The notes beneath the pieces are model-generated. The model was not told the origin of the DNA and made no database searches. It was given only the letters and a program-made list of their open reading frames with translations. 64,000 bases of DNA from assembly GCA_963921195.1 (NCBI GenBank), contig OY992539.1, forward strand, positions 98,092,964-98,156,963, in the 5' to 3' direction. Position 1 is the stretch's first letter. Each line of letters starts with the position of its first letter. Made by a program: the position numbers and the translations under genes. This document shows, in pieces, positions 1-64,000 of the stretch. This DNA comes from Pegoplata infirma (taxonomy: Eukaryota; Arthropoda; Insecta; Diptera; Anthomyiidae).

Positions 1-960
1 CCAGGGGATTTATAGTTATCAAAGGAAGATAAGGCGTACCTGATCGATTCCTCAGAAACTACCCTAGATGCTATATACCAGTTCCTACAAGTAGTATAAC
101 CAACAGGACTCTCAATAATATCTGTATTTATCGTTTTCACTTTGCATCCTGGAAAGTGAGTAGATAACAGAATATCATTGACCTCCTGTTGGTTGTTTGT
201 GTAGGTACCATCTGGCTTTCTGAGGGAATCAAGCTTCGCTGAACTGTCTTTTTGAAAGACTTTACAGAGCCTTGCCGTATCCCTCGTACCATTTACCTCC
301 TCACAGAAAGTCCTATAAGACTCAAGTTTGGCTTCCCGCACTTTTTTCTTATATTCCTTTTGCATGAGGTGGTAATTGTTCCAGTCAGCATCCTTTCGAG
401 ATTTTAAGGCTCTATTCAGAAGCTTCCTTGAACTTTTTCTCAGCTTACCAAGTTCCACGTTCCACCAGGGGACTGAGTTACCTGGTCTGCTTTTCCTTAA
501 CGGACAAACAGTCTCATAGCAGTCAGTTAAAGTTTTACCCAATTTCTCAGACTCCACTTCAACCGACCCTATACAACTAGGTATTGGGATGGGACGTAAT
601 CTTTGATGTAGTAGTTCCTCAAACCTCTCGGCCCTGTGGGATTGTTGGTTTATCAATCCCAAGCCTAAAGTCGATGTAGCGGTGGTCCGACAAGGATACC
701 ACATCAAGAACACGCCAATCCCTTATCATTGTACTCACCTTACTGTTAGATAAGGTAAGATCAATGACCTGTTGTCTTAGTTGAGTGACAAACGTTGGAG
801 AATTTCCAACATTTTGAATCACCAGATTTGAAGACAAGATGAAGTCCAACAATTTGTTACCTCTAGAGTTGCAAAAAAGCTTAAGCTAGCGGAGTCGATC
901 GGTATGCTTGAAGGTAGGTCTAGGACCAATATTTCGGGTAGTTACAAACATCAGCACAAA
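1..960 (-). pseudogene. Non-LTR retrotransposon ORF2 fragment (endonuclease end, linker, RT start)
   Basis: Read on the minus strand, 852-619 encodes the end of an EEP-type endonuclease. It carries LLDFILSSN and the late catalytic motif SDHRY. At about 640 a one-base frame change leads into a second open frame running to position 1. That frame contains PWWNVELGKLRKSSRKL, the linker typical of jockey/I-type ORF2 proteins, then SSFDNYKSPG near positions 1-30, which is the start of the reverse transcriptase domain. The element therefore continues beyond the window. Above about 865 the frame degrades and the DNA changes to another fly repeat (palindromic ACCACTCTGTGGT near 975), so the 5' part is lost. 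The frame break and truncation show a dead copy. The I versus jockey clade assignment is an inference. Confidence 0.85.
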
Positions 961-1094
961 CTCATTATATCCTGTACCACAGAGTGGTGTAGGTTATAAA
1001 TAGTTACATGATTTTTAAATAATTTTACAAGCACAATTAAATATTTCTGAAATTTTGATTAAATTGTGCAATTTAAATATTTTATGGTATAGTA

Positions 1095-1235
1095 TTTCTT
1101 GTTTTTTGAGAACCGGTACCAGGATCATACCCGGGAATCCGGTATTCCCGGGAATACATCTAGAGCCGGGAAACCGGTTCCAGAACCGGGAATTATCGAT
1201 AACCTGGAAATAGGGGGCTCTAGTTAAAAGTATAA
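1095..1235. repeat. ACCGG/CCCGGG palindrome-rich patch
   Basis: Short overlapping palindromes (GGTACC, CCCGGG, ACCGGT-like) recur in a GC-richer patch surrounded by AT-rich DNA. Similar text occurs at 21,405-21,540 and inside the element at 43,866-45,208. No coding potential is seen. It may be the remnant of an element whose arms are made of such motifs. Confidence 0.5.
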
Positions 1236-1591
1236 AATTATTGTTTGCTATAAAAAAAAATCTAGGGTAGTTCAGGCATTTAAAGGCCATTTTTGCACTC
1301 AGAAATATAAAAAATCTAACTGTCTTCTTTCAGATGCAACCCAGTGTGCAACGTTTCGAGGTGGTTCTTTATTTCGATCTTTTATCGAATCTCATACGAA
1401 AAACTGAATCACTTTCGATACGTTATCAAGTCTACTTTTTTAGTCTTTTTCGATCTTGTTATGAGAAATTTTTGGTTTAATATTTCGGGTCTATATTTTG
1501 TCGAAAAATTTATCGTATTTTGAATAAATAAAAAAAAATAATAAAAATTTAATTATTTTATTTTTTTTCAAACTAATTTTGAAATTTTGTT

Positions 1592-3141
1592 TTGGGATTC
1601 CCATTTAATCATCAATATTTTCGCTATGGACAGTCCTCCTCTAAATTTAGAGGACTCTTTTTTGATGCTTTACCTCCGGACAAAAATGATGATTGCAACC
1701 AATACGATCCATTGGAAATTTCAAACATTGATGCTCAATTAGCTAATTGTAATGATGATACTAATCAATACAATCCCTTGGAAGTTTCAAACAATGATCC
1801 TCAACAAGCAAACGATAGCTTTCTAAATAATGGAGTCATCGAAAACCATGTTAAAACTGGTGCTATACCAAAACAGAGAATCCATATTATTGAAAATGTT
1901 GAAATTACGCATCAAGATAACTGTAAGTCATTATTTCCAAAGAAAGATAACACCATAACATATGAAGACCCTATATCCATATGTAATAATGACGATTTTC
2001 TTCTTGTACAACGTAAACGCAAGCGGTTAAATGATGTAAAAATAGATTTATCTAATTTAAATTCGAAAAATACATTACACAATAAGCCATTAGTTTATGA
2101 TAATAATTCAAGTACTCAAAATAGATTCGCTCTTTTAGGCGAGCTTAATAATGAATCTGATGGTGCTTCGGGTGGTAGTAACAAGCATTGCATGTTTAAT
2201 AGGAATATTCCAAAACCCCAGAAAAAGTCTCCACGTATGTGTCCTCCAATATTCCTTTTTAATGCAGACATTAAATCTTTAGTTAATCAGCTTAAGGAAA
2301 AAAAAGTTGTTTTTAAAATTGTTAATAAAACCCAGGGAAAAAGCAAATTGTATTTGGCTGATGTGGCTACACATGCAGAAATAATGCAACTGCTACGCGA
2401 GGGGAAAATTGAGTCTTATTCATATACTCCAAAACAACTCAAACAAAGTAGTTTGGTGTTGAGAGGTTTGTACTATCAAACCGAATTGGAGATTATTAAA
2501 AAAGAATTAGATGCTATATTACCAAATACATTTCATTCAGTTTCAAAATTTAAAACTCCTTCTTCCATTAAGAATAATTTTGACACCGGGCTATTTTTAG
2601 TAAGGGCAAGTGAAGTTATTTCCATCAAATCTATTTTAAATCAGATTATTTCATGGGAAAAGCCGAAGATCTATGGGAGGGAAATCCAGTGTTGGCGTTG
2701 TCAGCACTGGGGACATTTCTCAAAAAATTGTAATCGGGAGTTTGCCTGCGTTAAATGTAAAGAGTCTCATAAGCCTAAAGAGTGCAAGATAAAAAAATAC
2801 GATAAAAATGTGTCCCCATTCTGCGTAAATTGTGAACAAAATGGACATCCAGCTAATTATAGGGGATGCCCATTTTATAAAAGATTGATACTAAAAGAAA
2901 ACTTGTTCAGGAAAGTAGGGAGAGAAAAAACACTGTATCTTTAAACGTTTCAAATGCTTTAAATAAAACCAATTTCGTATCACAAAGTCAAACTTTTTCT
3001 AATCTATTTAAAAACACAGCTTCTACGGTGACAGAAGCTGTTGGAAGAAAACCTCCACTTATCGAAGAATTTTTGAAAGTGGCAAAGCTTCTATGTGATC
3101 CAGGTATCGTAGCCTTAGACAATATTCAAATTTCTTTTTAA
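1592..3141 (+). pseudogene. Gag-like ORF1 of a jockey-type non-LTR retrotransposon, frameshifted
   Basis: The main open frame (1592-2944) encodes a protein with a low-complexity Asn/Asp-rich N-terminal half, then a region resembling the PRE_C2HC domain (about residues 270-360, starting LKQSSLVLRGLYY), then three cysteine/histidine knuckles: CWRCQHWGHFSKNC (CX2CX4HX4C), CVKCKESHKPKEC, and CVNCEQNGHPANYRGC. This order fits the nucleic-acid-binding ORF1 of jockey-like elements. The frame opens with a TTG. An ATG at 1626 in another frame gives MDSPPLNLEDS and reaches the main frame through a T-run at about 1655, so a 1-nt loss there is likely. At the other end the frame shifts near 2890; the continuing frame runs to TAA at about 3141. 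Two frameshifts indicate a dead copy. ORF2 is not recognisable downstream. Confidence 0.85.
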
Positions 3142-4150
3142 TTTAAGATTGATATTATTTTAAAATTCAACGAAAATTCTTTAAAAAAGAATATGGGCAT
3201 GCCTAACTCCAGATGGTCTATTCTACTAGGATTCTCTGTAAACCTCTGGATTAATTGGAAAATTGTTAAAGCAATTAACTTAAGCAATTTCCCTAAAACT
3301 TTCACTTTAATTGAAAATAAATTTTTAACTAAATGTCTGAACACAACAGTGAACATATTTTAGGGTCAAGTGAAGTTTAACGAGTTTTCAATATTAGTCA
3401 TTTGTTGGTTTTGAGGGCTTGTCCTGCAAATAAAAAAGCCTATATCTCAACAAGACGACTTGATAAACTTCTTTTGATGACAGATTTCTCTTAAGGACGA
3501 AAAAAATATACAAAATGTATTCTTAAAATCTCTACAAGAACTATATAGAGCAGAGAAATTTATTCCACGTAATTCCTTTCAATAAAATTTTTAATAAATT
3601 GAAACAAATTTATAATTGTTTTAACAAATATTTTATTTATTATAATTACTGTTTTTTACCATTATATTTGAATTGTACGTGTATACAGATTATGTTATAC
3701 ATGTTTCTTACTTAAATTTAATATATAATTTTTTTATTTTATTTTTTTTTTATTTAATATACTCAATTATTTTTTTGGTATGTTTCTTAAAATTATCATT
3801 ATTATACTTCATATTATTTTTTTTTAATGAACATCATATATTACACATATGTAAACATACATATACTTGTAAATATTTTATTTGAATTATCTCTATAATA
3901 ACCATAATAATATTTTTTTATATTAATTTTCTAAAAAATTTTACTATATAATATAATGCAAATTTTCTACATGTAGGTATGTTATGTATGAATTAGGGTA
4001 TAGAGAAAATTTAAATTTTTCAATTGCGAAAACAAAAAATTGCAAAGTCTTTCTGTCATCCTTAGCGCTGAACAGATCATATGGAAATTTCTTTCTGAAA
4101 ATCCATACAACTAATCTGTAAAAATTAAACGAAGCAACATTAGACGTTCA
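3142..4150. other. AT-rich stretch without a recognised gene
   Basis: The part just after ORF1 could hold decayed ORF2 or 3' sequence, but I could not align it. The section 3,590-4,020 is very AT-rich with T-runs. Small open frames here are uninformative, and nothing else is supported. Confidence 0.4.
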
Positions 4151-5060
4151 AATTGTATAGGAAAAACGAACAAGCAAAGCAGTTCAATAAATGAGAATAT
4201 GGTATAAGAAAAACAGAGTGAAAACTTATTGTTCAAAATTTTTCAGTTGCTTTCACAACTTGAGAAAATCAGCCAAGGGGAGTCTATGGACCATGTCCAT
4301 GGACAGAAAATTAGAACCCATTATCTGCAGTGTATCTCTTGCGAACGCTAGACAACTACAAAGCAAGTGTTCTGTTGTCTCATCATCCTCGAGACAAGCT
4401 GCACACAAGATGTCTGATAAGACACCCAATCTCACCATATGACGAGCACAGGTATTGAGTACCGTTATTAGGCCAGTAAGTCTTCGATAGTCTTATCTAC
4501 TCAGACTAAGTAGATAGTTCGCTACTTTCTTGTCTGGTCTGATCTCAAAGCGTTTAGTATTCTTCCATATTGACTCATTATAGCATCTTTCCATGAAAAT
4601 TGATTTCTTATGAGAGTTGACGGATCATCCATGTCAACCCTATACCAATCTGAGGTTTCGGATTGTGAGGAGTTGTATCAGAACCAACATTTGCCAAAAT
4701 CGGCAATCTCGTTTCCCCGTATTCCCCTATGACCCAAAACCCAAAGAAGACAGACCATACTCTCAAATGAGACTTCATCGAGTCTACTCTTACACTCCTG
4801 GACAATTTTAGATGAAGTGATTTTAAAATCTAGTGTTCTAAGCGCTAGATTCTGATGTTTCTATCTCTCCATGTCTTTTCACTTAACCAGGTCGCTACGT
4901 TCAAAATAACAAACACTTCAGTTTGAAATATTGTAGCCATTTTTCCCATAGAAATATAACATTTGGTCGCATCGTCCAAATACTAACCAGACCCAGAGCC
5001 ATTTAAGGTACTAGATCCAGGCGTGTGGAAAGTGCCAGTGTAATTTGGACCCGACTCCCT
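4150..5060 (-). pseudogene. Non-LTR retrotransposon ORF2 C-terminal fragment with RNase H
   Basis: Read from high to low coordinates, the minus strand shows a decayed RNase H domain (near 4,930-4,970 KMATIFQTEVFVILNVATWL, then near 4,690-4,735 GHRGIRGNEIAD, the conserved GHxGxxGNExAD block). After it come YRRLTGLITVLNTCARHM near 4,440-4,490 and a CX2C-HxC cluster, CAACLEDDETTEHLLCSC, in the 4,253-4,438 frame. This order is typical of ORF2 3' ends in RNase H-bearing non-LTR elements (I/LOA-like). Several frame changes and an in-frame TAA near 4,497 show it is dead. The 3' UTR should lie below 4,253. It is on the opposite strand to the gag-like ORF at 1.6-3.1 kb, so it is a separate insertion. 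Confidence 0.85.
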
Positions 5061-5237
5061 TCGATTTATTTAATTTTTGGGTATGTTGTTGTACGTCGTA
5101 CATGAAACTTGCACACCAATCTTCAGCCTTTTATTTCAAACTAGTGTTAAGTAGGGATGAGATTTCCATGCAAATGCTTGTTTTTTTGTCAATAGTCTAA
5201 AAACGATATCAAGAAATTTGCGTTAAAATGGCATCGA

Positions 5238-5392
5238 TTTGTTTTTGCATATTTCTGCATATTTTGGTGAAAATGCATATTTTTGCATATTTTGGTGAAA
5301 ATGCATATTTTTGCATATTTTGGTTTTAAATGCAATTTTTGTACATATTTCCAACTTTTAAGTGCATATTTTTGCATATTTTGGCATAAATT
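5238..5392. repeat. Minisatellite with GCATATTTTGG core
   Basis: About five imperfect units of roughly 28 bp built from GAAAATGCATATT + TTTGCATATTTTGGT. A second, homologous array with the same flanks (GATTTCCATGCAAATGC upstream, TTAGCAAAAACACAAATT downstream) lies at 30,790-31,035, so array and flanks move as one repeat family. Confidence 0.8.
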
Positions 5393-5489
5393 AGCAAAAA
5401 CACAAATTAAAATTATTTGTTTCAAAAACTTTTTAAAATTTTAAAACTTTACTTCGAAAAAAAAAAAAATTTCCTTTTAATTTTTTTTT

Positions 5490-6531
5490 ATATGTTAGAT
5501 GTTCCTAATACTGAAAAACATGTGTCCCGTAAATTTCTGAATAGGTTGTTTAGATAGCCCTATATGAAACTAAGAAAATTGCGTTTTTCAAATTTTCAAA
5601 AACTGGGCTTAGGAGGCGTGGTCAAATATTGGAAAAATGATAAAATTTGTGGCAAGTTTCCTTGATTAAATATTAATCACATTAAAATGGAATGCACCAC
5701 AATGTCAAAAATTTACATTCTTATATAGTTTTGTATGGGCTATCGATTAAAAAATTTTTTTTGGAAAATTTTCAGAACCCGTTCTGAAATTTTCCATTTT
5801 TCAAAAAAGTCAATTTATTAAAAATCCGGCCACTTTTATTTTTCTTTTTTAATTTTTTTTTAAAAGTTTAGATGTTTGTCCATCCACACAAAAAAATTCA
5901 GAAACACGTTCATCGTTATTTTCGAGAAAATCGCATTTGAACTTTAAAATCATAACAATTTTGTAATTTGCTTGTATTTCTTTGTTTTAACGTTGCGAAT
6001 GATTAATATTAATTGCATAAATATTTCTCATACGCTCTGCTGAAACAAGAAAATACAAGCAAATTACTAAATTGTTATGAAATTTAAAATTCAAATGCGA
6101 TTTTCTCGAAAAAAACGAAAAGTGTGTTTCTGAATTTTTATGTGTGAATTTTAAAAAGAAAATAAAAAGTGGTCGGATTTTTGATAAATTGACTTTTTTT
6201 AAAAATGGAAAATTTCAGAACGGGTTCTGAAAATTTTCCGAAGAAAAAATTTTTTTTCGATAGCCCATACAAAACTATATAAGAATGTTAATTTTTGAGA
6301 CTGTCGTGCATTCCGTTTTAATGTGATAAATATTTAATCAAGGCAACTCGCCTCAAATTTGACCATTATTTCAATATTTGACCACGCCTTCTAAGCCCAG
6401 TTTTTGAACATTAGAAAAACCAAAAACGCAATTTTCTTAGTTTTATATAGGGCTATCCAAACAACCTATTCAGAAATTCACGGGACACATGTTTTTCTGT
6501 AGCGAAACATTTGGTGTGGAATGCCTCATAA
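5490..6531. mobile_element. Foldback element, TGAGGCATTCC family, copy 1
   Basis: A near-complete palindrome. The left arm, from about 5,510, carries AGGCGTGGTCAAATATTGG and CAGAACCCGTTCTG. The right arm ends at 6,531 and carries the same text inverted (CCAATATTTGACC-like, CAGAACGGGTTCTG). Arms are about 480 bp with a small AT-rich centre near 6,010. The right end reads GGTGTGGAATGCCTCA. The left end lacks the matching TGAGGCATTCC terminus, so it is truncated or rearranged. No transposase frame is present. Related copies: 11,406-11,715, 30,694-32,567, 31,462-32,489 and 52,207-52,882. Confidence 0.85.
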
Positions 6532-6559
6532 TTGGCTTTTAATTTTTTCTTTCCTAGTT

Positions 6560-6690
6560 ACTCTTTTTCTTCTCAGATTTTGTCGAAAGAAGAATTATCA
6601 GATTTTCTCTAAAGAAAAATTTTCAGATTTTTCCTATAGAAAAATTTTCAGATTTTCCTAAAGAAAATAAAAAAATTATTTATTAAAAAA
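6560..6690. repeat. Degenerate TAGAAAAATTTTCAGATTTT minisatellite
   Basis: Imperfect units of about 30 bp of the form AGAAAAATTTTCAGATTTTCC. The same motif class recurs at 7,020-7,130, 7,448-7,660, 40,190-40,420, 56,450-56,775, 57,745-58,300 and 59,500-59,640. Confidence 0.6.
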
Positions 6691-7028
6691 TAAAAATTAT
6701 TTTATTCGACCTTTAAAATTTTATATATTGATAAGGTTTATTCTAGCTCAAGGTTTTTATTTTCTTAACTAATTAAAACTATGATATTCTTATAGAATAA
6801 TTTTCAAGAAAATTATTTGTCTGTTTTAAAAAATGTGATATGGCAAATTCCGAACCACGTGTCGATTAAGTCTTGCAAAAAAATGACTAACATAAATAAA
6901 TTTAAAACAGACAAATAATTTTCTTGAAAATTATTCTATGAGAATATCATAGTTTTAATTAGTAAAGTAAATAATGATCTCGAGCTAGAATAAACCTATT
7001 CAAAATAGAAAATAAAAAATTCTAAGAT
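6690..7028. mobile_element. Palindromic repeat with CACGTGTCGATTAAGTCTTGC centre
   Basis: Left arm text GGTTTATTCTAGCTC...TATAGAATAATTTTCAAG is repeated inverted on the right (CTTGAAAATTATTCTATGAG...GAGCTAGAATAAACC). The centre contains CACGTGTCGATTAAGTCTTG. Partial copies occur at 37,325-37,455, 38,395-38,490 and 49,905-50,095. No ORF is present and the superfamily is unknown. Confidence 0.75.
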
Positions 7029-7133
7029 AAATTTGCAAATTATTTCTATAGAAAAATTCTAAAATTATTCTTGTTGAAAAATTTCGTATTTTTTCTGGAG
7101 AAAATTTTAATATTACAAAACTTTTTTCATATA

Positions 7134-7445
7134 CAGTCGAACCCGGTTATAACGAACTCCGAGGGACCAGTAAAAATAATTCGTTATAAGCGAAGTTCTC
7201 TATAAGCGGGGTATATTTTTTATCAACCCAGTTTTATTTCCAAAAAATATAAATAAATTTTATCAAAATTATAATATAATACAAAAAAATCCAACCTTTT
7301 GTTATTTTGTTAAACATGATTGCCACTCATTTAAAAATATTTATGGGAGTTCGCTATAATAAGGTAAATACACATGAAATTGTGTTCGTGGACCATAATA
7401 AGCAGTTAATTTTAACCGAGGATTCGTTATAACAGAGTTTGACTG
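7134..7445. mobile_element. pogo/Tigger-like MITE with TA duplication
   Basis: The termini CAGTCGAACCCGGTTATAAC and, inverted from the right, CAGTCAAACTCTGTTATAAC match over more than 30 bp and are flanked by TA on both sides (7,132-7,133 and 7,446-7,447). A CAGT terminus, a GTTATAACGAA motif and a TA duplication fit pogo-type members of the Tc1/mariner superfamily. At 312 bp it has no transposase and is non-autonomous. It sits inside a TAGAAAAATT minisatellite tract. Confidence 0.85.
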
Positions 7446-7659
7446 TATATAGAAAAATTCCCAGCTATTTTTCCTTTAAAAAATTTTTAGACATTTTTCA
7501 TAGAAGAGAGTCTATAAAAAAATTTCTCCCATAGAAAATTTCTCAGATATTTTTTAAGTATAGAAAAATTCGCAAATTATTGCTAAAGAAAAATTTTATA
7601 TTTTGTCTTAAGAAAAATTCTCAAATTTTTCCTAAAGACAATTTTCAAATTTTTGCTTA

Positions 7660-8950
7660 TACAAAGTAAGTCTACCGAAATAATCAAAATTCCGTTACCG
7701 ATATAAAAATAGTTGAAAGTTGAATAATTTAATAGTTTAAAAATTTAATTTTTAACTACACCCTATTACAAACATACATATAATATTTTAAATATACAAT
7801 ACTATTTTAAAAGCATAATAAAGGTATATAGTTATATTTAGTTATTTAAAAATACCTTCAAAAGTATTATTTCCATATTCTACACAGTAATTAAAAAATT
7901 CTTAAATTGTATTATTTACAATTACATGTATTTACAAAAAAATAAAACTAAATAAAAAATTAATTAGGTAATACTAGAAATAAACATAGAAATATATAGT
8001 CATTTGATATGCAAACGCATTGAGGATGCAGTTTTTAGACTGCATTTAATTTAAAATACAACACAATCAATCTTAAATACGATTTGAAATTTTTTGTAAC
8101 TTACGTATGTTTGCTTTTCAGATGACGATATACATGTAGTATTTAATTAAATTCAATACATATTTTGTAGGAAAAAAAATTTTAAGAAAAACAAACAAGT
8201 AAACAGATTTGTATACACTCCGTTATACTTGGGCATTGGGGTAGAGCAAAAACGGAAACAAAAAAAAATTTACAGACCAAAAATAAATTTACAGACCAAA
8301 AAAAAATTTACCCTAAAAGCACTTTTCCAGTAATATCAATAGTTTACAACCAAACTGCGCACTAACCGCGAATACTTTTTTGTATGTAATATGGACCGCT
8401 AGCTAAACTCAAAAATGTCATCGAAACAATTTTTCATGGATACGTTTTTTTTAAATAAATTTTTTAGCATTTTTTGGTGGATCAGATCATAAGCTTACCC
8501 GCGATAGACCAGAATATTATGAAAATGCGTTTTTTTTATTAAAAAGCTATTTTTAATTTTTTTTAATATAAATCGTCGTAAATTAAATTTTTTGTATTTA
8601 TCATAAAAGCCTAAACCTTTACAAAGATAACAAAAAATTATTCGATTAATCAATGAGAATATCGAATAAAAAATGATATTAAAAAATATTTTTATTAACA
8701 AAAAAATAAACAATTTATACAAAAAAATTCATAAGAAAACTTAAAATTTAAATAATTTTAAATTTTAAGTTGGTGTGAGTCGTTGGAGGAATCGTTTTCC
8801 CTATTCATAAATGTTTACAAATTCATTTTTACGTTATTTACGCCTAAAAAACACCTAAAATATTTTGTATTGTTTTCTATAACCATGAAATATTTCATTT
8901 GTTAAACAAATATACAAAAAAGAAACTTGTAAAAAATTGTGTTTTTCTTG
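7660..8950. other. AT-rich stretch, nothing recognised
   Basis: Very AT-rich DNA with A/T homopolymers. There is a short duplicated AAATTTACAGACCAAAAA at about 8,265-8,305. No coding frame, TIR pair or RNA gene could be supported. Confidence 0.4.
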
Positions 8951-8964
8951 TGGGGTTTTAATTA

Positions 8965-9187
8965 GGAGGATTATTTTTCCGCTTGTCCGATTTGCCACCA
9001 AACAGCTTATGACCATAAAACATAATCGTGCCAAACTTCAGGAGTATAGCTCTTTTATTTTGGACAATATCATGCCCTCCACAGACAGACAGCGTTAGAA
9101 TGTCTTAGAATCGATCACTGATCAATAACATATTTATTTTATGAGATCCTACACTGATATTTCGGTACTGTAGTTGGAGGGTATAAA
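8965..9187 (+). mobile_element. DINE-1-like repeat, 3' part (copy A1)
   Basis: Carries the family order GTCCGATTTGCC, TAGCTCTTTTATTTTGGAC, a short CAGACAGACAG tract (GTCY class), AATGTCTTAGAATCGATCAC, then CTGTAGTTGGAGGGTATAAA at the 3' end. Structure and motifs fit DINE-1/INE-1-like Helentron-associated elements. The 5' part is missing or diverged. Confidence 0.65.
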
Positions 9188-9189
9188 AA

Positions 9190-9905
9190 AATAGCTGTTC
9201 CATTAATTGACATAAATTATTTGATTTATTCGTTATTCGAAAATCGTCATTTTTAAATTAATCGAACATGAGCTTGGCTTTGTTTAAAGACTCTTTTAAC
9301 TACCTTAGTGTTATTTGGGTGTTCTTACATATAATTAGTCATAACTTTGACGATAACCCATAGATTTTCATTAAACCAACTTTGTTATCTTTGTTAAGGA
9401 TCAGGATTATAAGACAGAAAAAAAAAATTTTTTTACAATTTATAAATTTTTCGATCACCCAAATTTTGATTTTCTTACTGAAAAACTATTTTTGTCAAAT
9501 GTCAATTCCACGCAATATAATGAACTGATTGTAAAACAATGGTTGAACAATTTGTTGCAAATATAATTCTATTGAACATGATTTTTATCGCGAGTAGATC
9601 GCATGTATACAACGCAAAATGTAAGGAGAATAGTCAAAAAACCTCCAAAAAACCCAAAAAAAAATTTTATAATTACTGAATCCGTGACAAATTTGTTTGA
9701 TAATTTTTTTCAGTTAAGTGGTCTATAATACATAACAAAAATATAGTCACGTTTCGTGAGCAGAAACGTTGTAAACTAGAGTATTTAAATATTATCTAAT
9801 ATTTTCAGTTAAAACAAAAAAAATAAAAAAAGTTTTGTTTTTCACTTTGTTTGGAACTTTCCGATTTTTGAATCAAAAGAGGAACAAAAAAGATTGCCCT
9901 ACAGT
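9190..9905. other. Unassigned AT-rich stretch
   Basis: No gene, TIR pair or tandem structure recognised. It lies between two DINE-1-like copies in opposite orientation. Confidence 0.4.
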
Positions 9906-9907
9906 TT

Positions 9908-10360
9908 CAATATGTTTATACCCTCCAACTATTGTCATTCCGTGTGTAACGCATCAAAATATCGGTCTAGAATCCCATGAAGTATATATATTTATGATCA
10001 GTGATCGATTCTAAGACATTTTAGCTATGTCCGTTCGTCCGTGTGTCGGTCTGTAGTTAACACGATGCAGTCCAAAAAAAATAGCTAGGCTACCGAAATT
10101 TTGCACGATTATGTCTTATGTCCCTAGGCAGGTTAAGTTCGTAAATGAGAAAAATCGGAAAAGGGGGGAAAAAGTTTCCCCTTGAAGAACTAAACCAACC
10201 TCTTAAAAAAACAATTTTTTTAAAATGATTATTTTGTGCTTTGTTTAACAAATGCAACATTTTTATCTACAAGAAGTTCAAAGTCCTGCATTTGGACCCA
10301 GAAAATTAGAAAATTTTGCGTGGAATATTTTTTTTTTAAATAATAATGTACTTGTATGAT
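9908..10360 (-). mobile_element. DINE-1-like repeat (copy A2), 5' truncated
   Basis: Begins on the plus strand with TATACCCTCCAAC (the inverted 3' end). It continues through TGTAACGCATCAAAATATCG, GATCGATTCTAAGACATT, a short GTCY tract and AACTAAACCAACCTC to ACTTGTAT. There it is cut by the CCCTGC-ended element that follows. Confidence 0.7.
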
Positions 10361-10367
10361 GAGGCAT

Positions 10368-11375
10368 CCCTGCAAGCATTTCGATACGAAGAAGATACCC
10401 TAGCGTATCGCCTGGAAGATAAATAGTATTGCCGGGGATATCCTCTTCGTATTGCGGAAGAAACCCCCGTTGGGAGAAATCGTGTCCCGAAAGCAATACG
10501 TCCAGCAGATACGAAAGCAATTCTTCTGGAAGATAAATTGGCAATATTGCCAGATAATCATTTGGAAGATAATTTGAAGATATCATTGAAATTTTACCTA
10601 GAAAATATTGCCAGATATTTGCATAAACGTTTGAGGAATATAATTTAAAGATGTTGATAAAATCATGGTTTTTATTGTATTTACATGAAATTATTTAGAT
10701 AATAATTTACAAAAAATCTGAAATACAAGGAGCTTACATATTAGATCATGATAAAGAACATAATGTATAAATGCTACAGAACCCATCTTTTGGCACAATA
10801 TTTATATTTCTGACTTCTTTCAGGACGTCAGGGCTTCTAAGATTTTTATTACTTATTCAGTTGTCCTTGACCCACTAACCTTTAATTTATGTAATTTTCG
10901 GGACCTAATGGAGAAAAAATTCGGTTTATTTATGTTATAATGCTTTTATTGCTTTCGAATTCACTACTTACCTCAAAAACACAGTTATAACAAATTATTG
11001 TTTGATTTATTTAACATTTATTGCATAAAACCCCCGAAAGACTAAACAATGAAAAGAAAATATATTTTTGACATACATAAATAAAATATTTTGAATTTCG
11101 TATTTTTTTCATCCGTATGATACGAGGAAGATATCGTATATATATCGCGCAGGTGAAAAATCACCTGGAAGATAAATTTTCGATAATCTGGCGATTTTAT
11201 CTACTTTATAAATACCAAAAAATAAATATTTTTTTTTTTAAATATTGCTAAAATATCCTCGAAGTGATAAAAGGAAGATTTTCAAAAATACTACTTTGAT
11301 GATTTTTTATTACGATAAAAAGAAGATATTGCCGCAATTTCTCCTAGGCGATATTTCTTCCAAATGCCTGCAGGG
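10368..11375. mobile_element. TIR element CCCTGCA...TGCAGGG with AT duplication
   Basis: The left end CCCTGCAAGCATTT and, inverted, the right end CCCTGCAGGCATTT form terminal repeats. Each is flanked by AT (10,366-10,367 and 11,376-11,377). ACTTGTATGATGA occurs just outside both ends. The interior repeats GGAAGATAAAT at least four times and holds no convincing transposase. It belongs to the CCC...GGG group with 2-bp duplications. Superfamily unknown. Confidence 0.65.
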
Positions 11376-11405
11376 ATACTTGTATGATGATGTACTTGTA
11401 CATAT

Positions 11406-11715
11406 GAGGCATTCCACACCAAATGTCCCGCTACAGAAAAACAATGTGTCCCGTAAATTTCTGAATAGGTTCTTTGGATAGCCCTATAAGAAACTAAGAA
11501 CATTGCGTTTTTGGTTTTTCATATTTTCAAAAACTGGGCTTAGGAGGAGTGGTCAAATATTGGAAAAATGGTCAAATTTGTGGCGAGTTGCCTTGATTAA
11601 ATATGTATCACATTAAAACGGAGTGCACCACAATGTGAAAAATTTACATTCTTATATAATTTTGTATGGGCTATCGATTAATTTTTTTTTTTTGGAAAAT
11701 TTTCCGAACCCGAAA
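11406..11715 (+). mobile_element. Half-element of the TGAGGCATTCC foldback family
   Basis: A single arm beginning TGAGGCATTCCACACC and following copy 1's arm through GCTTAGGAGGAGTGGTC and GTATGGGCTATCGATTA. It stops near GAACCCG, where copy 1 has its CAGAACCCGTTCTG. The second arm is absent. Confidence 0.75.
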
Positions 11716-11719
11716 TTTA

Positions 11720-12915
11720 ATTTGGGGGTATAGGTTTTTTTGGCTGTATTTTTTTTTGTTTCTGTTTACTTTTGCTCAAAAAATTGCCCCATCCTATTGG
11801 GCAGGAACGAAAATAAAAATAACACACTCTTTTTGGAAAATTACAGATAAAGTGCTATTCAAAGAACAAATATTTTTTTATATTTTTAAATGTGTTTAAT
11901 TAAATTTAGACATATAAATCCTACTGATAATAATACTAGCTGGACTGTTTGAAACCGGTATGGGAATATCAAAAATGTCTATAATTTTTAGAAATTTTAA
12001 CAAATATAATTAGAGCCCGAGCTCGATCTGTTCTTACAGAAAAACACAATATATAATTTAGATACATTTAACAAAGATTTTATGATTTTTACATCATGGC
12101 CAAGTAGATAAAAATAATTTGTTCCTGTTAATAGCTACACAGCTGAAAAAATGTAATTCAATAAATCATTTCAATAAGATTTTTTTTTATTTTTATTGCA
12201 ACATTCTCTTGTTCACTCTGCAGTACTTAAAATGACATTCAACTACTATAGTTTCACTGAAAAAGACTTTTGAAATATTGTCACATAATTGTTTTTAAAT
12301 AAAAAAAAATAAAAACATTTCCATACTAAGATTTATATCCTTTTTATCCTTTTCTTTTAAAAAACAAAACGTCAGAACAGACATAAACTATTGAAAAAGG
12401 CAATTGAAAACACCTGTGTAAAATTTATAACTCTACCAAGAAGAAAATTATAGAAATTGTTCTTTATCATACATTTTTTTTTTTCATTTTTTTTCACTTT
12501 TTTCCACTTTTTATATTTAAAGGGTATTCACGTAAGAAATTTTTACTATTGAAAAAATACGAAATATTTGGAAGACAAAAATGTCTATATAAACAAAGTA
12601 GAGTATCTAAACTCGATAACCGGTTAAAAAAAAAAAAAACAAAAACAGATTTGTTTCGGGTTCGATTTGAGTTCGTTTAATTGAAAAACTAGGTCTTCTT
12701 TGTACAGTAGATCGTGTAGGGTAAACACCCGGTAATTTTTTTTGTAGTTTTTTTAATAATAAATTATTTGTATATGTTTTAGGGGCCTCTGGCTTCGAAT
12801 TTAACAAAAACAAAAAAAAAAAATCAAAAAATCAAAAATGGCGATTTTCATTTTTTGTGGACCAAGCCCTCAAAACCGATTTTTTTTTTTAATATTTTAA
12901 TGTGTATGTAAAAGT
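11720..12915. other. Unassigned AT-rich stretch with one shared segment
   Basis: About 11,945-12,055 (GAAACCGGTATGGG ... AGAGCCCGAGCTCGATCTG) matches segments at 33,710-33,830 and 34,145-34,250, marking a dispersed repeat of unknown type. The remainder is AT-rich with homopolymers, and no gene is supported. Confidence 0.45.
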
Positions 12916-12916
12916 T

Positions 12917-13012
12917 ATTATACCCTCCAACTACAGTATGGGGGTATACTCACTTTGTCATTCCGTGTGTAACGCATCAAAATATCGGTTTAGGACCCCA
13001 TAAAGTATATAT
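12917..13012 (-). mobile_element. DINE-1-like repeat (copy A3), 3' segment
   Basis: Starts TATACCCTCCAACTACAG and runs to GACCCCATAAAGTATATAT, where a TIR element interrupts it. The rest of the same copy resumes at 14,279. Confidence 0.8.
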
Positions 13013-14278
13013 GGGTGAAATCAAAAAATGTCAGTGTTTTTGAGCCAAAATTGTACAAACAAAAAATTTTAATTTTTGGTACATTTTTTTATTAAAATCG
13101 ATATGTTACATCACTACTAATATAACTATAAAAGATCGCTTCTACAAACTGTTTCAAACAAATTTTATAGACATTTTTATGATTTTTTTGGTGACGGAGT
13201 TTACATTCACCTTAGAAAAATACATTAAATTTTTTGAATTTTCTTTGAAAACATTTTATTGTAATTTAAAACACTTATTTATGTAATTGCTAACAATTTT
13301 TGTCATTAGGATTTTTTTCTGGTTTTTGTTATTAAAGATTTTACAATTATTTTTTATTTTAATAGGATTTTTCTAAGGAAATGTAAAATGAATTTATTAT
13401 TATTTCTGTTAAAATAAGTTTTTTTATTTTTTTGAATGACTAGTGTTAATATTTGCGTCGGTTTTAACAACTTCATAAGGTTTTTTAATGCAATCTGCAA
13501 AAAAAAAAAAAGTTGACGGAGTTTACAGAGACGGAGTTTACATTTCGTCACTTTTTGCCCTTTTTTTCGAATACTATTTGTCGGAAATTTGTTTCCGAAA
13601 AAAAATCATTAGATGTCAACTAGATACGTCAAAATATGACGATATTTCAGATGCACGCTAAGTAGTTTTGTTGTAAACGTGGAGACGGAGTTTACAGCAT
13701 TTTTCGATTTTTCATTTATGATTTAGCTTTTCATACAGGGAAATTAATATGCAGGGAGCAAACTTTAAACCAATGATGCAAAATGATACTTTATAGCCTC
13801 GCGTTTAATAAATGGGGCAATAACCTATTATTTTTGTAAACACAATACTTCAAAAACAACAAAATTGTCAGGTTCCATAATGTCTAAAAAAAGTGTCGAA
13901 AAATCGTTACACAATTGAAGCCGTGTTTGTATGGGTAAAAGAGATAGTTATGACTATACAAAAATATTTTTTAAGAACGTCAACATGCCCTCTTTGAAAA
14001 TGTAGTCAATTATTAAGAATTTGGGTTATTGGTTTTTAAGATATAACCGGTTAAAGTTTAAAAATTGAAAATGTTACTGGCGACGGAGTTTACATTTGGC
14101 CTACAAAAATGAAAATAACTTGTTTAAAATAGCTAAGTAGTATCCGGATTGTTGTTAGTTATGTAGAACGCCAATCTATGCGACGTTGTAAGTACATTAA
14201 AAAATATGAGAATACTTTAACCCATGTATGAGATATTACACGATTACATGGTTTGGTTGACATTTTTTGATTTCACCC
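13013..14278. mobile_element. 1,266-bp TIR element (GGGTGAAATC ends) nested in a DINE-like copy
   Basis: The ends are a perfect 21-bp inverted repeat starting GGGTGAAATCAAAAAATGTC. The host repeat resumes exactly after it. Comparison with uninterrupted copies (for example 15,620-15,650) shows the target was an (AT)n tract and that 4 extra AT-rich bases were created, which fits a 4-bp duplication. The motif GACGGAGTTTACA recurs five times inside (near 13,193, 13,514, 13,530, 13,683 and 14,082). No transposase frame is visible, so it is non-autonomous. Superfamily unassigned. Confidence 0.85.
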
Positions 14279-14855
14279 ATATATTTATGATCAGTGATCG
14301 ATTCTAAGACATTCTAGGGATATCCGTCCTTCCGTCCGTTTGTCCGTCCGTCCGTCTGTCCGTCCGTCTGTCCGCCTGTCCGTCTGTCCGTCTGTAGTTA
14401 ACACGATGCAGTCCAAAATAAAAGAGCTAGACTCCCGACATTTGTCACAATTATGTCTTATGTTTCTAGGCAGGTAAAGTTCGTATATGAGCAAAATCTG
14501 ACCAGGGGAAAAAAAGTTCCCCCTTGAAGAACTAAACCAACCTCTGAAAAATATAATTTTTTTACCTGATTTTTTGTGTTTTTGTTTAACAAATGCAACA
14601 TTTTTATGCTATTTGTGGAATATTTTTTTTTAATTATGATAAATTTGTATTTCTTTAGTGCAAAAAGCATACGAATGAAGTTTTAAACACATATTCGAGA
14701 GGAAATTTGCCCCCCAATTACCACTACCGACCCACTCTCCAATTACCACTACCGACCCCCCCCCCAAAGGAAAACGCCCCTGCATTTTTTTTTTATTTTA
14801 TTTTGCATGTTGGAGGGTACAAAAGATTCGGCACAGCCGAATTTAACACTCATAC
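14279..14855 (-). mobile_element. DINE-1-like repeat (copy A3), remainder
   Basis: Resumes with ATATATTTATGATCAGTGAT and runs through a long GTCY tract (about 14,325-14,395, mixed TCCG/TCTG units), AACTAAACCAACCTC, C-runs and GTTGGAGGGTACAAAAG. It ends with the 5' hairpin ATTCGGCACAGCCGAAT. This is the mirror image of copy A4, whose 5' end lies only about 160 bp away. Confidence 0.85.
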
Positions 14856-15011
14856 TTGTTTTTGTTTTTAATTTTAACAAAAAATCATAAAAAAATTGGT
14901 ACAAAAAAATTTATGAAAAAATATGCAAATTTGGTTAAAAATTTCCTTTTGCAAATAATTGTAGATATACTCAATGGGTTTTGCACTTTAAGTATATCCA
15001 AGTCAATGGAA

Positions 15012-15727
15012 ACAAGTGAGAGTGTTAAATTCGGCCGTGCCGAATCTGTTATACCCTCCAACATGCAAATAAATAAAAAAAAAAATTGCAGGGGCGTTTT
15101 ATTTTTTTTTTTTGGGGTGGTCGGTAGTGGTAATTGGGGGGGGGCATTTCTTCTCGAATATGTATTTAAGAATTCATTCGTATACTTTTTGCTGTAAAAA
15201 AATACAAGTTTATTTAAAAAAAAAATATTCCTCTCCCATAAAAGGGGGGGGGGGGGGGGGGTTGGTCCGAAAAAACTACATTTTTTAATTCTGTGGGTCC
15301 AAATGCAGGATTTTGAACTTCTTGTAGCATAAAAATGTTGCATTTGTTAAACAAAAACAAAGAAAATCATGTAAAAATATGGTATTTTTCAGAGGTTGGT
15401 TTAGTTCCTCAAGGGGGAACTTTTTTCCCCCTGGACCGATTTTGCTCCTTTACGGACTTAACCTGCCTAGGAATATTAGACATATTCGTGCCTAATGTCG
15501 GGAGTCTAGCTCTTTTATTTTGGACTGCATCGTGTTAACTACAGACGGACAGACGGACGGACGGACGGACGGACAGACGGACGGACGGACATCGCTAGAA
15601 TGTCTTAGAATCGATCACTGATCATAAATATATATACTTTATGGGGTCCTAGACCGATATTTTGATGCGTTACACACGGAATGACAAAGTGAGTATACCC
15701 TCATACTGTAGTTGGAGGGTATAAAAA
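15012..15727 (+). mobile_element. Complete DINE-1-like repeat (copy A4)
   Basis: Full structure: a 5' hairpin ATTCGGCCGTGCCGAAT, TATACCCTCCAACATGC, a G-rich section with a run of about 18-20 G (15,243-15,261), GGTTGGTTTAGTTCC, a GTCY-class tract of GACG/GACA units (15,542-15,590), AATGTCTTAGAATCGATCAC, and the 3' end TAGTTGGAGGGTATAAAAA. The 5' TATACCCTCCAAC is the reverse complement of the 3' GTTGGAGGGTATA, the subterminal inverted arrangement described for DINE-1/Helentron-type elements. It is noncoding and would be mobilised in trans by a Helentron. The Helentron link is by structure, not by search. Confidence 0.8.
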
Positions 15728-15748
15728 TATAAAATACTTTGGGATACG

Positions 15749-15800
15749 GTGCGTATTATTAATAATAACTTCTTTACTTCACATTAATAATACGCACCGG
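15749..15800. repeat. Perfect 16-bp hairpin
   Basis: CGGTGCGTATTATTAA and its exact inverse TTAATAATACGCACCG are separated by about 20 nt, directly after DINE-like copy A4. It may be the tip of a small MITE. Function unknown. Confidence 0.7.
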
Positions 15801-16578
15801 AATACTGACACAAAATAGCGTTGTTTATAAATTATGTTAATCCATTGATTATATTATTTGTTATTTCTTACCAAATTTAACAATAGTTTGTTATTTTTGA
15901 AATTTAAAATCCATAGGCTACAAAAGCGAATCTAGTAGTTCATCCTCTCAAAAGGTTTTTAATTATTTGCACACTAATACGGCCTTAAGTTAAAATCACA
16001 TTAATTGCATAATTAGTAAAATTTGTAACGTGAATACCCATTTTATTTTTCCTTTTATGTACTTTGTTTTACTTCCTACTAAATTATATTTTTTTTCTTT
16101 TGTATTTATGGCTTTTATACTGACTTAGTTATCACTAACGTTAGTTTTTTTTTTTAGAAATTTTTAAGATATTTAATACCTGTGAGTTTTATGTTAAATA
16201 TTTTTACTTAATTTTCTTTTAATGCCTTTCAAGTACATAAAATGAAAGATAAGGAGTAAAAAAAAATATATTTTTATAATTGTATATAATAATGATAGAA
16301 TTACATACATATTTATATACAGTAACCCCCTTATTCATATTTGAAATTGTGCAACTTCAAGCAAACATAAATAATTTTAAAATTCTAGCAATAGCAAAAG
16401 AGCAATTCAAATCATATCATTGTAAAAAAATCACGAAATGGCTTGTTGGACGTGTAGGTACGCAATATAGTGCCAAAATATCATAGCTTAAAAAATTTTG
16501 AAAAATCTTTTAAATAGGGCCTTTTGAAGGCAAGTCAAAGATTAGCCTGTCTATTTTTTTTTTTAAATTAATTGAAGT
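15800..16578. other. Unassigned AT-rich stretch
   Basis: No gene or element recognised between copy A4 and the piggyBac relic. Confidence 0.4.
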
Positions 16579-16738
16579 TTAACCCTGCTGTTAGGTTAGA
16601 AAAAACTTACGGATGTTAGGTTAGTGGACCATTTGGTCCATACTTAATATTCAAACAAAATAACAATTTAATATTATATTTGTATATATTTTGGATCATT
16701 TCTACCTAAATACGATTATTTTAAGCTTAACTCAACGT

Positions 16739-17256
16739 TAGAGATGAGTGCGTGAGTGAATTTTTGGTCACGCCCACGCAAGAAATATTATAATCGCTCA
16801 TGAATCACTCACTCGATTTTTTCTTTACTCACTTACTACTCACGTCAGTAAAACTAAAATAAGTTCCGCTCACGCGTGACTCACGTGATTCATAATTACG
16901 CTCACCCCAATTCCCGCAATATTCACTTACAAATACACAATTTTAAGGAAATTAAAAAAAAAAAAATTTCATATATTAGCAGACCGTTAATTTGAATTTT
17001 AACTGATTGCTAAACGAAAAATAAAAATAAAACTATAAATAAAACTGAAAACAATACAAAAAAATTATATTGAATCACGCAAGAAAAATGGCACTCACGC
17101 AAAAATTAGGCTCGATTTCTAATCACTCACACATAAAAGTTTTGGAATCACACTCACTCAAGCATGATTCTCGTAATTAACTAGACTTTCGCTCGAGCGT
17201 GAGTCACGCGTGATTCACGTGAACCACGCAAATCACGTGATCAGCACCCATCTCTA
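16739..17256. mobile_element. hAT-like MITE rich in CACTCACG (copy 1), nested in piggyBac relic
   Basis: Starts TAGAGATGAGTGCGTGAGTG and ends GCACCCATCTCTA, giving the terminal repeat TAGAGATGxG. Flanks are CTCAACGT and CTCAACAC, an 8-bp duplication matching at 6 of 8. The arms are packed with CACTCACG/CGTGAGTG words, giving dense self-complementarity. An 8-bp duplication and TAGAGATGGG ends fit the hAT superfamily. No ORF is present. Confidence 0.75.
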
Positions 17257-17404
17257 CTCAACACAGCTAACGTAAACATTGGCTGAGGGATTCCCTTTTT
17301 TCATATTCTTTACTTTAGAGATTGTTTTGTATTATAATTCAACAAAAGGTACATATGTATATAAGTTTTGTTTTTTCCTATAATTTCTAATGATTCATCT
17401 CATT

Positions 17405-17504
17405 TAGGTGGCGTGGATATTGCTGATCAAATGGTTGCTTCCTACTGTACGAAACGCGCAAGAATTTGATGGCCTAACGTTGTATTTGCAAACATACTTG
17501 ATAT
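17405..17504 (+). pseudogene. piggyBac transposase relic
   Basis: The plus strand encodes GGVDIADQMVASYCTKRA, the conserved block around the last catalytic Asp of piggyBac (DDE_Tnp_1_7) transposases, where GVD.xDQM...Y..KR is characteristic. It is followed by a stop in ...RI*WPNVVFANILDI. A MITE then interrupts the frame at 17,505. After it, 17,896 onward reads LNACILFSKIDVSW, a plausible continuation. The rest of the protein is missing. It is clearly nonfunctional: there is a stop codon, an insertion and no N-terminal half. Confidence 0.85.
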
Positions 17505-17886
17505 CCCAGCAAAACCTTAAACATGGTAACGGTTATGTAATGCATTACCATGTAATGCATATCCCAAAAAAAAATAAAAAATGTGCATTAATTTTCGCCT
17601 ACCGCTTACCATAGGCATTCACTATATTTATTTTTCATGCATTATGTAAAAATCATGCATTACTTTGAGTGACATCCCAAACAAAAAGAATCAATCAAGT
17701 ATAGGGTATTGTAAGGTTGCCTTATTCTATACTGGATTAATGATTTTTGTTTGGGATAAGAAAAATACAAAAAAGTTATGCCTATGGTAAGCGATAGGGA
17801 AAAACGCATATTTTTGTTTTTTTTTTTGCTATGCATTACATGGTAATACATTACATGGCCGTCACCATTTTAAAAGTTTTGCCGGA
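17505..17886. mobile_element. CCCAGCAAAAC-ended MITE nested in the piggyBac transposase relic
   Basis: The ends read CCCAGCAAAACCTTAAACATGG and, inverted, TCCGGCAAAACTTTTAAAATGG. Arms share CATGTAATGxATTACCATG over about 60 bp. It is flanked by AT on both sides (17,503-17,504 and 17,887-17,888). A lone end of the same family lies at 25,880-25,942. Confidence 0.8.
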
Positions 17887-18483
17887 ATACCCACTTTGAA
17901 TGCGTGCATCCTATTTTCTAAAATCGACGTTTCATGGGCTCCGGCTATCGAAATCGCAGGTGAAAATATACTATGGACCAAATGGTCCCTTAACCTAATA
18001 AACGTAACTTTTTATTTTTCTCAGTCCTGGTTTAAGTCAGAACCTAGATTTTTTGTAAATAACATTGTTTTACAAAAAGACCCCATGAGCAAAAAATCTG
18101 AGCTAGTATATATCACCGTTCAAAAGTTACAAAGGAAACAATCCAAAAATTGGACCAAATGGGCTTAACCTAACAGCAGGGTTAACAATAATATAGCAAT
18201 TATAAAAGAGAACATAAAGCTATAATAATATTATAAATTCCATTAGATATTTTATAAAATTTGACCAATTATTCTATTAAGCCAATAAAACATATCCGTT
18301 TTTGGTTTTTTAAATTTACAAAATATTGCAATTTTTTTGAAAATTAAATTTTCTTCGAAAATTTAAGAAATGATTAAGGATGCTACTTTGAGGAACCATT
18401 TCTTCAAAATTATTTATCCAATTTATAAAATTTGAAAATCATTGGATTCTAACAATTGTTCTTTTTATATCACTACATTAAAA

Positions 18484-19108
18484 AACAAGTAAGAGTGTTC
18501 AATTCGGCTGTGCTGAATATTTAATACCCTTCAACATGGAAAAAACTAAAAAAAGAGGGTCGGTTGTGGTAATTAGAGCAGGGACGGGGAATTTCCTCTA
18601 GAATATGTGCTTACAAATTCATGATTGTGCTTTTTGCACTAAAGAAATACAAGTTTATCATTATTAAAAAAAAATATTCCACGCCCGGAAAAAACGACAT
18701 TTTCAAATATTCTGGATCCAAATGCAGGTCTTTTAACTTCTTGTAGCATAAAAAAGTTGCATTTGTTCAACAAAAACAAAATATCATGTAAAAAATGGTA
18801 TTTTTTCAGAGGTTGGTTTAGACCTTTACGCGGGGACTTTTTTCTCCCTGGTCCGATTTTGGTCATTTACGAACTTAGCCTACCTATGAACATAAGACAT
18901 ATTCGTGCCATATTCATGTCGGGAGTCTAGGTCTTTTATTTTGGACTGCATCGTGTTAACTACAGAAGGCCAGACGGACGGACATCACTAGTATGTCTTA
19001 GAATCGATCACTGATGATAAATATATATACTTTATGAGGTCCTAGACCGATATTTTGATGCGTTACGCACGGAATGACATCCTCCATACTGTAGTTGGAG
19101 GGTACAAA
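18484..19108 (+). mobile_element. DINE-1-like repeat (copy A5)
   Basis: From AACAAGTAAGAGTGTTCAAT and the hairpin ATTCGGCTGTGCTGAAT through GGTTGGTTTAGACC, a short GACGGACGG tract and AATGTCTTAGAATCGATCAC to GTAGTTGGAGGGTACAAAAA. It has the full element structure with a shorter microsatellite than copy A4. Confidence 0.8.
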
Positions 19109-19149
19109 AATATCTAAAACAATGCATTATAAAAATGCAGTTTCAGAAT

Positions 19150-19657
19150 TTTGTCCACATATTCCCTCTCGAATATGTGTTTAAAAATTCATTCTTATGC
19201 TTTTTGCACTTAAGAAATGCAAGTTTAAAATATATTTTTTTTTTTACGCCCATAAAAGGGTGCGGACCAAAAAAACGACATTTTCTAACTCTCAGGGTCC
19301 AAATGCAGAACTATGAACTGCTTGTAGCATAAAAATGTTGCATTTTTTAAACAAAAAGAACTTTTTTCCTCCTTGTCCGATTTTGCCTATTTACGTACTT
19401 AACCTGCCTAGGACCATAAAACACATTCGTACCAAACTGGATGAGTCTAGCTCTTTTATTTTGGTCTGTATCGTGTTAACTACAGACGGACGGACGGACG
19501 GACAGATGGACGGACGGTCGGACATCGCTAGAATGTCTTAGAATCGATCACTGATCAATAATATATATACTCTTTGGGGTCTCCGACCGATATTTTGATG
19601 CGTTACACACGGAATGACAAAGTGATTATACCCCCATACTGTAGTTTGAGGGTATAA
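19150..19657 (+). mobile_element. DINE-1-like repeat (copy A6), 5' truncated
   Basis: Starts inside the family near TCTCGAATATGTGTTTAAAA and keeps the GTCY-class tract (19,484-19,523), AATGTCTTAGAATCGATCAC and the 3' TAGTTTGAGGGTATAAAAA. The hairpin end is lost. It follows copy A5 in the same orientation. Confidence 0.75.
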
Positions 19658-19808
19658 AAAGCATGAGTTTTGGACAAAGACACATGATTTGACTGCATTG
19701 ATATTGAGCATTATTCGGCGCTGCAAGTGCTTCAATTTTAACATCTTTAACACGCTTTAAATGATGATAAATTTGCCAACCAAGCAAGAGCAAATTCTTA
19801 TTTGTTAC
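19655..19808. repeat. Fragment of the CCCAGCAGAAAT element family
   Basis: ACAAAGACACATGATTTGAC and GCATTATTCGGCGCTGCAAG match 24,660-24,730 and 45,650-45,720, which lie inside full elements of that family. Neither end is present. Confidence 0.7.
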
Positions 19809-21206
19809 TAGCTATACCCGGTCCGCGTTGCTGGCCCTAAGAAAAAAAATGTTTTATATTGCATCTTAATTTAAATAAAGTGTCCAAGGATCCAGATAGT
19901 AACTTTTGGTTCCACCCTCGGTTAGCACTATCTATAGAGAAATCTCAACAAAATCGGTTCAGCCGTTTTGCTTAATTTCGAAACAGACATAACGTGAAGT
20001 ATAGTACAAAGGGGCGTGTCATTTAACGCATTTTTATCGAATCGTGATAGTCTAAAGTTATATGCTGCATCCTCGATTAGCACTATCTGTGCTGCAAATT
20101 TCATTGACACCAGTTTTGCCGTTTTTGTGTGATTGCGAAAGAGGAGGAAATAACTTTTTATTTATGAAAAACGGGAGTGACATTTTATACCCTTTTGCCG
20201 AATCGCGCATATGACCTACAGTTTCCGCTCGGTTAGTTCAATTAGTAGTGAGAGATTCGGCTTATCCCTTTTTGCGTGATTTCAAAACAGGCAAATATAA
20301 CGGTCAGTATAAAACAAAGGGGCGTGGCAATTTACGCCTCTTTGTACAATCGTGGTCAGTATAGTACAAAGGGCGTCGCAATTTTGATCCATTTTTCAAA
20401 TAACGATCTTATATGGCCTACATATGCAATTGGTTAGCACTGTATGTAGTGAAAATATCAAGAGAATCGGTTTAGCTGTTTTTGCGTGATTGCGTGATTG
20501 CTAAACAGGCAGACAACGTCCAGTATAGTACAAAGGGCGTGGCATTTTACGCTCCTTTTTCCAATCGTGGTATAACATGGCCTATAGTTCCGCACTCGGT
20601 TAACACTATCAGTGCTGAAAATTTAATTAAAATCGAATCAACTGTTTTTGCGGAGCATGTGAAATAACATTCAATTCAAAACAAAGGGGCATGGCACTTT
20701 ACGCCCATTTGTCCGATCACGATCTAATTTGGCACATAGTTAAGTAGTACTTGGTTAGTACTATCGATGGTTCAAATTTCACCAAAATCTGTCTATTAAT
20801 TTTTTATATGTAGATGTCATTATAGGTGCAATGTAAAAATTCGATTTTGCCCATCCCTCCGCCCACAGGCAAAAACGCATGGCAGTTTACGCCCATTTGT
20901 CCGATCACGCTCTAATTTGCCATATAGTTAGTACTCGGTTAGTACTATCTTTGGTTTAAATTTCATCAAAATCGGTCCATCCGTTTTTTATATATAGATA
21001 TCATTAGTGATGCAATGTGAAAATTCGATTTTACCACGCCCCTCCGCCAACAGACAGAAAATCGAAAATCTGACCGCACAATGTTACTCCCCAGGCTATT
21101 TTGAATATTCCCTGCAAATTTCATGAAGATCGGTCCAGCCGTTTTCGAGTCCATACGGAACATACATACCCACATACATACACACATCCATTTTTATATA
21201 TATAGA
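19809..21206 (+). repeat. Modular dispersed repeat (AAAGGGGCGTGGCA units), copy 1
   Basis: Starts TAGCTATACCCGGTCCGCGT and ends with an ACATACATACC-type tract and TATATATAGAT. The interior repeats a degenerate unit of about 140-170 bp: AGTATAGTACAAAGGGGCGT, GGCATTTTACGCC, TCGGTTAGCACTATC, AAAATCGGTTCAGCCGTTTT. At least six units are visible. A second copy with the same start and end lies at 54,429-55,487. The class is unknown; the microsatellite tail could fit a LINE 3' end or a Helitron relative. Confidence 0.75.
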
Positions 21207-21404
21207 TTTGAATGGCGTAAAGTAAATACCAGTTAGCATAAAATTCATAAGAGGTTTGTTGCTTTTGAAGTTAATACAATTTTTCTTATTGGGAACAGAG
21301 TATTGTTTTCTGGCAGAAATTTATTAACTTCCAAAAAAATTAAAATCATCAGTAGATATTGATGTAAAGAATGCATTTAATATGTAATCACTAGAGCCTA
21401 CGGT

Positions 21405-21540
21405 CAGGACCGGTTACCCGGGTAGACCGGTTTTCAAGATCGGTCGACCGGTCTACCCGGGTAGACCGGTCTACCCGGGTACCCGGTCTTTCGGTCTTCC
21501 CGGTTAGACCGGTCTACCCGGGTAGACCGGTCTTTTTATT
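21405..21540. repeat. CCGGTCTACCCGGGTAGA palindromic tract
   Basis: Overlapping copies of GACCGGTCTACCCGGGTAGA, itself nearly palindromic, in an otherwise AT-rich region. It differs from simple satellites because every unit is its own inverse and could extrude as multiple hairpins. Confidence 0.8.
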
Positions 21541-22022
21541 AATATTTTTTTTCAAAAATTTCTCATTTCAACCATTTTTAAGAACACATAAAGAGTCAAA
21601 CTGAAATATTATGTAGAGAAAGTGAATTTCTTACAAAACATAAGAACAATTTGGTTTTTTTTTTTTCATTAATAATTAAAAATGCCGATATCTCAAAAAC
21701 TAAGCACGATAGAGCAAAACGGAGAAAATTTTCAAAAGAAAGACAACAAAGTAAAATATGGAACAGCCTTCCTCTATCCATATGTGGACTCAATAAGTTC
21801 GAAATTTTGAATTAAATATTCGCATTCCTGAAAATTTTAAAAAGCCAATATCTCGGTAAGTATTGTCCACGCGATAAAAACACCAATGGCATTTTTGTTG
21901 CTAATTACTTGAAAAACTTGACCACTGAATATCCAAAAGCCCTGAGATCAAAAGTTTTTGAGTTATTTGATTTTAAATTTTTTTAGGACCACAAAACCCA
22001 TTTTTTTATGAGTTTAAATGCC

Positions 22023-23270
22023 GATTTCTCAAAATTTTCGTTCTACGACCGGGACAAAAAGCTGTAAATAGATCAACAATTATGTCTAGAGTATTCCTGT
22101 TCCATATGAAATCATTTGAAGCAACCACAAAAAAGTTCCATCCTAAAGACCGGAAAATACCGTCCCAATTTCATGTAAATACATGGAAAAAAGAAGACTT
22201 TACGAGTTTAACAGCCCATTTCTCAAAATTTTTGTTCTACGACCGGGAAAAAAAGTTGTAAATAGATCGACAATTATGTCTAGAATATCCCAATTCCATA
22301 TGGAGTCATTTTAAGCAACCACAAAAAAGTTCCGTCCTAAAGACCGAAAAAGACCGTCACAGTTTCATGTAAATACATGGAAAACATAAGACTTTACGAG
22401 TTTAACAGCCGATTTCTCAAATTTTTGTTATACGACCGGCACAAAATGCTGTGGGTAGATCGGAAATTATGCCTAAAGTATCCTTATTCCATGTGGAGTC
22501 ATTTGAAGTAACCACAAAAAAGTGCCGTCCTAAAGACCGTCCCAATTTCATGTAAATACATGGAAAACACAAGACTTAACGAGTTTAACAGCCGATTTCT
22601 CAAAATTTTTTTTCCACGACCGGCACAAAAAGCTGTGGGTAGATCGGCAATTATGTCTAGAGTATCCCTATTCCATATGGAGTCATTTGAAGCAACCACA
22701 AAAAAGTGCCGTCCTAAAGACCGAAAAAGACCGTCCCAATTTCATGTAAATACATGGAAAAAGCAAGACTTTACGAGTTTAACAGCCGATTTCTCAAAAT
22801 TTTTGTTCTATTTACGACCGGCACAAAAAGCTGTGGGTAGATCGGCAATTATGTCTAGAGTATCCCTTTTCCATATGGAGTCATTTGAAGCAACCACAAA
22901 AATATGACGTCCTAAAGACCGTCCCAATTTCATGTAAATACATGGAAAACACAAGACTTTACGAGTTTATTAGCCGATTTCTCAAAATTTTTGTTCTACG
23001 ACCGGGACAAAAAGCTGTGAATAGATCGACAATAATGTCTAGAGTATCCCTATTCCATATGGATTCATTTGAAGCAACCACAAAAAAGTTCCGTCCTAAA
23101 GACCGTAAACGACCGTCGCAATTTCATATAAATACATGGAAAACACAAGACTTTACCAGTTTCACAGCCGATTTCTCAAATTTTTTGTTATACGACCGGC
23201 ACAAAAAGCTGTGGGTAGATCGGCAATTATGTCTAGAGTATCCCTATTCCATACGGAGTCATTTAAGGCA
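22023..23270 (+). repeat. Satellite of seven ~190-bp units
   Basis: The marker GATTTCTCAAA recurs at about 22,023, 22,217, 22,411, 22,594, 22,788, 22,976 and 23,170, giving periods of 183-194 bp. Each unit also carries CTACGACCGG, AATTATGTCTAGAGTATCC, CATATGGAGTCATTTGAAGC and TTTCATGTAAATACATGGAA. Units in the middle are nearly identical, suggesting recent homogenisation. Plus-strand open frames of up to 129 codons cross the units, but they are by-products of the period and change frame where units lose 6-11 nt. The upstream 21,690-22,020 is related to modules in the CACTCAAAA/CACTGAAAA elements. Confidence 0.9.
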
Positions 23271-23366
23271 TTGACCATATATGGTAAAACATATGATGAT
23301 ATGCGATCATATATTGGCCCACCCTTAACATAAATTATCATATATGATCGTTCATGAGCTTGTATA

Positions 23367-23880
23367 CATTATTTTTAGCCGGGACGTCACAATTTTGAGA
23401 AAATCACGGTTAAAGTGTAAAAAAATGCCCATTTTGACCATTTTTAAAAACTTATAAAATAAGATCCTGACATGCAAATGACTTGGTATCAAGCTCATTC
23501 GAAAGTGTGTAATTTTCTCTTTCAGACAAGATCAAATTTTCTTGGAATTTAAAAAAATCATTAGCCACAAGTGGTTTAAATCTAAAATTTACATATGAAT
23601 TTGTATTGAAATTTGTTAAAAAACACTGTGGAAATAAACAAAATATTGAAAAAAGGAAGGTTTTTTGCTAATGATTTTTTTTACCATTTTCAAAAATTAA
23701 ATTTTTAGAACATTTTATCTAATCTTTAAGAGAAATTACTGGCTTTCGAATGAGCTTGATACCAAGTCATTTACATGTCAGAATCTTATTTTATAAGCTT
23801 TTAAAAAGGGTAAAAAATGCCCTTTTTCGGCACTTTAATAGCGAATTTCTCAAAATACTGACGTGGTAGGCAAACTTGGG
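23367..23880. repeat. Inverted repeat, arms ~235 bp
   Basis: CAAATGACTTGGTATCAAGC at about 23,476 and its inverse GCTTGATACCAAGTCATTTA at about 23,754 lie in matching arms. The outer ends carry ACGTCACAATTTTGAGAAA and TTTCTCAAAATACTGACGT. The loop is about 40-60 bp. It looks like a foldback MITE; no TSD was established. Confidence 0.8.
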
Positions 23881-24455
23881 CTCCGGATTTGGAATCATCG
23901 CAGCAGACACTATCCAAATCACTAACCAGAATCCAATACTAATTTTCTTGTTGAGATGTGTATTTATATTTTTTTGTTAAGATTACTTTTTCAAATGAAA
24001 ACTTTTTTGCAAATTTTAGGTCAGTTCATTGTTTAAGGTTCCCACATTATATACTAAAAGATGAAGCCTCAAATCATCTCCTAAAGTGATGCTGCGATAC
24101 ACAAAAAAACGGGTTTTCACGATTTTCATCATAATGGTCCATATAACATAGATGTTTTTTGTCCACTATTCGTAGTGTCATGGACGCTTTTATGATCCAC
24201 AAAATGCTAGTTTTTTATCAGAGACCAATTTAACGGTTAATTTCGCGAAAACTTAAAAAAATGAAGAAATCCGCGAATTTAAGGGCTTAAGATGAAAAGC
24301 TTTAAACCAATTTTATGTTAGAAATTTTGCTACAAGTTATATCTTTGTTTTACATGCCATAAAATTTAAAAATCATTAGCTTTGGATTTTTTTTTGTTAA
24401 AAAAGCAGCTAAAAATCAGCCAATCTTTAATGACATTTTACAAGAAAACTGTACC
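23880..24455. other. Unassigned stretch
   Basis: No gene or repeat structure could be supported. Confidence 0.4.
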
Positions 24456-24457
24456 AT

Positions 24458-25614
24458 CCCAGCAGAAATAAATCGAGATTTTGGCGACACAGCGTCTGTT
24501 TATCCAAAGAGCGCTCTTAGGGATGCAGTAAAAGGAAGTGGAAAAAATTTTAATTTTTTTTAAGATTTTTTATATAAAACTTATAATGTGTAATTATTTT
24601 TTGATAAAATTTCACTCTTGCTTTCCTTTTTAATATTTTTAACACTTTTTGAATAAAAAAACATGAGTTTTAGACAAAGACACATGATTTGACTGCATCA
24701 TTATTGCGCATTAATCAGCGCTGCAAAGAATGCTTCAATCATAGCATCTTTGACCGCTGTTCCCAAAAAAAATCCCATAAAAAATGTGAAAATGAAAATT
24801 TCCGATATTTTTTTGATGTTCATTTCCGATTTTTTTTTCATTTTGTTTCACATAAATAAAGTTTTGTAAAGTAAAACGAATGAATTTTTTTGTTATATTT
24901 TTTTAAATTTTAGTTATTTGATTTAAACTTTGATTCAAAGTCTTTGAATGAACACGTAAACAAACACCAAACTCGATTTCATGTGATTCGGAAAATATCA
25001 TGTGATTTGAAAAGTTTTGAAAGACATAACAGAGGCCTTTAACACATTTTAAATGATTATAAATAGGCCAACCAAAACACAGCCAATGCTTATTTGTTAT
25101 TTCGATGAATAAACCGATTTGGATTAAACACAAACTCTAATCACGAAAAAACAGAAAAACTAAGATACATTTGTTATAACTTCTTTTGAATATTTTGTTC
25201 ATTTATTGGTAAATTTTTTGTTTTTTATCTCATTTTTACATTTTAATTTTAGAACTTTAATTTTAGAAAATACAAATTTTATTACAAAATCAGCGCTAAA
25301 AAGAATTTACAGCATCTTTATTCTGCTTAAATCAGCTCTACAAAGATACATGAATTCACTGCATCTTTAATCTGCTTAAATCAGCGCTAAAAAGATACAT
25401 GAATTTACAGCATCTTTATTCTGCTTAAATCAGCGCTCTAAAGACACGTGATTTCAGTGCATCTAAAGAGCGCTGTTTCTGTGTATCCAACTAGCGCTCT
25501 AAAGTGGGACATCGCCTTAGAGAATCATGCATGAATTCAGCGCAATTGGATGCGCTCCTTTACTCAAGTTCCCCTTCCAAAAGCTGCTGAACGTTCAGCA
25601 AAATTTCTGCTGGG
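24458..25614. mobile_element. CCCAGCAGAAAT-ended TIR element (copy 1)
   Basis: Ends CCCAGCAGAAAT and ATTTCTGCTGGG are perfect inverses flanked by AT (24,456-24,457 and 25,615-25,616). The interior has recurring GCATCTTTATTCTGCTTAAA and CAGCGCT words. It has no transposase. The second copy at 45,421-47,665 has GT duplicated instead and contains two nested elements. Confidence 0.8.
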
Positions 25615-25879
25615 ATACATCGATAAACGGAGTACGCCATTTTATTCAGCATGTCCGAAATATATTGAAATGATGATCGTACCTCTTGTTTTTTAAAATA
25701 GTGGTTAGTTTTGTCACGCAGTGTGATTTAATGTTTAGAAATAATAAATATGAAATATATTTTTTTGCAATAATCATGCATTCCGTAAAAAGTTATTAGT
25801 AATTCATTATTTTTCACTTCAAAATAATACGTTGTTGAACAAATGTTTGTTAAGACATCCTAAAATAATGCTACAAATA

Positions 25880-25942
25880 AGGGTTATACATTACCTGGTA
25901 ATGTGTTATATAATCACCACCCATTACCAAAGTTTTGCTGGG
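25880..25942. mobile_element. Single end of the CCCAGCAAAAC MITE family
   Basis: ATTACCAAAGTTTTGCTGGG is followed by AT and preceded by a CATTACCTGGTAATG palindrome, as in the 17,505-17,886 element. The opposite end was not found. Confidence 0.6.
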
Positions 25943-26320
25943 ATACTATTATATATGCTTTAGAATTGAGAAAAGTGTGAAAGAAATTTTTTATTTAGCA
26001 AAAAAATTATTCAATCGTACAACCATATGTTTTATAATATCAAATGAAAATCTGCTATTTTTTCAAGTTTAAATATATCCTAATTCCCCCAAAAAGGTGA
26101 TACAGACTAATAAGAGTTATTTACAGGACCAGATTTTAAAGTTTTCTAGATATTACCAATTACCATAAATTTATCTATATTTTATAAATTACCCTCTTAA
26201 AAAAACACATAATTTTTGAAGCTACATACAACTCATATTGAAATAAAATACTAACAAAGTACATCTTTTTTGTGGCTAAAATACAAAAACTGGAGCATTA
26301 CATTATTATTATTATTATTT

Positions 26321-26326
26321 TTTATT
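26321..26326 (-). promoter_or_regulatory. Candidate polyadenylation signal
   Basis: AATAAA on the minus strand, about 65 nt downstream of the Dpr-like stop codon, in an A/T-rich context. It is a plausible 3'-end signal, but other AATAAA-like motifs exist nearby. Confidence 0.35.
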
Positions 26327-26388
26327 TACAACAACATTACATGGCTTTTACCATTATTTATGGTAATTTCAGATTGTTTATTATTTAA

Positions 26389-26891
26389 TCACCGCACAGC
26401 AAGCCTATGATTCCATTTCTTAAGAATAATATTAAAATTTTTATAACCACCTTCATCAGCATTGGGCTGGTGTAGATTCTTCAGTAGCTGTTGTTCCCCA
26501 CAATTTACGTTAATGTTGTATATTTCTTTATAATGGTCTTCACTTTTACTTTGAACACCATGATTATCATCGTCCGCATCTTCATTCATTGCAGTACAAT
26601 TACCACTTTTACTACTACTACCACCACCACTACTACTACGATTGTCGCTGCTTTTGCTGTTGTTTTTATTGTTTCTGTTGCAACAATTGCTAGCACTTTT
26701 GTTATTGCTACTGGCTGTAGCTTTTATTGTTGTTATATTGCCGCTGCTATTCGGTAGATTTTTTACAAACATTGCCAGCGTATACCACAATGCTAATGTT
26801 GCCACAAATGTGGTAATAGCTGTAAAAGGGTTTGAAGTTTGCACTTTAGCGGCTACAGCTGCATTTGTTTGCATTGCTTCTGGGCGTTCTC
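26389..26891 (-). CDS. Dpr-family Ig receptor, terminal coding exon
   Basis: Dpr proteins are neuronal surface receptors with two Ig domains that bind DIP partners in synaptic matching. This exon follows a minus-strand acceptor (TTTTGTAG) and completes a split Gly codon, giving GERPEAMQTNAAVAAKV. The GExPEAMQ block after the second Ig domain is typical of Dprs. It continues with a hydrophobic span NPFTAITTFVATLALWYTLA (about 22-42 residues into the exon), then some 120 residues rich in Asn, Ser, Lys and Gly plus a DADDDN patch, ending at TGA. Where many Dprs end soon after a hydrophobic GPI-type segment, this one has a long hydrophilic tail, so a transmembrane anchor is possible. A trinucleotide tract (about 26,608-26,640) encodes part of the Ser/Gly run. 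The paralogue is not determined. Open frames on the plus strand here are shadows. Confidence 0.85.
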
Positions 26892-26944
26892 CTACAAAAT
26901 ATAGAGAAAATTATAAAAAAAAGTGTGTTACAAATGCAAATTAA

Positions 26945-27590
26945 TAAACAAGATGTTTTGTTAAATTAAATTATTTTTTCCTTTTTGTTCATTCTTTTAC
27001 TTAAAAAACAGAGAATTTTTTTTTTTAAAGTGACTTTAAGTGGTATAAATTAAGATTGTATTTTCAATGGGAATGCATAACAATATTGTTGAGATTATAA
27101 TTTCAAAGCTGTTTTTAACGGTTCATTTTCTCATCAACCAAAATAGATACATAAAGATAACCCTTATAGACAATGATTATATTCTCATATTAAAATTAAT
27201 TGGAAAGGAGGACGCAATACTTTGAAAAGAAAATATTTAAACAATTTTTAAAGTTAAGGTCGAAAGCAGAGTATGGAAAAAAAGTCTTAAAAAAGTCTTA
27301 TGCTATGTTGAAAGGTCTTACTCTTGGCAAGTCAGTCACCAACCGATCAAGCTCATATATTCATTTTTTTCAATCACCAATGCAAAGGGCCCTTTTTAAA
27401 GGCCTTTTGATTTGGTTGTAACTTTTGATTTGAGATTGGTCGATTTCGAAAGCTTACATTGCACAAATTTATTATTTATTGTGCTCTTCTTAATAACCTA
27501 TTTTTTTTTTTTTTGATTATAATATTAGAGTTATAATATAATAATAGTTTTTGATCACATGCTCAATTATTTTCATTTATCCTTTCTATA
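26945..27590. other. Unassigned AT-rich intronic stretch
   Basis: No repeat partner or exon recognised. The open frame at 27,200-27,421 has no recognisable motif. Confidence 0.4.
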
Positions 27591-27599
27591 AATTTACAA

Positions 27600-27789
27600 C
27601 TCATCATCTTTTGGTGTTACATAAATTTACAACTAATTTTTAATAAATTCAACCTAACCGAGAACTGGTAACAATGACAGTCGTCTCGTTGTAGTGAAAA
27701 AAAACCAAGGGTTCTGGTAGGAATCGAACCCACGACCCCCACGTTGAAAGGCTAGCACGCTACCAACTAGCCTACGGGCCCCCCCCCCC
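27600..27789 (-). mobile_element. tRNA-derived SINE (copy 1)
   Basis: The minus strand of 27,709-27,781 resembles a tRNA: an A-box-like TAGGCTAGTTGGTAG and a perfect B box GGTTCGATTCC (27,720-27,730) at tRNA-like spacing. The acceptor ends do not pair well (GGGCCCG versus AGAACCC), so it is not a functional tRNA gene. Its body continues to CAACCTAACCGAGAACTGGT (plus strand), which recurs in copy 2 at 59,228. An A/T-rich tail follows. The order of tRNA head, body and tail defines a Pol III SINE. Confidence 0.75.
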
Positions 27790-29180
27790 ATTTGAGTTTA
27801 TTTTAAAAAGGATTATAAGTTCAAGAAACTGCCATTGTATTATTGTTTGCTGTAGAATCGACTGGTGAAATCAGATTTGCAATATATTCAACCGTTTTTT
27901 CTCTGCAGAAAAATCAGCTTAAAATCCGCGTTTTCAGATTCGTTGAAACACCCCAAGGAGCGAACATTTTTTCAAAAAAAAAAATAGCGGCAAATTCAAA
28001 CTTATGTTTGAAATTCGGGGCCTAGTGGATGAACGGAGAAAGCATCAGAAAAACTCTTAAAGCAGGGTACCTTTTGCACCTTTTGTTGTAATCAGTTTTG
28101 ACAGAACTTTGTACACAAAAAACGGCTAAAAATAGCTAAAAAAAGGCTAAAAAATATATTTTATTTGTTTAAGAAAATATAATGTAAATTCATATATTGT
28201 TTCGATTTTATATACGGGACCTTCCAAAAAATGTTGCTCAAATTTTAGTCATTTTTGGAAATGGTATCTTCAGATAAATTTGTACATTGGCACATAAATA
28301 GCCTACATAAATATGATATATGTGGCATATATAGTTTTTTTAAGTAAGGTGTATTTACAGAATTATGGCGGGTCAAAGTTCGACTTTTTTAGCAAAAGAG
28401 AGAAAAATACATCACGCTTAAAGAACTGTAACTTTTTAACCAATGACCCTTTTTAACAAATGTTCGCTCATGTAAAAACTGTGATCTTCTTCTTTAAAGA
28501 AATATTTTTAAAATAATACGGATTTTTTACAGAAATGATGCAAAAATTCAAAAACATTTTATCTTTTCGAATATTTAAAAAAACACTTCTTCGATTAAAA
28601 AAAAAAAAATCTAGTTAAAAATAACAATGATTTGTATAACATATTTTAAATTTAGATAAAAAAATATTCTGTTTTAAGTACGAGGTTCTCATATTTTTAC
28701 TTTAGAAAATTAAAATTTTTAATATTTTGAATGTTTTTCAAAATTTTAAAAGTATATTTTTCTTTGAAAATTTAAATTTTTATATTAGAGAAATTTAAAA
28801 TTTTAATTTTCTAAGGTAAAATATAAGAACCTCGTACTAAAATCAGAATATTTTTGATCCCATGGGGATCCCACTCTGAATTTAGGATATGTTATTCAAA
28901 ACAGTATTGTTTAACACCAACTTTTTTTTTTAAATCAAAGATGTGTTTTTTTTAATATTCGCAAAAATAAAATGTTTTTGAATTTTTGCAATACTTCCGA
29001 AAAAACACCGTATTCTTTTCAAAATTTTTCCTAAAAGAGAAAAAGTTAATATTTTATATGAGCCATTACTTGTAATAATCAGGTTTCTAGTTAAAAAATT
29101 AGAGCACGTTAAACCCCAGCAAATTTTTGCATTACTAGTAATGAGTATAGTAATTAGTAATAATTATTGGTATGTACTTA

Positions 29181-29704
29181 CAAGGGAAGTATTGGGGTGT
29201 CTCGGCTTTTCGGCCATATCAGTGTTTCAAAATTTCGTTGTCACCTTATGAAACCATATGGACCTCTGGAAAAATTTCGATATCTCACGAACTAACAGGA
29301 ATATCCTCTAGAGCAAAAACACGTGTCGACTTAAATTTAATAAAGATTATTTTGTATTCATATGGACATCGTAGCTCTATGTCTTCATATAAATACCCCC
29401 CAAAATTCTCACATTTTCATAAAAAAAGTATTTAGCGAAGCCAAACTTTTACAAGGTTATGCCACCTTTGGATAGGCATTAAAAAAACCTTTCTTCTCAT
29501 ATGTAAACATCATATAGTTTCTTAGGAAGAAATGGCTGAAAAATCCAAAAAACGATTTTTTCGCAATTTTTTGACCCATGTTTTGAACCCCTAAATCCCC
29601 GATATGGCCGATAAGCCGAGACACCCCAACCTTAGAATTGCCTCTTTTATATATATTTTACGTTTCATGCAAATCGGTTCATAAGGGTTGAGATACTTCC
29701 CTTG
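29181..29704. mobile_element. CAAGGGAAGT-ended MITE, copy 1 (TTA duplication)
   Basis: Ends CAAGGGAAGTAT and ATACTTCCCTTG, with TTA directly repeated outside (29,178-29,180 and 29,705-29,707). Inner arms share GGGGTGTCTCGGCTT and its inverse. A 3-bp TNA duplication fits PIF/Harbinger or CACTA-type elements. The second copy at 48,429-49,028 has TGA. Confidence 0.75.
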
Positions 29705-30336
29705 TTAGTCATTGCATGAAACACTACTTATTCTATAAAGGCCGTGAGATAAAAATAACACTGTGCTACACCAAAAATATGCAGGGGTTCTCATATCAAA
29801 ATTCGGGTTGGTTGGAGTCCATAGAGTACTGATATACTCATAGTTTTTCTGGATCACTTCGTTAAGTACGTTTTTTATTGGCAAATGTGTTGGAAAACGG
29901 AAATTCTTAAATTACAATTTTAAAAAATTATTACTTTGTTAGTTTGCAACCGATTTTCGATTTTATGGATTTGTTTTAAAGGTATAGGTCTTACCTTTCA
30001 AACAAAACAAAAAAATTAAAAATCGATCAAGAATTGGCTGAGCTACGATCGCTTAAGTAAAAAAAAAACGTATTTTTTGAAAAATTTGTCATATTCTTTA
30101 CACTCTAAGTTGAAAGTGCATCATTAAACAATTTTTTTGAATTTTTTGTAAAAAAGTATAGCAAAGTAGCTTTCCAAAACACCAAAAAACATAACAATCG
30201 GTTTAAAAATTAATGAGTTATGCTAAGTTTTGTGATAGGGCATTTTTAAATTTTTTCAGAAACGCTTGTAATTCAAGCATTATTCATAAATCTTGTTACT
30301 AGTAGTAATTTTATGCGCATATGCATATTAACTAGA

Positions 30337-30460
30337 GATGGGAACGTAATTAGCTTTGTGCGTGATTCACACATGATCAGAAGTGAGCGTGATTGAAAAT
30401 TAATTTTACTCACGTGGTTGTTAGTGAGTGTCAGTGTGAGTGGAATAAAAAAATGGGCGT
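30337..30460. mobile_element. CACTCACG-rich hAT-like MITE half, left arm
   Basis: TAGAGATGGGAACG followed by CGTGATTCAC and GTGAGTG words. The mirrored half ends CCCATCTCTA near 32,945. Each arm of the larger palindrome carries one half, so this element is older than, or part of, the palindrome. Confidence 0.65.
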
Positions 30461-30693
30461 GTCAGTTACTTCCAAATCCTATTTATAATTTTTTGGGTTT
30501 GTTTAAAAAATATCAGTGTTACTTCTTAAACAAAAAAATATTGAGAATAGGTTAAAAACAGGCTAAGGTGCGCTTGTTTAAGTAAAAAACCTTTTTTGAA
30601 GAGTTATACCTGCAACATTTTTATGACAGAAAAAGCTGTGCGCTTGCAAACATGTTTTTTTAAAACGAACCTGTTTATAAATATATGTACATG

Positions 30694-32567
30694 TGAGGCA
30701 TTCCACACCAAATGTTCAGTGAGAAAAAAATTGTGTACCAAAATTTTTCAATGGGTCCCGGGTAAAAAAGTTTTTTATATAACTAGGGTGAGATTTCCAT
30801 GCAAATGCATGTTTTTTGTCGAAAGCCCAAAAACGATATCGACCAATTATCTTTCCGAATCAAGAGATTTGCATTAAATGGCATCCTTTTGTTTTCGCAT
30901 ATTTTGCATATTTTGGTGAAAATACATATTTTTGCATATTTTGATTTTAAATGCATATATTGTGCATATTTCGAACTTTTAAGTGCATATTATTGCATAT
31001 TTTGGCATAAATTAGCAAAAACACAAATTGAAATTATTTTTTTTCAAAAACTATTTTAAATTTTTAAAATTTATTTTGAAAATCAGAAAAATTACTTTTT
31101 TTTCTTCTTAATTTTTTTTATAGATTTTCTTAATTTTTAAAAAAATCTTGCTAGACAAACATCTAATCTTTAAAAAAACAAAAGTGGCCGGATTTTTTAT
31201 AAATTGACTTTTTTAAAAAATGGAAAATTTCAGAACGGGTTCTGAAAATTTTCCAAAAAAAATTTTAATCGATAGCCGATACAAAACTATACAAGAATGT
31301 AAATTTTTGAGATTTTGGTGCATTTCGTTTTTATTTGATATATATTTAAACAAGGCAACTTGACACAAACTTGACCATTTTTCCAATATTTGACCACGCC
31401 TCCTAAGCCCAGTTTTTGAAAAATTGAACAGCCAAAAACGTAATTTTCTTAGCTCCATATATGAGGCATTTCACACCAAATGTTCAGCAAAAAAAAAAGT
31501 TGTGTCGTGTCAATATGAAATCATTTTCAAAGTATTCGCTCTTAGGGTACTATTAAATAACAAAAATAAAATTTAAGTTTTTTTCAAAAAGTGGGCCTAG
31601 TAGGCGTGGTCAAAAATTGAATATCTAACTTTTTTGCCTGAGCATCTTTACTTCAATATTTATGCAAATTAAATGAAACACAGTAAAGTCTTAAAGACAA
31701 AAGCTGTTTATAGATTTTTGAATGGGCTATCAATTAAATGGGCTATCAATAAAAGCTGAATGTGCTATCAATAAAAGATGAAAATTGGAACAATAAGAAA
31801 ATGAAAATTGGAACATTTTCAGAAGAAGTTCTGAATTTTTTAAATTTAAACTTAAACTTTATTTATCAAAAAACATGCCGCAATTTCATTTGTTTTTTAT
31901 TTTTTTTAAAAAAGTTAAAGGAATTTTCTATCTGATCTGAAATTTTTAGAGATGTGTTTTGCCTTGTTTTCGAAAAATCAAAATTCAAAAATTGCAACAC
32001 GCTTATTTTATACAATAATGGTATTTAAAACATGTGCGTATGAGTAATATCAATACTTAAAAAATATTTTAAGAGGCGATGGTAGCGTGAGTGAGTTTTT
32101 AATAACGATTACGCACGCTTATGAAAGAAAAAATTTAGTCACGCACGATATTTTATTTTGCTCACGCTCATTCACGCACACGTGAGTAGAAAAAAATAAG
32201 TTACGGTCATGATGTTCACGTGAGCGTGAGTAAAATAAAATATCGTGCTTGAATATTTTTTTTCTTTCATTAGCGTGCGTGATCGTGAATAAATACTCAA
32301 AAAAAAAGCAAAAAAGTTTGATATTTTTAATATTTGACCACGCCTACAATGCCCACTTTTTGAAAAAAACTTAAATTTTATTTTTGTTATTTATTAGTAC
32401 CCTAAGAGCGAATACTTTGCAAATTATATCCCATTGAAACCACTATGGTTTTTCTGTAGTGGAACAGTTGGTGTGGAATGCCTCACATGGCTATCCATAC
32501 AACCCATTTAAAAATTTACGGTTCACATGTTTTTTTTTTCGCTGAACATTTGGTGTGGAATGCCTCA
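30694..32567. mobile_element. TGAGGCATTCC foldback (copy 3) at the palindrome centre
   Basis: Starts TGAGGCATTCCACACCAAAT and ends TTTGGTGTGGAATGCCTCA. It contains the GCATATTTTGG minisatellite (30,893-31,012) and CAGAACGGGTTCTG. A second family member interrupts its right arm at 31,462: CTTAGCTCCATAT resumes as TGGCTATCCATAC at 32,490, which is contiguous in copy 1 (near 6,450). Confidence 0.8.
31462..32489. mobile_element. TGAGGCATTTC foldback nested in the previous one
   Basis: Ends TGAGGCATTTCACACC and GGTGTGGAATGCCTCA. Arms share AGTATTCGCTCTTAGGGTAC and its inverse, and GTGGGCCTAGTAGGCGTGGTC-like text. The centre (about 32,080-32,300) is a CACTCACG-rich palindrome containing GCACGATATTTTATTTT and its inverse. 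Confidence 0.8.
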
Positions 32568-33534
32568 TACGTATATTTATAAACAGGTAAAATTTCCATC
32601 AAATGATCCCACAATTTTACCAATTTCGTTTCAAAAATGTCAAATGTTTTTTGTCATAAAAATGTTGCAGGTATAACTCTTCAAAAAAGGTTTTTTACTT
32701 AAACAAGCGCACCTTAGCCTGTTTTTAACCTATTCTCGATATTTTTTTGTTTAAGAAGTAACACTGATATTTTTTAAACAAACCCAAAAAATTATAAATA
32801 GGATTTGGAAGTAACTGACACGCCCATTTTTTTATTCCACTCACACTGACACTCACTAACAACCACGTGAGTAAAATTAATTTTCAATCACGCTCACTTC
32901 TGATCATGTGTGAATCACGCACAAATCTAATTACGTTCCCATCTCTAGTTTATATGCATATGCGCATAAAATTACTACTAGTAACAAGATTTATGAATAA
33001 TGCTTGAATTACAAGCGTTTCTGAAAAAAATTAAAAATGCCCTATCACAAAACTTAGCATAACTCATTCATTTTTAAACCGATTGTTATGTGTTTTGGTG
33101 TTTTGGAAAGCTACTTTGCTATACTTTTTTACAAAAAATTCAAAAAAATTGTTTAATGATGCACTTTCAACTTAGAGTGTAAAGAATATGACAAATTTTT
33201 CAAAAAATACGTTTTTTTTTTACTTAAGCGATCGTAGCTCAGCCAATTCTTGATCGATTTTTAATATTTTTGTTTTGTTTGAAAGGTAAGACCTATACCT
33301 TTAAAACAAATCCATAAAATCGAAAATCGGTTGCAAACTAACAAAGTAATAATTTTTTAAAATTGTAATTTAAGAATTTCCGTTTTTCAACACATTTGCC
33401 AATAAAAAACGTACTTAACGAAGTGATCCAGAAAAACTATGAGTATATCAGTACTCTATGGACTCCAACCAACCCGAATTATCATATGAGAACCCCTGCA
33501 TAAATAATTTTTGGTCTTTTGTAGCACAGTGTAA

Positions 33535-34474
33535 TTAGTGCCTACAAGCTTACGAGTAGGGAGATAAATAACTACTTTCCTATAACGAGTAAAATAAGTA
33601 GTTATTTATAAGAAATAAAATAAATAGTTGCAAACAGAGTTTGAAGTAACTATTTATCATTAGATTATTCGTTTCCGCGAAACTTTAAGCTAAAAAGTAA
33701 AACATGGTATGGGAAATAACAGAAATGTCTATAATTTTTAGAAATTCAATTTTTCTTCTGCATTTTTTTTTCAACTTGAACCCTTTTAACAAATATAATT
33801 AGAGCCCGTGCTCGATCTGTACTTACAGAAAAAATCAAATAAAATTACTGACAAAATATGTCGCCATTAGGCACGTCTCCGAAACAGAAAATTCAAATTC
33901 CTTCATTTGTGTCTGCAATTCCAGATCATGTTGGTAACCCTTGCGAAATAATGTAAGAGACAAAAAAGTTGAAAGAAAGAATGAAGTGAGGTTGAGATTG
34001 CTAGAAATAGAATTGTAGTGTTGGAAACTGTCAAAATTTATTCTGTAGAAACTATAAATATTCACATATATAAAAAACAGTTTTTATTAACAAGACAAAC
34101 CGACATTTAAAACCCTACTGATGATGACACTAACTGGGGTGTTTGAAACCGGTATGGGAAATACCAGAAATGTCTATAATTTTTAGAAATTCAATTTTTC
34201 TTCTGCATTTTTTTTTTCCAACTTGAACCCTTATAACAAATATGCATTTTTCTTATTGGACTTAATTTCCCAAGTGAATTTGCAAATAAGTATTTATTTT
34301 TAACACTCTCAATAACTTATAATTTATATTATTGCAAACAAGTACTTACATATTACAATATAAACCACTAGTTGCTTTTTGGACTAAAGTAATGCAGTGG
34401 ATAATGAGTAGTTGTTATAAGTAATGTAATTGGCCGTCATTACTTTTCACAACACATTACCTAGTTTTTTCTGG
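33535..34474. repeat. Right part of the CCCAG element with a ~95-bp direct repeat
   Basis: The segment at 33,710-33,805 (GGTATGGGAAATAACAGAAA ... TTTTCTTCTGC) recurs at 34,152-34,248, about 440 bp apart, and in part at 11,945-12,055. The copies could be terminal repeats of a small element, but no TG...CA ends were established. The minus open frame at 33,835-34,065 has no recognisable motif. Confidence 0.5.
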
Positions 34475-34879
34475 GACGTGATGTATTTTTCTAACTTTTG
34501 CTAAAAAAGTAAACTTTGACCCGATATAATTTTAAAACTACATCGAATTTTTAAAATCCAAGTATGTAGCATATCTCATATAAACGTGGATATCTATGAG
34601 CCAAGTTGTCAGGGACGTCGAAAGTTATGTTTCCTAACAATGCACTATAGAAAATTTTCGGGTATTTTCTGGCCAAAAGCCTAAAATTTGGGATATCGAC
34701 TCGATATGTAACAAGGTTATTTGGCGGTAAGTTTTAAGGCATGATCGCACCTGACAATTCGCGTTTTTAAGGCAAGTTTGTAATATAATTTTGTCATTAA
34801 TTTTTTCATCCACGCCCACAAAAGTAGGCGGACAAAAAAATTTAGCGTCATTTTTTTTTAATTTTTAAGCAAATGTAAT

Positions 34880-35469
34880 AAAAAACAATTAGAAAAGTTA
34901 AATTCGGCCTTGCCGAATGTAGTGATACCCTCCACAATTTCAAAAAGATTATTGCAAAAAACTTTTTTTTTTAAAAGCAAATTACTTTTGAAAAAAAATT
35001 TCCGCAAAAAAAAAAATTTTGTAAAAAAAAAAATCTACAAATTTTTTTTCTTTTTTTGTCAAAAAATATGTTCGTACTTGTTTAAATACCATTTGGTGTT
35101 CAATTATGTTCACATATGTCAACCAGCAGCCGAATTAAAGCATTTTGTATTTTTAGGTTATGTTGAATGTACTAAAATTTTTAAGGTGTCCTTGCATTTT
35201 CATTCATAACTTTTGAACCGATAACGCTCAAATGCAATACTAAACTTCTCGGGAGAACTTCCAATGAATATGTTAAGTTTCAGTCATATACGTGTAGTAT
35301 TTTGGTCGTGATCACATTTTCCACATACAGACAGACGGACAGACGGGCATACGGACAGACGGACATCGCTAGAATGTCTTAAAATCGATCGGGCATCATG
35401 AATATATATACTTTATGGGGTCCCAGACCGATATTTCGATGAGTTACAAACGGAATGACAAACTTATAT
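34880..35469 (+). mobile_element. DINE-1-like repeat, second subfamily (copy B1), 5' segment
   Basis: Starts GTTAAATTCGGCCTTGCCGAA and ATACCCTCCAC, and continues through AACTTCTCGGGAGAACTTCC and a CAGACGGACAGACGG tract (GTCY class) to ATCGATCGGGCATCATGAAT and GACAAACTTATAT. There a foldback interrupts it. It differs from the A subfamily in its 3' end (CTAAGTGGAGGGTATAAAA). Confidence 0.8.
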
Positions 35470-37214
35470 CGTCCATTCCACCAGACATTTGGTGATTTTG
35501 GGCATTTTTTGACCGAGGGTCTTCCCATTTTTGTTATTTTTTTCATACAGATACTCTATGGAGCCAATTTGAAATTTCATTCATCAGATCGAAAATATTC
35601 AAAAAACTCGCGATTTTATTCACGATTTTCGTTTTTAAAAAAGTAAAAAAAATGCAAAATCTGTGTAACTTTAATCAGCTGTATTTTCTAAACTACTTAT
35701 CGCATTTTAACAATCTATAGCGTATACGAATGGTATGTAAATCTATTTTAATATCTAATAAACTGAAAAAATATTAGTGGTTTAAAAGTGCATTTTATAT
35801 GCAAATGCAGTTTTGAAGTGCATTTTACGAAACTTTTACCCCTTTTAATTTTTTTTTAATTAGCATATTTGGAAAATTTTGAATTTTTGCTACAAAAAAG
35901 TGTTTTCATTACAATGGACCGAGAATGTATGCTATTTTTAATATTTATTTTTAAAAAATACTTCCTTAAGTTTCCCTTATAAAAATTTTTATTTTTTAAA
36001 TTATACCAAAATCATGTAAAAAGACATGTTTTTAAATCGTTATATTTTCAAAAGTACTAATCGAATCTTATTGTTTTTATGCAAATTAGAAAGGTATTTT
36101 TGTCCATTTCTTGCATTTAATGACCGCAAAAATGTTGGTTTTTCACAAATGCATTTTAAATGCAAATGCAGTTTTGAAGTGCATTTTTCAAAACTTTTAC
36201 CCCTTTAATTTTTTTTTTTAATTATCATATTTGAAACGATTACAATTTTTACTACAAAATAATGTCCTCTTAATAATGGACCCACTGAGTGTGCTATTTT
36301 TAAAGAAATTTTAAAAATTTCCTTAGAACAAATTTTAATATTTTAAATTAAACCAAAAAAAATATGAAATTATGTGATTTTTTAAAAAATTCTAAAAAAT
36401 AGCACTTACAGTGGGTCCATTATTAGGAGGACACTATTTTGTAGTAAAAATTGTAAACTTTTCGAATATGATAATTAAAAAAAAAAATAAAGGGGTAAAA
36501 GTTTTGAAAAATGCACTTTAAAACTGCATTTGCATTTAAAATGCATTTTCGAAACACCAACATTTTTGCGGTATTATAATCAAAAAAATAGACAAAATAC
36601 CTTTCTAATGTGCATAAAAGCAATAATACACGATTCGTACTTTTGAAAATATAACGGTTTATAAACATGTCTTTTTAAATGATTTTGGTATAATTTCAAA
36701 AATAAAAATTTTTATAAGGGAAACTTAAGGAAGTATTTTTTAAAAATAAATATTAAAAATAGCATACATTCTCGGTCCATTGTAATGAAAACATTCTTTT
36801 GTAGCAAAAATTCTAAATTTTCCAAATATGCTAATTAAAAAAAAATTAAAAGGGGTAAAAGTTTCGCAAAATGCACTTCAAAACTGCATTTGCATATAAA
36901 ATGCACTTTTAAACCACCAATATTTTTTCAGTTTATTAGATATTAAAATAGACTTAAATACCATTCGTATGCGCTATAGATTGTTAAAATGCGATAAGTA
37001 GTTTAGGAAATACAGCAGCTCAAAGTTACACAGATTTTGCATATTTTTGACTTTTTTAAAAACAAAAATCGTGAATAAAATCGCGAGTTTTTCGAATATT
37101 TTCGATCTGATGGATGAAATTTGAAATTGGCTCCATAGAGAATCTGTATGAAAAATATAACAAAAATCGGAAGACCCTAGGTCAGATTTTTTAAAATGTC
37201 TCATGGAATGGACG
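35470..37214. mobile_element. 1.75 kb foldback inserted in DINE-like copy B1
   Basis: Ends CGTCCATTCCA and TGGAATGGACG. Arms of about 860 bp are inverse copies of each other (roughly 88% in the part compared by eye), for example ACTACTTATCGCATTTTAAC and its inverse. The centre is near 36,360. The host repeat resumes as ATATATACCCTCTGTCAC. An uninterrupted relative at 45,830-45,855 shows the target CTTATATATACCC, which implies a 4-bp AT-rich duplication. No transposase. Mirror open frames in the two arms are shadows. Confidence 0.85.
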
Positions 37215-37250
37215 ATATATACCCTCTGTCACTAAGTGGAGGGTATAAAA
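37215..37250 (+). mobile_element. DINE-1-like copy B1, 3' end
   Basis: ATATATACCCTCTGTCACTAAGTGG followed by AGGGTATAAAAA completes copy B1 after the foldback. Confidence 0.8.
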
Positions 37251-37530
37251 ACTGTAAAAAATTGTGTTTTTATAGGTTGGTTTAGTTCTTTATTATTTTT
37301 CTATTATAAATTGAATTATTTTAATTATTATAAATTTAAAACAGAAAAATAATTGTCTTGAAAATTATTCTATGAGAATATCATAGTTAAATTTGTAAAG
37401 GAAAGAATGACCTCGAGCTAGAAGAAAAATAAACCTACTCAAAATATAAAATTTTTTATTTAGTTCCAATTTTCACGGGGACGAAAACAACTTTAAAGAC
37501 GTTTTGTGAAAAAACTATAGCTTAGACTTA

Positions 37531-37659
37531 GGGCCAGTTTACAGAAGGCGAACGCTACACACGAACGAAAATTTTACATGTATTTTGTTGTTGTTACAAT
37601 AACAAAACACATGCAAAATTTTCGTTCGTGTGTATCGTTCGCCTTCTGTAAACTGGCAC
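37531..37659. mobile_element. 129-bp near-perfect palindromic MITE
   Basis: GGGCCAGTTTACAGAAGGCG on the left and the inverse of the right, GTGCCAGTTTACAGAAGGCG, continue as about 63-bp arms with around four mismatches and almost no loop. TA is repeated on both sides (37,529-37,530 and 37,660-37,661). A Tc1/mariner-type MITE is likely. Confidence 0.8.
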
Positions 37660-37739
37660 TAAAACATGGTTTCTACCATTTTTTAAAAAATTTAGCTTTT
37701 GTATGTAAGACGTCACATGTTCTAGAGCAGGTTCAGAAA

Positions 37740-38120
37740 TGAAAAGGGGTCGATCTTACATTTTACCCCTCTAGAAGGCACCATGGATTGGAAGGAGTTG
37801 ATTTAATAAAAAATAAAATTATAAAAAATAAAATTGTATGAGGACTGCCTTAAATATTGATGATAGATAAAACGTAATTACTATTTTGAAAAAAATTTAG
37901 GTTTTAAAAAATATTGGGAGTCGGCCATACATTTGACTCCTCTGGGGGAATTCTTGGGACATGTAGAGCGTTGGGAGCTAATTTCATAAAAATTACATTT
38001 TATATGGAAGCCCCATCAAGAAGAAGAATAAATGGTGTATCGGAAAATGTGTTGGAGTTAAAAAGTAATGGGGGGGGTCAGTCATACATTGCACCCCTCT
38101 GGGAGCGACTCTGAAGAAAT
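37740..38120 (+). repeat. Three degenerate GGGGTCGGNCATACATTTGA units
   Basis: Near 37,745, 37,915 and 38,070 a unit of about 160 bp recurs, each with a G-run plus GTCGGCCATACATT-like text, a CCCCTCTGGGGG-like word and an AATTTCATAAAAAT-like tail. An open frame crossing it is not credible as protein. Confidence 0.55.
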
Positions 38121-38614
38121 CGTGTTGATTTTGTGTTTTTTTACCCCTTTACCGATTTAAAAATACAAATTTTTTAAATAAAGTAAGTATACAAATTAAA
38201 AAAAATTTTAAAATCTATACTTTAAAGTCAGATTTGGGCTCCTTCACAAAATTAAAAAAAGAACGTATAGAGGTCGAGGTAATTTGTTCTTAACTAAAAC
38301 GTGTCCAAAGATGCACATCCTCTAGTCATATCGACTAAAATAATAAAATTTTAGTACCTTTTGGTTAAAAATTTAAAAATTTTTGATTATGTTTAATTAA
38401 AAATAAAATATTCGACCTTTACAATATTATATTTTGAGTAGGTTTATTATAGCTCGAGGTTATTATTTCCTTTACTAATTAAAATTAATATATTTTCTTT
38501 TATATTTTTTTAAATAGTCTTGACGATGGAATCTAAGTCTAGCAAAAAATAGAATCTGCCGGGCTTTAATATTAGAACATCAAAAAAAATGCTGGTCTAA
38601 TATTATATACATTA

Positions 38615-38957
38615 GGTGGGGCGATTAGTATGGAAGGAAAAAAATCTTAATGGACACTTCGCGTTTCTGATTATTGGGATTGTACTGAGCAAAAAAGTCC
38701 ACTAGACCATACGTCTACGGTGAAAATTGAGCTTCCAATTTTTGACTTGCAGTTTTTTCTCAGACTTTATTTTTTTTTTGGAAAATTTGCAAATGTTCTT
38801 GGGCTATTTGAAGTTTTGACTTATTTTCGAAAGTAAAGTTGTAGCTATTGTCTCGGGCTACAATTTCTCTAAACATATTACTTAGAAAAAACTTCGTTTT
38901 CATGGTCAAAAAGTCGAATAAGTCGAAGCCTATTAAGATGTTCAAATCGTCCCACCC
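38615..38957. mobile_element. TA-flanked MITE with GGTGGGGCGATT ends
   Basis: TTAGGTGGGGCGATTAGTA on the left and the inverse of the right, TTAGGGTGGGACGATTTGAA, match apart from one indel and substitutions. TA lies on both sides. It sits only 113 bp from the Dpr-like exon at 39,071, within the intron. Confidence 0.7.
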
Positions 38958-39070
38958 TAATATACATATCTATGCATCAAAGTACTTTTCATCAAGATAA
39001 AATAAATAATGTGGTTGGAGTTCATTTTTTTACGTTCTTTCTTTTGGTATTAATTTAATGTTGCACTTAC

Positions 39071-39239
39071 CTTGTAGCACATGAACACGTATACTGGCAA
39101 TTTCAGTATTTGATGGATAACATGAATATTTTCCAGAATCTAAAAGAGCTGCATCATCAATAAGTAAAATTGATTTTGTTTCTTCAGATTTAATCGTTTT
39201 AAATTTGAGACGGCCACCTGAGTTTTCTTCACTTAAAAC
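39071..39239 (-). CDS. Dpr-family Ig receptor, penultimate coding exon (end of second Ig domain)
   Basis: The minus strand reads 56 codons plus one base between an acceptor (TTTTCTAG) and a donor (G|GTAAGT). The peptide includes GGRLKFKTIKSEETKSILLI and then LLDSGKYSCYPSNTEIASIR, followed by VHVLQ. The DSGxYxC motif carries the F-strand cysteine and tyrosine corner of an Ig domain, and the PSNxxxASIRVHVL ending is the characteristic end of the second Ig domain in Dpr proteins. The exon ends in phase 1, and the next exon (26,891 downward) supplies GA to make Gly, giving VLQGERPEAMQ. The domain's earlier half, with its first cysteine, must be on an exon upstream of 64,000 or unrecognised. Extracellular location and DIP binding are inferred from the family. 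Confidence 0.9.
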
Positions 39240-40185
39240 CTAGAAAAAAAAAATATATAAAACGAAATGAGAAAATAACAAAACAAAAACTTAGATAAAT
39301 GTTTAGGGCGTCATATTCATTAATGAAATAGCATAAATAAAAGAAATTCGACTTAATTATATACAATTTTAAATTTAACAAAAAAATTAAAAATTAAAGT
39401 AAATTTTTTTTTTAAATGTGATGAATATCATGTCCGTAACATTATACAAACATTTTATTATATTTTTTTCCGTTTCTATAGTTGTTAATTTATTTTTTCG
39501 CGTTTACGTTGTTGTTTTTATATTATTGCATGTTTAAAGATAATTTGAAATGAAAGGTAAGCAAGCACGTTTCGGGTGCGGTGTATCAATTTTCATAGTC
39601 ACTAAACTAAATGTACTTTAAATCTTCAACGATTTTATACTATCACAACAAAATAATATGTTTTGGTATGATTGCATGTGAAATTATAATACATGAACGA
39701 AAAACATTAAATATTCTTGGGCACTTAATCCTCGATTATCAGCACAATAAAACGAGCTTGTTAACTTAAGAATAAAATGTGTAGACGGGAACACTAGGGT
39801 TTCTTGTTTTTTTAACTTTTCTCTCTGATAAAATTATAATACCGGCCAAAAGTGTCAGTCATCTAACACACTTTCACATGCAAAATATCTCTCCGATAGA
39901 AGTTTATTTTTTTATTTATTTCTGAATATTCTGAATATCTGAGGGGATAATTTTTTACCACTAGCCAATGTGGGTTAATGACGTCCTACATGGGTAAGAT
40001 TTGAATGACACGAAACAAAAAAAACGTTAGCATTCCCAAATATGTAATTATAAGAATTTATTGTGCATAAATAGTTTCCTTGAAGTCCGCCCATCCCGAT
40101 TCCTAAAAAGCGGCCCGACGGATATTCACCACTTTTTACATTTTTATTCTCCAAGGTATAAAAAAAAATAAACTTTTTACTTTTT
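39240..40185. other. Upstream intronic stretch without recognised repeats
   Basis: After the pyrimidine-rich acceptor of the Dpr-like exon, this stretch lacks obvious mobile-element structure, which is unusual for the window. No exon or motif was recognised. Confidence 0.4.
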
Positions 40186-40189
40186 AAAT

Positions 40190-40420
40190 TTTTTTTTTAT
40201 AAAATTTTCAAAATATAGAAAATTTCTCAGATTCTGAGACATTTTTCATATAGAAAAGGTTTGAGATTCCGAAACGTTTTTTTATAGAATAAATCTTAGA
40301 TTCCAAGAAGAAAAAGGTCTTTAAATTTTCATATGCAAGTTTTTAGCAAAATATAAGATTCTGAGAAATTTTTTACTTAGTTTATAATAATTATAAAATT
40401 TTAATTTTTAAAAAAATTTC
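40190..40420. repeat. Degenerate ~32-bp minisatellite (CAGATTCTGAGA)
   Basis: Units of TAGAAAATTTCTCAGATTCTG type, the same class as 56,450-56,775 and 57,745-58,300. Confidence 0.6.
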
Positions 40421-40521
40421 AGATTAAACACTTGTTTTGTGAAATATTTTTCCACACAAAAAATTTTTGAGTTTAAGACATTCTGAAAAAATGTTCTAAA
40501 ACATATTTACATACGTTAGAC

Positions 40522-40977
40522 AAGAGATGGGCGCTCACTTACACTCACTCACAATCACGTAAGTAAATCAAATACAATTCACACTCACGTGCCCTCACAC
40601 AAGAAACTTTACTCACGCTTACTTTGACTCACACTCACAAAACTCGTATTTATACAAAAAAAAATTTCAAAATCTAAAACTTCAAAAATCTAACAAAATT
40701 TTCAGCGAAATTTTAATTTCTTTTTGGATTTTTCGGGACGAAATCTTAAATTGATCCAAATTTTAAAATTTTGTTGTTGCTTTTTTTGGTATGAAAGAAA
40801 ATATGAAGTGAAAAAAATCGACTCACGCACACTCACTCACGCAAAAATTTTACTCACGAACACTCACTCATGCAATTTTTTTCTCCACTCACACTCACTC
40901 ACAATAACGGGAGAACAATTTAATTCAGTCACACTCACGTGTGTATCACAAGAATCACGCTCTAATCTGCGTCTTTA
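40522..40977. mobile_element. hAT-like CACTCACG MITE (copy with perfect 8-bp TSD)
   Basis: Starts AAGAGATGGGCGCTCAC and ends CTCTAATCTGCGTCTTTA. CGTTAGAC is directly repeated at 40,514-40,521 and 40,978-40,985. The interior is full of ACTCACTCACGCA words. Same family as 16,739-17,256 and 55,512-56,040. Confidence 0.75.
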
Positions 40978-41027
40978 CGTTAGACTATCAAAATTTATTA
41001 GTTCTAAAAAAATTTTTTTTACTCCTA

Positions 41028-41807
41028 CACTCAAAAAAATACGTTAGTAGATTTACTAATTTTTTTTGCTAATGCTAGTTAGCTAACTTTTAGCAAATTT
41101 TTAGTTGAGATTAGCATGTTAGCAAAAAATTCCTGTAGACTTCATTTAGCACATTAGCAATTTTAAACAAACTTTGAACTAATTTCTTTTGCTAAATTTG
41201 AAATTGATTTGACAACATTTTTACAAGATTTTTTGCTAACATTAGCAAAAATAAATGGTAAATTTTTTTTTATTTTCAGAAAACTTAAAATGGCGCTATC
41301 TCGGAAACTAAGCCAAATAGAGCAAAATGGAGGCCATTTTTGGTTCTTAGAATCTCCACAGTATCGTCGGTCCTCTTCACATGTGAGGACCCTAATGGGA
41401 CCTTACTTTGGATCCAAAAAAGTACACATTCCCGAAAATTTTAAAATGCTCATATCTCGGTAAATATTGCCGACACAACAAAAAGTCCAAAAGAATTTCT
41501 GTAGCTCTCAACACGTAGAACAAGACCGCAAAATATCCAAAAGCTCTCCGAGTAATATTTTTGAAGTTATCGAGTTTTTTAATTCTCAAGACCCCAGTGA
41601 TCCCCTAAAATCACGTATCTCAAAAACTAAGCAAGGTAGAGCGAAACGGACACAAATTTTGGATCAAAAACTATGACGATTTTTAAGGAACCCAACTAGG
41701 TCTAGGCCCATCGGGGTCTGGACCTATTGGGTCCGAACCCAATGGGGTCCTCAAATGTGTATGAACTAAGTTCAAAAAAAAAAAAAAATCAGTTAACTAA
41801 TTACACT
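41028..41807 (+). mobile_element. CACTCAAAA element, right end truncated
   Basis: Starts TA|CACTCAAAAAAATACG. It is closely similar, inverted, to the complete copy at 62,929-63,814 but stops at GTTAACTAATTA, short of the right terminus. Inside is an 84-codon open frame (41,209-41,463) that is also intact in the other copy, and GGGGTC-rich text near 41,700-41,755. Confidence 0.8.
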
Positions 41808-41984
41808 GTACAACAAAATCAAATTTTTTACAAAATTACAAGGTCAGACCAAAAAATTTTGATAGAAGAGACAAAAAAAAAAAATACACGTGTATCGGCG
41901 TTTTGAAAGTTTACATCTGGATTTCATTTTAGGGGGAGGTAAAGTTTCCCCCAAATGGAAATGTTGTATTGTCAATCTTCATTG

Positions 41985-42670
41985 AAAATCGAGTGAAGCT
42001 TACATTTAAAGTATATGGTGTGTTCAGCAAATTTATATAAAATGTTACGGAGAACATTTTTGTGGAATATATTAACCCTCTAGCTCCTCAAGATAAGGGT
42101 CTTTTTTGTCCTTCTTTTCATAAAGAGCAAAAAATACCATTAAAACAGGGATTAAAGGGGTTTAAATGTTCCGCAAAAATATTCGCCGTAAAATTTTACT
42201 ATAAGACCTTGAATACACCAAAACGGAAAACTCAACCAAAAAGTCAGAAATAAGACACAACAAAAGAGAGCTTAGGGTTAATTTCACATTTATTAAGAAA
42301 ATCGAGTAAAGCTTACGTTTAAAGTATATGGTGTGTTTAGCAAATTTATGTAAAATGTTATGGAGAACATTTTCATAGAAGATGTTAACCCTCTAACTCC
42401 TCAAGATAAGGGTCTTTTTTGTCCTTCTTTTAAAAAAGAGCAAAACACACTACTAAAACATGGATTTAAGGGGTGAAAATGTTCTGCAAACATGTTCGCC
42501 GTGAAATTTTACTATAAGTCCTTTTCACGGCAAATATTTTTGCGGAACATTTTAACCCCTTAAATAGCTGTTTTAATGGTGTTTTTAGCTCTTTTTTAAA
42601 AGAAGGACAAAAAAGACCCTTACCTTGAGGAGTTAGAGGGTTAACATATTCTACAAAAATGTTCTCCGAT
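41985..42670. repeat. Direct plus inverted duplication around AACCCTCTAACTCCTCAAG
   Basis: A unit of about 215 bp (AAAGTATATGGTGTGTT ... TTCGCCGTAAAATTTTACT) occurs at 41,985-42,205 and again at 42,295-42,520. An inverted part-copy follows at 42,525-42,668 (GTCCTTTTCACGGCAAATAT ... GAACATTTT inverse), ending exactly where a DINE-like copy starts. Short open frames are incidental. Confidence 0.7.
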
Positions 42671-43170
42671 CGATTTTAAGACATTCTAGCTATGTCCGTC
42701 TGTCTGTCTGTGGAAAATGCTGTCACGGACAAACTATTGCACAGAGATGACTGAAACTTAAGATATTAATTGGAAGTTCTCCCGAGAAGTTTGGCATTGC
42801 ATTTGAGCGATATCGGTTAAGCGGTTCAAAAGTTATGAACGAAAATGTAAGCACACCTAAAAAATTTCAGTACATTCAACACAACCTAAATATACAAAAT
42901 GCTTTAATTCGGCTTCTGGTTGACATATGTGAACATAATTGAACACCAAATGGTATTTGAACAAGTACGAACATATTTTTTGACAAAAAAAAGAAAAAAA
43001 AAATCGCGGATTTTTTTTAGCAAAATTTTTTTTTTCGCGGAAATTTTTTTTCAAAATTTTTTTTTTTCCAAAGTAATTTCCTTTTAAATAAAGTTCTTTG
43101 CAATAATCTTTTTGAAATTGTGGCGGGTATCACTGCATTCGGCAACGCCGAATTTAACTTTTTTAATTGT
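42671..43170 (-). mobile_element. DINE-1-like repeat, B subfamily (copy B2), 3' truncated
   Basis: The plus strand begins inside the family at GATCGATTTTAAGACATTC and a GTCTGTCTGTCTG tract, and passes GGAAGTTCTCCCGAGAAGTT to ATTCGGCAACGCCGAAT. It contains the uninterrupted site ATTGCACAGAGATGAC (about 42,737-42,752), an empty site for the insertion in copy B3. Confidence 0.8.
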
Positions 43171-43865
43171 TTTTTCTGTCTTTATTTTTCTTTCTTTTTT
43201 CTTTCTTTTTTTACATTTTTTTATTGAAGTTTGTTCTGGGGGAAATTTCCCCTTCCCCAACCTTTTCTCCGCACATGCCACTTTCTAATTGTTGGAAAAT
43301 TTATAAAAAAAATAAAGTCCCATTTCAAAGTTTGACTGAGGAGTTCCGTCTAAGACTTAAATTTGAGGTAAAAAAGATGTGAGTTTTGTTTTGATGGCAT
43401 ATCGATGAAAGTTGACATAATATATTAGAAGCTATTTAAGAATAAGAAATTCGTTCGCGTCAATTAAATCGTGCAAGGGGATCGAAAGTTATGGCGGTTT
43501 TAAGATTTAGCGGTTTTAAAAATCTTAAAAATATTTTACAGATTTTTTTTTCTACACGTTTGTTGCATGCGTTATTAAAACATACCAGGATATATCATTT
43601 CTTCTAAAATAAATGATTTAAATTTAACCTTTTAATGGGCAAACGATTTAAAAAAAATATCTAAGTACCTAAAATCGCGATTAATTCGCGGTAAAGGAAA
43701 AGTTTCACAATTTTTTATAACATATTTAGGCAATGCGCGTTGGTATTACTGAAAAAAAATCACGGAAAATCGTATCATTGTACCAGTAGTTTAAAAAAAT
43801 CGGTGATGCTTTTTTATAACAAGAAAATTTAATATGGTCCAAAAAATCTATAATCATTAACATTA

Positions 43866-45208
43866 GAGTATTCAAAACCGAAACCGAAAACCGGTTAACC
43901 GGTTTTTTTATTTTTAGAAACTCGACCGGTTTCGAATAGTTTTTAATTTCGAATTTTCGAGAAACCGGTTTTTCTGTTTCGGTTAACCGGTTTTTATAAA
44001 AAGTTATAATATAATGGGTTAAAATATGTATTGACTTAACAAAGTTTTTTAGAAACACTAACATAACTTAGCGGTACAACCATAATCAGTTTGTCTAATG
44101 TTGGTGTGTCAATATCAATGTATCACCGAGTTCCGTGTGTCCATCTTTTTCCCTAATATTGAAATCAATATCTATTTTTTTTAAATTTGGCACCTTGGAG
44201 GGCTATGGCCAAAGTTATAAAGTAATCCATCGACCGTTTTGTAGATCTGGCATCACCAAAGATAATTGGAAAATTCTGGCAATGCCAAACTAAAGTTCAA
44301 ACGTAAAGCAATGAGAGACAAAAAACAATCTGCATTCTCACTGTAAACTGTGATAAAATTTCGTAAACAATACCATATGGTTTTTATTTACTACTTTTTC
44401 AAACGCCATTTGTTATCCTACTATTTCACTATGGCTATGGCAAAGCATTTTTTTTAAGTCTTTGAAAATGTTGAATCGGAATTGGCTAAATCAGCCCAAA
44501 TGAATATGTTAAGACAGATGCCTGAATTTATTAGAAATTGTGTTCTTTAAACAATTCAATAAAAACAAATTTTGAAATAAAATCTCTATGGATTTCATCT
44601 CTCAATTGCAAAGGATTTAAATTTATTTGTTACTTCCAATAAACCAAACAATATCGTTGAAATATCGAAGCAATATTACCTAAAAGTCATATACATATTA
44701 TACAAAAACAGTAGTTTTTCATTATAAAGTGTACCATGAAAACATGATATCGTTTTCGCTATCGAAAATCCTGTCATAACGATAGTAATACCGCCTTATT
44801 TCAGATTTTATGGAAAAACTATCGTTATTCCTAGCGATAACCATATCGTTTCGGTAGGAAATTATGAAATCATTTTCGCTGTCGAAGTTTCCAGCGAAAT
44901 TGGGCGGTAGTAAAATCACTAAAACTTTGGAATGGTATCAAAATTTTATTAAATGAATATCGTAAACGGTGTCATACAGATGATACTATTTTCGCTATCA
45001 CTTATCGATTTTGGGTTTATTGGGCTATGAATTTTTTGTAAAAATATTATTTAGTTTACTTTATTTTTAACCTGAAGAATAAAAACCGAAAAACCGGTTT
45101 AACCGGTTTTTTTGCTTAAACCGAAACCGGAAACCGGTTTTTCAAAAATAAGTTTTTTCGAATAAACCGAAAACCGGTTTTAGAAAATGGGCGGTTTTTT
45201 GAATACAC
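43866..45208. mobile_element. TA-flanked element with GTGTATTCAAAA ends and AACCGGTT arms
   Basis: Ends GAGTATTCAAAACCG and, inverted, GTGTATTCAAAAAACCG, with TA on both sides (43,864-43,865 and 45,209-45,210). Both arms are built of overlapping CCGAAAACCGGTTAACCGG words. The interior about 44,740-45,010 has repeated ATCGTT/CGATA words. No convincing transposase was recognised. Probably a non-autonomous Tc1/mariner-type element. Confidence 0.75.
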
Positions 45209-45813
45209 TAATCAACATTTTCTAACCCGCCTCTGATTTTATGACGACATATCAAGTGGGCTTTCATTAAAAAAAAATTCATCCGATTTCGTGTAAAGCC
45301 TTGGATGTGCCAGATCAAAACAGGTTTAGATAAAATCATCGCGCTTTCCGCTCAGAATGGCTTTAAGTAAAAAGTCAAAAAGCAAATCAGTTCTACTCGT
45401 TAAGGCACGTCTTTTGGTGTCCCAGCAGAAATAAATCGAGATTTTGGCGACACAGCATCTGTTTATAGCATACCGTAGCGCATCCAAAGAGCGCTCTTAG
45501 GGATGCAGTAAAAGGAAGGGGAAAAAATTTTAATTTTTTTTTAAGATTTTTTATATAAAACTTATAATGTGTAATTATTTTTTGATAAAATTTCACACTT
45601 GCTTTCCTTTTTAATATTTTTAACACTTTTTGAATAAAAAAACATGAGTTTTAGACAAAGACACATGATTTGACTGCATCATTATTGCGCATTAATCAGC
45701 GCTGCAAAGAGCGCTTCAATCATAGCATCTTTGACCGCTGTTCCCAAAAAAAAATCCCATAAAAATGTGAAAATGAAAATTTCCGATATTTTTTTGATGT
45801 TCACTTCCGATTT

Positions 45814-46015
45814 TTTATACCCTCCACTTAGTGATAGAGGGTATATATAAGTTTGTCATTCCGTTTGTAACTCATCGAAATATCGATCTGGGACCCCATA
45901 AAGTATATATATTCATGATGCCCGATCGATTTTAAGACATTCTAGCGATGTCCGTCTGTCCGTCTGTCTGTCTGTCTGTCTGTGGAAAATGCTGTCGCGG
46001 ACAAAATATTGCACA
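45814..46015 (-). mobile_element. DINE-1-like repeat, B subfamily (copy B3), 3' segment
   Basis: From ATACCCTCCACTTAGTGATAG through TTTGTCATTCCG and CCGATCGATTTTAAGACATT to a GTCTGTCTGTCTG tract and ATATTGCACA, where it is interrupted. It provides the empty site for the 35,470-37,214 foldback. Confidence 0.85.
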
Positions 46016-46828
46016 CACTCAAAATATTTTGTAGGCAAAAACAAAAGAAAAACACACTTAAAACCAGTGAATAAACAATTGAAAACCATCCCAGTAATTA
46101 TTCATTTGTTTTGAAAACATCAACATTTATTTTTTACTGTTGGCAAAATTTTCTAAAATAAATAACACTAAACATTAAAAAACTACGTTTTTTTTCATTC
46201 TTTTTTACCAACAAATTCGAAAAAAATAACCTACGAAAACATTAAAAATTAATGATAGTTCTGTTATTTTTACCAACAAATTCCAAAAAAATAACCTACC
46301 AAAACATTAAAAATTAATGATTTCGTAGGTTATTTTATACAATTTTCTATTGAAATATTTTTTTAAAATTTTTTAATAAAATTTTGGGGAATCGATCCCG
46401 CAATCAACTACATTCTGGCCAGACACTCTACCCATCGTGCCAAAGCCACTTGATACAAATATGTTTTTATATTTCTATAAATAATTTTTTGAATTTTTTT
46501 TCTACAAACAAATAACTGACTTGTGTAGGTAAAAACTAATGATATATCATTAAAAAATACCAACAATTTAAAAAAAAATTACTTACACAAATCATTAAAA
46601 ATTTAAAGAATAATCAGTAGTTTTTACTTACAGAACAAAAATAAATGACTTTATAAATTAAATGTTAGTGAAAGTCTTTATTTTTTAGTGTGTTATTTTT
46701 GAAACAAAGGACTGATGTAGTCATTAATAAAAACTGAACATCAAACAAATGTTTTTTCTTTTAAAAACGACTAAACGGAAAACTTTTTAAATAAACTACA
46801 AACAGTTAATGACATAATTTTTTGAGTG
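46016..46828. mobile_element. CACTCAAAA-ended element nested in copy B3 (CA duplication)
   Basis: Ends CACTCAAAATA and TTTTTTGAGTG, with CA repeated on both sides. Copy B2 shows the empty site ATTGCACAGAG with one CA. The interior holds a tRNA-like segment at 46,386-46,442 (minus strand) and ACCAACAAATTCxAAAAAAATAACCTAC-like direct repeats. Confidence 0.8.
46386..46442 (-). repeat. tRNA-like segment inside the CACTCAAAA element
   Basis: Minus strand: A-box-like TGGCACGATGGGTAGAGTG and B-box-like GGGATCGATTCCC at tRNA-like spacing. There is no convincing acceptor stem. It is most simply a captured SINE/tRNA relic rather than a tRNA gene. Confidence 0.5.
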
Positions 46829-47258
46829 CAGAGATGACTGAAACTTAACATATTTATTGGAAGTTCTCCCGAGATGTTTGGTATTGCATTTGAGCGATAT
46901 CGGTTCAGCGGTTCAAAAGTTATGAACGAAAATGTAAGCACACCTCAAAAATTTCAGTACATTCAACATAACCTAAAAATACAAAATGCTTCAATTCGTC
47001 TTCTGGTTGGAATATGTAAACATAATTGAACACCAAATGGTATTTAAACAAGTACGAACATATTTTTTGACAAAAAAGTAAAAAAATCGCGGATTTTTTT
47101 TACCAAATTTTTTTTTCGCGGAAATTTTTTTTCAAAAAAATTTTTTTTTTCAAAAGTAATTTCCTTTTTAATAAAGTTTTTTGCAATAATCTTTTTGAAA
47201 TTATGGAGGGTATCACTACATTCGGCAAGGCCGAATTTAACTTTTTTACTTGTTTTTT
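46829..47258 (-). mobile_element. DINE-1-like copy B3, 5' segment
   Basis: Resumes CAGAGATGACTGAAACTTAA, passes GGAAGTTCTCCCGAGATGTT and CACCAAATGGTATTTAAAC, and ends with the hairpin ATTCGGCAAGGCCGAAT and AACTTTTTTACTTG. Confidence 0.85.
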
Positions 47259-47669
47259 TTTCATTTTGTTTCACATAAATAAAGTTTTGTAAAGTAAAAC
47301 GAATGAATTTTTTTGTTATATTTTTTAAATTTTAGTTATTTGATTTCAACTTTGAATTTACAGCATCTTTATTCTGCTTAAATCAGCTCTACAAAGATAC
47401 ATGAATTCACTGCATCTTTAATCTGCTTTAATCAGCGCTAAAAAGATACATGAATTTACAGCATCTTTATTCTGATTAAATCAGCGCTCTAAAGACACGT
47501 GATTTCAGTGCATCTAAAGAGCGCTGTTTCTGTGTATCCAACTAGCGCTCTAAAGTGGGACATCGCCTTAGGGAATCATGCATGAATTCAGCGCAATTGG
47601 ATGCGCTCCTTAACTCAAGTTCCCCTTCCAAAAGCTGCTGAACGTTCAGCAAAATTTCTGCTGGGGTAT

Positions 47670-48425
47670 TAAAATGAACATGATGCATTAATTGCTACTA
47701 AAAAAATAGGAAACAGATTTGCAAATTTCGCACAATTTTCAAAAATGCCATTAAAATTTTGGCAATTTATTTTTTTTAAACCTGCCAGTGATTTTTTTAT
47801 GTAGACTCACAAAAAACTCGGTTTATGCAAGAGTCCACCTAATTTCGGATGAAACCGCGAATGTGCCTCGCGAAAAACTGGTATTTTAAAAAAATTACGT
47901 TTTTTCTTTCGAAATTTGATCTGCTGAAACTCCTTAACTATTCGTGGCACATTGATGGGATTAATTCCAAAATGTTAAGAATTACAACAGCTACCAACTC
48001 TAGTTAAACTTTTTTCATTTTATAGTGGGGGCCGAAATCCCTGATCAAAAAACCTCGAACATTTTAAAACTCTTAATTTTTGGTTTCAAAACTTAACCGT
48101 CTTATAACTTCTTACCAAGCGATGAAGCATCTATCAAACCAACATTAAAATAATCTCTTATATGTTCCGACTTTGTGTTATGCCGGAAAACATTGAAATA
48201 TAAGGAGAACTTAAAAAAAAGCGAAAGAAATTAAAAACTATGGATTATTTCAAGCCATTTTTATCGATTTATCGAATTTAACCCTCTGTATCTTTTACGG
48301 ATAAAGTGGGGTAATCCTTAAACATTGCTCAGTGATGGTTCAAGGTCTTGTTTACACAACTGCATTTACAGTTTTTCTAAATTCCAAAAAGTGACGTTTT
48401 TTTTAAACATTTATTTCAGTTTCAC
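47670..48425. other. Unassigned stretch
   Basis: No gene or repeat structure could be supported between the triple nest and the next MITE. Confidence 0.4.
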
Positions 48426-48428
48426 TGA

Positions 48429-49028
48429 CAAGGGAAGTCTCCCTGGTGTCACCCTCCGATCTTCATGAAATTTGGATATGTTGTTAAGAACGAAAATTAA
48501 TTCGACACGTATTTTTTTTTAGCGGCCCAAATTCATTTTTTAGAGGGGTCGATTTGTATGGGGGGAAATTGAACTTTTTCAGTTTTTCACGATTTAAGCC
48601 TATTTAAACAAAATTAATATAGGCATGTGTGGTATCAGATCAAAGGTATTAAAAATACCTATCTCGTGGTGTTAACAACGGGCCATAGAAGTTAATATTT
48701 TTCGACTTATTAACAAAAATGTCCTAAAATTTTAGTATTTTACTCAATATGACGAAAAGTTGTGCATGTTTGGACACGTTCTTAGCACACGTAGATAGGT
48801 TTTCCAAAGACCTTTCATTTGGTATGCAACATGACTAGGTTTCTTTGCATAGTATAGGAGATAAACGAAAAAAACTGAAAAATGGCATTGTCTTCCCCCC
48901 TCCTTTTTACCCCCTAAATATGAATTTGGGCCGCTAAAAAAAAATACGTGTCCCTTTATTTTTTCTGCTCTACAAAATAAAACCAATTCCATAAAGATCC
49001 GCGGGTGACACTAGGGAGACTTCCCTTG
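48429..49028. mobile_element. CAAGGGAAGT-ended MITE, copy 2 (TGA duplication)
   Basis: Ends CAAGGGAAGTCTCCCTGGTG and the inverse CAAGGGAAGTCTCCCTAGTG, with TGA on both sides (48,426-48,428 and 49,029-49,031). Arms share GCGGCCCAAATTCATTTTTTA-like text and its inverse. 600 bp, no ORF. Confidence 0.8.
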
Positions 49029-49169
49029 TGAGTTGAAATTTAAAAAAAGATTTTGTGATATCTATCTTATATGTATGGAACAATTCAAACAAATGAAAAG
49101 CCCTTTCCTTCTTCTATCCAAAACAGTTAAAAAAATGAAAATCGGTTGAACAAATTTAAAGTTTCACGT

Positions 49170-49510
49170 CCCAATAAGCAATTTTAAAATTCAAGTGCAA
49201 ATCAAGTATAAAACAAGTGTAAATCAAGCCCTATATTCCAGCCTCTGCTTGATTTATACTTGAATTACACTTGAATACAATAGCATACTCCAGCAAAACG
49301 GACACTGGAATTCAAGCCCTGTTTTTACAGCCTTTTCCCTGGTTTTCAAGCGTAAAAACAGCGCTTGAATTCAAGTATCCGTTTTGCTGGAGAATGCTAT
49401 TGAATTCAAGTGTAATTCAAGTATAAATCAAGCATAGACTGGAAATAAGGGCTTGATTTACACTTGATTTATACTTGATTTGTACTTGAATTTTAAATGT
49501 GCTTATTGGG
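49170..49510. mobile_element. CCCAATAAGC-ended palindromic MITE (GT duplication)
   Basis: Ends CCCAATAAGCAATTTTAAAA and, inverted, CCCAATAAGCACATTTAAAA, with GT on both sides (49,168-49,169 and 49,511-49,512). Arms of about 150 bp are made of AAGTGTAAATCAAG words and include the 20-mer GAATTCAAGTATCCGTTTTG near the centre. 341 bp, noncoding. Confidence 0.8.
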
Positions 49511-49667
49511 GTGGTTTAGTGAGAAAAGTCCAAAACAACGTTTTTTGAAAAAAAAATTAAAAATTGGAGGGTGCCTGGCAAGTTTGATGGGCATTTTTGT
49601 GATATTTTCGACGATACCTATAACCTTAACTACCTCATTTCAAAAGTATATTCGGTTTTGTGTTTTT

Positions 49668-49679
49668 TGTAGCACAGTG
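49668..49679. repeat. Lone CACTGTGCTACA terminus
   Basis: TTTTTGTAGCACAGTG followed by TTA matches the right end of the 29,759-33,531 element. The partner end was not found. Confidence 0.5.
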
Positions 49680-49904
49680 TTATTGTTTTAAAATTTGTCA
49701 AAAAACCTACTATGGAGAAAAAGTGAGGTTAATGAATACTTATACATAAATACCTTTTAAAAATTTACATTGACTAATCTAACTATCTTATGTCAATGTA
49801 ACTATCTTATGTCAATGTACAGAGTAATCGGATAAAAGTTCATAAAAATCATATAAACATTTTGAGAAGTTTAAATTTTACAAATTGACAATCATACAAA
49901 TATA

Positions 49905-50095
49905 CAATCTTGACAATGGGATCTGACAAATCCCGAAACACGTGTCGATTAAGTCTTGCAAAAAATTACCAACATAAATAAATTTAAAACAGAAAAATAA
50001 TTTTCTTGAAAATTATTCTATTAGAATATCATAGTTTTAATTAATAAAGGAAATAATGACCTCGAGCTAAAATAAACCTACTCAAAATGTAGGTT
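49905..50095. repeat. Half-copy of the CACGTGTCGATTAAG palindromic repeat
   Basis: CACGTGTCGATTAAGTCTTG, CTTGAAAATTATTCTATTAG and CTCGAGCTAAAATAAACCT follow the order of the right half of 6,690-7,028. Confidence 0.75.
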
Positions 50096-50983
50096 TAAAT
50101 TATCAATATCACGGTGAAAAAGTTTGGCAATCAACAACCAACTAAAGGAAAAACTAAGGAAAAAAATCGCTTTCATAAAATCTGTATTTTGACAGAAAAC
50201 CTTGTCAAATATCAGTTGAATTGAGATTACAGTCATTTAAAGCAGAGTATTTGTTGGAGTAGTTATTTTGAGTGTAGAAATCTAGAAACATTCAGTTTTT
50301 TCGATTACATAAATCTCAAAATCAATATAAACGTTGACTGAAAATCTGGAAAAAATCAAAGCCACTTGATATCTGAACATATTGTGAAACAATCTTCCTT
50401 TCAAAAATTAAAAGTATTGTTGCAAAATTTTTGACGATTGACGTTGAGTAATTTTTACATCTCAACATTTCTTTATTAAAACTAATCTTAATGTTAGAAT
50501 GGTGAAGTTATCTTACTCCCTATAGGAGCTTAGCCAACAGATCACTATATCTAAAATATTAAAATGCACTGTAACACCAAGGAAATTCCTTTGTCTTCTA
50601 TTAAACAAATAAGTCTCACCTACCAGCCCCTTTCTTCTTTTCCATATCATCGATTACCCAGAACAACACAATGAATTACATACATAGAGGTCATCCACTG
50701 CGTATTTTGGTCTGATAATAAAAAAAATACACTAGCGTTTCGTTGTGTTTATTTGGTTCAATTTAAAAAAGGGGTTGGTTCAAAACAATCAAAGAACAAT
50801 TTATTCATGACTTCAAGGGAGTTCATACTTTGAAAAAACTTTAAAACTTAAACATATTGTCCGCACACAATTATAAAACACAAGTACAAGTAAAACAATG
50901 TTGAAAGAATGAAAAATATTTTTTACGATAATGAGGTTCCTTGTTATGTGATGTGAAATATTCAAGTAGTAGTAAAAGAAAAC
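50096..50983. other. Unassigned intronic stretch
   Basis: No exon, TIR pair or tandem structure recognised. Confidence 0.4.
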
Positions 50984-50991
50984 ATATGTAT

Positions 50992-51431
50992 TAGAGTGTC
51001 CCTTATTTTGGAAATGTTTGAAATGTTGAGAAATTTTTTTCCATTTGACTTAAAAATAACTCAGGAAGAATTTTACGCCCCTACGACCACGCCTTCCCTA
51101 CGCGATGGGGCCTTTCAGAGCGGGGCCTTAAAAATCATTTTTCCCTACAAACCAAATTTTTTTTTTATTTTTAATTTTTTTGTTATTAATTATTATATAA
51201 CTTGGTTAGCTTATTCACGCCAAAAAAATTGATTTGGGTGGGATAAGGCTTTAAGCCACTGTGTCAATGGAAAAATGATTTTTTAGGCCCCGCTCTTTAA
51301 GGCCCCGTCGCGTAGGGAAGGCGTGGTCGTAGAGGCGTAAAATTTTTTCTCAGTTATTTTTAAGTCAAAAGGAAAAAAATAGCGGGTACCGTCTTTACAT
51401 TTCCAACATTTTCAAAATAAGGGACACTCTA
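50992..51431. mobile_element. hAT-like foldback MITE with perfect 8-bp TSD
   Basis: Ends TAGAGTGTCCCTTATTTTGG and its inverse CCAAAATAAGGGACACTCTA-like (with small differences). ATATGTAT is directly repeated at 50,984-50,991 and 51,432-51,439. Arms of about 165 bp share TACGACCACGCCTTCCCTAC and its inverse and GGGGCCTT/AAGGCCCC words. The 8-bp duplication supports hAT. The open frame across the left arm is incidental. Confidence 0.85.
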
Positions 51432-51782
51432 ATATGTATGTATGTGTGTGTTCGATTGACACAGTGGTTTATTTTCGAAGCTTTTCGGAAATAATTCAAT
51501 AAATACCTAATGACCGATTTTGCCTGTTTAGAAATCAGACCAACGCAGGACTCAAACACATGTTTTCAACATGGGTCAGCCCTCTATCTCATTTTGTTTA
51601 GACTCTATCTTTGTTTCAACAGACGGACAGACAGACAGACAAAATAAAGTTTTAGCCGCAAACATATAGTCTCAGGGGCAAGACTGCATATTTATTCAGT
51701 TTTGCTTTGATACGTAGAACCTGAATCAAATTACGTCGGGTATGACGTAACGCCCAATAATTTTTCGTTTATACAATATAAA

Positions 51783-51906
51783 TGTAAGGAACCTAAGTCA
51801 AACGGACGTAAAAATTGCAAATTTGATGTGTTTTGTTTTTATTTACGTTTTGCGATACGCAATTTTATTCTGGTTCCTTACAGAAACAAATAGTGGCGAC
51901 CCTGAC
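51783..51906 (+). other. Possible LTR end with primer-binding-like site
   Basis: TGTAAGGAACC (51,783) and its perfect inverse GGTTCCTTACA (ending 51,882) bracket about 100 bp. 11 nt later comes TGGCGACCCTGAC, resembling a tRNA-Arg-type primer-binding site of fly LTR elements, which usually read TGGCGACCGTGAC. The segment is very short for an LTR, and no gag frame follows, so a small MITE beside a chance match is equally possible. Confidence 0.25.
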
Positions 51907-52206
51907 TCAGATTTTTATTTTTTTTTTTAATTTGTTACAAAGTGTTCTTGTCTTAGAAAGTATAAGAGATAACGTCTAAACAAATCTTTATTTCAGAAAC
52001 ATCGGATAAGAAACAAAAAAAGTGGCAAGCACTACAAGTTTTTGTATGCTTAAGATGGGATCCATCGTGTTTACTTAAGCTCGAGGGTAAATTTTCTATA
52101 ATCAGTATGAATTTTATTGCAATCTGTCCAATTGGCCGAATTATTTAAAAAAAATTCAAAAATAAACTACTGTTAATTGGAATGTATGTTAAAAAATATA
52201 ATAAAT

Positions 52207-52882
52207 ATGAGACATTCCAAACCTAATGTCCCGCTACAGAAAAACACGTGTCCCATGAATTTCTGAATATGATAGATAGCCCTATAAGAAACTTAGAAAA
52301 CTGCGTTTTTGGTTTTTTCTATTTTTCTAAACCTGGGCTTTTAGAGGAGTGTCTAAATATTGGAAAAAACTGTAAAATTTGTGTCGAGTTGTCATGATTA
52401 TTTTTTTATCAAATAAAAACGGAATGCACCATAATCTAAAAAATTGCATTCTTGTATATTTTTTATTCGCTATCGAATAAAAGTTTTTATTTTTAAAAAT
52501 TTTCAGAACCCGTTCTGAAATTACCATTTTTTAAAAAAGTCAAATATCTAAACTTATAAAAAAAATAAAAGTGGTTGGATTTTTTGATAAATTGACTTTT
52601 TTAAAAATTAAAAAATTTTAAAGATAATTTTTAGTCGATAGCCCATAAAAAAGTATACAAGAATGCAAATTTTTAAGATTATGATACATGCCGTTTTAAT
52701 TTTATAAATATTTAATCAAGGCAAATCGATAAAATTTTACCATTTTTTCAATCCTTTTCCTAATTTTAAAAAATTTTTTTTTTCTTAGTTCCATATAGGG
52801 CTACTTATTAGTACAACTAATTCAAAAATTCATGAGCCACACGTTTTTTTTTCGCTAAACATTTGGTGTGTAATGTCTCTTA
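52207..52882. mobile_element. TGAGACATTCC foldback family, copy 4
   Basis: Starts TGAGACATTCCAAACC and ends GTGTGTAATGTCTC. Contains CAGAACCCGTTCTG and family arm text in inverted order. More diverged than copy 1. Confidence 0.75.
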
Positions 52883-52889
52883 TGTGGAA

Positions 52890-54425
52890 TTTTATTATAT
52901 TATAAAATAAACTAACACAAAGAAGATAAAAATATGCTTGTGTTTAAATGGTTAGCAGATGGAAATATGTGTTTGGTGATATCACACATAGTTTTTTTCT
53001 GTTTTTTTTTTTTTTTTTGTTTTTAGAATTCATCGTTAATATGTCAAATGTTATCGTATCAACACATCACAAAATTACTGATTAATTTTCTATTCACTTT
53101 TATACGCTAATTCATGTTTATAGGACTATATGCGTTTAAGTATTTGTATATTAGGGAGATAATTAAATACAAAAATTTTATTGATAAGAGAAGAAAATCG
53201 CCTATCTGACAATAAAGTTTTTTTTTTTTTTTGGCGTTGAGATTAACAAAAAATGTACACAAATTATTGGGCGTATGTGCCGCCGCATTGTGGTGCCTTT
53301 TGTCGAAACCCGCCTTTTTTCTAAAACCAATTTTGACATAATCACTTGATAAAATAAATGAAATTATCTGATAAAGAATCCTCACTGATTAAAATTATTG
53401 AAATCGGATTAAAATTATGAATTGTAGAGTTGTTCAAAGTTGGTTGTTTTTAAAGGCTTTCTTGAAAAAGTATGCTCATTACAATATAAAGATATGAAAA
53501 CAAAGTTTGTCTGTCAAATACCTTTTTTTAAAGCTAAGTCTTGCAAACACTCTATACTTGAGTCTTTTATCAGATTTGATAGAATATAACTAAAAAGTGA
53601 TGGTTTGTGACGGGATATATTAATATCCCGTCACATTCAAAACTCTAACTTTTTAAATTAAAATTAAGTTCCAGTGTTTGGCTGTTTCAGGGGAAAATAC
53701 AGCTCTTGTGTTTAAGAGGATTTTTTTTTTAGATCCATATTTTTAAAACCACTTTTGTAGCTTAGTTTACAGATATGTTTCATAACTACTGTTTAAGATT
53801 TAAATGTTTTTAAACTTATTCCACTAGTTTACAGAAATTTTGATCCACAACATTTTGCATTTATTTTTTATGTAAAATCTCGCGCTGATTCAGAAAATTA
53901 TGTCTTAAGTTTCAAAAGAACAACATTTTTACCATTTAAAAAACGTGGTTTTACTTAACCAATCATTATCTGACCCCCGATTCCGTAGTTCGAAATTGCA
54001 CACAAATAGTATTTAGGGTACCCTAAGAAAGAATTTATATTGGCGTGGTATTTTCTTTTTATCTGCAGAACACGAACCTGTGGGTGTTGATTATTTTTCT
54101 AAAATCTGAGTCCACTGGTTCCTCATATGTGCAGGTACTTAATTTAAAGATAATTAAACAAAAAAAAGTTATTCTGCGTAGCCGGCCTTTATCAGGGCTT
54201 AAGGATTGAGTTTGTTTTTGTTATCCCGTAGAATTGATGATAACGTATATAATAAAAAATATCTTAAATTTAAAAACATTTCGGGTATGAGTCGGTAAAA
54301 AAAACTGTCTCCGTTTTTTGTTGTACTCCTCTAAAACTATGTTAAGTTTCATGGCAATCGAAGATGAATCTTCAGAAGCCCTTCATTGTAAGATTTATAA
54401 AATCCTGCCTCACTTTTTTATATGA
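52890..54425. other. Unassigned intronic stretch
   Basis: Contains poly-T runs (near 53,000 and 53,219) and GTCACAAACC/TATTAATATCCCGTCAC near 53,605-53,635 as a short palindrome (GGGATATATTAATATCCC). No exon or element recognised. Confidence 0.4.
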
Positions 54426-54428
54426 AAC

Positions 54429-55487
54429 TAGCTATACGCGGTCCGCGTTGCTGGCCCTAAGAAAAAACTGTTTTATATTGAATCTTAATATGTATAAATA
54501 TACTGTCGGAAAAATTAAAACACGGGTCCCGGTCCAGCTAGTAACCTTTAATTCCACCCTCGGTTAGAGAAATCTCAACAAAATCGGTTCAGCCGTTTTT
54601 GCGTGATTTCGAAACAGACTGGCATAACGTTAAGTATAGTACAAAGGGGCGTGTCATTTAACGTATTTTTATCGAATCGTGATAGTCGAAAGTTCCATGC
54701 TGCATCCTCGATTAGAATTTTTTTATTTATGAAAAACGGGTGTGACATTTTATACCCTTTTGTCGAATCGCGCTCGACATATGACTTACTGTTCCCGCTC
54801 GGTTAGTTCTATCAGTAGTGACAGATTCTGCTTTTCCGTTTTTGCGTGATTTCAAAACAGGCAGATATACCGTTCAGTATAAAACAAAGGGGATTGGCAA
54901 TTTACGGCTCGTTGCAATTTTGATCCCTTTTTCCAATAACGATCTTATATGGCCTACATATGCATTAGGTTAGCACTGTATGTAGTGAAAATGTCAATTG
55001 GTTCAGCTGCTTTTGCGTGATTGCGAAACAGGCAGACAATGTCCAGTATAGTACAAAGGGGCGTGGTATTTAATGCCCTTTTTTCCAATCGTAGTATAAC
55101 ATGGCCAATTGTTCAGCACTCGGTTAACCCTATCAGTGCTGAAAATTTAATTAAAATCGAATCAACAGTTTTTGCGTTATTGCGGAGCATGCAGAAATAA
55201 CATTCAATTCAATACAAAGGGGCATGGCATTTTACGCCAATTTGTCCGATCACGCTCACATAGTAAGTACTTGGTTAGTATCTTTAGTATCTTTAGTGGT
55301 GCAATGTAAAAATTCGATTTTGCCACGCCCCTCCGCCCACACACAAACTATCAAAAATCTGACTGCACAATGTTACTCCCTGGGCTATTCTGAATATTCT
55401 CTGAAAATTTCATCAAGATCGGTTCAGCCGTTTTCGAGTCCATACGGAACATAAGTACATACATCCAATTTTATATATATAGATAGA
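54429..55487 (+). repeat. Modular dispersed repeat (AAAGGGGCGTGG units), copy 2
   Basis: Same start (TAGCTATACGCGGTCCGCGT) and end (CATCCAATTTTATATATATA) as 19,809-21,206, with fewer and shorter internal units. Unit loss is the main difference between copies. Confidence 0.75.
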
Positions 55488-55511
55488 TTTAGAATTGTAA
55501 GTAGAGATGGG

Positions 55512-56040
55512 CGCGTGAGTGATTTTTGACTCACACTCACTCACGCTTACGACAGAAATTTTTGAATCACGCACATTCACTCACGACCATATTTTTTCTA
55601 CTCACACTTACTCACAATCACGTGAGTAAATTTAATACAACTCACACTCACGTGCACTCACGCAGGCTTCAATCACACTCACGTTGACTCATACTCATGA
55701 AACTCTTATTTATAAAAAAAATTTCAAAAACTAAAATTTCAAAAATCTTTCAAATTTTTTAGCAAAATTTCAGCGAAATTTTACATTTTTTTTACCTTTT
55801 TAAGCCAAATTTTACAATTTGTTGCTTTTTTTTGGTACGAAAGGAAATATGAGGAGCAAATAAATCACGCAAACTCACGCAAAAAAATCGACTCACGCAC
55901 ACTCACTCACGCAAAAATCTTACTCACGCACACTCACTCACGAAATTTTTTCCCCACTCACAATCACGTGAGTAAAATTCAATTCAGTCACACTCACTCG
56001 TGATCACGCGTGAATCACGTGAATCACGCTCTAATCTGCT
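55512..56040. mobile_element. hAT-like CACTCACG MITE (copy 4)
   Basis: Starts TAGAGATGGGCGCGTGAGTG and closes with GTGAATCACGCTCTAATCTG as in 40,522-40,977. The interior is packed with CACTCACGC words. The right end and duplication are not clear. Confidence 0.7.
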
Positions 56041-56074
56041 CATGTGTGTGGTAGAGATTGTTATTTTGTGGCAA

Positions 56075-56190
56075 CCTTGCGTATGAGGAATATTATAATT
56101 TTGTTATTCAATTTAATATTAATCATACGCCTAGGAATATTATCTGACTATTTTGGAAGTCGCAGATGCATTCAATGTTTACTTTTTTAT
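56075..56190 (+). repeat. 115-bp dispersed segment (GCGTATGAG...), copy 1
   Basis: GCGTATGAGGAATATTATAA ... GATGCATTCAATGTTTA recurs inverted at 62,440-62,560 with a few substitutions. Both copies are open in the frame ATLRM.NIIILLFNLILII, but the text includes a TCATACGC/GCGTATGA hairpin and looks like element debris. Confidence 0.6.
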
Positions 56191-56449
56191 AATGCTTTAG
56201 TAAGTGGCGGGTACAGCTTTTGGGTTTGGGGTTTTTTTTCCTTCGAATAAATAAAAAATCATAACATCATCTTTGTCGGACGAGCAAGAACAGGGATACG
56301 TTTTTTTGCAAGAAAGTGATGGACAAGCTGTACAAACTACAAACTTATTCGTTTTTGGCGAATGAGGTTTGTTTTTTATTGTCATATTTGGTTTAGATAA
56401 ATTTTTTTAATTTGTTTTAAAAGAAAATTGTACAGTTACGTATACATAG

Positions 56450-56775
56450 AAAAAGTCTCAGATTCTAACATATTTGATGAATAGAAAAGTCTAAATCTGT
56501 TAATTTTTCAATAGAAGAAATTCTTTCCACATAAAAAATATCAAATATTCAGAGATTTTTATTGAAGAAATGTTTTTTTTTTTATAGGGAAAATGTCTCA
56601 GAATTTAGGACTTCCTCTTTACGAAAAATGTCTATGAATCTGAGACTTTATTCGTATAGAAAAATTTTCAGATTTTAAGAACTTTTTTCCACAGAAACAG
56701 TCTCAGATTATAGAAAAGGTTTCCTATTCTGAAGCATTTTTGAAATATTTTTTCTTTAGAAAAGGTCCCAGATTA
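56450..56775. repeat. ~32-bp minisatellite, left part
   Basis: Units AAAAGTCTCAGATTCTGAGAC-like with TTTTTCCTATAG spacers. The tract resumes at 57,745 after an inserted MITE. Confidence 0.75.
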
Positions 56776-57107
56776 TTACCCAGTTGGCAACGTCCTCGAG
56801 CCATCCTCAGTGACGGAGCGGTGACATGTCAGAGTCACTCCTGACTTACACAAGACATTTCTATGTACTGGGTTGAGGACAGTTTCATACAAATTTTTAA
56901 AATGTCCTCACTCAAAGTCAGCAGAAGTCAGGGCTGACCTTCTGGGGACATGTCATCTAGGACTTCTTTGGGGAAATGTCTGACGTAGGTCATGCAAAAA
57001 TACAAAAAATTTTCGTAATTCCTTTAGTTTTTACTTTTATCCATTTTCCTTTATTAATTATCTTTCACATATTTAGAAAAAACTTTTCGCTTTTTTTAGT
57101 CCCAACT

Positions 57108-57160
57108 GGATTTGAACCTGGAACCTCCAGTTTATTAGTCCAACACCTAACTACTTGTTC
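57108..57160 (-). repeat. tRNA-like segment inside the CCCAGTTGG element
   Basis: Minus strand: perfect B-box GGTTCAAATCC (57,108-57,118) and an A-box-like TAGTTAGGTGTTGG about 22 nt upstream. The acceptor stem is incomplete. Probably a SINE relic. Confidence 0.45.
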
Positions 57161-57427
57161 CAAACTCTATTTTGAAAATTGTTTGTCTATTTATTATTTT
57201 ATTCTACTTGTTAGATTTTGATTTTATTTTAAATAAATCGATAATATTGCCATCGTTTTCTTGGAAATTGAAGAGTTGCCCAGATTTAAAATACTAATTT
57301 AATGTACTGCTATTCTGAAGACATTTCCTTTAAGACGTCTTAGAGGAATTGTCCACACTCTTAAAGCAAACATTCAGTGCTGACAACGTTAGGACATGTC
57401 ATCATGGATTACCTATGATTTGTCACA

Positions 57428-57672
57428 CACAGAAAACAAATTTGTGAATTTCCAACTGAAATTCAGTTGTTACAACAAAAAATCGGTGGATGCATTTGAA
57501 TTACGGTTGAATCAACTATATATCGGTAGTTACAACAAAATTTTGTTATTACAACTGTCTTTTAATTCAAGCAACTATAAAATTCGTTAGCCACATCAAA
57601 ATGTAGTAGCAGCAACCGAATTTTGAGTTAATACAACTGAAAAATTCAGTTGGAAACTTATTTTTCTCTGTG
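57428..57672. mobile_element. Small MITE with CACAGAAAA ends
   Basis: CACAGAAAACAAATTTG at the left and ATTTTTCTCTGTG at the right, with CA outside both. Arms share TTCCAACTGAA and TTCAGTTGGAAA. Interior words are CAACTGxAATTCAGTTGTTAC-like. Nested in the 56,779-57,741 element. Confidence 0.65.
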
Positions 57673-57744
57673 CAGAACCTGAAGACATTTCCTCAAGGAA
57701 TCACTGTGGAAATTTCCTCAGGGACACATTTTCCAACTGGGTAG

Positions 57745-58300
57745 ATTTGTTTCGCACTGAAAAAATTTTAGATTCTGATAACTTTTCTATAAAGTCCCGG
57801 ATTTTTATACCTTTATAATTGAACAAATCTCAGATTCTGAGACCTTTTTCTCAAAGAAAAAGTCTTAGATTCTCAGACCTTTTTCCAATAGCAAAAGACT
57901 CAGATTTAGAGAGTTTATTTTCTTATATAGAAGAAGTCGAAAATTCTGGCACTTTTTTCCCTAAAGGAAAAGTGTCAGATCCTAAGGCCTTTTTCCTATA
58001 GAAAAAGTCTTAGATTCTGAGAAATTGTTCTTTTATAAAAAGTCTCAGATTGCGAGACGTTTTTCTTCAGAAAAAGTATTCTGAAACCTTTTCCTATAAA
58101 AAAAGTCTCAGATTCTTAGACTCTTTTCCTTTAAAAGAAAGTCTTTGGATAGAATTTTAGAATTTAAAAATTCTTCTTTAAAAACTTTTAAGTTTTTATA
58201 GAAAAAAAGTCTCAGATTCTGTGTCTGAAATTCCAAGATATTTTTCTATAGAAAAACTCTAAAATTTCACAAAGAAAAATTTTTCAATCCTCTAACAATT
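57745..58300. repeat. ~32-bp minisatellite, right part
   Basis: At least twelve degenerate units of AAAAAGTCTCAGATTCTGAG + CCTTTTTCCTATAG. The open frame at 57,819-58,001 is an effect of the repeat. Confidence 0.8.
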
Positions 58301-58352
58301 TCTTATACGGATTTTTGTAGAAGAATTCCCAAATTAAAAAAAAAAACTATTT

Positions 58353-59008
58353 AGTAAGAGTATTAAATTCGGCTGTGCCGAATCTTTTATACCCTCCAAA
58401 ATGTAAAAAAAAAAAAAATTACAGGGCCATTTTTTTGGAGGGAGCTTCGGCAGGGGCAGTGGGGGTCGCATCCCCTCTCGAAAAATGTTTTCTAATTTAT
58501 TTATTATGTTTTTTTTTCACTAAAGTTATATAATATTATCATTATTTAAACTATTTTTTTATATCCACGCCCTAAAAAAGGGGGGGGCTGGCAGAAAAAA
58601 AAAATTGTTAGTCCTTTAGTCCTCCCGGTCCTAGTGCAGTACTTTAAACTTCTTCTTGCATAAACTTGTTTAATTTCTTTAACAAAAATATAAAAAAAAA
58701 TAAAAAAAGTGTTTTTCAGGGGTTGGTTTAGTTCCTTAAGGGGGAACTTCCCCCCCCCCCCCCCCTCCCTAGTCCGATAGGACCATGATACATATTCGCG
58801 CCAAATTTCAGGAGGCTTGCTATTTTATTTTGGATTGCATTGTGCCATCTACAGACAGACGGACGGACATTCACAGAATGTCTTAGAATCGATCATGGAT
58901 CAATAATATAAATATATACTTTATGGGGTTCCCTACCGATATTTCGATGCGTTACAAACGGAATGACAAAATGAGTACACCCCCATACTGTGGTTGGGGG
59001 GTATAAAA
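58353..59008 (+). mobile_element. DINE-1-like repeat (copy A7)
   Basis: Complete structure: ATTCGGCTGTGCCGAAT hairpin, TATACCCTCCAAAATG, a G-rich section, GGTTGGTTTAGTTCC, a run of about 17 C (58,751-58,767), a CAGACAGACGGACGG tract and the 3' GTGGTTGGGGGGTATAAAAA. Confidence 0.8.
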
Positions 59009-59227
59009 AAAAATTATAAGCAGGTACAATTAACGCTTGAGTCACATTTTTCATTTAATTTAAAGATTAGGGCCACTTCTTTACTGATTTTCAACACTTT
59101 TATTTTCTGAATCATTTCCCCAAACAGACATTTTCTAAATCTAATATAAAATTAATATAAATCTTGATCCAATGATCAAGTGTTTTTATTTCTTGTTTTC
59201 ATTTAATTTCAAATCATTTTTATTTTC

Positions 59228-59342
59228 AACCTAACCGAGAACTAGTAACATTGACTGTCGAATCGCTGTTACGAATTCGACAAAGGGTTTTGTGTGGAAT
59301 GGAACCAACGACCCAAGTTTCGTAGGCTACATGGGACCAATT
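59228..59342 (-). mobile_element. tRNA-derived SINE (copy 2), decayed
   Basis: CAACCTAACCGAGAACTAGT and the following GACTGTCG match copy 1 at 27,650. The B box has one substitution (GGTTCCATTCC), and the A-box region keeps GTAGCCTACG. Same orientation as copy 1. Confidence 0.65.
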
Positions 59343-59752
59343 CTAAGACATTTTAAAAAAAATCCCAAAATACTTTAACATACGTTAAACTTAAAGATTT
59401 TTAAAATTTTAGGATATTTTTTCTATTCCTATTTTAATTTTGTTTGTCTACTACAAACAAAATTAAAATCCTGTATTCTATTTCATTAAGATTAATAGAT
59501 GTTTTTCACAAAAAATTTTCAGATTTAGTCACTTTTTTCCTTTAAAAATTTTTCCTATTAAAATTTTCAGATATTTTTCTATGAAAAATTTTCGGATTTC
59601 GAGATTATTTTTTTTAGAAAACTTCCTTCTTTTTAATTGAATAATAGTATTAAAAAAGTATTAAATAGATAATTAGTACTATTATAAAAAGGTTTAAAAT
59701 ATAAATAAAAACAAATATATGTACCTGCAATGTCTAGCATTCTAAGACAATA

Positions 59753-59902
59753 ATCACAGTTGGAGCGGCAAGCGGTTTTCCGCAACTGTCCTCATAAAAA
59801 TAGAATTGAATCTAGTTTGGCGGAAAAACGCGGCGGAATTTTGTTTTCATATAATACGTGTGTGAACAGTTGCGGAAAAAGGCTTCCCGCTCCAATTGTG
59901 AT
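59753..59902. mobile_element. 150-bp MITE with ATCACAGTTGGAGCGG ends
   Basis: ATCACAGTTGGAGCGGCAAG ... CCGCAACTGT on the left and the inverse of the right, ATCACAATTGGAGCGGGAAG ... CCGCAACTGT, match over 37 bp with few changes. TA is repeated on both sides. No ORF. Confidence 0.75.
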
Positions 59903-60116
59903 TATTCTCTAATACCAATCATCTTGGGCGGTATGACGATGATTTCGGCACGAATGTTTGCTTTGAACTTATCGTCTGATTATGGTTGGCGCACATTTTT
60001 TATTTGAAATAACCTCATAAAAATAAGTTCGTGTCAAGAAACCAAATCAAAAGATGGGTAACCACAGTCAATACCGCTTTTTTGAAAATCGTAGATTTAA
60101 ATATTTGACCCCTTTA

Positions 60117-61300
60117 CACTGAAAATTTTTTTTACCATTTTTAAAGCATGTTGAACTTAACTTAAAAAAAGAAGGGTATGCGAGGGCTCCAAAGATATTA
60201 ATTCTTCTTCCAAGTATATTTTTTCCTAAAACATAGTAATGCATTTACTTAAATATATCTTAAAAGTAAGTAAAATTGTACTTATTATAAGTTTAATTGT
60301 TTTTATCCAGAGGAAAATATTTTTTTAAAATAAGTAAAAATTTCCTTAAACTTACGGATTCTGTGGACCCTATGGAGTCCCAATGTGAGGACCCTACGGG
60401 CCCCCAATATATGGGGTCCGCCCATGAGTATGTGCGTACACTATTATAGGGTCACTATTGATTTTGATCCAAAATTTTGGTGAGAATCGCTCTATCTGGC
60501 TTAGTTTTCGAGATCTGGGAATGGGGTCTTGAGAAATTTGATCATGAAATAACTCGAAAACTATAACTCGGAGAGCTTTCGGGTCTTCGGCGGTCATATT
60601 CTACACGTTAAGGACTACAAAAATGCCTTTAGAATTTTTTTCGTATCTGCAGTATTTCCAGAGTTATAGGCATTTGAAAATTCCGCGAAAATCGAAATTG
60701 GGATTTAAAGTTAGGGTCTCATGGGGTCTTTAGATAGGACCCCCAGATGGGGTCCCCAAAATACCTTAAGTATTTTTTTCTTAAGTTAAGTCAATTCTTT
60801 CTTAAACTGATGAAGATATGGATTCAAATAAAGTCAATAAAATCAATAAAATAAAGGTTACTTTTTTCTTAACTTAAAACAAAAATTGATTAAATTAAAG
60901 AAAATGCGTTTTGGAATTAAAGATAAGTACTTATTTGATTCAATGTCTTGAAAATGTCTATACTATTTTTAAGTAAGTTACGTACTTATTTATTTTTTTT
61001 GCACACAATTTAAATTTTTTTCTTTTAAGTAAATAAAATTTTTTAATAACCCCTTTTTTTCTTAAATGCAATCAATTCGCCATTAATGTAAAGAATATTT
61101 AACTTAATTTAAAAAAACAAATTAAGGAAAACTTTTGTGCTTTTTTAAGTATTTGCATGTACTATCTTCAAGTTTATTTTCTTTGTTTTAAGTAAAAGCA
61201 CCTTACATTAAGTTAAGTTGAAGTAAATTATAAAAAAAATTGTGTACTTAAATTAATAACAGTGTTTATTTAATTTCAGTATAGTTATTTTTTTTCAGTG
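60117..61300. mobile_element. CACTGAAAA-ended element (TA duplication)
   Basis: Ends CACTGAAAATTTTTTT and ATTTTTTTTCAGTG, with TA on both sides (60,115-60,116 and 61,301-61,302). The interior shares with the CACTCAAAA elements a GGGGTCC-rich part and text such as GGCTTAGTTTTCGAGAT and ACTCGGAGAGCTTTCGGG. Noncoding. Confidence 0.75.
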
Positions 61301-61302
61301 TA

Positions 61303-62430
61303 GAGGTTAAACTACAGACCATTGATGAGCTTTACATAAATATGTCAACATTTTGCGCTTGGCGCAAAATCCTAAGGTTTTGAATTTCATGAGAGTCGAG
61401 AGTCAAGAGAAAAAACAAATGAATCAATTGAGGACTTGTGTTTTTTTTTAATACCAAAACAAATGAATGTGAGTGTGGAACAAGGTGCTATAATCCAAAA
61501 ACCAAATTGTATAGGAGAAGCAAAAAACTAAATAAGTCGCGAAAAAAAATTTAATTTCTTAATTTTCTTTTTGCAGATCGAAAAGATTGACCATTTGCAT
61601 CTATGTACAAAATTTCATAAAAATAGAATGAGCGGAAGTAGCAAAAATTGCATGTGAAATTTTTTTCTAGTGGAATAAGGTGCTATGTTACAATTTCTAC
61701 TAGGAATTTCAATACATTTGCCAAGTAGTTTTCTGTTTTTTGTGTTATTTTTTAAAAATGAAAATTTGCCATGACGAATTCTGCAAAATTTAGACGGGGT
61801 CTAGCAATACTCATTTTTATGTAAGATTAATAAAAGGTAGTTAATTTAACAAAAAACAAGTGGTTTATGGTTTATTTTGAACAGATTTTCGCGTAATGGG
61901 TTAAAAAAAATTTGCGCAATTTATAATATAAATTACTAACCATTCAATTTTATAGTTTTAACTCAAAAATTAGATATATTATCTAAATCCGCCCTTAGTA
62001 TTTCGTAAAACAATATTGTGTTTTTGTATGGATATATATAGATTAGATATGAAAGCGTTTTTGCTAAACCAATGGGCACATGTTAAAGCCTATGATGTTT
62101 TCTACACGTTAACCCTCTCACATGCAAGAAATTTGATATACCACCTTTAGTTTAACTGCAAAATACATGTTAGTATTCGGGGGAAAATATAAAATATTTC
62201 CAAAAATCGTTAAAATTGAACTTTTAAGGTCAATTTTATGACAGAAAACAATCAAGTTTTTAACAAATTTGTTTGCAAATAGATGGAACTATTGAAGGGA
62301 GATACGATTTTGCAAAAAAATGCGATTTCCAAAAATTTAATATTTAAAATCGGGCTTACTCAATATCAGAAGGCTTAATATCCCATAATGCCATAAAGGG
62401 ACAAAAATTATGATTCAACGCTGATATTAA
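61303..62430. other. Unassigned stretch
   Basis: No exon or element boundary recognised. Contains TTGCGCTTGGCGCAA, a short perfect palindrome near 61,353. Confidence 0.4.
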
Positions 62431-62439
62431 CTAAAGCAT

Positions 62440-62560
62440 ATTGAAAAGTTAAACATTGAATGCATCTGTGATTTCCAAAATACTTAGATAATATTCCTAG
62501 GCGTATGATTAATATTAAATTAAATAACAAAATTATAATATTACTCATACGCAATGTTGC
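62440..62560 (-). repeat. 115-bp dispersed segment, copy 2
   Basis: Inverse of 56,075-56,190, including TCCTAGGCGTATGATTAATA. Confidence 0.6.
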
Positions 62561-62928
62561 ACAGTAGGAAAAATTGCTTAAAAAATAACTAACAGTTGTT
62601 AACAAAATTAAAATGCGATTTTAAAGTGGGATAGTGACTGCGTTTTAATCCGTTAAGAACTTAAAGTTTAGTTAACCCATTAGGGAAATACACACCATCA
62701 AATGTTGACAATATATTGGGCTATCGCAGTTGATTGTTAATAATAGTAAACTTGTCATCGCCGTGTATCGGAAGGAGTAAGCCGTAAAAAATTGGCTGCG
62801 TAGGTCTGCGTAGCGATTTTTAATTTAAGTCTTCCTATAATTATAATTGTAAACCAGGGCAGCGATGAGCGCGTCTCACGTAATTGTCGAGAATTGCGAA
62901 TGATTGGCAGTTATTTATTTTTAACATA

Positions 62929-63814
62929 CACTCAAAAAAAAAAAAACTGTAATGTTAGCAAAAAAAGCTTGTAAACCTACAAGAAAATTTGCTAATTCTG
63001 AACCCACAATTTTTTTGCTAAAGTTAGCAAAAATGTTTGGCCAATAATTAGTTAACTAAATTTTTTTTTTTTTTTTTGACGTAGTTCATACACATTTGAG
63101 GACCCCATTGGGTTCGGACCCGATAGGTCCAGACCCCGATGGGCCTAGGCCTCGTTGGGTTCCTTAAAAATCGTCATAGTTTTTGATCCAAAATTTGTGT
63201 CCGTTTCGCTCTACCTTGCTTAGTTTTTGAGATACGTGATTATAGGGGACCACTGGGGTCTTGAGAATTAAAAAACTCGATAACTTCAAAAATATTACTC
63301 GGAGAGATTTTGCGGTCTTGTTCTACGTATTGAGAGCTACAAAAATGCTTTTGGACTTTTTGTAGTGTCGGCAATATTTACCGAGATATGAGCATTTTAA
63401 AATTTTCGGGAATGCTAACTTTTTTGGATCCAAAGTTAGGGCCCATTAGGGTCCACACATGTGAAGAGGACCCACGAAAGTGTGGAGATTCTAAGAACCA
63501 AAAATGCCCTCCATTTTGCTCTATATGGCTTAGTTTCCGAGATAGCGCTATTTTAAGTTTTCTGAAAATAAAAAAAAATTTACCATTTATTTTTGCTAAT
63601 GTTAGCAAAAAATCTTGTAAAAATGTTGTCAACTCAATTTCAAATTTAGCAAAAGAAATAAGTTCAAAGTTTGTTTAAAATTGCTAATGTGCTAAATGAA
63701 GTTTACGAGAACTATTTGCTAACATGCTAATCTCAACTAAAAATTTGCTAAAAGTTAGCTAACTAGCATTAGCAAAAAAAAATTAGTAAATCTACTAACG
63801 TATTTTTTTGAGTG
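62929..63814 (-). mobile_element. Complete CACTCAAAA element (TA duplication)
   Basis: Ends CACTCAAAAAAA and TTTTTTTGAGTG, with TA on both sides (62,927-62,928 and 63,815-63,816). 886 bp, closely similar to 41,028-41,807. It contains GTTAGCAAAA/TTTTGCTAAC words near both ends and an 84-codon open frame (63,632-63,378) shared with that copy. Confidence 0.85.
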
Positions 63815-64000
63815 TACTAGACCGTCAAGTACTTGAAAAGAGTTGTTTGCTGAATTAAAAATATTTTTGATTTTATGACGTTTTAAAAAATGATTTTAGT
63901 CGCATTCAGTTGGTGAAAAAATTCTTAATCAAAAATATTGTTACGAAACATAACTAATGCTGTGTTTTTCAATAAGTGGATTTATTTTCGCACACAGAGA

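What the first reader, a model, noticed from the sequence alone, without database searches (positions are those of the whole stretch)
10368..57741. CCC...GGG elements with 2-bp target duplications that vary between copies
Seven elements with termini CCCTGCA, CCCAGCAAAAC, CCCAGCAGAAAT (two copies), CCCAGCAAAT, CCCAATAAGC and CCCAGTTGG are flanked by identical dinucleotides: AT, AT, AT, GT, AC, GT, TA. A 2-bp match at one locus is weak evidence, but agreement at all seven is unlikely by chance. P0 gives an empty site for one. A 2-bp duplication not restricted to TA does not fit standard Tc1/mariner behaviour and may mark one poorly described superfamily.
Basis: partly seen in the sequence, partly recalled or inferred. 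Interest (0 to 1): 0.75.

Follow-up and report, generated by a model that had tools for sequence, protein, structure and literature searches.

The report
Non-coding animal CACTA-type transposons
The seven repeats are real mobile DNA elements that duplicate two letters of the target where they land, and they fit a known but little-studied animal branch of the CACTA transposon superfamily.

Summary
All seven elements have the stated CCC...GGG ends and flanking dinucleotides; an empty site and an uninterrupted reading frame show a true 2-bp duplication at two. Genome copies of four families (E1, E3/E4, E6, E7), chosen without looking at flanks, give 104 independent insertions: 91 carry an exact 2-bp duplication of mixed sequence (13 of 16 dinucleotides; TA 24 times), 9 an exact 3-bp duplication, 4 neither; cross-paired control 16% and 5%. 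Neither TA nor TTAA explains them. The same genome has nine Transposase_21 (CACTA transposase) loci. In the three whose two ends I could find, the element begins CCCGAGTAAAAA or CCCGACTAAAAA and has a 2-bp duplication. CCC ends with 2-bp duplications were described for animal CACTA (TRC) elements in 2006 (PMC1636069). These are most likely non-autonomous animal CACTA elements: new families of a known kind. Minor novelties: the 3-bp minority, and family E6 with 20 identical sampled copies. No autonomous element with the window families' own ends was found, so the link rests on CCC ends and duplication length.

The parts
10368..11375 (.). E1: 1008-bp non-autonomous element, ends CCCTGCA...TGCAGGG, flanks AT/AT
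   Evidence: genome copies 17 of 20 with 2-bp and 3 of 20 with 3-bp duplication
17505..17886 (.). E2: 382-bp foldback element, ends CCCAGCAAAAC / worn TCCGGCAAAAC, flanks AT/AT, inserted in a piggyBac-like transposase remnant
   Evidence: the 19 usable genome copies of 20 fetched share the flanks of this one insertion
24458..25614 (.). E3: 1157-bp element, ends CCCAGCAGAAAT, flanks AT/AT
   Evidence: genome copies 26 of 30 2-bp, 1 of 30 3-bp, 3 of 30 neither
25881..25942 (.). Right end only of a second E2-like copy (GTTTTGCTGGG, followed by AT); left end not found
29115..34475 (.). E5: CCCAGCAAATTT...GTTTTTTCTGGG, flanks AC/AC, with large nested inserts
   Evidence: unoccupied paralogous site 28287-28562
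28287..28562 (-). Paralogous empty site for E5
   Evidence: 208/279 identical, no gap at the junction
45421..47665 (.). E4: same family as E3, flanks GT/GT, interrupted by a nested insert of about 1.4 kb
49170..49510 (.). E6: 341-bp hairpin element, ends CCCAATAAGC, flanks GT/GT
   Evidence: genome copies 31 of 36 2-bp, 4 of 36 3-bp, 1 of 36 neither; 20 sampled copies identical
56779..57741 (.). E7: ends CCCAGTTGG, flanks TA/TA; other copies about 716 bp, here with a nested insert of about 247 bp
   Evidence: genome copies 17 of 18 2-bp and 1 of 18 3-bp

Best explanation
E1 to E7 are non-autonomous cut-and-paste DNA transposons of the animal CACTA superfamily (EnSpm/TRC). They carry only ends and filler. 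A Transposase_21 protein made elsewhere in the genome binds the ends, cuts the element out next to CCC/GGG and joins it to a staggered cut in new DNA. The stagger is usually 2 bases and sometimes 3, so repair leaves a 2-bp (less often 3-bp) duplication of whatever sequence was there, with a lean to A+T in three of the four families counted. Shown: the ends, the 2-bp and 3-bp duplications, empty sites, many copies, and Transposase_21 elements in the same genome with CCC ends and 2-bp duplications. Inferred: that this enzyme group moves the window families, the cut-and-paste route, and the order of events.
For: 91 of 104 independent insertions have a 2-bp and 9 of 104 a 3-bp duplication. Nine PF02992 loci in the same genome, a match in 0 of the tool's 14 control genomes. 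Both ends were found for three of the nine: T2 7261 bp, TT/TT; T3 8453 bp, TA/TA; T7 9836 bp, TA/TA. T3 sits inside a sibling's inverted repeat, and the joined sibling sequence matches T2's repeat with one TA apart from point differences. T1 carries a 2191-bp element with the same ends, flanked TA/TA, at a place where T2 has a single TA. The open frames of T1 and T7 match Transposase_21 above its cut-off, T1 also DUF4218 below its cut-off. Print: CCC ends with 2-bp duplications in Schistosoma, Tribolium and Aedes (PMC1636069) and Hydra (PMC4298943).
Against: No Transposase_21 element with the inner TIR letters of E1 to E7 was found. blastn of E1, E3, E6 and E7 against the nine loci gave four short matches (29 to 248 bp); the E2 and E4 rows were left out of that printout and E5 was not in the query. 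Of the nine loci, T4, T5, T6, T8 and T9 yielded no accepted ends (a 15.3-kb T5 pair flanked AT was not followed) and T1's left end lay outside the fetched stretch. None of 140 window frames (of 1088 of 30 or more residues) matches a transposase at E 0.01, though that scan also missed the piggyBac remnant, so it is not sensitive. Subterminal repeats, usual in CACTA elements (recalled), reach the top 5% of random stretches in three of the seven stretches tested (E1, E2, E6). E2 counts as a single event, and E5 was not tabulated genome-wide.
Confidence: 0.87

Rival explanations
1. The families are moved by the transposase of an undescribed superfamily whose ends also begin CCC and whose stagger is 2 bp.
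For: No autonomous partner with the same inner TIR was found; the first three letters and the duplication length are a thin signature.
Against: The same signature sits on Transposase_21-coding elements of this very genome and in print.
Confidence: 0.09
2. Tc1/mariner miniature elements with TA duplications whose boundaries were misplaced.
For: TA is the commonest single dinucleotide (24 of 91); E7 in the window has TA.
Against: 67 of 91 2-bp duplications are not TA and include AC, CT, CC, TG, GA and CA. With the ends at CCC/GGG, direct repeats of exactly two letters stand out: in the first sets lengths 1, 2, 3, 4, 5 match in 9, 16, 1, 2, 0 of 18 E6 and 7, 18, 1, 0, 0 of 20 E3 insertions.
Confidence: 0.01
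3. piggyBac-type elements (which also begin CCC) with an altered target.
For: piggyBac ends begin CCC (recalled); a piggyBac-like element with TTAA flanks is in the window at 16583-18181.
Against: No TTAA duplication at any of E1 to E7; duplications are 2 to 3 bp of mixed sequence.
Confidence: 0.01
4. ISL2EU (PHIS) elements, known for 2-bp AT duplications.
For: 2-bp duplication, AT at three window elements.
Against: PMC4482050 gives AT duplications and TIRs usually starting GG (passages read); here 15 of 91 are AT and the ends start CCC.
Confidence: 0.01

Closest known systems
TRC elements, animal CACTA superfamily (SmTRC1 of Schistosoma mansoni; Tribolium CCCTAGTAGCACC...; Aedes CCCAGTCAAC), PMC1636069
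   Same: CCC at the ends, 2-bp duplication shown on empty sites, Transposase_21 in the coding copies
   Different: Window families are non-coding and have other inner TIR letters; SmTRC1 showed a 2-bp repeat in 7 of 14 copies, here 91 of 104 with 9 more of 3 bp
Spongebob (EnSpm-4N1_HM of Hydra), PMC4298943
   Same: TIR CCCAGCC..., 2-bp duplication, filed as TRC/CACTA; E2, E3 and E5 also begin CCCAGC
   Different: Beyond the first six letters the TIR differs; no longer alignment was tested
T1/T2/T3 and T7 Transposase_21 elements of the same genome
   Same: CCC ends, 2-bp duplications (T2, T3, T7), Transposase_21 frames
   Different: Inner TIR CCCGAGTAAAAA or CCCGACTAAAAA; no such end occurs in the window (exact search)
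Insect CACTA miniature elements listed with 2-3 bp TSD (Helicoverpa, PMC7764229 Table 2)
   Same: Non-coding, short, 2-3 bp duplications in an insect
   Different: That table lists CACTA by duplication length; no transposase link and no within-family 2/3-bp count was seen in the passages read

Membership tests
Animal CACTA (TRC/EnSpm) | TIRs begin with CCC | tested here: met
   one worn end at E2
Animal CACTA (TRC/EnSpm) | 2-bp target-site duplication | tested here: met
   91 of 104 independent insertions, plus 9 of 104 with 3 bp and 4 of 104 with neither; empty sites
Animal CACTA (TRC/EnSpm) | Transposase_21 coded by elements with these ends in the same genome | tested here: met
   T2, T3 and T7, 3 of 9 loci with both ends found
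Animal CACTA (TRC/EnSpm) | The window elements themselves code Transposase_21 | tested here: not met
   0 of 140 window frames at E 0.01; so they can only be non-autonomous members
Animal CACTA (TRC/EnSpm) | An autonomous copy shares the inner TIR of the window families | tested here: inconclusive
   not found at the nine loci; five loci lack accepted ends
Animal CACTA (TRC/EnSpm) | Transposase_21 protein mobilises the window families | not testable with these tools
   needs a transposition assay
Tc1/mariner | TA duplication | tested here: not met
   24 of 91
piggyBac | TTAA duplication | tested here: not met
   met only by the separate element 16583-18181
ISL2EU | AT duplication and TIR starting GG | tested here: not met

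The most novel reading that the evidence does not exclude
A single animal CACTA machinery cuts targets with a loose stagger: in each of four families most insertions carry 2-bp and a minority (9 of 104 in all) exact 3-bp duplications. That bridges the 2-bp rule of animal CACTA elements and the 3-bp rule of plant ones (plant rule recalled). One family (E6) has moved so recently that 20 sampled copies are letter-for-letter identical.
Probability: 0.6. Interest if true: 0.4.

Novelty: new member of a known kind. Interest (0 to 1): 0.27.

Why it matters
The papers I saw describe animal CACTA elements from few species, and miniature derivatives are easily left unclassified because TA, TTAA or 8-bp rules fail. 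CCC...GGG plus a 2-3 bp duplication of mixed sequence gives a simple rule for recognising them. The E6 family, with identical copies at different sites, is a candidate for a currently moving CACTA element in an animal.

Tried and rejected
Tc1/mariner, piggyBac and ISL2EU readings were rejected on duplication sequence and end letters. The E2 pairing 17505 to 25942 (8.4 kb) was rejected for the foldback end at 17886. An 80-bp unit at 17676-17755 looked like a nested CCC element with AT flanks, but the E2 genome copies listed span it, so it was dropped. A further candidate, 51753-53271 (CCCAATAATTTT, flanks CG/CG), has only an 11-of-12 TIR and was neither followed up nor counted. Paper search for the end CCCAGCA with transposon, TIR and TSD found none. 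A viral-contig scan for the E3 end found none. Pfam scans of ten long window frames gave no match over a cut-off. A 30-residue piece of the joined piggyBac remnant matched no Pfam family. A protein search with T7 against the genome did not complete. A first idea that the insert in E7 was SINE-like was dropped when one search showed short inverted ends instead.

Rows dropped before counts: 3 of 39 E6 and 2 of 20 E7 copies with the same flanks as another copy. E2 is not in the table of 104: of 20 stretches fetched one (L183) was cut short by my own wrong end coordinate, and the other 19 share one insertion; 11 of these were skipped as exact flank repeats and 8 printed. The one row marked 'none' (L177) is a match that stopped 3 bases short, not a different flank. 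E5 was not tabulated genome-wide. For many E3 copies the two halves were listed as separate matches and I took the outer coordinates. In one search, 74 of 741 E6 pairs differ at 42-45 letters; I read this as two copies compared in the opposite orientation. All genome copies come from the 40 scored candidates per search, so close relatives are over-represented.
Full report
What is there. The window (64 kb, about 30% GC) is dense in repeats. It lies on C4 of a 1.384-Gb assembly, G000, not named to me. From the style of its repeats I take it for a fly (recalled resemblance only); no call names the species, and the named relatives of its transposase range over ants, wasps, thrips, a horn fly and others. 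All seven elements of the finding are present with the stated ends and dinucleotides: E1 10368-11375 AT; E2 17505-17886 AT; E3 24458-25614 AT; E4 45421-47665 GT; E5 29115-34475 AC; E6 49170-49510 GT; E7 56779-57741 TA. E3 and E4 are one family (93-99% identity in the shared parts).

Is the duplication real? AT and TA are their own reverse complements, so at E1, E2, E3 and E7 the match could in principle be part of the inverted repeat; GT and AC at E4, E5 and E6 cannot. Empty sites settle the length. The joined E5 flanks with a single AC align to 28287-28562 (inverted, 208 of 279 columns identical) with no gap at the junction. The E7 flanks lie in a minisatellite whose other units align across the join (67-69%; weak). 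E2 sits in a piggyBac-like transposase remnant with TTAA flanks (16583-18181). Keeping one AT leaves the frame running on across the join, and a 65-residue piece aligns without gaps to the piggyBac transposase 6x67 at E 0.19 and to DDE_Tnp_1_7 at E 0.23: weak scores, but the right family and no break at the junction.

Genome-wide test. I searched the genome with E1, E3, E6, E7 and E2, took copies from the scored candidates without regard to flanks, and read the letters beside both ends. Counting insertions with the same flanks once, in either orientation: E1 17 of 20 2-bp, 3 of 20 3-bp; E3 26 of 30, 1 of 30, 3 of 30 neither; E6 31 of 36, 4 of 36, 1 of 36 neither; E7 17 of 18, 1 of 18. Together 91 of 104 2-bp, 9 of 104 3-bp, 4 of 104 neither. 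Pairing left and right flanks of different copies gives 16% 2-bp matches, and 5% 3-bp matches among the rest; binomial probabilities are 2e-57 for the 2-bp and 1e-9 for the 3-bp counts (rough, since the model treats sites as alike). The 2-bp units are TA 24, TT 20, AT 15, AA 10, AC 7, CT 3, GA 3, AG 2, TC 2, TG 2, GT 1, CC 1, CA 1. Units made of A and T only are 28 of 31 in E6, 22 of 26 in E3, 13 of 17 in E1, but 6 of 17 in E7. The nine 3-bp units are TAT (three times), ACT, TCT, AGT, ATC, ATA and TAA.

E2 is a caution. Its 19 usable genome copies carry the same flanks apart from point differences: one insertion into a piggyBac-like element that, I infer, was then amplified. It counts once.

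What moves them. Transposase_21 (PF02992), the CACTA transposase family, has nine matches in the genome and none in the tool's 14 control genomes. Both ends could be found for three: T2 (TT/TT, 7261 bp), T3 (TA/TA, 8453 bp) and T7 (TA/TA, 9836 bp), with ends CCCGAGTAAAAA or CCCGACTAAAAA. T1 to T3 are one family (98.6-100% identity over the longest shared parts). T3 is inserted in the inverted repeat of a sibling copy (itself AA/AA, 10932 bp); joining the sibling's repeat with one TA gives the undisturbed repeat of T2 apart from point differences. T1 holds a 2191-bp element with the same ends, TA/TA, at a place where T2 has a single TA. The T1 and T7 frames score above the Transposase_21 cut-off (39.4 and 30.6 against 28.6 bits); T1 also matches DUF4218 below its cut-off. 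A protein search with the T1 frame returned 75 relatives, 59 of them annotated with PF02992. So in this genome CACTA transposase genes travel between CCC ends and leave 2-bp duplications.

Comparison with print. PMC1636069 (abstract, two sections and passages read) describes animal TRC elements of the CACTA superfamily with CCC ends and 2-bp duplications, checked on empty sites in Schistosoma, and reports the same two features in Tribolium (CCCTAGTAGCACC...) and Aedes (CCCAGTCAAC). PMC4298943 (passages) files Spongebob, with Hydra TIR CCCAGCCAACATTGAC, there on the same two features. PMC7764229 (passages) lists insect CACTA miniature elements with 2-3 bp duplications; PMC9033116 (passages) names CACTA miniature families in two moths. 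ISL2EU (PMC4482050, passages) has AT duplications and GG ends and does not fit. I did not see in the passages read a count of 2-bp and 3-bp duplications within one animal family; the searches aimed at this were only, in an open-access library.

Limits. The link from the window families to Transposase_21 rests on CCC ends and duplication length, not on shared inner TIR letters or shared DNA (which printed E1, E3, E6 and E7 only). No transposase was recognised in 140 of the window's 1088 frames of 30 or more residues, a scan that also missed the piggyBac remnant. Subterminal repeats were high only in E1, E2 and E6 of seven stretches tested. Copies come from the scored candidates, which favour close relatives.

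Verdict. A sound observation. New families of a known kind, with a small new detail (3-bp minority) and one very young family: 20 E6 copies identical in all 190 pairs, the window copy differing at four places.

Noticed in passing
49170-49510; copies L036-L055: E6: 20 sampled genome copies are identical over 341 bp at 18 different sites, a very recent burst; the window copy differs at 4 letters.
   Followed up: partly
16583-18181: piggyBac-like element with TTAA flanks and ends CCCTGCTGTTAGGT carrying a broken transposase; copies with E2 at the same place are many, so it seems to have amplified after E2 landed in it.
   Followed up: partly
29754-33536: Large inverted-repeat element (about 1-kb arms, 93% complementary, ends reading CACTGTGCTACA) nested in E5; boundaries and duplication not resolved.
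   Followed up: no
29192-29629: Element with ends GGGGTGTCTCGGC nested in E5.
   Followed up: no
57425-57672 (E7 positions 647-894): Insert of about 247 bp in E7, absent from the other copies looked at, with short inverted ends (CACAGAAAA...TTTTCTCTGTG) and a short CA repeat at its edges; a stretch 86% like it lies near Transposase_21 locus T8.
   Followed up: partly
51753-53271: Possible eighth CCC element (CCCAATAATTTT) with CG/CG flanks.
   Followed up: no
L022/L023: A Transposase_21 element inserted into the inverted repeat of its own sibling, with both duplications readable (TA inside, AA outside).
   Followed up: yes
1-3000: Probably a LINE-type retrotransposon remnant: one of the 140 frames matches Exo_endo_phos_2 (which does not say which); the place is my inference from the long frames there.
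   Followed up: no
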